From assembly GCA_016178075.1 (NCBI GenBank), contig JACOUA010000341.1, positions 1 to 36,168 on the forward strand: a DNA stretch of 36,168 bases. Direction: 5' to 3'. Numbering within the stretch: the stretch's first letter is position 1; every line of letters begins with the position of its first letter. Position numbers and translations under genes: made by a program. The stretch comes from Acidobacteriota bacterium. Its GTDB lineage: Bacteria > Acidobacteriota > Vicinamibacteria > Vicinamibacterales > JACQTH01. This document shows positions 1 to 36,168 of the stretch, piece by piece. A model generated the notes under the pieces. The model saw only the letters and a list, made by a program, of their open reading frames with translations. It searched no databases and was not told the DNA's origin.

Positions 1-14
1 CACATTCGCACCAG

Positions 15-36
15 CGGCGGGCCTTTTGGCCCGCCG
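15..36. repeat. Perfect GC hairpin, 9-bp stem with TTTT loop
   Basis: Arms at 15-23 and 28-36 are exact reverse complements (CGGCGGGCC / GGCCCGCCG) around a TTTT loop. No T tract follows, so it is not a classical intrinsic terminator. It may end the transcript of the gene upstream of the window or be an intergenic repeat like the hairpins at 16.0 and 18.6 kb. Confidence 0.6.
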
Positions 37-135
37 ACCTAACAGAACAAACACACACGTGCCATGGAACCCCGGCCTTCGGGCGTTTGTTCTACTGTGA
101 TAGAGTGCGGCTCGCCATGGATGGCGAGATCACGG

Positions 136-1164
136 ATGCGCGCGTCGCTCAAGACGGCGATCGTGCTGCTGCTGGCCGTCGGACTGCTCGCGGTCTTCCT
201 GCGTCACGCCAATCTGACGCAGGTCTGGGCTGAAATCGTGCACGGGCGCGGCGATCTCGTCGCCGCCGCCATGGTCGGCGTCGCCTCCACCTATCTCCTC
301 CGCACGATCCGCTGGCAGTACCTGCTCGCGCCCATCGGCCCGACGCACTTCAGCGTGGCTTTGCGGACGACCGTGATCGGCTTTGCCGCCAGCACCGTGC
401 TGCCCGCCCGGGTCGGGGAAGTGCTCCGGCCGTATCTGCTGGCGCGGCGCGAGGACCTGAGCGCCACGGCCACATTCGCGACGATCATCTTGGAACGACT
501 GCTCGACCTCATCACCGTCGTGCTGATGCTGACGTCGTTCATCGTGGTCTTCGATCCGGGGATGACGGCGGTCGATCCGCGCTTGTACAACGCCGTGAAG
601 ATCGGGGCGCTCGGCGCGGCAGCGCTCTCGCTCGTGACGCTCGCCGCAGTGCTGGTCCTGTCAGGTCACCCCGCCCGGCTCGAGGCGCTCCTGGACCGGC
701 TGCGGGGCCGTGTGCCGGACACGCTCATGGCCAAGGTCAGCTCGTTCGGGCGGGCGTTTCTGCACGGACTGGCGGTCATCCGCCGGCCCACGCGCCTGCT
801 GAACGCGCTGCTGCTCTCGGTTCCGCTCTGGCTGTCGATTGCGACGACCATCTGGCTCGTGCCCGTGGCCTTCGGGATTCCGGTGCCGTACAGCGGCTCG
901 TTCCTCCTGACGGCGCTCCTCGTGATCGGGGTAGCCGTTCCGACGCCGGGGGCGGTGGGCGGCTTTCACGAAGCGTTCCGGATTGGGGTGACGGTCTTCT
1001 ACGGCGCGCCCAACGACAAGGCCGTCGGCGCGGCCATCATCCTGCATGCGATTTCGTTCATTCCTGTCACGATCGTCGGTCTTCTGTTTATGATGCAGGA
1101 AGGCCTCGACGTGGGGCGGGCCCGCCGGCTGGCGGGCCAGGTTCGAACTGAACAGCACATTTGA
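136..1164 (+). CDS. Flippase-like integral membrane protein, LPG-synthase TM domain (UPF0104/YbhN-like)
   Basis: About 342 residues, strongly hydrophobic over the whole length, with roughly eight predicted membrane segments and the family pattern GFAASTVLPARVGEVLRPYLL near the N-terminus and VPTPGAVGGFHEAF near the C-terminus. These match the lysylphosphatidylglycerol synthase transmembrane (YbhN/AglD-like) family, whose stand-alone members are thought to move or bind lipid-linked substrates. The catalytic aminoacyl-PG synthase domain is absent, so LPG synthesis is not implied. The start at 136 has GGCGAG upstream; in-frame ATG codons at 121 and 64 are alternatives, but the extra N-terminal residues look non-conserved. 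The substrate is unknown. Confidence 0.8.
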   Translation: MRASLKTAIVLLLAVGLLAVFLRHANLTQVWAEIVHGRGDLVAAAMVGVASTYLLRTIRWQYLLAPIGPTHFSVALRTTVIGFAASTVLPARVGEVLRPYLLARREDLSATATFATIILERLLDLITVVLMLTSFIVVFDPGMTAVDPRLYNAVKIGALGAAALSLVTLAAVLVLSGHPARLEALLDRLRGRVPDTLMAKVSSFGRAFLHGLAVIRRPTRLLNALLLSVPLWLSIATTIWLVPVAFGIPVPYSGSFLLTALLVIGVAVPTPGAVGGFHEAFRIGVTVFYGAPNDKAVGAAIILHAISFIPVTIVGLLFMMQEGLDVGRARRLAGQVRTEQHI

Positions 1165-1316
1165 GAATCGGGTGATTGAGGATTTGGTGATTGATTGGTC
1201 GATTGAAAATCGGGTGATTGGGCATCTATTGTCAATTGACAATAAATTGAACATTTCCGAAATTCGCCAATCTGCCAATCAATCACGAGATCTCCATTCA
1301 CCAAATCTTCAAATGT
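1165..1316. repeat. Intergenic word palindrome (GATTG/GGTGA words) with a central 18-bp palindrome
   Basis: The gap between the membrane protein and nrdR is AT-rich against a very GC-rich background. The left arm (1165-1220) is made of quasi-tandem GATTG, GGTGATTG and GATTTGGTGA words, and the right arm (about 1261-1310) holds their reverse complements. Exact matches include GTGATTGATTGG at 1187-1198 with CCAATCAATCAC at 1275-1286, and GATTTGGTGA at 1181-1190 with TCACCAAATC at 1298-1307. The centre is a perfect 18-bp palindrome, TATTGTCAATTGACAATA, at 1227-1244. It could form a long cruciform or RNA hairpin; function unknown. Confidence 0.7.
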
Positions 1317-1327
1317 AGGTCTTTATT

Positions 1328-1786
1328 GTGAAATGTCCGTACTGCGCCCATCTCGGCGACAAGGTCGTCGACTCGCGGGAAAGCAAGGAAGGCGAAGTCA
1401 TCCGCCGGCGGCGCGAGTGCCTCGGCTGCGGCCGCCGCTTCACGAGCTACGAGCGGATCGATGAGATCCCGTACATGGTGGTCAAGAAAGACGGGAGCCG
1501 CGAGCGCTTCGAGCGGCAAAAGCTGATCGCCGGGCTGCTCAAGGCGTGCGAGAAGCGGCCGGTCACCGTCTCCGCGCTCGAAGCGATTGCCGACAAGGTG
1601 GAGGCGGCCCTCCAGGAACGGCCGGACCGGGAGATCGCAACGGCGGAGATCGGCCAGTTCGTGATGCAGGAGTTGAAGCGCCTTGACAAGGTCGCGTACG
1701 TGCGGTTTGCTTCCGTGTACCGGCACTTCCGCGACATCGGGGAATTCATGAGCGAGCTGAAAGGTCTGCTCGACGCGAAGGAATGA
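1328..1786 (+). CDS. nrdR: Transcriptional repressor NrdR
   Basis: NrdR is a zinc-ribbon/ATP-cone repressor that senses (d)ATP and represses ribonucleotide reductase genes. The 152-residue protein has the usual family length. The zinc ribbon is visible at Cys3, Cys6, Cys31 and Cys34, followed by [20 protein letters not shown], and an ATP-cone domain fills about residues 49-139. The start is GTG (1328); no stronger start lies upstream, and the protein begins with the canonical MKCPYC. Its stop overlaps the next start as ATGA, so it is probably cotranscribed with the DUF4390 and NtrYX-like genes. No nrd structural gene is in the window. Confidence 0.96.
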
Positions 1787-2319
1787 CGCGCGCCCACCTC
1801 ACCTGGCTCGTCGGGCTGTTGTCGGTGACGGCGCTGACCGCGGCGGGCGACATCCGGGTCACCCCTCTGACCCGCGAGGGCCGGGTCTTGGTCTCGTTCG
1901 AGATGCCATCGGGGTTCAACGCCGACATGAAAGCGGCGGTCCACAGCGGGCTGCCGACCACCTTCACGTACGAGGTCGAGCTGCGGCGAGGGCTGTCGTT
2001 CTGGTTCGACCGGACGATCACGTCGGCGACCGTGACCGCCGGGGTGCAGTACGACAACCTCACGCGTCAGCACAAGCTGTCGCTCCTCATCGACGGCCGC
2101 ATAGAGGCCAGCAACGTCACCAACGACGAGGGGGTGGTGGCGAAGTCTCTGACGAGTTTCGAGCGGCTGCCGCTGTTCAACACGACGCAGCTCGAGCCCA
2201 ACGGCGAGTACTACATCCGAGTGCGCCTCCAGACCCGCCCGCGCGTCGGCTGGTTGTTCTTCTGGCCCTGGGATCGGAGCTCCGCCTCGGGCTACGCGAA
2301 GTTCACCTTCATCCCGTGA
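1783..2319 (+). CDS. DUF4390 domain-containing exported protein
   Basis: A 178-residue protein with an N-terminal hydrophobic segment ([16 protein letters not shown], about residues 7-22) that looks like a signal peptide, then a mostly beta-strand domain with [11 protein letters not shown] and the C-terminal block [11 protein letters not shown] typical of DUF4390. In several proteobacteria and acidobacteria DUF4390 proteins are encoded just before an NtrY-like kinase, as here, which suggests a role linked to that periplasmic sensor. The start overlaps the nrdR stop by 4 nt. The biochemical function is not known. Confidence 0.82.
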
Positions 2320-2355
2320 CGATCCTGCAGGCGATCTGCGACGGCTGAACGGGCC

Positions 2356-4683
2356 ATGCCCAGCATCCTGCCCGACGCGAATCGGTCGCCGGCGAGCGTG
2401 TCGGCTCCCGCCCTGCCGCGGAACCGGCGCGCGCGTCCTGCCGTCTCGGCCGGTCCGAGGTCGAAGGCACGCAAGCCGCTCCGCGACAGCCCGCTGCTCA
2501 TTTCCCTCGGCATCCTCCTGCTGCTCGGCGTGCTCATCGGCACGCTGACGCTCGCCAATCGATCGGCCACGTTCTTCACGCCGGATTTCCTGTCCGAGTT
2601 CGTGCTCTACGCGCTGTCGATGGCCGATCTCACGATGGTGGTGGCGCTCTTCTTCGTGCTTGCGCGCAACCTCATCAAGCTGCTCGTCGAGCGCCGACGG
2701 GCGCTGCCGTTCGCCAAGTTTCGCTCGAAGCTGGTGGCGGCGCTCCTGGGGATGACGCTGATTCCCTCGGTGCTCGTCCTGCTGGTGGGCGGCGAGATCA
2801 TCCGCACCAGCGTCGAGCGGTGGTTCAACGCGCCGATGGACGAGATCCTGGCGTCGGCCAACCAGCTCGCGAGCGACTACTACCACGAGCGCCAACAGCT
2901 CGCGCAGGATCACGCGCGGCGGATCGCCGGCACCTTGTCGGCGCTCGATCTCGCCAGCGTCGACCTCAGGCGCATCCAGGACCTCGTCGACCCCGAGGTC
3001 AAGGCGCAGCGTGTCGGTCTGGTGGAGATCTATCGCGTGGTGCCAACCGCGAACGGACGGGCCGAGGTCGTCTCGCTCCTCGAAGTGGCCGCCTCCACGC
3101 TGCCCCGGGACGCGTCCGACCGCGCGTCGGCCGACCGCCTGGCCGCACATGCGGTCCAGGGGCCGGCCGACCCGATCCTCGAGCCGATCGGGCGCGGGGG
3201 CGAGCTCATCAGGGTCGCGTCCCCCATTCGGGGGGCGACCGGACGCATCACGGGTGTGGTCGTCGCCAGCGACTACCTGACGGGCGACGTCGCGACGCGG
3301 CCGCGGCGGATGACGGACGCGTACGAAGCGTACATGCAGCTCCGCGTGCTGAAGGGTCCGCTCACCGGCGTCTATCTGTCGTTTTTCCTGATGCTGACGC
3401 TCATGATCCTCGTGGGCGCCACCTGGATGGGGCTGTACATCGCGAAGCGGATCACCAAGCCGATCCAGACGCTCGCGGCCGCCGCGCGGGAGATCGGCGC
3501 CGGCCATCTGGATCACCGGGTCGAGCGCGAGACGACCGACGAGTTCGGCGGCCTCGTGGACGCGTTCAACACGATGGCGGGCGAGCTGAGCGTCAGCCGT
3601 CGGCGGCTCGAACGGTCGGCGATCGACGTGCAACGCAAGCACCAGGAGGTCGAGACCCGCCGGCGCTACATCGAGACCATCCTGCAGCGAATCGCCACCG
3701 GGGTCATCTCGATTGACGCGCATGACCGCGTCGGTACCGTCAACGGCGCCGCGGGCCGCCTGCTCGGGCTCGACGAATCGGCGGTGGGGAAGCCCGCCAC
3801 CGAGGTGTTCGGGCGGGCGGATCTCGAGCCGTTGCAGAAACTCCTGAACGGCGACGGCCACCTGAAAGGCGAACCGCTGGCCGAAGAGATCGCCCTGACG
3901 CAGGACGGGCGCGAGCTGCACCTCGCGGCGATGGTGACCACGCTGCACGGCGAGGACGGCCGGCCCGAAGGCCGCGTGCTGGTCTTCGACGACATCACGC
4001 CGCTCATCCGATCGCAGAAGGTCGCGGCGTGGCGGGAGGTGGCGAGGCGGCTCGCCCACGAGATCAAGAACCCGCTCACCCCCATTCAGCTCTCGGCCGA
4101 ACGGCTCAAGCGCCACTTCGGCGGGGCGCCGGACGCGACGCGCGCGCTCGTCGACGAGTGCACCAGCACCATCGTCGGCGAGGTCGAATCGCTGAAAGGG
4201 CTGGTCGACGAGTTCTCCCAGTTCGCCCGCATGCCCGCTCCGCGGCGTGCCGCCGTCGACGTCCGGGAACTGCTCCGCGAATCCCTGGCCCTGTACAACG
4301 GGCTCTTCCAGCAGATCACCTTGGTCTCCACCTTCGATCCGGAGCTTCCGCCGGTGCGGATCGACCCCGAGCAGATCCGCCGCGTCCTGATCAACCTGGT
4401 CGACAACGCCGTGGAGGCGATGAACCGGAAGGGCACGATCTGGATCGAGACGGCGCACGACGCCGCCCACGGGCTCGCGCGCATCATCGTCGCCGACGAC
4501 GGGCCGGGCATCCCGGCGGCTGATCGGGACAAGCTGTTCATGCCGTACTACTCGACCAAGCGGCGGGGCAGCGGCCTCGGCCTGGCGATTGTCCGGCGCA
4601 TCGTCTCCGAGCACGGCGGGACGATCGAGGTCGCGGACAACGTGCCCCACGGCACGCGGTTCACGATCGAGTTGCCGCTGTGA
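2356..4683 (+). CDS. NtrY-like membrane sensor histidine kinase
   Basis: A 775-residue kinase. Membrane segments lie at about residues 45-65, 80-105, 125-147 and 335-362, with a large periplasmic loop between the third and fourth. HAMP follows (about 362-415, ITKPIQTLAAAAREIGAG), then PAS (about 430-540), HisKA with phospho-accepting His568 in LAHEIKNPLTPIQLSAERLK, and HATPase_c with N-box INLVDNAVEAM, DDGPGIP, MPYYSTK and GSGLGLAIVRRI. This order is that of NtrY rather than cytosolic NtrB. Its partner is the sigma-54 activator just downstream. In NtrYX systems the signal relates to nitrogen, redox or envelope state; the signal here is unknown. Confidence 0.92.
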   Translation: MPSILPDANRSPASVSAPALPRNRRARPAVSAGPRSKARKPLRDSPLLISLGILLLLGVLIGTLTLANRSATFFTPDFLSEFVLYALSMADLTMVVALFFVLARNLIKLLVERRRALPFAKFRSKLVAALLGMTLIPSVLVLLVGGEIIRTSVERWFNAPMDEILASANQLASDYYHERQQLAQDHARRIAGTLSALDLASVDLRRIQDLVDPEVKAQRVGLVEIYRVVPTANGRAEVVSLLEVAASTLPRDASDRASADRLAAHAVQGPADPILEPIGRGGELIRVASPIRGATGRITGVVVASDYLTGDVATRPRRMTDAYEAYMQLRVLKGPLTGVYLSFFLMLTLMILVGATWMGLYIAKRITKPIQTLAAAAREIGAGHLDHRVERETTDEFGGLVDAFNTMAGELSVSRRRLERSAIDVQRKHQEVETRRRYIETILQRIATGVISIDAHDRVGTVNGAAGRLLGLDESAVGKPATEVFGRADLEPLQKLLNGDGHLKGEPLAEEIALTQDGRELHLAAMVTTLHGEDGRPEGRVLVFDDITPLIRSQKVAAWREVARRLAHEIKNPLTPIQLSAERLKRHFGGAPDATRALVDECTSTIVGEVESLKGLVDEFSQFARMPAPRRAAVDVRELLRESLALYNGLFQQITLVSTFDPELPPVRIDPEQIRRVLINLVDNAVEAMNRKGTIWIETAHDAAHGLARIIVADDGPGIPAADRDKLFMPYYSTKRRGSGLGLAIVRRIVSEHGGTIEVADNVPHGTRFTIELPL

Positions 4684-4686
4684 CAC

Positions 4687-4774
4687 GGAAGTGAGAATTG
4701 AGAATTCAGAAATGAGAAGCAATTCAAGACCGCCGGTGTTTTTTTCTCACTTCGAACTTCCGACTTCTCAATTC
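4687..4774. repeat. Intergenic word palindrome (GAGAA/GAAGT words) between the NtrY- and NtrX-like genes
   Basis: The left arm (4687-4719) consists of quasi-tandem GAAGTGAGAA, TTGAGAA and ATGAGAAG words. The right arm (4744-4774) contains the reverse complements (TTCTCACTTC, ACTTCTCAATTC). A run of seven T (4739-4745) lies at the edge of the loop. The structure separates a kinase from its cognate regulator, so partial termination or transcript stabilisation is possible. Its build matches the elements at 1.2, 9.7, 19.8, 24.7 and 29.6 kb. Confidence 0.65.
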
Positions 4775-4790
4775 GCCTGGTGAGGGTTCT

Positions 4791-6182
<1,392 letters not shown>

Positions 6183-6207
6183 TCTCCCGGGCATTCGTTC
6201 CCACCTC

Positions 6208-7038
6208 ATGACCGATCCGGTCCGCACCGATCTGAAAGACACGCCGGAGCCGTTGAGCGCGGCCGAGCGCGAGGCGCGTGTCGAGGAGCTGCTGCTCACG
6301 GGACTCGATCGCTATTTTTCCGGTCATTACGAAGAAGCCGCGCACATCTGGACGCGCGTGCTGTTCCTGGATCGTGGACATGCGCGGGCCCGTGCCTATA
6401 TCGATCGGGCCCGCAGCGCGCAAGCGGAGCAGCTGCGTGAGCTCGACGAGATGCTGCATGCAGGTCTGGCCGCCTTCAACCGCGGCGACAAGGAGCAGGC
6501 CCGGCGCCAGCTGACAGCCGTCGTCCAGCGCGGCGGGACCAACGAGCTCGCGCAGGCGTGTCTCGACCGCCTCGATCGGCTCGAGGCCGGAGGCATCCTG
6601 ACCGCCGACAGCCCCCTGCGGCCCGGCACGCGGGAGGCGGGGGGCATCGTCAAGCGTCCCGCGCCCGCCACCAAGCGCAGCCGCGTCGCCGGACTGTTCC
6701 TGCTGGCCGCCTTGCTGGTCGCGGTCGCGGCCCTCGGGTTCACCTACTGGGATCACGTGCAGCGGTATGTCTGGTTCGACATCCCGTGGCTGCGAGTCGG
6801 AACGGAGCGCGTCGTGGCGGCACCCGACGCGGGGGAATCGGTGCCTCTCGTGAGACCCGCAGAGCTGATCCTCGCGCGCGCGCGTCAGCTCTACTCCGAC
6901 GGCCACCTTCGCGACGCGCTGCGGGCGCTCGACGCGATCCCCCGCACTGACACGCTGTGGCTGCAGGCCGAGCGGCTACGCGCCGAAATCCAGCAGGTGC
7001 TCTTGAAGGGCCCGCCGCCCTTGCCGCCATCGGCATGA
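6208..7038 (+). CDS. TPR-containing single-pass membrane protein
   Basis: A 276-residue protein. The N-terminal half has helical TPR-like repeats (about residues 25-60 LLTGLDRYFSGHYEEAAHIW, and 82-125 LDEMLHAGLAAFNRGDKEQA). A membrane segment follows near 155-175 (VAGLFLLAALLVAVAALGF), and a further TPR-like helix pair lies near the C-terminus (LILARARQLYSDGHLRDALRAL). It is probably a scaffold at the inner membrane. ATG 6208 is chosen because in-frame sequence upstream overlaps the regulator gene and reads as non-coding. The stop overlaps the next ATG by 4 nt, implying translational coupling with the RDD gene. Function unknown. Confidence 0.72.
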   Translation: MTDPVRTDLKDTPEPLSAAEREARVEELLLTGLDRYFSGHYEEAAHIWTRVLFLDRGHARARAYIDRARSAQAEQLRELDEMLHAGLAAFNRGDKEQARRQLTAVVQRGGTNELAQACLDRLDRLEAGGILTADSPLRPGTREAGGIVKRPAPATKRSRVAGLFLLAALLVAVAALGFTYWDHVQRYVWFDIPWLRVGTERVVAAPDAGESVPLVRPAELILARARQLYSDGHLRDALRALDAIPRTDTLWLQAERLRAEIQQVLLKGPPPLPPSA

Positions 7039-7904
7039 AGTGCCCGAAATGCGGCTACGTCGGCTTCGAGGAGGGCGACCGGTGTCGCAATTGCGGTTAC
7101 GAATTCTCGCTGGCTGATCTGACGAGCGAGCGGCCGGAAAGGTCCGACCCTGTCGCTGACGATGTCGACGATCTCCCGGTCGTCAGACCCTCTTCACGTC
7201 CGATCGACCTCGACCGCATCATCGGCGCGCCTGAACCGCCACGCTCGACCACCGAGCTGCCGCTCTTTACCGACAAAGCCGGAGAGAGCGATGATGCGCC
7301 ACTCGTCAGGCCGTCAGCGACGCCGCGCCCCCCGCTCTCGGTCCGGCGTCAGGCGCCCCAGCCGCCGCGCCTTCGTCCCCGTGCCGCGCCCCCTGCGCGC
7401 GAGCTCGACCTGGAAGACGCGGATTCCGGGCCGGCGTGGGAACCGTCGTGGCATGCCGAGCCTGCGCTGTCCCATCAGATGGCCGAGCCCGCCGATCCGG
7501 GGCCGCGTCTTCTGGCAGCGGCCATCGATGTGCTCCTCATCGTGGTCATCGACGCGAGCGTGGTGTACTTCACATTGCGGCTGTCTCGCCTCGGCCTTGC
7601 CGAGCTGCCGACGCTGCCGCTTCTGCCGATACTCGGGTTCTTTCTTCTGCTCAACGGCGGATACCTCGCGGCATTCACCGCTGCCGGTGGGCAGACCGTC
7701 GGCAAGATGACGACTGGCGTCCGCGTCGTCGGCGAAGGAGACCGGGCCGTGGAGTTCAGCCGGGCGTTGCTTCGAACGCTGGCGTACCTCGTGTCGGTCG
7801 TGCCCTTGGGGCTCGGGTTCATTCCCGCGTTTTTCGACGAAGATCGCCGCGCGCTGCACGATCGGCTGACCCACACCCGTGTCATCAAGGTCGCGGCAGC
7901 CTGA
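7035..7904 (+). CDS. Zinc-ribbon plus RDD-family membrane protein
   Basis: A 289-residue protein that starts with a CxxC...CxxC zinc ribbon (Cys3, Cys6, Cys17, Cys20). A long acidic and proline-rich linker (about 30-150) follows, then an RDD domain (about 155-285) with three membrane segments and the pattern GPRLLAAAIDVLLI, GQTVGKMTTGVRVV and DRLTHTRVIKV. RDD proteins are small membrane proteins, some linked to ion transport, most uncharacterised. The cytosolic ribbon may mediate protein contacts. It overlaps the TPR gene by ATGA and is followed closely by pgpA. Confidence 0.8.
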   Translation: MKCPKCGYVGFEEGDRCRNCGYEFSLADLTSERPERSDPVADDVDDLPVVRPSSRPIDLDRIIGAPEPPRSTTELPLFTDKAGESDDAPLVRPSATPRPPLSVRRQAPQPPRLRPRAAPPARELDLEDADSGPAWEPSWHAEPALSHQMAEPADPGPRLLAAAIDVLLIVVIDASVVYFTLRLSRLGLAELPTLPLLPILGFFLLLNGGYLAAFTAAGGQTVGKMTTGVRVVGEGDRAVEFSRALLRTLAYLVSVVPLGLGFIPAFFDEDRRALHDRLTHTRVIKVAAA

Positions 7905-7959
7905 TCCGGTCGATTCCGGCGCGCTCCCAACCGTGACGACCAGCCAGCGGCCCGACGCG

Positions 7960-8424
7960 ATGACGCGGGTCGCCATCCTCGTCTGCACCTTCGGCTACAT
8001 CGGCTTCTTTCCGATTGCCCCCGGAACGGTTGGCTCGATGGCGGGGCTGGTCGTGTACTGGATCCTGCACGTCGCCGGCCAGGATCAGCTGTTGCCCGCC
8101 ATGGTCGGCGTGCTCCTGGTCGCCGGCGTGTGGAGCGGCACGATCGCGGAGCGCCACTTCGGGGCGATCGATCCTGGGCCCATCGTGATCGACGAGGTCG
8201 CCGGCATGCTGATCACGCTGGCGTTCGTTCCGGCTGGATGGTCGGTCGCGGGCGTCGGGTTCTTGGTGTTCCGCCTCTTCGACATCATCAAGCCGTTCCC
8301 CTCCGCGCGGCTCGAGCGCCTCCCTGGCGGTGCCGGGATCATGGCTGACGATGCGATGGCGGCCGTCTACGCGAATCTGGTGGTTCGGGTCTTCGCGTGG
8401 CTCGGATCCGCTTGGGGCTGGTAA
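7960..8424 (+). CDS. pgpA: Phosphatidylglycerophosphatase A
   Basis: PgpA dephosphorylates phosphatidylglycerophosphate to phosphatidylglycerol at the inner membrane. The protein (about 154 residues) has the family motifs FFPIAPGTVGS near the N-terminus, DPGPIVIDEVAGM in the middle and FRLFDIIKPFP further on, with three to four hydrophobic segments. ATG 7960 places the first motif at the expected distance from the N-terminus; GTG 7933 in frame is an alternative, and neither has a clear Shine-Dalgarno. The stop overlaps the cinA start by one base (TAATG). Neighbouring plsY and gpsA support a phospholipid context. Confidence 0.9.
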   Translation: MTRVAILVCTFGYIGFFPIAPGTVGSMAGLVVYWILHVAGQDQLLPAMVGVLLVAGVWSGTIAERHFGAIDPGPIVIDEVAGMLITLAFVPAGWSVAGVGFLVFRLFDIIKPFPSARLERLPGGAGIMADDAMAAVYANLVVRVFAWLGSAWGW

Positions 8425-9683
8425 TGCTGCGGAAGGCTGAGATCATCGCCGTCGGCACCGAGCTGCTGACGCCGCACCGGCTCGACACGAACTCGCTGGC
8501 GATCACCGAGCGATTGAACGACATCGGCATCGACGTCCGCACGAAGGCGGTCGTCGGCGACGATCGCGGTGACTTGCAGGCGCTTTTCGTTCAGGCGCTG
8601 GAGCGTGCGGATCTGATCGTGCTGACCGGTGGGCTCGGGCCGACCGACGACGATCTGACGCGTGAAGTGGTGGCCGACGTCCTGCAGCTGCCGCTCGAGG
8701 AAGACCCATCGATCGCGAACCGGATCCGCGGCCGCTTCGAGCGCCGGGGCCTGCGGATGCCGGACATCAATCGGCGCCAGGCGATGGTCCCACGCGGCGC
8801 GAAGGTCCTGGACAACCCGAACGGCACGGCGCCGGGCCTCATTCTTGAGCGCGGCGACAAGCTGGTGGTGCTGCTCCCCGGTCCGCCGCGCGAGATGAAG
8901 CCGATGCTCGAGATCGCGCTTCGTCATCATCTGGAGCCGCGGTCCGGCGGCGTGAAGCTTCTTCGCCGCATCCTGCGCGTCACCGGCCGGACCGAGTCGC
9001 ACGTCGAGGAGGTGGCCCAGCCGGTGTACGGCCGCTGGAGCCGGGGCCCCGACGCGATCTCCACGACGATTCTCGCGAGCCCCGGCCAGATCGAGCTGCA
9101 CCTGACAACGCTGTCGGATGATGTGACAGCCGCATCGGCCCGACTGGAGCGGGCCGTACGCGAGCTGATGGATGTCCTCGGAGCGGACGTGTTCAGCGTC
9201 GATGGTAGAACGCTGGAGCAGGTCGTAGGCGCGCTGCTGCGCGATCGGCACATTCGCCTCGCGCTCGCCGAGTCCTGCACCGGCGGGTTGACGACGTCGC
9301 GGCTGACCGACGTGCCCGGAAGCTCCGACTACGTCGAACGGGGCATCGTGTGCTACAGCAACCGATCGAAAGTCGAGCTGCTTGGCGTGCCGGCGACGCT
9401 CATCGAGACGCACGGCGCGGTCAGCGAGGAGGTGGCACTCGAGATGGCGCGCGGCATCCGCGATCGCGCGGGCGTCGACATGGGTGTCGCCATTACCGGC
9501 ATCGCGGGGCCAGGTGGCGGACGCGAGGAAAAGCCGGTCGGCACGGTCTTCGTCGCGGCCGTACGGACCGGCGAGCCGGTCGTCCGGCGCTTCCGGTTTC
9601 CGGGTTCGCGCGACATGATCAAGTCCCAGGCGGCGCAGGCCGCGCTGGACCTTGTTCGGCGGACATTACGAAGTGAGAAGTAG
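8424..9683 (+). CDS. cinA: CinA-family nicotinamide-nucleotide amidohydrolase
   Basis: CinA proteins combine an N-terminal MoCF-like (COG1058) domain, often an ADP-ribose pyrophosphatase, with a C-terminal PncC domain that deamidates NMN in the pyridine nucleotide cycle. At 419 residues the length is standard. The N-terminus MLRKAEIIAVGTELL and LTGGLGPTDDDLTREVVA mark the first domain; the PncC domain has AESCTGGL with Ser284, and GVAITGIAGPGGG. ATG 8424 begins on the last base of the pgpA stop, with GGGG just upstream. The pgpA-cinA arrangement is common in bacteria. Confidence 0.94.
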   Translation: MLRKAEIIAVGTELLTPHRLDTNSLAITERLNDIGIDVRTKAVVGDDRGDLQALFVQALERADLIVLTGGLGPTDDDLTREVVADVLQLPLEEDPSIANRIRGRFERRGLRMPDINRRQAMVPRGAKVLDNPNGTAPGLILERGDKLVVLLPGPPREMKPMLEIALRHHLEPRSGGVKLLRRILRVTGRTESHVEEVAQPVYGRWSRGPDAISTTILASPGQIELHLTTLSDDVTAASARLERAVRELMDVLGADVFSVDGRTLEQVVGALLRDRHIRLALAESCTGGLTTSRLTDVPGSSDYVERGIVCYSNRSKVELLGVPATLIETHGAVSEEVALEMARGIRDRAGVDMGVAITGIAGPGGGREEKPVGTVFVAAVRTGEPVVRRFRFPGSRDMIKSQAAQAALDLVRRTLRSEK

Positions 9684-9703
9684 GACTTCTGACTTCTCAT
9701 TTC
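9670..9703. repeat. Short word palindrome (GAAGTGAGAAGT) across the cinA stop codon
   Basis: Arms GAAGTGAGAAGT (9670-9681) and ACTTCTCATTTC (9692-9703) pair at 11 of 12 positions. The left arm includes the first base of the cinA TAG stop, and the element ends 5 nt before the thpR ATG. Its vocabulary is the same as that of the 4.7-kb element. Confidence 0.6.
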
Positions 9704-9708
9704 TTCAG

Positions 9709-10287
9709 ATGAGACTCTTCGTGGCGGTCGATCTCGACGAGGCGAGCCGGCAGGCGGCAGTTCGGCTCACCACGAACCTGGCTCGGAAGATCGAGGCGAC
9801 GATCCGGCCAGCGCCCCGGATCGGCTGGGTCACGGGCGAACGGATGCACCTGACGCTCCGCTTTATCGGGGAAGTCGACGACCAGGTGGCGAGCGACATC
9901 CAGCGCGCTCTCGAGCCCGCGTACCCGGTTCCGTCCTTCGACCTCGAGCTCGGCGGCGTCGGCATGTTCCCGCCCTCGGGATCTCCGCGGGTTATGTGGA
10001 TCGGCATCACGCGTGGCGCCGACTCGCTGGCGCGCGTGAGTCGATTGGTGGAAGATCGGTTGGCGCCGTTCGGCCTCGAGAAGGAGAATCGTCCGTTTGC
10101 GGCGCACCTGACCCTGGGCCGCGTTCGCGAGCGAGGAAGCGCGGCTCTTCGCGCCCTGCTGGCCGGCGCAGGGTTCGAGCCCCGCATGAGTCGCGTCACG
10201 CACGTGACGCTGTACCAGAGTCGCCTGTCGCCGAAAGGGCCAACCTACGTGCCGATCGTAATGTCGCCCCTGAGTAACCAAGTGTGA
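9709..10287 (+). CDS. thpR: RNA 2',3'-cyclic phosphodiesterase
   Basis: A 2H phosphoesterase that opens 2',3'-cyclic phosphates on RNA (formerly 2'-5' RNA ligase). Both signature tetrads are intact: HLTL (His47, Thr49) followed by RF, and HLTL (His133, Thr135) followed by GR. At 192 residues the length is normal for the family. ATG 9709 gives the canonical MRLFVAVDL start. It follows cinA by 25 nt, the gap being filled by the small palindrome, and precedes plsY by 16 nt, so one operon is likely. Confidence 0.95.
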   Translation: MRLFVAVDLDEASRQAAVRLTTNLARKIEATIRPAPRIGWVTGERMHLTLRFIGEVDDQVASDIQRALEPAYPVPSFDLELGGVGMFPPSGSPRVMWIGITRGADSLARVSRLVEDRLAPFGLEKENRPFAAHLTLGRVRERGSAALRALLAGAGFEPRMSRVTHVTLYQSRLSPKGPTYVPIVMSPLSNQV

Positions 10288-10303
10288 TGAATCGAGGGGT
10301 TGT

Positions 10304-10924
10304 GTGCAAGAAATGATGCTTCTGGCTTTAGCCCTTGGCTACGTGATCGGATCGATTCCGTTCGCGCTGCTGCTGCCGCGGCGCGCCGCCGGCGTCGACG
10401 TGCGCCGGCTCGGGAGCGGCAATCCCGGCGCGGCCAACGTGTTGCGGTCGGCTGGTACGCGCCTGGGCGTGAGCGTCATGGCGCTCGACGTTGCGAAAGG
10501 CGTGTCGGCGGTGCTCCTCGCCGGTCGCTTCGGAAGCCAGGCTCCCGCTGGGCCCGCGGACCTGGCCGTGTCGGCGGCGGCCGGCGTGGCCTCGATCGTC
10601 GGCCATGTGTTCCCCGTGTGGCTGCGGTTCCGTGGCGGAAAGGGGGTCGCGACGACGTGCGGTGTGTTCGCGATCCTCGCGCCGGCCGCGACGGTCGTGG
10701 CCGGCGTGGCCTTTGTCGTCACAACCTGGATCACGCGATACGTGTCGCTGGGATCGCTCGTAGCCAGCCTGGCGCTGGGCCCCGTGGCGTACTGGACCAA
10801 CGCGGCACCGTCCGCCGTCGTGGCGGCATTCATCGCGGGCTTCCTGATTCTTCATCGTCATCGCGAGAATCTCGGTCGGCTGATGGCCGGCACCGAGCGA
10901 CGGCTGGGGCAGGGCGTGAGATGA
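10304..10924 (+). CDS. plsY: Acyl-phosphate:glycerol-3-phosphate acyltransferase PlsY
   Basis: PlsY acylates glycerol-3-phosphate from acyl-phosphate, the first step of phospholipid synthesis in most bacteria. The 206-residue membrane protein has about five TM segments and all three loop motifs: GSIPFALLL, SGNPGAANVLR and GHVFPVWLRFRGGKGVAT. GTG 10304 follows GAGGGG (10294-10299) at a rather short spacing; in-frame ATGs at 10313 and 10316 are alternatives with better spacing. It overlaps gpsA by ATGA, so the donor of glycerol-3-phosphate is made next door. Confidence 0.95.
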   Translation: MQEMMLLALALGYVIGSIPFALLLPRRAAGVDVRRLGSGNPGAANVLRSAGTRLGVSVMALDVAKGVSAVLLAGRFGSQAPAGPADLAVSAAAGVASIVGHVFPVWLRFRGGKGVATTCGVFAILAPAATVVAGVAFVVTTWITRYVSLGSLVASLALGPVAYWTNAAPSAVVAAFIAGFLILHRHRENLGRLMAGTERRLGQGVR

Positions 10925-11937
10925 GCCGAATCGGCATCCTCGGCGCGGGCAGTTGGGGAACCGCCCTGGCGGTGCATCTCGCGCGTGGCGGTCACGAGGT
11001 GCGTTTGTGGGGTCGCAATCCGGCGCTCGTCGCCGAGATGCACGATCGACGCGCCAATGCCGTCTACCTGCCGGAGGTCAGGTTGCCGTCGGACATCGCC
11101 GTCACCCATGATCTGGATCGCGCGCTGACCTCCGCGGATTTCGTGGTGTCGGCGGTGCCGACCCACGGCGCTCGAAGCGTCCTCCGGCTCGCCGCGCCCC
11201 TCCTGCGATCGTCGACCATCATCGTCAGCGCAACGAAGGGGCTGGAGCTCGACACCTGGCAGCGCATGTCGGAAGTGATTCTCGAGGAGGCGCCAGCTGG
11301 CTGCCCGGTGGTGGTGCTGTCCGGTCCCAGCTTCGCGCTGGAGGTGGTCCGTCAGCTTCCAACCGCCGTTGTGGCGGCTTCCAGTTCGGCGGACGCCGCG
11401 GAACGTGTGCAGGCAGAGTTTCGCGGGCACTCGCTTCGCCTCTATGGCAGCGACGATGTGGTCGGCGTGGAAATCGGCGGAGCGCTCAAGAATGTCATCG
11501 CGATCGCCGCGGGGGTTGTGGAAGGACTCGGGCTCGGCCACAACGCGTTGGCGGCGCTCATCACCCGCGGCCTCGTGGAAATCACCCGGCTCGCGTGCGC
11601 GCAGGGCGCGCGGCGCGACACGCTGTCAGGGCTCGCGGGTCTTGGCGATCTCGTGCTCACGTGCACGGGGGACTTGAGCCGGAACCGGCACGTCGGCATC
11701 GAGCTGGCACGCGGACGCGCGCTCGGGGACGTGCTGGCCGGCATGAGGATGGTGGCCGAAGGCGTTCGGACCACGTCGGCGGCGCTGGCGCTCGGAGCCC
11801 GGCACGGCGTGGAGCTGCCGATCGCGGCGCAGATGGCCGAGGTGCTCGCGGGGCGTCAGGCGCCAGCCGCCGCGGTCGAGCGGCTGATGCTTCGGCCGCA
11901 GCGCGCCGAAGCGGACGCCCTTGATAGGATCGGCTGA
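10921..11937 (+). CDS. gpsA: NAD(P)H-dependent glycerol-3-phosphate dehydrogenase
   Basis: GpsA reduces dihydroxyacetone phosphate to sn-glycerol-3-phosphate for phospholipid synthesis. The 338-residue protein has the Rossmann motif GAGSWG at residues 7-12, the substrate-site block SGPSFALEV, and the catalytic-lysine block GALKNVIAIAAG followed by GLGLGHNALAALITRG. It starts within the plsY stop and its own stop shares a base with the ftsY start, so translation of plsY-gpsA-ftsY is likely coupled. Confidence 0.96.
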   Translation: MSRIGILGAGSWGTALAVHLARGGHEVRLWGRNPALVAEMHDRRANAVYLPEVRLPSDIAVTHDLDRALTSADFVVSAVPTHGARSVLRLAAPLLRSSTIIVSATKGLELDTWQRMSEVILEEAPAGCPVVVLSGPSFALEVVRQLPTAVVAASSSADAAERVQAEFRGHSLRLYGSDDVVGVEIGGALKNVIAIAAGVVEGLGLGHNALAALITRGLVEITRLACAQGARRDTLSGLAGLGDLVLTCTGDLSRNRHVGIELARGRALGDVLAGMRMVAEGVRTTSAALALGARHGVELPIAAQMAEVLAGRQAPAAAVERLMLRPQRAEADALDRIG

Positions 11938-12860
11938 TGGGGTTCTTCGATCGACTACGCCAGGGTCTGGCGCGAACCAAGGAGCAGCTGGTTCGCCGGT
12001 TCGACGCGGTCGTCGAATCGGCCGATGCGCCCGAGCGACGCGGCCAGCCGATCGAGGCGGGCACGCTCGAGGAGATCGAGGAACTGCTCATCTCGGCTGA
12101 CGTCGGCGTGAGTGCCACGGCGCGCATCGTCGAGACGCTTCGGACGACGACCGATCGGACCGAGAGTCTCAGGGATCTCGTCAAGCACGAAATCCGGGCG
12201 ATCCTTGACGCGGCCAGCCCGCCTCTCGTCAACGGTCACACGCCGCGCGTCGTGCTCGTCGTCGGTGTCAACGGCACGGGGAAAACCACGACGGTGGGGA
12301 AGCTGGCGAATCTCGCCAGGACGTCCGGCGCGCGTCCGCTGATTTGCGCGGCCGACACGTTTCGGGCGGCCGCAGTCGAGCAGCTCGACGTCTGGGCACG
12401 TCGCGCGGGCGTCGACATCGTCCGCGCGAGGGCAGGCGCCGACCCGGCGGCCGTGGTGTACGACGCGATTGCCTCCGCCAAGGCGAAGGGCCGCGATCCC
12501 ATCATCGTGGACACGGCCGGACGTCTGCACACCCGCGTGAATCTGATGAGCGAGCTTCAGAAGATCCGGCGCATCGCGGCCCGGGAAGTGGAAGGCGCGC
12601 CGCACGACGTGCTGCTCGTCCTCGACGCGACGGTTGGGCAGAACGGGATTACGCAGGCCCGCGAGTTCATGCACGCGGCGGGCGTGAACGGCATCGTTCT
12701 CGCCAAGCTCGATGGCACGGCGAAGGGCGGCGTGGCGGTGGCGATCGCTCAGGATCTGAAGCTGCCGATCCGGTACGCCGGCGTGGGCGAGGGCATCGAC
12801 GATTTGATTCCGTTCTCCCCGCAGGAATACGTCGACGCGCTGTTCGAGCACACATGGTGA
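11937..12860 (+). CDS. ftsY: Signal recognition particle receptor FtsY
   Basis: FtsY is the membrane-associated GTPase that receives SRP-bound ribosomes. The 307-residue protein is an NG-only form: the acidic A domain of the E. coli protein is missing and the N domain begins almost at once. The GTPase motifs are intact: P-loop GVNGTGKT at 110-117, DTAGR at about 192-196, and KLDGTAKGG near 256-264. ATG 11937 uses the last base of the gpsA stop. Its partner Ffh is 4 kb downstream in a separate operon. Confidence 0.97.
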
Positions 12861-13936
12861 CCGACACCGATTACATGGAGCGGGCGTTGCTCGTCGCCCG
12901 GCGCGGCTGCGGGCGCACGGCGCCGAATCCGCTGGTCGGCGCGGTCGTCGTCACGCCGGAAGGCGTGGTCGTGGGGAGCGCCCATCACGAGCGATCCGGC
13001 GAGCCCCATGCCGAGGCCCTGGCGTTGGCGGCGGCCGGTGAGCGGGCCCGCGGTTCGACGTTGTACTGCACGCTCGAACCCTGCTGCCATCACGGTCGAA
13101 CAGGCCCGTGCGTCGACCGGATCGTGGCGGCCGGGGTCGCGCGCGTCGTGGCGGCGATCGAAGATCCCGATCCACGGGTACGCGGCGGGGGCGTTCGGTA
13201 TCTCGAGGCTCACGACGTGGATGTGAGCGTGGGGGTTCGATCCGCCGAGGCCCGAAAGTTGAACCGGGGGTTCTTCACCGCAATGACGGAGCGCCGTCCG
13301 TTCATCATCCTGAAAGCCGCCACCAGCCTCGACGGGCGTATGGCCGCCGCACCCGGCCGCCGCACGAAGCTCACTTCGCCTCCGGCCGATCGCGTCGCGC
13401 AGATGACGAGGGCGGAAGTCGACGCGATCGCCGTGGGCTCCGGCACGGTGCTGATCGACGACCCCCTGCTCACGGCGCGCGAGGTCTACCGCGCGCGCCC
13501 GCTGGTGCGCGCCATCTGCGATCGTCGCCTCCGGACGCCGCCGAGCGCTCGCGTGGTGGCGACCCTGGAGAACGGCCCCGTCGTCGTGCTGACCACTGCG
13601 GCCCAGCTCGACTCCGATCGCGCGGCCCGACTCACCGAGCGGGGCGTGCACGTGAGGGCATTCGATGGAGACGACCTGGTGTCCGGTTTTCGCGCGCTTC
13701 GAGAATTCGAGGTGAATTCACTGCTGCTGGAAGGCGGAGCGGCGCTTCAGACCGCGGCCTGGGACGCGGACGTCGTGGACGCCGTTCACCTCTACATCGC
13801 GCCTGTTGTGCTCGGATCGGAAGGCGTGCCGTTCCTCGACGGTCGGCAGTTCACGGTGGCGGATCTCGAGAACGTTGAGGCGTTCTCGTGCGGCCCGGAT
13901 ACGGTCATACAGGGTGATGTTCACCGGTCTCATTGA
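12854..13936 (+). CDS. ribD: Bifunctional riboflavin pyrimidine deaminase/reductase RibD
   Basis: RibD performs the deamination and reduction steps that follow GTP ring opening in riboflavin synthesis. The 360-residue protein has an N-terminal zinc deaminase domain (HAE at His52-Glu54, with PCCHHGRTGPC supplying Cys77 and Cys86) and a C-terminal DHFR-like reductase domain from about 145 (LKAATSLDGRMA, VGSGTVLIDDPLLT, LLLEGGAALQTA). ATG 12854 overlaps the end of ftsY by 7 nt; GTG 12857 and ATG 12875 are alternatives. The 3' end overlaps ribE by 20 nt. Confidence 0.95.
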   Translation: MVTDTDYMERALLVARRGCGRTAPNPLVGAVVVTPEGVVVGSAHHERSGEPHAEALALAAAGERARGSTLYCTLEPCCHHGRTGPCVDRIVAAGVARVVAAIEDPDPRVRGGGVRYLEAHDVDVSVGVRSAEARKLNRGFFTAMTERRPFIILKAATSLDGRMAAAPGRRTKLTSPPADRVAQMTRAEVDAIAVGSGTVLIDDPLLTAREVYRARPLVRAICDRRLRTPPSARVVATLENGPVVVLTTAAQLDSDRAARLTERGVHVRAFDGDDLVSGFRALREFEVNSLLLEGGAALQTAAWDADVVDAVHLYIAPVVLGSEGVPFLDGRQFTVADLENVEAFSCGPDTVIQGDVHRSH

Positions 13937-14516
13937 GGAGCTCGGGACGGTCGCGCGGCTGGTGAGCGCGCCAGGCGGGCACGAGCTCGCCATCCGGACG
14001 CCGCTCGCGCAGGGTCTCGCCGCGGGTGACAGCCTGGCCGTGAACGGGGTCTGCCTGACGGTGGCGGGATGCGAGGATGGCGCGATCGTCACGAAGGTCG
14101 GGCCTGAAACCGCCCGCATCACGAACCTGGGGCGGCTTCAGGCAGGCACGGTCGTGAATCTGGAACGCCCGGTCAGGGCCGATTCGCGAATGGGCGGACA
14201 TTTCGTGCTGGGCCACGTCGACGGAACCGGCCGCATCAAGGAGCTGTCGAGCGACGGGGAGTTCTACTGGCTGCGGGTCGCCTATCCGCCCGCGCTCCGC
14301 GCCTTGATCATCGTAAAAGGGTCGGTCGCCGTCGACGGGATCAGCCTGACGGTGGCGCGGCTGTCGTCCGATGACTTTGATGTGCAGATTGTGCCCTACA
14401 CCTGGCAGCACACGAACCTGCACGCGCGGGCGACGGGCGACGACGTGAATCTGGAATGTGACGTGCTGGGCAAGTACGTGCTCCGGGCCCTCGACGCCCG
14501 CAAAGGCGAGGTCTAA
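13917..14516 (+). CDS. ribE: Riboflavin synthase alpha chain
   Basis: This enzyme dismutates two 6,7-dimethyl-8-ribityllumazine molecules to riboflavin. The 199-residue protein has the two tandem lumazine-binding barrels: the first opens with MFTGLIEELG and contains GDSLAVNGVCLTV; the second begins near residue 98 with HFVLGHVDGTG and contains GSVAVDGISLTV. AGGG lies just before ATG 13917. It overlaps the end of ribD in another frame by 20 nt, consistent with coupled translation. Confidence 0.96.
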   Translation: MFTGLIEELGTVARLVSAPGGHELAIRTPLAQGLAAGDSLAVNGVCLTVAGCEDGAIVTKVGPETARITNLGRLQAGTVVNLERPVRADSRMGGHFVLGHVDGTGRIKELSSDGEFYWLRVAYPPALRALIIVKGSVAVDGISLTVARLSSDDFDVQIVPYTWQHTNLHARATGDDVNLECDVLGKYVLRALDARKGEV

Positions 14517-14535
14517 CGCTAGAATAGATGCAAGA

Positions 14536-14673
14536 GCGCTGCAATCAAGATCCGGAGCGTGAGCGACGGCAGCGCGTGGGGCCAACGGGGATCCAGGGGT
14601 CGCCGCATCAAACCATGAGCCGCCGCGAAGCCCAGTGGGAAGTCTCGGCTAGATCGGAGCGGCGCCCCACGCG
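14536..14673 (+). promoter_or_regulatory. Candidate structured leader RNA upstream of ribBA
   Basis: The 166-nt gap between ribE and ribBA holds two sets of pairing strands. GCGCTGC (14536-14542) pairs with GCAGCGC (14569-14575). CGCGTGGGGC (14573-14582) pairs exactly with GCCCCACGCG (14664-14673). The two helices share bases 14573-14575 and so cannot both form completely, and the second ends 9 nt before the ribBA ATG. No FMN riboswitch core sequence is recognisable. This may be a novel regulatory leader or chance pairing in GC-rich DNA. Confidence 0.35.
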
Positions 14674-14682
14674 AATCAAATA

Positions 14683-15939
14683 ATGATGACGATGAACCGG
14701 AAACTGAAGATCGCCAAAGGCTCGCGCCGACCCCGGTCCCCCTTCGCGCCGATCGACGACGCCATCGAGGCCATCCGCGCCGGTCGGATGGTCATCGTGG
14801 TGGACGACGAGGATCGGGAGAACGAAGGCGACCTGACGATCGCCGCCGACAAGGTGACGCCCGACGCCATCAACTTCATGGCGCGCTACGGGCGGGGGCT
14901 GATTTGCATCGCCATGACGCCCGAGCGGCTCGAAGAGCTCGAGCTCCCGCTCATGGTCAACCAGAACACCGCGCGATACGAGACCGCGTTCTGCATCTCG
15001 ATCGACGCGAAGGGCAGCACGACGACGGGGATTTCCGCGGCCGATCGATGCGCGACGGTTCGAGCGGCGATCGATCCCGCAACCAAACCGTCCGATCTCG
15101 CGCGCCCGGGACACGTGTTTCCGCTCCGCGCCCGCAGCGGCGGCGTGCTGGTGCGCGCCGGCCAAACCGAGGCCGGCGTCGATCTGGCGCGGATTGCGGG
15201 CCTGTATCCGGCCGGCGTGATCTGCGAGATCACGAACAACGACGGCACGATGGCCCGCGTGCCGGAGCTCACGCGGTTCTCGAGGCGGCACGGGCTCCTG
15301 ATGATCACGATCGCCGACCTCATCAAGTACCGCATGCAGACCGAGGGGTTGGTGAAGAAGGTCGCGGCGGCCGATCTGCCCACGGAATTCGGCATCTTCC
15401 GTATCGTGGCCTACCAGAGCGTCATCGACGGTGAAACGCACGTCGCGCTGGTGCGGGGCGACATCGGCGACGGACGCGCAATCCTGGTGCGCGTGCATTC
15501 GCGGTGTCTCACCGGCGACGTCTTTCATTCGGCGCGCTGTGACTGCGGCGAGCAGCTCAAAAGCGCCATGCGGCGCGTCGCCATGGAAGAGCGGGGAGTG
15601 CTGTTGTATCTGAACCAGGAAGGGCGAGGGATCGGGCTGGCGAACAAGATCCGCGCCTACGAATTGCAAGACCAGGGCTTCGATACCGTCGAGGCGAACG
15701 AGCGGCTCGGGTTCAAGCCCGATCAGCGAGACTATGGGATTGGCGCGCAGATTCTGCGCGACCTCGGCGTCCGCAGTATGCGTCTCCTCACGAACAACCC
15801 GCGCAAGTTCGTCGGCCTCGAAGGCTACGGCCTGTCCGTCTCCGAGTCAGTGCCCCTGGAAATCCCGGCCTCGGAATTCACGAAGCGCTACCTGAAGACG
15901 AAGAAGGACAAACTCGGGCACAAGCTCTCGTCCGTTTGA
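14683..15939 (+). CDS. ribBA: Bifunctional DHBP synthase / GTP cyclohydrolase II RibBA
   Basis: RibBA makes both riboflavin precursors: 3,4-dihydroxy-2-butanone 4-phosphate from ribulose 5-phosphate, and the pyrimidine from GTP. The 418-residue protein has the DHBPS domain (about 20-220) with the acidic loop [11 protein letters not shown] at 41-51 and [13 protein letters not shown]. The GTP cyclohydrolase II domain (about 222-405) has zinc ligands in [19 protein letters not shown] and the catalytic segment [13 protein letters not shown]. Three ATGs (14683, 14686, 14692) compete for the start. ribH, usually adjacent, is not found; the next gene is ffh. Confidence 0.96.
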
Positions 15940-15965
15940 CAGCGCCGCGATCGCAGGGCTACGAT
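15936..15965 (+). promoter_or_regulatory. Sigma-70-type promoter for the ffh operon
   Basis: TTGACA (15936-15941) is followed after 18 bp by TACGAT (15960-15965). This is the best -35/-10 pair I found in the window. The -35 hexamer contains the TGA stop of ribBA. The predicted transcript starts near 15972 and has a leader of about 90 nt with the hairpin at 16002-16026. Confidence 0.6.
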
Positions 15966-16001
15966 AAGTGTTTGCTTTGCAGCCTCTTACGACGACAGTG
16001 T

Positions 16002-16026
16002 GACTTCCGCCTTTTAGGCGGAAGTC
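16002..16026. repeat. Perfect hairpin, 10-bp stem, in the ffh leader
   Basis: GACTTCCGCC (16002-16011) and GGCGGAAGTC (16017-16026) are exact reverse complements around a TTTTA loop. A second, imperfect hairpin follows at once (CTTCGGGCT with AGCCGGAAG). No T tract follows. It could be an attenuator, a processing site or an intergenic repeat. I find no SRP RNA signature here. Confidence 0.55.
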
Positions 16027-16062
16027 CTTCGGGCTGAAGCCGGAAGAACGAAGATCGACAAG

Positions 16063-17448
16063 ATGTTCGAGTCTCTCAGCGCGCGTCTCCAAGACGTCTT
16101 TCGTTCGTTGCGCGGCGAGGCCCGTCTGACCGAAGCGACCGTGGAGCTGGCGCTCCGCGCGATCCGTCTGGCGCTGCTCGAAGCCGACGTCAACTTCAAG
16201 GTCGTCAAGGCCTTCATCGACCGCGTGCGCGATCGGGCGATGGGGCAGGACGTGATGAAGAGCCTCACGCCGGGACAGCAGGTCATCCGGATCGTCCGGG
16301 ACGAGCTCATCGCGCTGTTCGGCGACGCGGGCGGCGGGCTGCGGCCGACCTCAAGGACGCCGCGCGTCGTGCTGCTCCTCGGCCTTCAGGGCTCCGGGAA
16401 GACGACCACTGCGGCCAAGCTGGCCCGCTGGCTGCAGCGGCAAGGTCGGCATCCGATGCTGACGTCGACCGACGTCAGGCGTCCGGCGGCGATCCAGCAG
16501 TTGACGGCGCTGTCGGAGAAGGTCGGCGCCCGCGTGTACGATCCGCCCGGCGACCTGGACCCCGTTCGCCGCGCGTCGGGTGCCGTCGCCGAGGCGCGCA
16601 ATCTGGGCTTCGACGTCGTGATCGTCGACACGGCGGGGCGGCTGCACATCGATGACGAGCTGATGCACGAGCTCGAGGCGATCAAGGCGGTCCTCGAACC
16701 GTCCGATCTGTTGTATGTCGCCGACGCGATGACCGGACAGGACGCGATCAAGAGCGCTGGCGAGTTCAATCGTCGAATTGGCGTCAGCGGAGTGGTGTTG
16801 AGCAAGCTGGATGGCGACGCGCGCGGTGGGGCGGCCCTCTCGGTCGTCGCGGTCGTCGGCGTGCCGATCGCGTTTGTCGGGAGCGGGGAGCGCATCGAGG
16901 ACCTGGAGCCGTTCAGGGCCGAGGGGATCGTCTCCCGACTGCTGGGCATGGGGGACGTGCTCTCGCTCATCGAGCGCGCCGAGCAGGTCGTTGATCGGGA
17001 AGAGGCCGAGCGGCTCGAGCAAAAGATCCGGTCCGATGATTTCACGCTGGAAGATTTCCGGACCGAGCTTCGGGCGATTCGACGGATGGGTCCCCTCGAG
17101 CAGATTCTCGGCATGCTGCCCGGCCTGGGCAACTTGAAGCCGCTCGCCGATCAGAAGCCGGACGAGCAGCAGCTCAAGCGGGTCGAGGCGATCATCGACT
17201 CGATGACGCCGCGTGAGCGGCGAAACTCTCGGGTGATTGACGGCAGCCGCCGGCGCCGGATCGCCCGCGGCAGCGGCACCTCGGTCGAAGAGGTGAATCA
17301 GCTCCTGCGGCAGTTCATGCAGATGCGAAAGATGCTCAAGAGCCTCGGGGGGCTGGCGGCGCAGGGCGGCCATCGCGGCAAGCGCATGCGGAACGCCCTG
17401 AATGCCAGGCGGGCCATGAAGTCGTTCGACAAAAGGATGGGAATGTAG
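16063..17448 (+). CDS. ffh: Signal recognition particle protein Ffh
   Basis: Ffh binds signal peptides and 4.5S RNA and targets ribosomes to FtsY. The 461-residue protein has the N domain (about 1-85), G domain with P-loop GLQGSGKT at 107-114, DTAGR at 189-193 and KLDGDARGG, and a C-terminal M domain (about 330-461) that is methionine-rich with the RNA-binding helix GSRRRRIARGSGTSVEEV. It heads the conserved cluster ffh-rpsP-khpA-rimM-trmD-rplS and has its own promoter candidate upstream. Its stop directly abuts the rpsP start. Confidence 0.98.
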   Translation: MFESLSARLQDVFRSLRGEARLTEATVELALRAIRLALLEADVNFKVVKAFIDRVRDRAMGQDVMKSLTPGQQVIRIVRDELIALFGDAGGGLRPTSRTPRVVLLLGLQGSGKTTTAAKLARWLQRQGRHPMLTSTDVRRPAAIQQLTALSEKVGARVYDPPGDLDPVRRASGAVAEARNLGFDVVIVDTAGRLHIDDELMHELEAIKAVLEPSDLLYVADAMTGQDAIKSAGEFNRRIGVSGVVLSKLDGDARGGAALSVVAVVGVPIAFVGSGERIEDLEPFRAEGIVSRLLGMGDVLSLIERAEQVVDREEAERLEQKIRSDDFTLEDFRTELRAIRRMGPLEQILGMLPGLGNLKPLADQKPDEQQLKRVEAIIDSMTPRERRNSRVIDGSRRRRIARGSGTSVEEVNQLLRQFMQMRKMLKSLGGLAAQGGHRGKRMRNALNARRAMKSFDKRMGM

Positions 17449-17793
17449 ATGCTGGCTATTCGTCTTGCTCGGATGGGATCGAAGAAGCGGCCGTTCTTCC
17501 GGCTCGTGGTGGCTGATTCCCGCAGCGCGCGCGACAGCCGGTTCGTTGAGATTCTTGGGCACTATAACCCGAGGTCGCAGCCGGCCCGCGTCAGGGTGAA
17601 TCGCGAGCGGTTCGATCACTGGATCAAGGCCGGGGCGCGGCCGAGCGACACGGTCCGAACGCTCCTGGCGCGACACGTGAGTCCTGACGAGCCGGCCCCG
17701 GTGCGGGCCAACGGCGCGGACCAGACGGCAAAGGCCGCGGCGCCCGCTGAAGTTGGCGGCGAACCGTCTGCGCGTGAGGCGAGCGAGTCGTGA
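17449..17793 (+). CDS. rpsP: 30S ribosomal protein S16
   Basis: The first 80 or so residues match bS16, beginning MLAIRLARMGSKKRPFFRLVV and containing FVEILGHYNPR and WIKAGARPSDTV. The 114-residue product has an extra Ala/Glu-rich tail of about 30 residues after the core, a tail type seen in several phyla. The ATG follows the ffh stop with no gap, and the TGA overlaps the GTG of khpA (GTGA). Confidence 0.97.
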   Translation: MLAIRLARMGSKKRPFFRLVVADSRSARDSRFVEILGHYNPRSQPARVRVNRERFDHWIKAGARPSDTVRTLLARHVSPDEPAPVRANGADQTAKAAAPAEVGGEPSAREASES

Positions 17794-18053
17794 CGAAGCC
17801 CGTTCACTCCCACAAGCTCCTTGAAGTGCTGGCCCGTCACCTGGTGGACGCGCCGGAGCTCGTCCGCGTCGATGAGAGCGAGCATCGGGGCATCACGGTC
17901 CTCGACGTCCTGGTCGCGCCGAACGATCTCGGCCGCATGATCGGACGGCAGGGCCGGACGGCTGATGCCGTCCGCACGCTGGTAGCGGCGGTCGCGGAGC
18001 GCGACGGACAGCGGGTGTCGGTCGAGTTTCACGAGCTCGGAGGGGGGTACTGA
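17790..18053 (+). CDS. khpA: KH-domain RNA-binding protein KhpA
   Basis: An 87-residue single KH domain protein with the GxxG loop GRMIGRQGRT (about residues 48-57) that grips RNA. KhpA proteins bind many transcripts, often with KhpB/Jag, and affect cell division and translation in Firmicutes. Position between rpsP and rimM is conserved across many bacteria. The GTG start overlaps the rpsP stop. A strong GGAGGGGGG tract at its 3' end (18039-18047) probably serves rimM. Confidence 0.94.
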   Translation: MTKPVHSHKLLEVLARHLVDAPELVRVDESEHRGITVLDVLVAPNDLGRMIGRQGRTADAVRTLVAAVAERDGQRVSVEFHELGGGY

Positions 18054-18079
18054 ACCAGCCTCCCGACTGGAACGCCCTC

Positions 18080-18586
18080 GTGCTGGTCGGCGTCGTGGCT
18101 CGCGCCCACGGCAACCGCGGCGAAGTCATCGTCAATCCGGAGAGCGACTTCGTCGAGGAGCGGTTCCGGCCCGATCGCCGCCTGTTCGCCAAGATGCGCG
18201 ACGGACGCACGTCGGCGCTCACGATTGCGACGGTCCGGTTCCACAAAGAGCGTCCCGTGGTGCGGTTCGCCGGCATCGACACCATGAACGACGCGGAGGC
18301 GCTGGCCGGAGCGGAGCTGAAGGTTCTCGAGTCGGAGATTGCGGTCCTCCCCGATCGTCTGTTCTATCGACACGAGCTCGTCGGCTGCGAGGTCGAAACG
18401 AAGGACGGGCGTGCGGTCGGCCGCGTCACCGCGGTCGAAGGCCCGATCGGTGGGAGCCGGTTGGTCGTCGAGCGCGCGGGCGCAGAGATTCTGATCCCGC
18501 TCGTCGACGAGATCTGCGTCAGCATCGACACGATCGGCCGCCGGATCCTGGTCGATCCGCCGGAGGGTCTGCTCGAGCTGAAGTAA
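18080..18586 (+). CDS. rimM: Ribosome maturation factor RimM
   Basis: RimM assists 30S maturation around the S19/h33 region. The protein has the N-terminal barrel motif LVGVVARAHGNRGEVIV and a C-terminal PRC-like barrel (GCEVETKDGRAVGRVTAV, ILIPLVDEICVSID). GTG 18080 is the first ATG/GTG/TTG in frame, but it has no Shine-Dalgarno and starts directly at the conserved core. A CTG at 18050 in the same frame lies 3 nt after the purine tract GGAGGGGGG and would add LNQPPDWNAL, similar to N-termini expected in this family; it is probably the true start. A hairpin spans the stop codon. Confidence 0.92.
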   Translation: MLVGVVARAHGNRGEVIVNPESDFVEERFRPDRRLFAKMRDGRTSALTIATVRFHKERPVVRFAGIDTMNDAEALAGAELKVLESEIAVLPDRLFYRHELVGCEVETKDGRAVGRVTAVEGPIGGSRLVVERAGAEILIPLVDEICVSIDTIGRRILVDPPEGLLELK

Positions 18587-18636
18587 CGAAGCTTCGCTTC
18601 GTTACTAGACCCGGCGGCCGCTTCCGCGGCCGCCGG
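18582..18636. repeat. Two adjacent perfect hairpins between rimM and trmD
   Basis: The first stem pairs AGTAACGAAG (18582-18591) with CTTCGTTACT (18597-18606) around CTTCG and includes the rimM stop. The second pairs an 11-bp arm at 18611-18621 with 18626-18636 around TTCC, all G/C. No T tract follows. They could stop or stabilise the transcript inside an otherwise tight operon, setting different levels of rimM and trmD-rplS. Confidence 0.6.
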
Positions 18637-18700
18637 CTAAGCCGGGCTCGCACGGCCAAGTTGAGGTCCGTACGCTTTTTCAGACGTGCGAGCACGGCTA

Positions 18701-19465
18701 GTGAAGCTCGACATCATCACCATCTTCCCTCGCCTCGTCGAATCCGGCCTGGGAGATGGGATCGTCCGGCGGGCGGTCGAGCGCGGGCGGGTCGACGCGC
18801 GCGTCTGGGATCTGCGTGACTTCACGGAGGATCGCCACCGCTCGGTGGACGATGTGGCGTTCGGCGGCGGCCCCGGGATGGTCCTGAAGCCGGCGCCGAT
18901 CTTCGGCGCCGTGGACCGCATCAGGCGCGACCGCGGAGAGCCGTCGGCGGTGGTCCTGACCTCGCCTCAGGGCCGGCGCTTCACGCAGGCGGAGGCGCAG
19001 CGGCTGAGCGGGCTCGCGCACCTGGTCTTCATCTGCGGTCGATATGAAGGCGTGGACGAACGGGTCCGCGAGCACGTCGCCACCGAGGAGCTCTCGATAG
19101 GCGACTACGTGCTCACGGGCGGCGAGTTGGCGGCGCTCGTGGTCTGTGACGCGGTCATCCGGCTCCTGCCCGGTGCCGTGGGTGACGAGCGATCGATCGA
19201 GACCGAGTCGTTCAACCGTGGGCTGCTGGACTATTCCCAGTACACGCGCCCGGCGGACTTTCGAGGATTGAAGGTGCCCGAGGTGCTGCTCTCGGGACAC
19301 CACGCGGCTATTCGCCAGTGGCGGCGGCGCGAAGCCATTCGCCGAACGCTCGAGCGACGGCCGGAGCTGCTGGAGTCGGCGTCGCTCGACGTCGAGGAGC
19401 AACAGCTCCTGCGCGAGGTGCTGGAGGAACGGAAGGGAGCCAACGATGGCGACACACGTGATTGA
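18701..19465 (+). CDS. trmD: tRNA (guanine-37-N1)-methyltransferase TrmD
   Basis: TrmD makes m1G37 in tRNA and prevents +1 frameshifting. The SPOUT knot motifs are visible: [13 protein letters not shown] and [16 protein letters not shown], followed by SYSQ-like [18 protein letters not shown] 18701 gives the canonical start [13 protein letters not shown] 18686 adds five residues. The C-terminus reads 20 nt into rplS in a different frame. A gap of 114 nt, mostly hairpins, separates it from rimM. Confidence 0.96.
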
Positions 19466-19799
19466 GAAAATCGAGCGCTCACAGCTGGCCGATCGCCCGC
19501 CGATGAAATCCGGGGATACCATCAGGGTACACGTCAAGGTTCGGGAAGGCGACAAAGAGCGGATCCAGGTGTTCGAGGGGATCGTCATCGGGATGCACCG
19601 GGGCGGGCTCCGCGCCTCCTTCACCGTGCGGAAGGTCTCGTTTGGTCAAGGCGTCGAGCGCATTTTTCCGCTCCATTCGCCTGTCATCGACAAGATTGAG
19701 GTCGTGCGATCGTTCAAGGTCCGGCGCGCCAAGCTCTATTACCTGCGCAACCTGAAAGGAAAGGCGGCGCGGATGCGGGAAGCGAAGCGCCCGGCGTGA
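19446..19799 (+). CDS. rplS: 50S ribosomal protein L19
   Basis: 117 residues, normal for bL19, with [23 protein letters not shown] and the block [19 protein letters not shown], then [17 protein letters not shown] at the C-terminus. ATG 19446 is preceded by a purine-rich GGAAGGGAG. Overlap with the trmD 3' end is 20 nt, so initiation depends on ribosomes finishing trmD or on internal entry. Confidence 0.98.
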
Positions 19800-19802
19800 C
19801 AT

Positions 19803-19879
19803 GGCTCAAGGCTCATGGCTTAGAGGGCTCAGGCACGAGCGCTTGGGATCCTCGAGCCTTGAGCCTTAAGCCCTAAGCC
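19803..19879. repeat. Intergenic word palindrome (GGCTCAAGG/GGCTTAG words) between rplS and rnhB
   Basis: The left arm (19803-19833) is made of GGCTCAAGGCTC, ATGGCTTAG and AGGGCTCAGG words. The right arm (19850-19879) carries the reverse complements (GAGCCTTGAGCC, TTAAGCCCTAAGCC). The element fills almost the whole 86-nt gap between the rplS stop and the rnhB start. Arms built from quasi-tandem words in opposite orientations are the same build as at 1.2, 4.7, 9.7, 24.7 and 29.6 kb. Confidence 0.7.
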
Positions 19880-19885
19880 GTTCCT

Positions 19886-20563
19886 ATGCGCGTGCGCGCG
19901 ATGCGGACGATCGAGAACGCCTGTCGAAGGATGGGCTTCGTTCGGGTCGCGGGCGTGGATGAGGTCGGCCGTGGGTGCCTCGCGGGCCCGGTGATGGCGG
20001 GCGCAGTGGTCTTGAACCCGGATCGCGCCATCGCGGGGCTCCGCGATTCGAAGATGCTCTCGGCCCAGGCGCGCGACCGGCTGTTCGACGTCATTCAGTC
20101 GGAGGCGAGCGCGTGGAGCGTCGCGGAGGTCGAGCCAGTCGAGATCGACGAGGTCAACATCCACCAGGCTTCGCTGCAGGCGATGCGGAAGGCGGTGCTG
20201 GCCCTCGATCCGCTTCCCGACCTCGTGCTCGTCGACGCGTTCCGGATTCCCGACCTCTGGATGGCCCAGCGCCGCGTGATCCACGGAGACCGCCGATGCT
20301 CGTCAATCGCGGCAGCTTCGATCATGGCGAAGGTCACGCGCGATCGCTGCATGCAGCGCCTCCACGAAACCGACCCGCGCTACGGGTTTGATCGCCACAA
20401 AGGGTATGCGACCGCCGATCATCTCGAGGCCGTCGCGCGCTTCGGGTACTCGCCGGTCCATCGCCGATCGTTTCGTCCGCCGTCGCTCTTCGACGTCCTC
20501 GAGGTTGCCGACATCGGGCTTCGTACCGATAACGCGCTCCATAGCGATGAATCTCTCGAGTAA
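19886..20563 (+). CDS. rnhB: Ribonuclease HII
   Basis: RNase HII removes ribonucleotides and RNA from DNA-RNA hybrids. The 225-residue protein has the signature AGVDEVGRGCLAGPV with catalytic Asp25-Glu26, Asp117 in LVLVDAFRIP, and the SSIAAASIMAKVTRDR block. ATG 19886 or 19901 could start it. The C-terminus carries an acidic tail of about 20 residues beyond the core. rplS-rnhB adjacency is widely conserved. Confidence 0.96.
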   Translation: MRVRAMRTIENACRRMGFVRVAGVDEVGRGCLAGPVMAGAVVLNPDRAIAGLRDSKMLSAQARDRLFDVIQSEASAWSVAEVEPVEIDEVNIHQASLQAMRKAVLALDPLPDLVLVDAFRIPDLWMAQRRVIHGDRRCSSIAAASIMAKVTRDRCMQRLHETDPRYGFDRHKGYATADHLEAVARFGYSPVHRRSFRPPSLFDVLEVADIGLRTDNALHSDESLE

Positions 20564-20593
20564 GTCGATCGCGGCCTGATCCCTTCCACACCG

Positions 20594-22024
20594 GTGCCGA
20601 TCGATCACGCCAGCGCCCTCCGGCGAGCCGAAGACCTGCTCCGACAGGGGCACCGCGAGGCCGCCATCGCCCAATACGTGAAGATCGCCGAGTTCTACCA
20701 TCAGGAAGGATTCCTGCCGAAAGCCTCCGCCCTCTACAAGAAGATTCTCAAGATCAAGCCCAACGACGAGACCGCGCTCCTCAAAAGCGGCGAGATCGCC
20801 GAGGCGCAAGGGCTGGTCGCGGATGCGAAGGCGGCCTTCCTGAACCTGGCCGAGCAGCGGCGGCGCCGAGGCGACCGACAGATGGCGGCGCATCTGCTCG
20901 TCCGAGTCGGCGCGCTCGATCCGGGTGACGTGCCCGCACAGCGCCGCGCGGCCTCGGCGCTCCTGGAGATCGATGACCGCCCCGGAGCGGCCGGCCTCTA
21001 CAAGGATCTGGCGTTTCATCTCTTGAAGCGCAACCGCCGGATCGAGGCCGTCGACCTTCTGCGGGAAGCGGCGGAGCAGGAGGCGCTGGGGCCCGATGCG
21101 GCGGGACCCCTGCTCGAGAAGCATCGCCGCTTCGCGGCCGGTCAGAGTGCTCCTGCCGATCGCCCGAGACCCGAAGAGCTGAAAACGATCGCGGCCCTGC
21201 TGGCCAGTCTTGGGTTGGACGAGCAGGCACTCAAGGCGCTGGGCGACGCGGACGCCGCCTTGTCTGCTTCGGTTGGCGCCGATGAGGCCGCTGCGGTGAC
21301 CGCGAACGCGCCCGTGCCGTCGGAGAATGCAGCGCCCGGTCGCCCCTCCACTAGGCCGGAACCTGCAGGTCGCCCGCCGCTGAGGGTCGTGCCCCGCCCA
21401 TCGCCCGATCGCGGGACGCCGAGCTCCGGGCCGGGGCCGATCGCCGACACGTCCGAGACCGATGGGGCCGAGATGCCTGTTCCCTCTGGGGATAGCGCCG
21501 GCGAGGTGACCGAGCTGGATTTGAGCGGCGCGCTCGATGTGCCACGCGCGGACGACGAGCCGCGTGAGGATGCCGTCGCGGAGAACGCGTCGATGTTCGC
21601 CGACCTCCACGATCTGTTCGAAGAGCTGAAAGACGAGGCAACGGGACGGGAGTCGGCCGAGATGCTCGCGCGCGAGCTGGATCTCGGCGAGCGCTACTAT
21701 CAGGCCGGGAAGATCGATCATGCGGCGCGTGCTCTGCAGATGGCCGCCCGCGCGCCGGCGCACCGGTTTCGCGCGGCGGCGCTCCTTGGTCGCATCGAGC
21801 TGGAGCGAGGGCGGGCGTGGGAGGCCATTCGATGGTTCGAACGCGCCACAGAGGGGCAGGCGCCGGCGGGCGAGCAGTCGCTCGAGCTGTTGTACGACCT
21901 CGCGAACACGCTCGAAAGCGTGGGCGAGCGCGCGCGTGCGCTGGCGGTCTTTATCGAGCTCAGAATGGACGATCCGCATTATCGCGACGTGGCGAGGCGC
22001 GTGAGCCGGTTGCTCAAGGGGTAG
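20594..22024 (+). CDS. Tetratricopeptide repeat protein
   Basis: A 476-residue soluble protein. TPR helices occupy about residues 1-180 (ALRRAEDLLRQGHREAAIAQY, AEFYHQEGFLPKASALYKK, SGEIAEAQGLVADAKAAF) and resume near 370-470 (GERYYQAGKIDHAARAL, LLYDLANTLESVGERARAL). The middle (about 195-330) is a low-complexity Pro/Ala/Asp-rich linker. Such proteins act as scaffolds; the partner is unknown. The start is GTG 20594, 30 nt after rnhB, with no clear Shine-Dalgarno. It is probably cotranscribed with the small membrane protein 12 nt downstream. Confidence 0.75.
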   Translation: MPIDHASALRRAEDLLRQGHREAAIAQYVKIAEFYHQEGFLPKASALYKKILKIKPNDETALLKSGEIAEAQGLVADAKAAFLNLAEQRRRRGDRQMAAHLLVRVGALDPGDVPAQRRAASALLEIDDRPGAAGLYKDLAFHLLKRNRRIEAVDLLREAAEQEALGPDAAGPLLEKHRRFAAGQSAPADRPRPEELKTIAALLASLGLDEQALKALGDADAALSASVGADEAAAVTANAPVPSENAAPGRPSTRPEPAGRPPLRVVPRPSPDRGTPSSGPGPIADTSETDGAEMPVPSGDSAGEVTELDLSGALDVPRADDEPREDAVAENASMFADLHDLFEELKDEATGRESAEMLARELDLGERYYQAGKIDHAARALQMAARAPAHRFRAAALLGRIELERGRAWEAIRWFERATEGQAPAGEQSLELLYDLANTLESVGERARALAVFIELRMDDPHYRDVARRVSRLLKG

Positions 22025-22036
22025 GCCGCTGCTGGT

Positions 22037-22273
22037 ATGTCGGTACTGAGACGACTCGTGTATATCGCCTACTTCATCGAGGTGGGCCTGCTGCTCGTGC
22101 TGGTGCCGTGGTCCGCCTTCTGGGAGCGCAACTACTTCGTCGAGACGCTCCCGCAGGTCGCCGACCTCATCAGGAACAATTTCGTCCGAGGGGCGATCTC
22201 CGGACTGGGGGTCGTGAACCTCTACGCGGGGTTTACGGATCTTGCCGCCATCATGGCGGCCCGTCACAAGTAG
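22037..22273 (+). CDS. Small two-TM membrane protein, function unknown
   Basis: 78 residues with a hydrophobic segment at about 8-27 (YIAYFIEVGLLLVLVPWSAF) and a weaker one near 50-72 (VRGAISGLGVVNLYAGFTDL). The aromatic WSAFWERNYF loop between them is distinctive. I do not recognise a named family. Real coding is supported by its position in a tight series (12 nt after the TPR gene, 14 nt before thiE) and a plausible membrane topology. Confidence 0.65.
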   Translation: MSVLRRLVYIAYFIEVGLLLVLVPWSAFWERNYFVETLPQVADLIRNNFVRGAISGLGVVNLYAGFTDLAAIMAARHK

Positions 22274-22287
22274 AGGCTTCGCTTCGG

Positions 22288-22950
22288 ATGTCGATTCTGT
22301 GTCTGGTCACCGATCGCCGCCGCCTCTCCGGCGCCTATGGCCCGACCGAGGTGGAGCGCCTCGTGTGCCAGGTCGAGGTTGCCGCTGAGGCCGGCGTCGA
22401 TCTCGTGCAAGTGCGCGAGCGCGATCTCGACGGGGGGCCGCTCGCCGAGCTCGTCTCGCGCTGCCTCGCGGTCGTCGGCCCGTCTTCTACGAGGCTTCTG
22501 GTCAACGAGCGGGTCGACGTGGCGATCGCCTGCGGCGCTCACGGCGTCCATCTTCGCAGCGACTCGATGACCGCGTCGCGCGTGCGCGCGATCGCGCCCC
22601 CTTCGTTCACGATCGGTCGATCGGTCCACAGCGTCGGTGAGGCTGCGGGGCAAACCGAAGCTGGCGGGCTCGACTACCTTCTTCTGGGCGCCATTTTTCC
22701 CCCGAGCGGCAAGCCGCCCGGGCCCGGCCCGCTCGGGACGGCTGCACTGGCCGAAGCGTGCCGCCAAACGGCCGTGCCGGTTTTGGCGATCGGGGGTGTC
22801 GATTTCAGTCGGCTTCCGGCGATTGCTCGAATCGGCGCGGCGGGATTCGCCGCAATCGGTCTCTTCGCCGATGCCGCCGGGCCACGCGCGCTCGCCGAGA
22901 CGGTGCGGCAGGCCCGGAAAGTGTTTGACATGCCTCCGGCGCCGCCCTAG
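22288..22950 (+). CDS. thiE: Thiamine phosphate synthase family protein (ThiE/TenI)
   Basis: A 220-residue TIM-barrel protein. Motifs include LVQVRERDL, LLVNERVDVAIACGAHGVHL, GRSVHS, DYLLLGAIFPP.GKPP and PVLAIGGVD. ThiE couples hydroxymethylpyrimidine pyrophosphate with thiazole phosphate; the related TenI lacks that activity. The HMP-PP lysine/arginine pattern QVRER and the glycine-rich phosphate loops are kept, but no other thi gene or TPP riboswitch is near, so a TenI-like role is not excluded. ATG 22288 is chosen from the barrel's first strand (ILCLVTDRR). Confidence 0.83.
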   Translation: MSILCLVTDRRRLSGAYGPTEVERLVCQVEVAAEAGVDLVQVRERDLDGGPLAELVSRCLAVVGPSSTRLLVNERVDVAIACGAHGVHLRSDSMTASRVRAIAPPSFTIGRSVHSVGEAAGQTEAGGLDYLLLGAIFPPSGKPPGPGPLGTAALAEACRQTAVPVLAIGGVDFSRLPAIARIGAAGFAAIGLFADAAGPRALAETVRQARKVFDMPPAPP

Positions 22951-23030
22951 CATGGGGCCTCCCAACTGGCGGATGCGGGTACTGGCCGCATTTGTCGTTA
23001 CAGATCGGACGTGCGGCGGTGGCGGGGACG

Positions 23031-23417
23031 GTGAATCGCGATTTTGGCGCGTCGCTGCGTGAGGAACGCGAGCGGCGCGGCGTCTCTCTGCGCGACATCG
23101 CCACCACGACCAAGATTTCGGTGAGCTCGCTCGAGGCGCTCGAGCGCAACCAGGTCTCGCGGCTTCCGGGCGGCGTCTTCACCCGCGCGTTCGTCCGATC
23201 CTACGCCGCCGAGGTCGGACTCGATCCCGATCGCACGGTTCAGGACTTCCTCGATTCGTTTCCGGAGGTGCAGCGTCCGGAAACGGTGTCCTCGATCGAC
23301 GGCGACGGGGCGGTGCCGGTCCGGAGTTGGACCGGGTGGGGGGTGATCCTCGGCGCGGTCATCCTGCTCGGTCTGATGGTCGTGCTGCGGTTCGGGTTCC
23401 TCGTCGTCCAGCGGTGA
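23031..23417 (+). CDS. RodZ-like helix-turn-helix membrane protein
   Basis: About 128 residues: an N-terminal Cro/RodZ-type HTH_25 domain (FGASLREERERRGVSLRDIA, SSLEALERNQVSRLPGGVFTRAFVRSYA), a short linker and a C-terminal membrane segment (about 103-124, WGVILGAVILLGLMVVLRFGFL). RodZ links MreB to the cell wall machinery; the usual periplasmic domain is missing here, so a RodZ role is inference. GTG 23031 has GCGGGGA upstream; GTG 23019 and TTG 22992 are alternatives. The 80 nt between thiE and this start show no feature. Confidence 0.78.
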   Translation: MNRDFGASLREERERRGVSLRDIATTTKISVSSLEALERNQVSRLPGGVFTRAFVRSYAAEVGLDPDRTVQDFLDSFPEVQRPETVSSIDGDGAVPVRSWTGWGVILGAVILLGLMVVLRFGFLVVQR

Positions 23418-23570
23418 CGAGGCGTCGCCTGAGACGAGGAAAGCGAGCCAGAGGCCACGCTTCGTGCCGAGGTTACGCGGCCAAGCGGCGTCCGCGCCCA
23501 AGACAGCTCATAAAGCCGAACAGATGAACGCGTGCTTGCCTTGCTGCGACAGCGGCTTTAGAAGCTGTCT

Positions 23571-24374
23571 ATGACCACCGGCCGCGATTTCAATTTCAGG
23601 ACTCCTCTGCTCGACTGCTTCAAGCGCGGTGAGGTGGATCGTGAGACGCGCATGCTGGCGGCTGCGGGCGATCTGGCGCCGCGCGCGCAGGAGCAGCTCG
23701 CGATCCTGATCTATCTCATGGACGATCCGGACCAGGAAATCCAGGCCGTGGCGGAGCAGACGCTCGATCAGATTCCGCTCGACCGGCTCGCGTCGTTTCT
23801 GGCGCGCGCGGACGTGTCGCAGGATCTCCGGGCCGCGTTTGCGCGGCGTGGGATCGAGCCGGCGGCGACGGCTTCTTCCGATCCGGACACGCCGCTCATC
23901 GACAGGGCGCCGGCCGAACCTCCGCCGGACGAGGCGGCGACGCCCGAGCAGCGCCGGCAGAGCGTGACCCAGCGCATCTCCCGGATGTCGATCACCGACC
24001 GCGTCAAGACCGCGATGAAGGGTACGAGGGAGGAGCGGACCGTCCTGATTCGCGACCCGAACAAACTGGTGGCCTCGGCGGTGTTGAGCAGTCCGAAGCT
24101 GTCGGAATCGGAGGTCGAGAGCATCGCGAAGATGGCGTCGGTGTCGGATGAGGTGCTTCGGATTATCGGCACGAATCGTACGTGGATCCGGCACTACGCG
24201 GTCATCGCGGCCCTGGCGCGGAACCCGAAGACACCCGTGGCGGTCGCGCTCAATCTCGTGTCGCGGCTGAACGATCGCGACGTCCGGATGCTCTCGGTGG
24301 ATCGCAACGTGGCGGAACCGATCCGCCTCGCCGCCCGCCGGCTCGCCGTCGCTTCACAGTTACGGCGAACGTAG
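23571..24374 (+). CDS. Conserved HEAT-like repeat protein, function unknown
   Basis: A 267-residue protein. The N-terminal helical region (about 1-90) carries LAILIYLMDDPDQEIQAVAEQTL, and a Pro/Ala linker follows (about 95-125). The C-terminal half (about 135-267) has the pattern RVKTAMKGTREERTVLIRD, LVASAVLSSPKLSESEVESIAK, VSDEVLRIIG, WIRHYAVIAALARNPKTPVAVAL. This C-terminal pattern recurs in uncharacterised proteins of Myxococcota, Desulfobacterota and Acidobacteriota and looks like stacked leucine-rich/HEAT-type helices. ATG 23571 is the natural start. The 150 nt upstream hold no gene I can support. Confidence 0.75.
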   Translation: MTTGRDFNFRTPLLDCFKRGEVDRETRMLAAAGDLAPRAQEQLAILIYLMDDPDQEIQAVAEQTLDQIPLDRLASFLARADVSQDLRAAFARRGIEPAATASSDPDTPLIDRAPAEPPPDEAATPEQRRQSVTQRISRMSITDRVKTAMKGTREERTVLIRDPNKLVASAVLSSPKLSESEVESIAKMASVSDEVLRIIGTNRTWIRHYAVIAALARNPKTPVAVALNLVSRLNDRDVRMLSVDRNVAEPIRLAARRLAVASQLRRT

Positions 24375-24407
24375 AGTCCGACGTCCGCTTTCACGGAGCG
24401 TCAGCGG

Positions 24408-24432
24408 GCCTCGCCGCAGCCGTGGCGGAGGC
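24408..24432. terminator. Hairpin between convergent genes
   Basis: GCCTCGCCGC (24408-24417) can pair with GTGGCGGAGGC (24422-24432), with one bulge and a 4-nt loop. It lies in the 78-nt gap between two convergent genes and might act on both strands. There is no T tract on either side, so termination is uncertain. Confidence 0.3.
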
Positions 24433-24452
24433 GGTGAGCCGGAGCTGCCCCG

Positions 24453-24659
24453 TCAGCCGGGCCGTTTCTTTGACCTCGCCCCGTATTCCGAACGCAATTG
24501 GGAGAGCCCGTCCATGTAGACGGCCACGCGCTCGCGCTCCTCTTCGGTCGGGAGCGATTTGAGGAGCTCGATCGCCCGCGCGAGGTCGCGATGGATCGTG
24601 GCTGGCTTCGCGCTGTAGTAAAGGTGCCGAATCTCCGCGATCTTCTCGCTCGCATCCAT
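24453..24659 (-). CDS. Small conserved-looking protein of 68 residues
   Basis: The protein begins MDASEKIAEIRHLYYSAK and is amphipathic-helical and highly charged throughout (ATIHRDLARAIELLKSLPTEEERERVAVYMDGL). It has no signal peptide or membrane segment. Codon use has the strong third-position G/C bias of its neighbours and the sequence looks like a real folded helical protein. It lies downstream of polX on the same strand, separated by the word palindrome. Function unknown. Confidence 0.65.
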   Translation of the reverse strand: MDASEKIAEIRHLYYSAKPATIHRDLARAIELLKSLPTEEERERVAVYMDGLSQLRSEYGARSKKRPG

Positions 24660-24699
24660 GGTTAGGGCCCGGAAAGGAATAAAGGTGTCATCTTGGGCT

Positions 24700-24771
24700 A
24701 TCAGTCATCAGTTTTCAGTTATTTGCGGGCGAGATCCGAACTGAAAACTGACTACTGAGAACTGAAAACTG
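24700..24771. repeat. Intergenic word palindrome (TCAGTT words) downstream of polX
   Basis: The left arm (24700-24720) reads as TCAGTCATCAGTTTTCAGTT. The right arm (24739-24771) is made of AACTGAAAACTG and ACTGAGAACTG words, the reverse complements. The loop is GC-rich. The vocabulary is the same as that of the element at 29593-29688, 4.9 kb away. It ends 2 nt from the polX stop. Confidence 0.75.
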
Positions 24772-24773
24772 CA

Positions 24774-26489
24774 CTAGCGGTGACGACGGAGCAGCTTCTG
24801 GAATTCCTCGACCGGCTTCGTGTTGAGGACGTCCTCGGGCCTGAGCCATGCCCGGCGCGCAACCAGCGCGCCCCATTCGAGCGCGCTGAACCCGGCTTGC
24901 GCGTGTGCATCGGTCGCGATAACGATGTTGGCGCCGCGCTCGCGTGCGAGCCGGGCGTGTGCGTCATTCAGATCCAGCCGATCCACCTGACAATTGATCT
25001 CCAGCGCCACACCCTGCCGGGCCGCGGCGTCGATGATCTTGCCCATCTCGACCCGGTACGGCTCCCGCCGGAGGATGAGCCGGCCGGTCGGGTGGCCCAG
25101 CACGTCGACGAAGGGACACTCCAGCGCCCGCAGGATTCGACGGGTCATCTGCGACTCATCCTGATTGAACGCCGAGTGGACGGAGGCGATGACCAGATCG
25201 AGCTGGGCCAGACAGTCGTCTGCCAGGTCCATCGCCCCGTCCGGCCTGATGTCGCATTCGATTCCTGCCAGCAGCGTGACGCCCTCGACCCGGCCGTTCA
25301 GGGCGCGAATGCGCGCGGCGTGCTCGAGCGCGCGGCGCTCGTCGAGGCCGTTCGCCATGGAGAGTGACTGGCTATGATCCGTGATCGCCAGATAGCTCAG
25401 GCCGGCCGCCCGGGCTCCCAGAGCCATCGCTTCGATGTCATCCCGTCCGTCGGTCACGTTCGTGTGCGCGTGGAGATCGCCCTTCAGGTCCTCGAGGGCG
25501 ACGAGTCTTGGCAGCGCGTGCGCTTCGGCAGCCTCGATCTCGCCGCGGTTCTCGCGCAGCTCCGGCGGCACACAAGCGAGCCCAAGCCTCTCGTAGATCT
25601 CCTCTTCGGTCGCGCCGCCAATGCGCTCGCCGGACTCGACCCGATACAGGCCGTATTCGTTCAGCTTCAGCCCGCGCTGCATCGCGCGGTCGCGAAGGAC
25701 GATGTTGTGGAGCTTCGAGCCGGTGAAGTACTGCATCGCGGCGCCGCGACTCTCCTGCGGGACGAGACGCAGATCGGCCTGTAGTCCACCGCGCAGCATG
25801 ACGCTCGACTTCGTGTCGCCTTTAACGAGAACGCGTTCCACTAGACCGTATTGGGCGAACCGGTCCATCAGGTCGCCCGTCCCGCCGACCGCGAGGACGT
25901 CCAGGTCGCCGCACGTCTCGCATCCGCGGCGAAGGCTCCCGACGGGGATGAACTCGACCGCCGGCGCGATCTCCTGGAGATACTCGATGAGGCCGCGCGC
26001 GCTCCTGGCGACGTGGGCCATGAGATGGCGCCCCTCGCGCCTCCGCCGTTCATCCAACGCTTTGAGGATCAGCTCCTCCTTCCGCGCGCCCATTCCGCGC
26101 AGATCGCGCAGACGGCCGCCGCGCGCTGCGTGTTCCAGATCCTCGAGGGTCCGAACGCCGAGCTCTGTATGGAGGAGGGCCACGGTCTTCGCGCCCACCC
26201 CCTGAAGTCGAAGGATGTCGATCAGCGACGATGGGAATTCCTGCAGCAGCGCCTGATGGTAGGCGAGGTGGCCGGTCGCCGCCAGTTCTTGAATCTTGCG
26301 TGCGAGGTCCTTCCCGATGCCGGGGATTCTCAGGAGCTGCGGTTCGTCGAGGCCTGACAGTCGCTCGGCCGAGTTGGCGATGACCTCGGCGGCGGTGCGG
26401 TACGCGCGGATGCGAAACGGGTTCTCGCCCTTGATTTCGAGCAGATCGGCGATCTGGACGAAGACGCGGGAGATGGTGGTGTTATCCAA
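24774..26489 (-). CDS. polX: DNA polymerase X family protein with PHP domain (PolX)
   Basis: Bacterial PolX fills short gaps in base-excision repair and carries a PHP 3'-5' exonuclease. The 571-residue protein has the usual length. In order: an N-terminal helix-hairpin-helix region (IPGIGKDLARKI, LQGVGAKTVALL, LRGMGARKEEL), the nucleotidyltransferase palm with GSLRRGCETCGDLDVL (metal-binding Asp pair), and a C-terminal PHP domain (DLHAHTNVTDGRDDIEAM, ITDHSQS, GHPTGRL, IATDAHA). The start is TTG 26489, which reads MDNTTISRVFVQIADLLEIKG as in the family and overlaps the upstream kinase stop (TTGGATAA). The in-frame sequence upstream is non-coding. Confidence 0.94.
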   Translation of the reverse strand: MDNTTISRVFVQIADLLEIKGENPFRIRAYRTAAEVIANSAERLSGLDEPQLLRIPGIGKDLARKIQELAATGHLAYHQALLQEFPSSLIDILRLQGVGAKTVALLHTELGVRTLEDLEHAARGGRLRDLRGMGARKEELILKALDERRRREGRHLMAHVARSARGLIEYLQEIAPAVEFIPVGSLRRGCETCGDLDVLAVGGTGDLMDRFAQYGLVERVLVKGDTKSSVMLRGGLQADLRLVPQESRGAAMQYFTGSKLHNIVLRDRAMQRGLKLNEYGLYRVESGERIGGATEEEIYERLGLACVPPELRENRGEIEAAEAHALPRLVALEDLKGDLHAHTNVTDGRDDIEAMALGARAAGLSYLAITDHSQSLSMANGLDERRALEHAARIRALNGRVEGVTLLAGIECDIRPDGAMDLADDCLAQLDLVIASVHSAFNQDESQMTRRILRALECPFVDVLGHPTGRLILRREPYRVEMGKIIDAAARQGVALEINCQVDRLDLNDAHARLARERGANIVIATDAHAQAGFSALEWGALVARRAWLRPEDVLNTKPVEEFQKLLRRHR

Positions 26490-27471
26490 CCCGGAGCCCG
26501 TCGCGCTCGATCTGGAAATCGAGCACCCTCGCGCCCCCATCGGCCAGGGCGCGACGGACCTGCGGTACCTGCGACGGATCCGCGTAGCAGAAGAGACATC
26601 CCCCGCCGCCCGCACCGCACACCTTCGCGGCCTGCGCGCCGGCCGACCGGGCGGCCGCCATCAGGCTCTCGATCGCCGGCGTCGTGACGCCGGCGGAGAG
26701 CCGTTTGCGGGTGTTCCATTCGCGCGCGATCTGCCGGCCGACCTCGTGCCAATCGCGCGCGTGGAGCGCTTGTCGCATCGTCAGGGCCGTGTCGCTGATT
26801 TCTTCGAAGCACCTGAAGACTTGCGCGTCGCCGTCGATGTGTCGTTTGGTGATGTCCCAGTTGTTGGTGCCCGAGTGTCGCGGCGCCCCCGTGTAGGCCA
26901 GCACGAGCCGTCGTTCCAGCTCGTCGACCGGCACGTCGAGGGCGACGCGCTGGACGCCGTTCGCGTGCAGCTCGACGGCGGAGATCCCTCCGTAGAGCGC
27001 GGGCCGGTAGTCCTGTACGCCGGTCGGCACACCGATCGCCCGCGCCTCGACGTTCAGGGCGATCTCCAGCAGCTCTTCCGGCTCGTACTGCCGATTCGTC
27101 CAGCGCGCGAGCGCCGCGCAGACCGCGACGTTCAACGCGGACGATCCGGCGATCCCCGCGCCGGCGGGCGAGTCGCACCGCGTCGTGAGGGTGAGATTGT
27201 GGGCGCGAAAGTGCCGGAGCAGATGGCAGAGCAGTGCGAGCGGCCCGGAGGTCGGCAGCTCCGACCAGTGGCCGGCCTCGGCCGAGTGGTCGGTGTCGCG
27301 CGATCGGACGGCCAGGCGCCCGTCGGAGCGGCTGGCGACGTGGGCGCGCGCCCGCAGGCTGATGGCGACGTTCAACGTCTGGGCGCCTTCGTGAAAGAGG
27401 TAGAGCGGCCAGATGTCGATCGTGCCGCCGGCCAAATCGATGCGCGTGGGCGCGGACGATTCGAGCTCCAC
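26482..27471 (-). CDS. GHMP-family sugar kinase (HddA-like)
   Basis: A 329-residue small-molecule kinase. The N-terminus SSAPTRIDLAGGTIDIWPL is the GHMP substrate-binding start seen in heptose-7-phosphate kinases and galactokinase-like proteins. The ATP loop is PAGAGIAGSSALNVAV and the C-terminal motif is KVCGAGGGGCLFCYA. The exact sugar is not determined by these motifs. GTG 27471 is chosen because it places the first motif as in relatives; ATG 27510 in frame would overlap nagZ. It is divergent from nagZ with only 12 nt between start codons and overlaps polX by 8 nt. A heptose kinase for LPS or a kinase for recycled amino sugar are both possible. Confidence 0.83.
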   Translation of the reverse strand: MELESSAPTRIDLAGGTIDIWPLYLFHEGAQTLNVAISLRARAHVASRSDGRLAVRSRDTDHSAEAGHWSELPTSGPLALLCHLLRHFRAHNLTLTTRCDSPAGAGIAGSSALNVAVCAALARWTNRQYEPEELLEIALNVEARAIGVPTGVQDYRPALYGGISAVELHANGVQRVALDVPVDELERRLVLAYTGAPRHSGTNNWDITKRHIDGDAQVFRCFEEISDTALTMRQALHARDWHEVGRQIAREWNTRKRLSAGVTTPAIESLMAAARSAGAQAAKVCGAGGGGCLFCYADPSQVPQVRRALADGGARVLDFQIERDGLRVG

Positions 27472-27479
27472 GCGGACAT

Positions 27480-27485
27480 TATAAT
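27480..27485 (+). promoter_or_regulatory. Near-palindromic TATAAT box in the nagZ/kinase divergent gap
   Basis: TATAAT (27480-27485) lies inside ATTATAAT, so it reads as a -10-like hexamer on both strands (ATTATA on the other). It overlaps the nagZ ATG at 27484. If used, the nagZ transcript would start near 27492, and translation would use GTG 27499 or a later start. No convincing -35 hexamer is present. Confidence 0.3.
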
Positions 27486-28674
27486 GAAGAGCATTTCCGT
27501 GCCTCGCCATCTCCATCGTCAGGTCGGTCAGCTCGCGATGGTCGGCTTCGACGGTCCGACCGTCCCGACAGAGCTGAAGGCGCTGGCGCGCGAGTTCGAT
27601 ATCGGCGGGGTCGTCCTGCTTGCGCGGAATATCGAGGCGCCCGAGCAGGTGGCCGAGCTCGTCCACGACCTGCAGCGCCTCGCGCGTGAGACGCCTTTGT
27701 GGGTGGCGGTCGATCAGGAGGGTGGGCGCGTCACGCGGCTGCGGCGTCCGTTCACCGAATGGCCAGCGATGCGCGCGCTTGGGCGGAGCGGCGACGATCG
27801 GCTCGCCGAGGATTTTGCGCGCGCGCTGGCCGTCGAATTGCGGGCCGTCGGGATCTCGCTCGATTTCGCGCCCGTCCTGGACCTTGACACCAATCCCCAC
27901 AACCCGGTGATCGGCGACCGCGCGCTCGGCGAGCGTCCGGACGAGGTGGCGCGACTCGGGGCGATCATCATTCGGACGCTCCAAGCACACGGGGTCGCGG
28001 CCTGCGGCAAACACTTTCCGGGGCACGGCGACACGAGCGTCGACTCGCATCTCGATCTGCCCGTGATCGAGCATCCCCCCGATCGATTGCGCGCCGTCGA
28101 GGTCGCGCCGTTTCGCGCGGCGATCGCCGAGAAGGTGGCGTCGATCATGGTCGCGCACGTGCTGGTGCCGTCGCTCGATGACCAAGCGCCGGCCAGCCTG
28201 TCCCGCGCCGTGGTGCACGAGCTGCTGCGGGGCGAGCTCGGCTTCGATGGGCTCATCCTCACCGACGATCTCGGCATGCGTGCCGTGTCCGACCGCCATT
28301 CGACCGCGCGCGCCGCTGTGGCCGCGGTGGCGGCGGGATCGGACGCCGTGCTGGTGTGCGATCCCAGCCACGATCGGCACGCGGGCGCCCTCGAGGCGAT
28401 CGTGCGAAGCGTCGAAGCCGGCGTGCTTCCCCTGCGCACGGTGGATGACGCAATCGAGCGACACCGAACAATCAAGGCCCGGTTCGGCCCCGCGGAGGCC
28501 CAGCCCCCCGTCGCGGATGACGGGTCGAGAAACGCAGCCATCGCCGAGGTCCTCGCCGCTCCGGTGCCGCTGTCACGCGAGTGGCGTCCACCTTCGTCCC
28601 GAACGCTCCGTGCGGTGCTCGGATCGGACGAGCATCAAGCCATCGCGTCGCGTCTGGCGGAATTCGCGTGCTGA
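27484..28674 (+). CDS. nagZ: Beta-N-acetylhexosaminidase NagZ (GH3)
   Basis: NagZ cleaves GlcNAc from GlcNAc-anhydroMurNAc peptides during peptidoglycan recycling. The signature loop KHFPGHGDTSVDSH is at residues 176-189, and the nucleophile region LILTDDLGM includes Asp261-Asp262. The barrel starts with LAMVGFDGP and includes VDQEGGRVTRLR. At 396 residues it is somewhat longer than typical single-domain NagZ (about 340), the extra length being C-terminal. No signal peptide is seen, consistent with a cytosolic enzyme. GTG 27499 is an alternative start. The stop overlaps the ldcA start by 7 nt. Confidence 0.94.
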   Translation: MKSISVPRHLHRQVGQLAMVGFDGPTVPTELKALAREFDIGGVVLLARNIEAPEQVAELVHDLQRLARETPLWVAVDQEGGRVTRLRRPFTEWPAMRALGRSGDDRLAEDFARALAVELRAVGISLDFAPVLDLDTNPHNPVIGDRALGERPDEVARLGAIIIRTLQAHGVAACGKHFPGHGDTSVDSHLDLPVIEHPPDRLRAVEVAPFRAAIAEKVASIMVAHVLVPSLDDQAPASLSRAVVHELLRGELGFDGLILTDDLGMRAVSDRHSTARAAVAAVAAGSDAVLVCDPSHDRHAGALEAIVRSVEAGVLPLRTVDDAIERHRTIKARFGPAEAQPPVADDGSRNAAIAEVLAAPVPLSREWRPPSSRTLRAVLGSDEHQAIASRLAEFAC

Positions 28675-29591
28675 AGCCGCGAGCCCTGAAGTCGGGAGAC
28701 CGGATCGCGGTGGTGGCCCCCGCCAGCCCCTTCGATCGCGAGGCGTTCGATCGTGGTCTCGACGAGCTGCGGGCTCTCGGGTTCGAGCCGCTTTTCGATC
28801 AGACGGTGTTCGAACGGAGCGGGTACGTGGCGGGTGCCGCCGCCCTCAGAGCCGATGCGATCCTGACCGCCTGGAACGACCCGGGCGTCACGGCCCTCAT
28901 CGGCGTGCGCGGCGGATACGGCAGCGTGCAGGTGCTGCAGCATCTCGATCGCGAGCGCCTGCGCGCGCACCCCAAGGCGCTCATCGGCTACAGCGATCTG
29001 ACCTCGCTCCTGGTGTTTCTCGGCACCGGCTGTCAGATCGTTTGCTTCCACGGACCGATGTTGGAACGCAAGCTGGCGGCGGGCGCCGACGGGTACGATC
29101 GACGATCGTTTCTGCAGGCCCTGACGATGACCGAGCCGCTGGGCGTGCTGACCGGCCCGCATCTCGAGTCGATCCGTCCCGGCGCGGCCGCCGGCCCGCT
29201 CTTCGGCGGCACGTTGACCCCAATCGTCGGGTCGCTCGGGACGCCGTTTGCGTTCGATCCACCCTCCGGCTCGGTTCTCTTTCTCGACGAAGTCAGCGAG
29301 CGTCCGTACCGCCTGGATCGGATGATCACCCAACTGCGCCTCAGCGGCATCGTCGATCGAGCCGCCGCGATCGTGTTCGGCGAGTGTCCGGGCTGTGACG
29401 AGCCGGGTGGCACGTATACGGCGCGCGGCGCAGTCGCCGCCGCGCTCGAGGACTTTGGCGGGCCGGTGCTCTTCGGGTTGCCGTCGGGTCACACGATTTC
29501 GCCCGCGCTGACGTTGCCGTTTGGCGTTCGTGCGCGGGTCGACACGTCGCCGGCGCCCAGGCTCGTGATCCAAGAAGCCGCAGTTGAATAG
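28668..29591 (+). CDS. ldcA: LD-carboxypeptidase (S66 family)
   Basis: LdcA removes the terminal D-Ala from tetrapeptides recovered from the wall, giving the tripeptide used by Mpl. The 307-residue protein has the family start LKSGDRIAVVAPASP, the nucleophile Ser109 in IGYSDLTSLL, the RGGYGS block, the Glu-containing VLFLDEVSERPYRLDRM and the His-containing GLPSGHT. The GTG start overlaps nagZ. The order nagZ-ldcA-mpl is a recycling route laid out as consecutive genes. MccF-type immunity proteins share the fold but would not fit this context. Confidence 0.93.
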   Translation: MLKPRALKSGDRIAVVAPASPFDREAFDRGLDELRALGFEPLFDQTVFERSGYVAGAAALRADAILTAWNDPGVTALIGVRGGYGSVQVLQHLDRERLRAHPKALIGYSDLTSLLVFLGTGCQIVCFHGPMLERKLAAGADGYDRRSFLQALTMTEPLGVLTGPHLESIRPGAAAGPLFGGTLTPIVGSLGTPFAFDPPSGSVLFLDEVSERPYRLDRMITQLRLSGIVDRAAAIVFGECPGCDEPGGTYTARGAVAAALEDFGGPVLFGLPSGHTISPALTLPFGVRARVDTSPAPRLVIQEAAVE

Positions 29592-29592
29592 T

Positions 29593-29688
29593 CATCAGTT
29601 CTCAGTTATCAGTTTTCAGTGGAAAGACTCTTCGGGCCGCGCGTGGATCTCAAGGGAAACTGATAACTGAAAACTGTGAACTGAGAAC
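29593..29688. repeat. Intergenic word palindrome (TCAGTT words) between ldcA and mpl
   Basis: The left arm (29593-29620) is built from TCAGTTC, TCAGTTA and TCAGTTTTCAGT words. The right arm (29657-29688) is AACTGATAACTGAAAACTG and GAACTGAGAAC. Allowing register shifts, about 22 of 24 positions of the left arm match the reverse complement of the right. The 36-nt loop is GC-rich. The element begins 2 nt after the ldcA stop and ends 5 nt before the mpl GTG, leaving mpl without a Shine-Dalgarno. Confidence 0.75.
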
Positions 29689-29693
29689 TTCAA

Positions 29694-31124
29694 GTGTCCA
29701 CCGTCCATTTCATCGGCATCTGCGGAACGGCGATGGCGACACTTGCCGCGCTCATGAGGCACAAGGGCTTCGACGTTCGAGGCTCGGACCAGAACATGTA
29801 TCCGCCGATGAGCGACTTTCTCGCGCGGGAAGGGATTGCGCCGTTCGCCGGGTATCGAGCCGAGCACATCGCCGCCGACATCGACCTGGTCGTCGTGGGC
29901 AACGCCATCTCGCGCGGCAACCCGGAGCTGGAAGAAGTCCTGGATCGCAGGATTCGGTATCTGTCGCTGCCGGAAGCTCTACGTGAGCACTTCCTGTGGG
30001 GGGCGCGTTCGATCGTGATCGCGGGCACGCACGGCAAGACCACCACGACAGCGCTCCTGGCGTGGCTCCTGACCGATGCGGGACTCGATCCGACCGTGTT
30101 CGTCGGCGGCATCGCCGCGAATCTCGGTGAGCAGGGGTCCAGCTACCGGGTCGGCGCCGGGCGAGATTTCGTCATCGAAGGTGACGAATACGACAGCGCC
30201 TACTTCGACAAGACCGCGAAATTCCTCAAATACCTTCCCGACATCGTCGTCGTGAACAACATCGAGTTCGATCACGCCGACATCTATCCAGATCTCGAGG
30301 CCGTTCGAGTCGCGTTTTGTCGTCTCGTGAACCTGGTCCCGCGAAGTGGCCTGCTCGTCGTTGGAGCGGACGATGCCGAGGCGTTGGGGCTGGGGACGGG
30401 AGCGCGCTGCCGTGTCGAGAGCGCGGGGCTTTCCACGGCGGCGACCTGGCACGCGTTCGCGGTCAACCCCGGCGCTGGCGGCATGTCGTTCAACGTGAGG
30501 AGGGAGGGGCAGCTCTTCGGATCGTTCGAGATTCCGCTGATGGGTCTGCACAATGTACGAAACGCGCTGGCCGCCATCGCGGTCGGGGCCGCCAGAGGTC
30601 TTGATGCGGAGACGCTGGCTCGCGGAATGCGCAAGTTCCGTGGCGTCAAGCGTCGTCTCGAAATCGTCGGGGAGGTGGGGGGCGTGACGGTGTATGACGA
30701 TTTCGCGCACCATCCTACCGCCGTGGCCGAAACGCTCGCGGCCCTTCGAGCCGGCACCGCCGGCTCGCGGATCTGGGCCGTCTTCGAGCCGCGCTCGGCC
30801 TCGTCCTGCCGCCGTGTGTTCCAACCGGCGTTCGCGGAGGCCTTCAGCGGCGCCGATCGCGTGATCATCGCCGCCGTGTTTCGATCGACGCTGCCGGAGG
30901 CCGAGCGGCTGTCGGCCGAGGAGCTGGTGGCGGATCTCCGCGCGCGCCGCTCGAATGCCCGGCACATCCCGGAGATCGACGACATCGTGGCCACAATCGC
31001 GCTCGAGCGTGAGCCCGGGGATCTCGTGGTGTTCATGTCGAACGGCGGCTTCGGCGGGATTCACCGCAGAATGCTCGCGGCGTTGGCCCAGCCAGGCGGC
31101 GCCTCGCATCATCCGCTGGTATGA
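29694..31124 (+). CDS. mpl: UDP-N-acetylmuramate:L-Ala-gamma-D-Glu-meso-DAP ligase Mpl
   Basis: Mpl attaches recycled tripeptide to UDP-MurNAc. The 476-residue protein starts with the Mpl-specific IGICGTAMATLAAL and GSDQNMYPPMS, followed by P-loop GTHGKTTTT (111-119), EGDEYDSAYFDKTAKFLKY, the adenine-site HNVRNALAAIA, and DDFAHHPTAV. These blocks separate Mpl from MurC. The GTG start at 29694 directly follows a word palindrome. The stop overlaps the murB ATG by 4 nt, so recycling and de novo precursor genes are translated together. Confidence 0.95.
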   Translation: MSTVHFIGICGTAMATLAALMRHKGFDVRGSDQNMYPPMSDFLAREGIAPFAGYRAEHIAADIDLVVVGNAISRGNPELEEVLDRRIRYLSLPEALREHFLWGARSIVIAGTHGKTTTTALLAWLLTDAGLDPTVFVGGIAANLGEQGSSYRVGAGRDFVIEGDEYDSAYFDKTAKFLKYLPDIVVVNNIEFDHADIYPDLEAVRVAFCRLVNLVPRSGLLVVGADDAEALGLGTGARCRVESAGLSTAATWHAFAVNPGAGGMSFNVRREGQLFGSFEIPLMGLHNVRNALAAIAVGAARGLDAETLARGMRKFRGVKRRLEIVGEVGGVTVYDDFAHHPTAVAETLAALRAGTAGSRIWAVFEPRSASSCRRVFQPAFAEAFSGADRVIIAAVFRSTLPEAERLSAEELVADLRARRSNARHIPEIDDIVATIALEREPGDLVVFMSNGGFGGIHRRMLAALAQPGGASHHPLV

Positions 31125-32116
31125 CCCCGTTCACCGAGCGCCTGCGCAACGGCTTCGGCCGAGAGCGCGTCCGCGAGCATGCCCCGCTCGCGCCCTTCAC
31201 GACCTTCAAGGTTGGAGGACCCGCGGAGTGGCTGCTGGAGGTGTCGAGCGCGGAGGAGCTGCTTCGCGCCTTCGAGCTCGCGCACGCCGCGGGGGTGGCG
31301 GTGACGATGCTGGGCGGCGGGTCGAACGTGCTCATCTCGGATCAAGGCGTCGCTGGCCTGGTCGTACGGACGCGCGGCGGGCGGATCGAGGAGGTCGGGC
31401 GCACAGGTGAGGCGGACGCCGCCGTGACGCTCGTACGCGCCGATGCCGGTGCGACGATCAACGCGCTGGTGCGGTGGACGATCATTCGCGGCTTCGCCGG
31501 ACTGGAGGCCTGGGCCGGCACCCCCGGCACCGTCGGCGGCGGTGTCTTCGGGAATGCGCACTATGGCGGGCACCTGCTGAGCGAGCTCGTCGACCATGTG
31601 CGACTCGTGTCGCGCGAGAGACACGTGCGGGATGTCAAAGCCTGCGACATGGAGTTCGCCTACGATCGCAGCCGCTTGCAGCGCACCGGAGAGATTCTGC
31701 TGTGGGTCGTGCTGCGTCTGAGGCGAGGTGCCGACTCCACGGCGCTTCGCGCGGTGGCGAGACAGTCGCTCGCTTATCGCAAGCGAACCCAGCCGCTCGA
31801 CACGAAGAGCGCCGGGTGCATCTTTCAGAATCCCGATCCGGCCAGCGACGCTCTCCCGCCGGGGATTCCCGCCTCCGCCGGCGCGCTCGTCGATCGCGCG
31901 GGGCTGAAGGGCCGGTCGGTCGGCGGCGCAAGCGTCTCCACCACGCACGGCAACTTCATCGTCAACAACGGCGGAGCCACGGCGACCGACATTCGCAAGC
32001 TCGTCAAGATCTGTCAGCAGGTGGTGCGGGACCTCTTCGGCCTGACGCTGCGCGAAGAGATCGTGTACCTTGGGGCGTTCGAGGAGTACCAAAAGCCCAG
32101 CGCCCGCAGGCGCTAG
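31121..32116 (+). CDS. murB: UDP-N-acetylenolpyruvoylglucosamine reductase MurB
   Basis: MurB reduces UDP-GlcNAc-enolpyruvate to UDP-MurNAc. The 331-residue FAD enzyme has TTFKVGGPAEW, the FAD loop GGGSNVLISD at 65-74, and GTPGTVGGGVFGNAHYGG. The proton-donor position in KSAGCIFQNP is Cys233 where E. coli has Ser229; Cys occurs in other MurB proteins. The TAG stop (32114-32116) is contributed by the left end of the inverted-repeat element that follows. Upstream overlap with mpl indicates one operon. Confidence 0.95.
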   Translation: MTPFTERLRNGFGRERVREHAPLAPFTTFKVGGPAEWLLEVSSAEELLRAFELAHAAGVAVTMLGGGSNVLISDQGVAGLVVRTRGGRIEEVGRTGEADAAVTLVRADAGATINALVRWTIIRGFAGLEAWAGTPGTVGGGVFGNAHYGGHLLSELVDHVRLVSRERHVRDVKACDMEFAYDRSRLQRTGEILLWVVLRLRRGADSTALRAVARQSLAYRKRTQPLDTKSAGCIFQNPDPASDALPPGIPASAGALVDRAGLKGRSVGGASVSTTHGNFIVNNGGATATDIRKLVKICQQVVRDLFGLTLREEIVYLGAFEEYQKPSARRR

Positions 32117-32277
32117 TGTAGTGTCCAAGAATTAGCTGGACAACCTGGCCGCCGATGCATCCCGCCCGACTGCGTTGCTCGTCGCTTACATACGCCCGGT
32201 ATGCGCGCTTCTCGCGCCTTGCCGGGCGGGCGCCTCGACGCCCAGCTTATCCAGCTAATTCTTGGACACTACACTAG
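32113..32277. mobile_element. MITE-like element with perfect 28-bp terminal inverted repeats
   Basis: Bases 32113-32140 are the exact reverse complement of 32250-32277. The 165-bp element has no coding capacity. Inside, CCCGCCCG (32161-32168) pairs with CGGGCGGG (32223-32230), and CATAC/GTATG (32189-32193 / 32199-32203) forms a short apical stem, so the RNA would fold into one long rod. Both ends are CTAG, which may be a duplicated target. It fills the murB-murA gap: its left end holds the murB stop and its right end is 6 nt before the murA ATG. A non-autonomous transposable element is the simplest reading; no transposase gene is in the window. Confidence 0.7.
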
Positions 32278-32283
32278 ATCTTC

Positions 32284-33558
32284 ATGGCCATCCTCAGGAT
32301 CGAAGGCGGCCGGCGACTGGGAGGGACGGTCGAAGTCGACGGCAACAAAAACTCGGCGTTGCCGCTCCTCGCGGCGTGCCTGCTCACCGACGAGGCATGC
32401 GTTCTGCACAATATGCCCCGCATTGGGGACGTGGAGGTGATGGCGCGCCTCCTCGAAGATCTCGGCGCCACGGTCGACGGCGTAGGAACCCGCACCGTCA
32501 CCGTCCGGTCCACCACGCTCGGCAAAGATGAGCCCGACCGCGCCCTGGTCGGACGCCTGCGCGGGTCGGTGCTCTTGATGGGACCGCTGCTTGCGCGCCG
32601 CGGTCGTGCCGCGCTCGCGCCGCCGGGCGGCGACTTTCCGGCGCGCCGCACGATCAGCACGCATCTCGAGGCGCTGCGCGCGCTCGGCGCGCACGAAACG
32701 AAGGCCGCCGGCCACGCCCTCGAAGCGCCGGACGGCTTGAAGCCGGCGTCGATCTTCCTTGAAGAGGCGTCCGTGACTGGAACCGAAACAGCGCTGTTGG
32801 CGGCGGCCGGGACGCCGGGGCTGACGAAGCTGCGCCACGCGGCAACCGAGCCGCACGTCGCCGATCTGTGCCAGTTCCTTGGGAACATGGGCGCGGAAAT
32901 CACCGGCACCGGCAGCCCCACGATCACGATCGAGGGACGGTCGCGTCTTCGGGGCGCGGAGTACACACTGCCGGGCGATTACATCGAAGCGGGGAGTTGG
33001 GGCGTCGTGGCGGCGGTGACCGGCGGGGAGGTCGAGGTGCGGGGCACGCGCGCGGAGGACATGGAGGTGATCGCCGCGACGTTGAGGCGGATGCAGGTCC
33101 GCTGTTCGTTCGACGCGAACCGGTTCCTTGTCGAGCCGTCCACGCCCGTCGCGGCGCGGCGTATCACGACCGGGCTCTGGCCTGCTTTTCCAAGCGACCT
33201 CGTGAGCCTGGTGACCGTCTTGGCGACCCAGGCGAGCGGCCAAACGCTGCTGCACGACTGGATGTACGAGCTGCGCCTCTTCGCGCTCGAACAGCTCAGC
33301 GCGATGAGAGCCGATCTCTTTCTCTGCGATCCCCACCGGATCATCGTCACCGGTCCGACCAAGCTCCGGGGGCGTCTGCTGGACAGCCGGGATCTGCGGT
33401 CGGGGATGGCGCTCATCGCCGCCGCGCTGGCCGCCGACGGGGAGAGCCGTATCGCGCCGGTCGAGACCGTCGAGCGCGGGTACGCGCGTCTCGTCGAGAA
33501 CCTGAAAAGGTTGGGCGCCCTCGTCGAGCGCGTGGACGACCGACGCCGTCTGAAGTAG
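32284..33558 (+). CDS. murA: UDP-N-acetylglucosamine 1-carboxyvinyltransferase MurA, Asp-type active site
   Basis: MurA transfers enolpyruvate from PEP to UDP-GlcNAc, the first committed step of peptidoglycan synthesis. The 424-residue EPSP-synthase-fold protein has VDGNKNSALPLLAA with the catalytic Lys, RGSVLLMGPLLARRG, FPSDL and VERGYARL. The mobile loop reads PPGGD, placing Asp117 where E. coli MurA has Cys115. Asp at this site is known in mycobacterial and chlamydial MurA and makes the enzyme insensitive to fosfomycin. No Shine-Dalgarno is visible, because the MITE-like element abuts the start. Confidence 0.92.
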   Translation: MAILRIEGGRRLGGTVEVDGNKNSALPLLAACLLTDEACVLHNMPRIGDVEVMARLLEDLGATVDGVGTRTVTVRSTTLGKDEPDRALVGRLRGSVLLMGPLLARRGRAALAPPGGDFPARRTISTHLEALRALGAHETKAAGHALEAPDGLKPASIFLEEASVTGTETALLAAAGTPGLTKLRHAATEPHVADLCQFLGNMGAEITGTGSPTITIEGRSRLRGAEYTLPGDYIEAGSWGVVAAVTGGEVEVRGTRAEDMEVIAATLRRMQVRCSFDANRFLVEPSTPVAARRITTGLWPAFPSDLVSLVTVLATQASGQTLLHDWMYELRLFALEQLSAMRADLFLCDPHRIIVTGPTKLRGRLLDSRDLRSGMALIAAALAADGESRIAPVETVERGYARLVENLKRLGALVERVDDRRRLK

Positions 33559-34131
33559 TCTCGCGAGCCGGACATGTCGCGGGACGATCTGTTGGGTCGG
33601 ATGAATGGCCGATGGCGCGATATCCTGGCGGCACTTGGGTTGCAGTACCGGTCCAGAACCGGCCGGGTGCCGGAGAACCGGAGCGACCGGTTATGCCATC
33701 ATCACGGGCCAATTATTCAATCGGGGTTCTTCCCCGCTGCTCGCCGTGGCGCTTGTGGGTCGCGAGCGCGACGACCGCCACGGGTGCAGACGACACGGGG
33801 CCGTCCGGCTACTTAAATTTCTCGCAACATGCTGAAAGGGTATAGGTTTAGGGTCAGAACTCCGATAATGGAACGTAGCAGCGCTCCGCGAAGTCGACGA
33901 AATGTAGGGAGTTGACGGGCGCTTACGAGACTTCGCGCTGGGTGAAACGAGTGTATTATACTATCATATTGCACCATTAAGTCGGTTCAATGATTGAGGT
34001 TCTCCCTGCAACTACACAAGGGGAGATCTAACGGCAGCATCGGTTGCGGTGCGGCCCGCCGGCGCAGAGGCGTTTGAGGTGTCTCACACGGGCGACTGGT
34101 TGGTGGACCCATCACCAATGAGCTTCTTCAG
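33559..34131. promoter_or_regulatory. Gene-free 573-bp region between murA and the polysaccharide kinase
   Basis: I see no supported gene here. The first part (to about 33820) is GC-rich with inverted repeats: ACCGGTC/GACCGGT at 33647-33653 and 33685-33691, and CCGTGGCG/CGCCACGG at 33744-33751 and 33776-33783. From about 33810 to 34020 the DNA becomes AT-rich, with CGCGAAGTC/GACTTCGCG at 33887-33895 and 33929-33937 and a stretch rich in -10-like hexamers (TATTAT, TATACT, CATATT) at 33954-33970. It is the most promoter-like stretch in the window and probably drives the polysaccharide locus. Confidence 0.5.
33630..33643 (+). promoter_or_regulatory. Candidate sigma-54 promoter (-24/-12)
   Basis: CGGCACTTGGGTTGCA has the GG-N10-GC spacing with GGCAC and TTGCA blocks matching the sigma-54 consensus except for the base before GG. 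The -24 GG is at 33630-33631 and the -12 GC at 33642-33643. The nearest downstream gene is about 480 nt away, which is long, so this could be a chance match. Confidence 0.3.
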
Positions 34132-36168
34132 ATGAGCCTTGGGGTTCCGCGGCAGTCCGATCGGGAACAGCCCGACAGCCGGATGGCCAACACCGCGTTG
34201 CCCGCCGGCTCCGGGACCGCGGCTTCGTCCTTTGCCTCATCGAACGGGTCCGCAGGCCACGGTTCCGGCTATGGGTACGGTTACGGGTACGGCACCTCCA
34301 CGGTCGGCGATTCCGAGATTAGTCTCGTCCACTACCTCCAGATCCTCTACCGGCGTCGTTACGTCGTGCTGAGCGTCTTCCTGGCCGTATTGCTGAGCGT
34401 CGCCCTCTACACGTTCACCAGCGTTCGACTCTACGAAAGCACCGTTAGGATTCTCATCGAGCGGGAAACCCCCAAGGTCGTCTCCTTTCAGGAAGTGCTG
34501 GAGCAGAGCACTCTGACGGACGACTACTACGAGACGCAGTACAAGATCCTACAGGGTCGCGGTCTCGCCCGGCGCGCGCTCACGTCACTCCACCTCTGGT
34601 CGCATCCGCAATTCAATCCCCCGCCGGCCAAGGGTTTCAGCATCCGCAGGATCATGGGAGCGCCGGTCGCTCTGATCAAAGCGCCCGTGGAGATGGTGGA
34701 GGGATGGTTCCAGCCCGCACGACCAGTTGAAGCGCCGGGAGCCGAAGAGACAAAAGCCGAGTCCGGCGTGGTCGACCAGTTCCTGGGCAACTTGGGCGTG
34801 TCGGCTGTCCGCTACAGCCGGTTGGTCGACATCACGTTCCGTTCGCCCGATCCGGCGCTGACGGCGAAAGTCGCAAACGCGGTCGCGGACGAGTACGTGA
34901 AGCAGAACCTCGAGTTCAAGTTCGCCACGACGAAAGAGGCGTCCGACTTTCTGAACCAGCAGCTGGCCGAGCAGCGCAAACAGCTCGAGCAGAGCGAGCA
35001 GGCGCTGCAGGGCTACCGCGAGCGCACCGATTCGGTCTCCCTCGAGGAGCGCCAGAACATCGTCGTGCAGAAGCTTGCGGATCTCAACGCGGCGGTGACG
35101 AAAGCCAAGACCGACCGGATCCAGAAGGAGGCCGCCCACAACCAGGTCAAGGCGGTGCAGGCGAACCCGAACCCGAACGACAGCATGCCCGCCATTCTGT
35201 CGAATGCTTTTCTCCAGGATCAGAAGACCGAGCTCGCCAAGTTGCAGCGCCAGCAGGCGCAGCTCGCCGAGAAGCTGGGCCCGCGCCATCCTGACATGGT
35301 CAACATCGGCCTCGCCATTCACACGGCCGAGGCCAAGATCCAGAGCGAGATCGCCCGCCTCGTCCAGGGGATGCGGAACGACTACGAGGCCGCGCTCTCG
35401 GAGGAGCGAGGCCTGATCGCCGCACTCGATCATCAGAAAACCGACGCCCAGGCGCTCAACCGGCGGGGCATCGAGTACGGAGTGCTGCAGCGCGACGCGA
35501 CAGCCAACAAACTGATGTTCGAGAGCCTCATGCAGCGCACGAAGGAGACCGGCATTTCAGGCGAGCTGAAGACCGGCAACATTCGCGTCGTGGACAAGGC
35601 GGAAGTTCCGGGCGGGCCTGTGTCGCCGAATGTATTCAACAACCTCTTGATCGGCCTGTTCGGCGGCTTGGTGCTGGCCATCGGGCTCGCGTTCGGTTTC
35701 GAGTACGTGGATGACCGCCTCAAGAATCCTGACGAGTTGAAGCAGCAACTGGGGCTGCCGTTCCTCGGGATGGTTCCGGCGCTGTTCGACAAGGCCATCA
35801 CGTCGCCGCTCATCGATGGCGGTGTGCCGCGCGCGTTCTCGGAGAACTTCCGATCGATTCGGACGAACGTCCTGTTGTCGTCCGCCCAGGAGGGCGGACG
35901 GGTGCTCGTGATCACCAGCACGGGTCCCGGTGAGGGGAAGACCGTCGCCTCAACGAATCTGTCGGTGGCGCTGGCGCAGGCGGGGCAGCGGGTGCTGCTC
36001 CTCGATGGCGACATGCGCAAACCGTGCGTGCATGAGGTGTTCACCTTCAAGGTGGAGCCGGGTCTCTCAAACCTGCTTGTAGGCAAGGCAACGGCCTCCG
36101 AAGTCATCTCTGAGTGCCACACGGCCGGCTTGTGGGTGATGCCGGCCGGCTCGCGCCCGCCCAATCCC
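34132..36168 (+). CDS. Polysaccharide biosynthesis tyrosine autokinase (Wzz/BY-kinase), 3' end cut by window
   Basis: An open frame of 679 residues runs off the window. In order: a flexible N-terminal tail with a Gly-Tyr repeat (residues 46-54), TM1 (about 78-97, VVLSVFLAVLLSVALYTFTS), a periplasmic Wzz domain with long coiled coil (about 250-470), the Pro-rich AEVPGGPVSPN, TM2 (about 503-522), and a cytosolic BY-kinase domain with Walker A STGPGEGKT (Lys603) and Walker A' VLLLDGDMRKP. Walker B and the C-terminal Tyr cluster lie beyond the window. Such proteins regulate chain length and export of capsule or exopolysaccharide. The ATG has no clear Shine-Dalgarno. Confidence 0.93.
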   Translation, partial: MSLGVPRQSDREQPDSRMANTALPAGSGTAASSFASSNGSAGHGSGYGYGYGYGTSTVGDSEISLVHYLQILYRRRYVVLSVFLAVLLSVALYTFTSVRLYESTVRILIERETPKVVSFQEVLEQSTLTDDYYETQYKILQGRGLARRALTSLHLWSHPQFNPPPAKGFSIRRIMGAPVALIKAPVEMVEGWFQPARPVEAPGAEETKAESGVVDQFLGNLGVSAVRYSRLVDITFRSPDPALTAKVANAVADEYVKQNLEFKFATTKEASDFLNQQLAEQRKQLEQSEQALQGYRERTDSVSLEERQNIVVQKLADLNAAVTKAKTDRIQKEAAHNQVKAVQANPNPNDSMPAILSNAFLQDQKTELAKLQRQQAQLAEKLGPRHPDMVNIGLAIHTAEAKIQSEIARLVQGMRNDYEAALSEERGLIAALDHQKTDAQALNRRGIEYGVLQRDATANKLMFESLMQRTKETGISGELKTGNIRVVDKAEVPGGPVSPNVFNNLLIGLFGGLVLAIGLAFGFEYVDDRLKNPDELKQQLGLPFLGMVPALFDKAITSPLIDGGVPRAFSENFRSIRTNVLLSSAQEGGRVLVITSTGPGEGKTVASTNLSVALAQAGQRVLLLDGDMRKPCVHEVFTFKVEPGLSNLLVGKATASEVISECHTAGLWVMPAGSRPPNP

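What the first reader, a model, noticed from the sequence alone, without database searches (positions are those of the whole stretch)
1165..29692. A family of intergenic 'word palindromes' with locus-specific vocabularies
Six gene boundaries (1165-1316, 4687-4774, 9670-9703, 19803-19879, 24700-24771, 29593-29688) carry imperfect inverted repeats whose arms are quasi-tandem runs of 5-9-nt words. The words differ by locus (GATTG/GGTGA; GAGAA/GAAGT; GGCTCAAGG/GGCTTAG; TCAGTT). They are conspicuous in this very GC-rich chromosome and nearly fill the gaps, starting or ending within a few bases of start or stop codons. Arms drift in register yet stay complementary, which suggests slippage or templated inversion with selection for a cruciform or hairpin, not a simple transposon insertion. 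I know of no named element with this build. Possible roles: transcript insulation, RNase landing, nucleoid protein sites.
Basis: partly seen in the sequence, partly recalled or inferred. Interest (0 to 1): 0.78.

Follow-up and report, generated by a model that had tools for sequence, protein, structure and literature searches.

The report
Seven-letter hairpin repeats between genes
This soil or groundwater Acidobacterium carries hundreds of short hairpin-shaped repeats between its genes, each built from a seven-letter word repeated toward a central loop; at least one family jumps like a tiny transposon, and together they show that a scattered, little-explained class of seven-letter bacterial repeats is far more varied than reported.

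Summary
The palindromes are real. In 571 kb sampled from the window's own genome (an Acidobacteriota MAG, 67% GC) there are 105 strong inverted repeats in AT-rich segments, against 2 after shuffling; 100 of the 105 are intergenic. The "5-9-nt words" are almost all one thing: arrays of period 7 (128, against at most 7 at any other basic period). Vocabularies belong to families shared by many loci, not to single loci. In the commonest family (TCAGTTN) six letters are held and the seventh is free. That letter is not shared with the neighbouring word and does not match the opposite arm. All 31 such hairpins point the same way, and their loops are unrelated. This argues against simple slippage or templated inversion. 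One subfamily, of which window 24698-24775 is a truncated copy, is a 118-bp mobile element: 32 insertion sites, interiors mostly identical, exact YTA...TAR ends. Other families also tend to end at TA, often the TA of a stop codon, and come and go in orthologous gaps, even within ribosomal-protein operons. I favour TA-bounded, MITE-like non-autonomous elements. This is shown for one subfamily and inferred for the rest. Precedents are the heptamer repeats of Xanthomonas (GGGAATC) and Beggiatoaceae (TAACTGA).

The parts
1157..1316 (.). Hairpin of the ATTTGGTG/GATTG family (period about 8), between an unnamed ORF (stop TGA 1162-1164, inside the left arm) and nrdR (GTG 1328); arms 49 nt, 78% complementary
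   Evidence: relatives of the same family at L093:7887, L097:121, 1118, 12166
4685..4776 (.). Weak heptad hairpin (TGAGAAN / GAAGTNN words) between a histidine kinase gene and an NtrX-like regulator gene
   Evidence: z only 2.4 on its own
9672..9703 (.). Short GAAGTGA-type hairpin between cinA and the RNA 2',3'-cyclic phosphodiesterase gene (thpR)
   Evidence: z only 2.2 on its own
19802..19880 (.). GGCTCAN/GGCTTAN heptad hairpin between rplS and rnhB
24698..24775 (.). 5'-truncated copy of the 118-bp mobile TCAGTT element (lacks the CTACAGCG...CGCTGTAG left hairpin), ending GCAC|TAG, next to polX
29589..29690 (.). TCAGTTN heptad hairpin between ldcA (stop TAG 29589-29591) and mpl (GTG 29694); absent from the same-genus genome, where the gap is about 6 nt
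32113..32277 (.). Separate 165-bp TA-bounded palindromic element, C-TA-GTGTAGTGTCC...GGACACTACAC-TA-G; other long copies at 96-99% identity and more than 30 copies of its inner 99 bp at 92-97%
   Evidence: absent from the orthologous gap of L001

Best explanation
The word palindromes are a population of short, non-coding, TA-bounded insertion elements of MITE type. Each consists of two inward-facing arrays of one family-specific word of about 7 nt around a loop. In the best sampled family the word has 5-6 held letters plus one free letter. SHOWN for one subfamily (118 bp): it is dispersed, with near-identical copies at about 40 or more places. Its ends are exactly Y-TA | element | TA-R, which fits duplication of a TA target as by IS630/Tc1-mariner transposases. 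INFERRED for the other heptad hairpins: that they too arrived by insertion at TA, and that the held letters are the recognition motif of a cognate transposase or other mobility protein, so the free letter, the loop and exact pairing do not matter. In a GC-rich genome TA is scarce and concentrated at stop codons (TAG, TAA) and TATG starts. That would explain why elements sit on stop and start codons and fill the gaps between genes. They are mostly tolerated spacers, not terminators.
For: 118-bp subfamily: at least 40 copies at 94-100% identity; 32 distinct sites, 16 with an identical 106-nt interior, flanks random outside YTA...TAR. Copies nested in other heptad arrays (L114, L119, L126) leave the host array in heptad phase when the element and one TA are removed (read by eye). 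G006 has a TA-bounded element with the same TACAGCGTTTTTCAC end and a different interior. G000 encodes an IS630-type DDE transposase whose terminal repeat TTAAAGCAAATTTCA is loosely like the element's end. Other hairpins: TA in the 20 nt outside CAGTT arms 70 times against about 5 per 10-nt bin far out; in eight other genomes, 35 of 77 ends against 6 in a control window. Adjacent stops are TAG/TAA 50, TGA 20, against 274 and 277 overall (Fisher p=1e-4). Presence and absence at orthologous gaps between same-genus genomes: rplB/rpsS 153 against 2 nt, rpsS/rplV 3 against 100 nt, ldcA/mpl about 100 against 6 nt. Fixed polarity 31:0, as expected of element ends.
Against: Outside the 118-bp subfamily no near-identical copies were found among CAGTT hairpins: loops are unrelated and free letters differ at every locus. 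Recent copy-and-paste is therefore not shown for them. TA lies at a variable distance from the first word, not at one fixed position. Nested insertions show only that heptad arrays are targets, not that they moved. No transposase has been tied to any heptad word, and the resemblance of the IS630 ends is loose. The 1-2 nt next to TA vary among otherwise identical 118-bp copies, which a precise DDE element should not do. In other genomes many arrays have no inverted partner (partner found for only 9 of 21 in G018 and 14 of 26 in G008).
Confidence: 0.5

Rival explanations
1. Host-functional motif arrays: a nucleic-acid-binding protein recognises the five or six held letters at 7-nt spacing in DNA or mRNA, and the arrays serve as intercistronic regulatory sites for translation, mRNA stability or nucleoid binding. 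MacGregor proposed a post-transcriptional role for TAACTGA.
For: Held letters against a free seventh letter in every heptad of both arms look like recognition. Elements sit within a few nt of stop and start codons in co-transcribed ribosomal-protein genes. They are depleted between divergent genes (odds ratio 0.37, p=0.007). Proposed role: PMC4679880.
Against: Occupancy of the same gaps differs between two genomes of one genus and among genera, without conservation at particular genes. Words differ between relatives. No binding protein is known. Insertion plus purifying selection against damage gives the same positions.
Confidence: 0.25
2. REP/REPIN-like elements moved by a Y1 tyrosine transposase (RAYT): inverted pairs of tagged, conserved ends with variable loops.
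For: REPINs also combine conserved inverted ends with variable loops (own knowledge; PMC3116915 was found but not read in full). GTAG is enriched at arm ends, 26 against 3.0 expected.
Against: Only one Y1 protein was found in G000 (155 aa, which I judge IS200-type) and none in G001, G008 or G018, which also carry heptad hairpins. The GTAG excess may simply be the TAG boundary. REP palindromes are single hairpins, not heptad arrays.
Confidence: 0.12
3. Replication slippage of a heptad followed by templated inversion, with selection for a cruciform or hairpin.
For: Period 7 tandem arrays; a weak excess of equal free letters two heptads apart (30 of 79, 20.3 expected, P=0.01). In the non-CAGTT words of G000, GATTG above all, the arms do resemble each other in position (128 of 179 equal against 71.5 permuted). 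In several other genomes the seventh letter is constant, as slippage would give.
Against: In the CAGTT family of G000: no equality of neighbouring free letters, none between arms, polarity 31:0. The same words recur at many unlinked loci.
Confidence: 0.08
4. Intrinsic terminators or transcript insulators.
For: Long stems; fewer between divergent genes.
Against: 9 of 104 have TTTT within 10 nt of the stem. None of the hairpins in window 1-20000 is among the terminator-like hits. About a dozen lie inside the S10-spc-alpha operon.
Confidence: 0.03

Closest known systems
GGGAATC heptameric repeats of Xanthomonas and GGGGA(C/T)T repeats of Nostoc (Rehm et al. 2015, PMC4692102)
   Same: Period 7; five held positions (GGGANTN); mostly intergenic and nearer the upstream gene; rare between divergent genes; about 70 inverted pairs with convergent orientation per Xanthomonas genome; repeats of similar length not at the same genes in two related species
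   Different: There one G-rich word, attributed to G-quadruplexes, and generally not associated with mobile elements. Here at least ten words, most without G runs, nearly all in inverted pairs, TA-bounded, and one subfamily demonstrably mobile
TAACTGA direct repeats of marine Beggiatoaceae, Cyanobacteria and some Bacteroidetes (MacGregor 2015, PMC4679880)
   Same: TAACTGA is the reverse complement of TCAGTTA, one form of the commonest word here; intergenic, next to start codons, also in ribosomal-protein operons; patchy distribution
   Different: There a fixed seventh letter and direct repeats (169 sets, one indirect). Here the seventh letter is free and the arrays are paired head to head
MITEs of IS630/Tc1-mariner type
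   Same: Small, non-coding, TA-bounded, inverted ends, many near-identical copies (118-bp and 165-bp elements)
   Different: The interior of the 118-bp element is a heptad hairpin; the other heptad hairpins lack near-identical copies
REP elements and REPINs
   Same: Intergenic inverted pairs with conserved ends and variable loops; GTAG at many ends
   Different: No RAYT found; heptad arrays instead of one short palindrome

Membership tests
IS630/Tc1-mariner MITE (118-bp subfamily) | TA target duplicated at both ends | tested here: met
   TA at 30 of 32 left and about 30 of 32 right ends, Y before and R after, random flanks
IS630/Tc1-mariner MITE (118-bp subfamily) | Many near-identical dispersed copies | tested here: met
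   at least 40 copies at 94-100% identity
IS630/Tc1-mariner MITE (118-bp subfamily) | Terminal inverted repeats | tested here: inconclusive
   Imperfect: CAGCGTTTTTCACTTCGC against RTGCAGTTTTCAGTTCTC, 11 of 18 equal, read by eye
IS630/Tc1-mariner MITE (118-bp subfamily) | Cognate transposase with matching ends | tested here: inconclusive
   DDE_3 transposase L131 present, ends only loosely similar; no autonomous copy found among 193 genomes of the class
IS630/Tc1-mariner MITE (heptad hairpins in general) | TA at both ends | tested here: inconclusive
   Strong enrichment but variable offset
IS630/Tc1-mariner MITE (heptad hairpins in general) | Near-identical dispersed copies | tested here: not met
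   Loops and free letters of the CAGTT hairpins differ at each locus
Intergenic heptameric repeats (GGGAATC, TAACTGA) | Period 7 | tested here: met
   128 arrays of period 7 against at most 7 at other basic periods in G000
Intergenic heptameric repeats (GGGAATC, TAACTGA) | Intergenic location | tested here: met
   100 of 105 inverted repeats
Intergenic heptameric repeats (GGGAATC, TAACTGA) | Held core plus free position(s) | tested here: met
   CAGTT, GATTG, TAGTC and CAGCT words
Intergenic heptameric repeats (GGGAATC, TAACTGA) | G-quadruplex capacity (Xanthomonas/Nostoc class) | tested here: not met
   TCAGTTN, GATTGNN and TAGTCNN have no GGG run (direct reading)
REP/REPIN | RAYT (Y1) transposase in the genome | tested here: not met
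   Only one IS200-type Y1 protein in G000 and none in three other carriers; assemblies are 74-97% complete
REP/REPIN | GTAG or CGTC tag beside the palindrome | tested here: inconclusive
   GTAG 26 against 3.0 expected at arm ends
Intrinsic terminator | GC-rich stem followed by a T run | tested here: not met
   9 of 104 with TTTT; no hit at the elements in window 1-20000
Known structured RNA (Rfam) | Match at gathering score | tested here: not met
   No match in the window

The most novel reading that the evidence does not exclude
Each heptad hairpin is composed separately by an unknown machinery that lays down a fixed five- or six-letter motif with one unspecified letter every 7 nt, inward from both sides of an intergenic TA. 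Lineages differ in the words they use. The evidence allows this because in the CAGTT family of G000 the loops are unrelated, the free letters are uncorrelated within and between arms, and the polarity is fixed, while the same-genus genome G001 lacks TCAGTTNTCAGTT altogether.
Probability: 0.1. Interest if true: 0.92.

Novelty: new variant of a known kind. Interest (0 to 1): 0.58.

Why it matters
Heptameric intergenic repeats have been reported piecemeal for decades, each time with one word and a word-specific explanation (G-quadruplex, translational regulator). Here one genome holds ten or more word families built on the same plan: period 7, a held core with a free letter in the families with enough data, fixed head-to-head polarity, TA edges. 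Relatives use other words in the same gaps, even inside ribosomal-protein operons. That rules out G-quadruplexes as the common cause. It also makes the old question of why seven testable: look for the protein that reads the held letters, and for insertion at TA. It further offers a mechanical reason for the hugging of stop and start codons.

Tried and rejected
Rfam: no match. Intrinsic terminators: rejected. G-quadruplex: rejected for most words. RAYT: none found. A longer target duplication (NYTA) for the 118-bp element: rejected, because the two sides often differ and nested sites restore phase with TA alone. An autonomous element with the TACAGCGTTTTTCA end: 193 genomes of the class searched; only G000 and G006 miniature copies and unrelated single hits. 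A generalised arm-pairing test gave P below 0.001 for pairing in other genomes, but synthetic arms with independent letters gave the same excess after detection, so I do not use it as evidence of pairing. Share of mismatches in the two most variable columns: only slightly above expectation because array edges dilute it; replaced by the anchored test. Mirror controls for TAGTC and CAGCT were contaminated by other word families. Paper search for heptanucleotide repeats in Acidobacteria: nothing.
Full report
WHAT WAS CHECKED. The window is contig C317 of an unnamed 4.96-Mb genome (G000, 457 contigs, 87% complete). Its nearest named relative is an Acidobacteria groundwater MAG (L001, mpl 81% identical at protein level). 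L001 appears to be the same genome as G001, the only other member of the genus held, because the match has the same coordinates and contig length. Genes around the six loci are nrdR, a histidine kinase, an NtrX-like regulator, cinA, thpR, rplS, rnhB, polX, ldcA and mpl.

THE OBSERVATION. All six inverted repeats exist. In 571 kb taken from G000, AT-rich segments hold 105 inverted repeats of score 12 or more, against 2 in each of three dinucleotide shuffles; 100 lie outside called genes. My simple gene caller and the choice of contigs (partly picked for carrying TCAGTT) limit the precision of densities, not the contrast. The window has 12 near-matches to TCAGTTNTCAGTT against 0.05 expected; the genome has 505 against 3 for the reversed control.

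SEVEN. The words are arrays of period 7: 128 arrays at period 7, 7 at period 8, at most 2 at any other period from 4 to 13, and 40 at 14, the harmonic (stricter run). More than ten word families occur in G000 (TCAGTTN, GGGATTC, TCAGCTN, GGGATCN, TAGTCGN, GATTGNN, GAAGTNN, CAGTGGC, GGCTCAN and others). The GGTGATTT type at 1157-1316 has period 8. Of 167 arrays, 150 have an inverted partner within 180 nt in G000; in G018 and G008 only 9 of 21 and 14 of 26 do. The array is thus the basic unit, and the head-to-head pair is the habit of G000.

HELD AND FREE LETTERS. In TCAGTT heptads flanked by perfect heptads on both sides (118-bp subfamily left out), C, A, G and T at positions 2-5 are 97-100% constant, positions 1 and 6 are 91% and 85% constant, and position 7 is random. 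GATTG and CAGCT words likewise have one nearly free position, and TAGTC a free A/T position. Neighbouring free letters are independent (34 same, 32.5 expected); two heptads apart there is a weak excess (30 of 79, 20.3 expected, P=0.01). Free letters of the two arms are independent (23 of 76 equal, 20.4 expected), and lower than the 0.377 that independent synthetic arms give after the same detection. All 31 CAGTT hairpins have CAGTT on the 5' side. Loops are unrelated. Two limits apply. The other words of G000, GATTG above all, do show arm-to-arm likeness and the GATTG families share central sequence. In several other genomes of the phylum the seventh letter is mostly constant, for example TCAGTTG in G216, G262, G349 and G371.

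A MOBILE SUBFAMILY. The window copy at 24698-24775 belongs to a 118-bp element found at 40 or more places at 94-100% identity. At 32 distinct sites the interior is mostly identical, and the edges read Y-TA | (C/A/G)AGCG ... GC(A/G/C)(C/T) | TA-R with random flanks. Where it sits inside other heptad arrays (L114, L119, L126), taking out the element and one TA puts the host array back in phase (read by eye). G006 has a different palindrome with the same TACAGCGTTTTTCAC end and also GCAY|TAR on the right. G000 encodes an IS630-type transposase with ends TTAAAGCAAATTTCA. TA duplication with a YTAR preference fits that superfamily (established knowledge); the link to this particular enzyme is a guess.

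EDGES AND PLACEMENT OF THE REST. Outside CAGTT arms TA occurs 70 times in the adjacent 20 nt, against about 5 per 10 nt far out. It often reads TAGTT, the word with its C changed to T. In eight other genomes 35 of 77 ends have TA within 10 nt, against 6 in a control window. Genes that end at an element use TAG or TAA more than others (50 to 20 TGA, against 274 to 277 overall; p=1e-4). Elements lie between co-directional (57) and convergent (29) genes and seldom between divergent ones (9; odds ratio 0.37, p=0.007).

ORTHOLOGOUS GAPS. In the S10-spc-alpha ribosomal operon about a dozen gaps of G000 hold hairpins from several word families, often starting within about 5 nt of a stop codon and running up to the next start. 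Relatives have 0-30 nt in most of these gaps, or a hairpin of their own with other words (CAGTTNA in G018, ACTGGAA and GTAGGAA in G008, GGCTCAA in G006, GTAGCCG in G002). Between G000 and G001, of one genus, rplB/rpsS is 153 against 2 nt, rpsS/rplV 3 against 100 nt and ldcA/mpl about 100 against 6 nt. L005 has a GGGACTG/GGACCAA hairpin in the ldcA/mpl gap. Turnover is therefore at least as fast as genus-level divergence. Because that divergence is large, it does not by itself prove that individual hairpins are young.

MECHANISM. Step 1, dispersal of one subfamily by insertion at TA: shown by sequence. Step 2, the same for the other heptad hairpins: inferred from edges, presence and absence, fixed polarity and genome-specific words. 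Step 3, held letters as recognition sites of a mobility protein: inferred; a host regulator reading the same letters is the main rival. Step 4, no termination: supported. The weak point is that, apart from the 118-bp subfamily, no two CAGTT hairpins look like recent copies of one another. Either the family is old and diverse, heptads are exchanged between arrays, or hairpins are composed one by one (the novel case).

WHAT IS KNOWN. Xanthomonas GGGAATC repeats show the same rule of five held positions, the same intergenic placement after the upstream gene, rarity between divergent genes, about 70 convergent inverted pairs, and differing positions between related species; they were explained by G-quadruplexes (PMC4692102). 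TAACTGA repeats of Beggiatoaceae are the same letters as TCAGTTA (PMC4679880). I therefore file this as a new, much richer variant of a known but unexplained kind, plus one ordinary TA-type miniature transposon.

Noticed in passing
window 32113-32277: A 165-bp TA-bounded palindromic element (ends TAGTGTAGTGTCC...) with several long copies at 96-99% and more than 30 copies of its inner 99 bp (about 92-97% identity) elsewhere in the genome; absent from the orthologous gap of L001.
   Followed up: partly
L101-L130 (copies of the 118-bp element): The 1-2 nt just inside the TA at each end vary (left C/A/G; right N then C/T) although the interior is identical in half the copies; unexplained for a precise DDE element.
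   Followed up: partly
L097:1290-1676: Ribosomal protein S19 (rpsS) reads about 128 aa here, against about 92-95 aa aligned in several relatives; G001, G006, G008 and G018 also have a long C-terminal tail.
   Followed up: no
L001:5120-5240: The gene after mpl in the same-genus genome seems to carry an N-terminal stretch with a roughly 21-nt imperfect repeat (GGGTCCACTCAGTCGTGGGAA) absent from the window.
   Followed up: no
L196, L199, L203, L205 (G006): Another miniature element shares the TACAGCGTTTTTCAC end with the 118-bp element of G000 but has an unrelated palindromic interior (GTAGTGTCCGGCTTTAGCCGGAC), suggesting one enzyme moving different interiors.
   Followed up: partly
G216, G262, G349, G371: Genomes of the same phylum carry TCAGTTG arrays with a mostly constant seventh letter, unlike G000 and G008 where it varies.
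   Followed up: no
L084:4537, L087:15116, L100:2780, L146:13942, L152:11145: CACAGAG-word hairpins (ACCACAGAGCACACAGAG) form a further intergenic family with a longer period than 7.
   Followed up: no

Follow-up and report, generated by a model that had tools for sequence, protein, structure and literature searches.

An IS630-type MITE at the murB stop codon belongs to a palindromic superfamily with a conserved hairpin core and diverse ends

The window analyzed here is a stretch of 36,168 nucleotides from an Acidobacteriota assembly (G000, the source genome), and it contains an mpl-murB-murA cluster on the plus strand. As assigned with NCBIfam models, mpl, the murein peptide ligase gene at the upstream end of the cluster, occupies positions 29694–31124, murB (UDP-N-acetylmuramate dehydrogenase) 31121–32116 and murA (UDP-GlcNAc enolpyruvyl transferase) 32284–33558. 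Between murB and murA lies a 165-bp near-palindrome with CTAG at either end (32113–32277, no strand assigned), here named type A and recognized as a MITE by its palindromic form, its terminal repeats and its dispersed copies. The 28-bp terminal inverted repeats (32113–32140 on the plus strand and 32250–32277 on the minus strand) are identical throughout when the last 28 bases are reverse-complemented, and the arms keep pairing imperfectly further inward. TA target duplications are located at 32114–32115 and 32275–32276, and once these and the outer C and G of the target are removed, the element proper is 159 bp long (32116–32274, GTGTAG...CTACAC). Its interior holds a conserved hairpin core (32144–32247, plus strand, covariance model R1). 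The element is thus short, non-coding and bounded by terminal inverted repeats, as MITEs are. A first-pass annotation had described it exactly as placed here, with perfect 28-bp inverted ends and 6 nt to the murA start codon at 32284, and had expected the transcript to fold into a long rod; the computed RNA fold of -97.3 kcal/mol, against -51.8 ± 3.5 in dinucleotide shuffles (z = -13), bears this out. The window also contains a solo type B end, TTA followed by GGGCCCGGAAAGGAATAAAGGTGTCATCTTGGGC (24662–24699, plus strand), apparently the truncated relic of a sister MITE from the same superfamily.

The comparison of murB-murA gaps in relatives, as the first-pass annotation had advised, yielded both the empty site and the target duplication, which is TA. 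In G001, the only genome of the same genus that was compared (MurB 76% identical), the junction reads murB TGA-TTCGTC-ATG murA (GGACTGATTCGTCATGG), and the source sequence, when freed of the element and one TA, reads TAG-ATCTTC-ATG (GGCGCTAGATCTTCATGG) with a six-base gap as in G001. The insertion target is C-TA-G, and the TAG within this CTAG is the murB stop codon (32114–32116). Because TA was duplicated and the element begins with a G, the stop TAG was rebuilt upon insertion, with no base lost. The notion that the element supplies the murB stop is correct only for its last base, G32116; T and A are the target's own, and the codon is a regenerated one rather than a new one. Nor did the element replace the ribosome-binding region of murA, as had been supposed: the congener likewise has only the stop, 6 nt and ATG, so nothing was removed. 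Weak Shine-Dalgarno-like stretches are found upstream, GAGGA in the congener and CAGG in the source genome. The insertion pushed this stretch away from murA and did not delete it, so that only 6 nt now separate the murA start from the base of a long hairpin. A scan of the region detected neither a sigma70-like promoter nor a forward terminator, and any effect of the element on murA expression, or on fosfomycin- or wall-related regulation, is presumptive.

Four further near-full type A copies, 94–99% identical, lie at unrelated sites in the genome (contigs C1, C285, C265 and C219 of the source assembly), as does one hybrid copy in which only one end is of type A. Each of the five type A copies with both ends shows the arrangement C-TA...TA-G. 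Type A is thus a mobile MITE with multiple dispersed copies and empty sites, and the degree of identity among these copies, together with the empty site in the congener, agrees with the earlier view that the insertion is recent. Note that in the hybrid (L006, G000:C336:1-300) the other end is of the TWA type, TAA followed by GGGCCCGTCAAAGAATAACG. It sits about 80 bp from a contig end, a position at which misassembly is possible, and it is a possible intermediate of end exchange. Many contigs of the source assembly start or stop inside a core element (C12, C10, C52, C97, C112, C144, C288, C294, C365 and others), so that the element fragments the assembly and its copy number is a lower bound.

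The end sequence TAGTGTAGTGTCCAAGAATTA was found in 60 contigs from Acidobacteria, Nitrospira, Verrucomicrobia, Deltaproteobacteria and Acidimicrobiia MAGs. Four complete elements of about 1.2 kb with type A-like ends (L086, L088, L103 and L113), hosted by Acidobacteria, Nitrospira and Verrucomicrobia MAGs (the last a Chthoniobacter), have frames for IS630 family transposases; the one that was scored matched NF033545 with 265 bits (7e-79), as well as PF13358. Their target is CTAG, in one case CTAG/CTAA. The left and right ends of these ISs are unlike, with ..CCAAGAATTA.. on the left vs ..CCARCAAATA.. on the right. The left and right arms of the MITE match the left end at 28–29 and 27–28 of 30 positions, respectively, and the right end at 24–26 of 30 (24–25 for the right arm). 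The left-end version is thus present at both sides of the murB-murA MITE, which is therefore not a simple internal deletion. With IS630-matching ends and a TA target duplication, type A has both hallmarks of an IS630-derived MITE, and we infer that it was mobilized in trans by a transposase of this family.

A transposase gene with the same terminal repeats, the donor called for by the first-pass annotation, does exist in other MAGs, but no copy of it was found in the source assembly, which is about 87% complete and has many contigs that end in such repeats. At that level of completeness, the IS630 sequences found in the source genome comprise one full copy, 37% identical and with different ends, and weaker fragments. 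This full copy (L170/L207, G000:C135:33106-34212) is an intact IS630 located in CTAG, with ends of the form C-TA-GTAACAATGTCCAGTTAGTTCTTTATG; it was considered as a donor and is ruled out by its ends and by the 37% identity. None of the 16 genomes with the donor IS630 end contained a core match, and donor and MITE were not seen together in one genome. Three short elements of about 130–145 bp from Acidobacteria and Nitrospira MAGs (L091, L115 and L123) have the same IS630-type ends as type A around unrelated interiors, without the core.

The inner 100 bp or so of the element is found at 118 places in the source genome (model R1, E≤1e-6), where it is combined with about ten types of ends. Beyond this genome, BLAST detected the core in 29 of the 60 genomes from the order, and the model did so in 36 of the 297 from the phylum. 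It was also matched in 12 of 198 genomes of a different lineage, the phylum of G331, which had been reached via an IS-bearing contig titled Deltaproteobacteria; one of these 12 matches, L290, looks like chance on reading. Plasmids and viral contigs showed no core match, and an Rfam search gave only a match at chance level, outside the element. In the core alignment 95.5% of the cells are paired, 16 of 28 pairs have changes in both partners that preserve pairing, and covariation amounts to 0.267, compared with 0.090 ± 0.008 for shuffles; sliding the alignment gives no more than 0.068. Around the center of the core, stretches that are not complementary to each other are conserved as well (GCGTTGCTCGTCGC / GCTCCTCGCGCCTTGCC). 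The unpaired center (alignment A1, columns 35–50 and 68–84) contains near-direct repeats, GCTCGTCGCTC / GCTCCTCGCGC, that are conserved across genera and might be a binding site. As the interior is conserved and covarying and the ends are exchangeable, selection on the core itself is suggested, be it for replication, end pairing, a host factor or RNA processing.

With respect to their targets the copies fall into two classes. Exact 3-bp duplications are present in 26 of 34 complete copies of the TWA class (TTA, TAA and one TCA), and TA duplications in 22 of 24 complete copies of the CTAG class, 21 of them in CTAG. Two duplication lengths on one core imply at least two transposition systems. 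Some end types can be related to known IS families: ends of type I3 match an end near an IS630 gene in G018 at 22 of 27 positions, and those of type F2 have a 13/14 stretch in common with an IS5-family IS in the relative G032. The latter (L292, G032:C196) is an IS of about 850 bp that is located at CTAG, has F2-like ends and contains two overlapping ORFs in different frames. A DUF4096 (IS5) search of the source genome matched nothing, and for the main TWA types B–E no intact donor was found.

The core of type A is 90% identical to those of types B–E, which are of the TWA class, in its own genome, 83% to those of B–E in relatives, and 73–74% to those of types G and I, which like A belong to the CTAG class. 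Broadly, the majority of end types each have a core clade of their own. In trees, which rest on only about 100 sites, the six type A cores group together (support 97–99) and nest within the B–E cores; the single constraint tested for A vs B–E, which keeps A outside all B–E cores, is rejected by the AU test (p=0.014) and not by the SH test (p=0.08). Constraints that group all CTAG types are not rejected, and at this length types I and G stay unplaced. Judged from these core sequences, type A most likely descends from a B–E-type element that had both its ends replaced in the source lineage.

Each of the two target classes contains a stop codon that is regenerated on insertion, and we further studied the reading frames at the junctions. 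We considered 83 junctions at which a TAA or TAG triplet is flanked by 600 bp or more of sequence. They yielded 24 frames of at least 200 codons with GC3 of at least 0.70, 16 of which ended exactly at the junction triplet, vs 5 and 3 in the other two frames (binomial p=0.0009). These thresholds were picked while looking, and the excess is weaker at 100 codons (p=0.009) and 150 codons (p=0.003); it became clear once the flanks were lengthened beyond 150 bp and the GC3 filter was applied. For trxB (thioredoxin reductase), gyrB and a MacB-like permease (macB), profile alignments reach the C-terminal end of the protein at the junction. The copies thus seem to reside preferentially on natural stop codons, with an excess to which selection against insertions within genes contributes in part. 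Targets that coincide with a stop and regenerate it would explain how more than 100 hairpins can reside at the ends of genes, and even next to essential ones, and leave these genes unbroken.

Three other explanations have to be weighed against a re-ended mobile element. The most conventional one takes type A for an ordinary internal-deletion MITE, a deleted IS630 whose core is a remnant of the former IS interior, with no exchange of ends. The match of its ends to the IS630 family and the broad correspondence between most end types and core clades would fit. Such a deletion, however, would retain one left and one right end, while both ends here are copies of the left one, and the 0/16 result for genomes with the IS630 end places the core outside the interiors of those ISs. 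As the same core also bears ends with a different duplication length, and the core of type A nests among those of TWA types, we consider this origin improbable.

Still less credit can be given to a REP or REPIN moved by a RAYT, an HUH Y1 transposase, although palindromes tagged with CTAG or GTAG in inverted pairs, a large number of copies, terminal CTAG and conserved mispaired bubbles in the hairpin would all be at home there. HUH elements are not known to make target duplications, yet 48 of 58 complete copies are flanked by TA or 3-bp duplications, and the ends match IS630 and IS5 elements, both of the DDE type. The stability of the leader hairpin and the conservation of the core structure across genomes might finally point to a regulatory RNA or terminator that is fixed in the mpl-murB-murA operon and does not move at all. 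This reading, the least probable of the three, is already refuted by empty sites and dispersed copies: the element is absent from the congener and from every other relative in which the murB-murA junction was inspected, and near-identical copies reside at unrelated sites. The first-pass annotation had named such a fixed structure at the orthologous position as the outcome that would speak against mobility, and it is not what the relatives show. The Rfam search and the promoter and terminator scan likewise gave it no support.

We therefore favor, with a probability of about 85%, a non-autonomous MITE of the IS630/Tc1 type, a re-ended branch of a superfamily defined by its core, that was inserted at the murB stop. 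An IS630-family transposase that recognizes GTGTAGTGTCCAAGAATTA ends would have moved type A in trans into the CTAG holding the amber stop of murB, with duplication of TA; owing to the palindromic CTAG and the initial G of the element, the stop was regenerated and no base lost, and the insertion would be tolerable for this reason. Type A itself represents one lineage within a large superfamily of palindromic MITEs that have the conserved hairpin core of about 100 bp in common, and whose ends change over time and match different transposases, either of the IS630 kind (CTAG/TA) or TWA-duplicating, some of them IS5-like. It most likely originated from a TWA-type element of the lineage in which both ends were replaced by copies of the IS630 left end. 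The ends would probably have been exchanged by recombination in the core that the elements have in common, or by a template switch across it; one arm of the hairpin would then have been copied onto the other, so that the two ends became identical. At even odds we hold a broader proposal, in which the superfamily repeatedly swaps both terminal repeats on its conserved core (from TWA/IS5-like to IS630) and docks preferentially on stops that are restored by the duplication, and in which the rod-like hairpin may hold the murB stop beside the murA start and so spare translation coupling.

The usual classification of MITEs rests on their terminal repeats, and the interior is regarded as decayed filler. 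In the core superfamily it is the interior that is conserved and covarying, and the ends are the exchangeable part. This suggests that such parasites can outlive the loss of one transposase by borrowing the ends of another, and the core model provides a means of finding such elements across phyla. The element at murB is an IS630-type MITE; the core superfamily was previously unnamed, and its novelty lies in a core that is conserved phylum-wide while the ends change. In the open-access literature covered, we found no precedent for MITEs with a shared core and swapped ends or for docking on stop codons.

Among described elements, RUP of Streptococcus pneumoniae comes closest; it is a 107-bp MITE of IS630-Spn1 with a TA target, about 100 copies per genome and a proposed mobilization in trans (PMC2229807). 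Like type A, it is a small non-coding palindrome with IS630-type ends and a TA target in a genome with about 100 copies. As far as descriptions can be compared, RUP has one kind of end, whereas the core superfamily has about ten types and two kinds of duplication, on a GC-rich core that spans the phylum and beyond. The IS630 family ISs L086, L088, L103 and L113 (NF033545) share ends of about 30 bp and the CTAG target with the MITE, but differ in their length of 1.2 kb, their transposase frame, their unequal left and right ends and their lack of a core. REPINs, the REP doublets associated with RAYTs, are also non-autonomous, palindromic and present in many copies per genome, but the core superfamily has DDE-type ends and target duplications (PMC3116915). 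The Correia/NEMIS elements of Neisseria, whose hairpins are proposed substrates of RNase III near genes (PMC2229807), and ERIC are alike in being intergenic, TA-flanked hairpin MITEs; they are set apart by description rather than base by base, in that the descriptions consulted contain neither the core structure nor the exchange of ends that characterize the superfamily at the murB stop.
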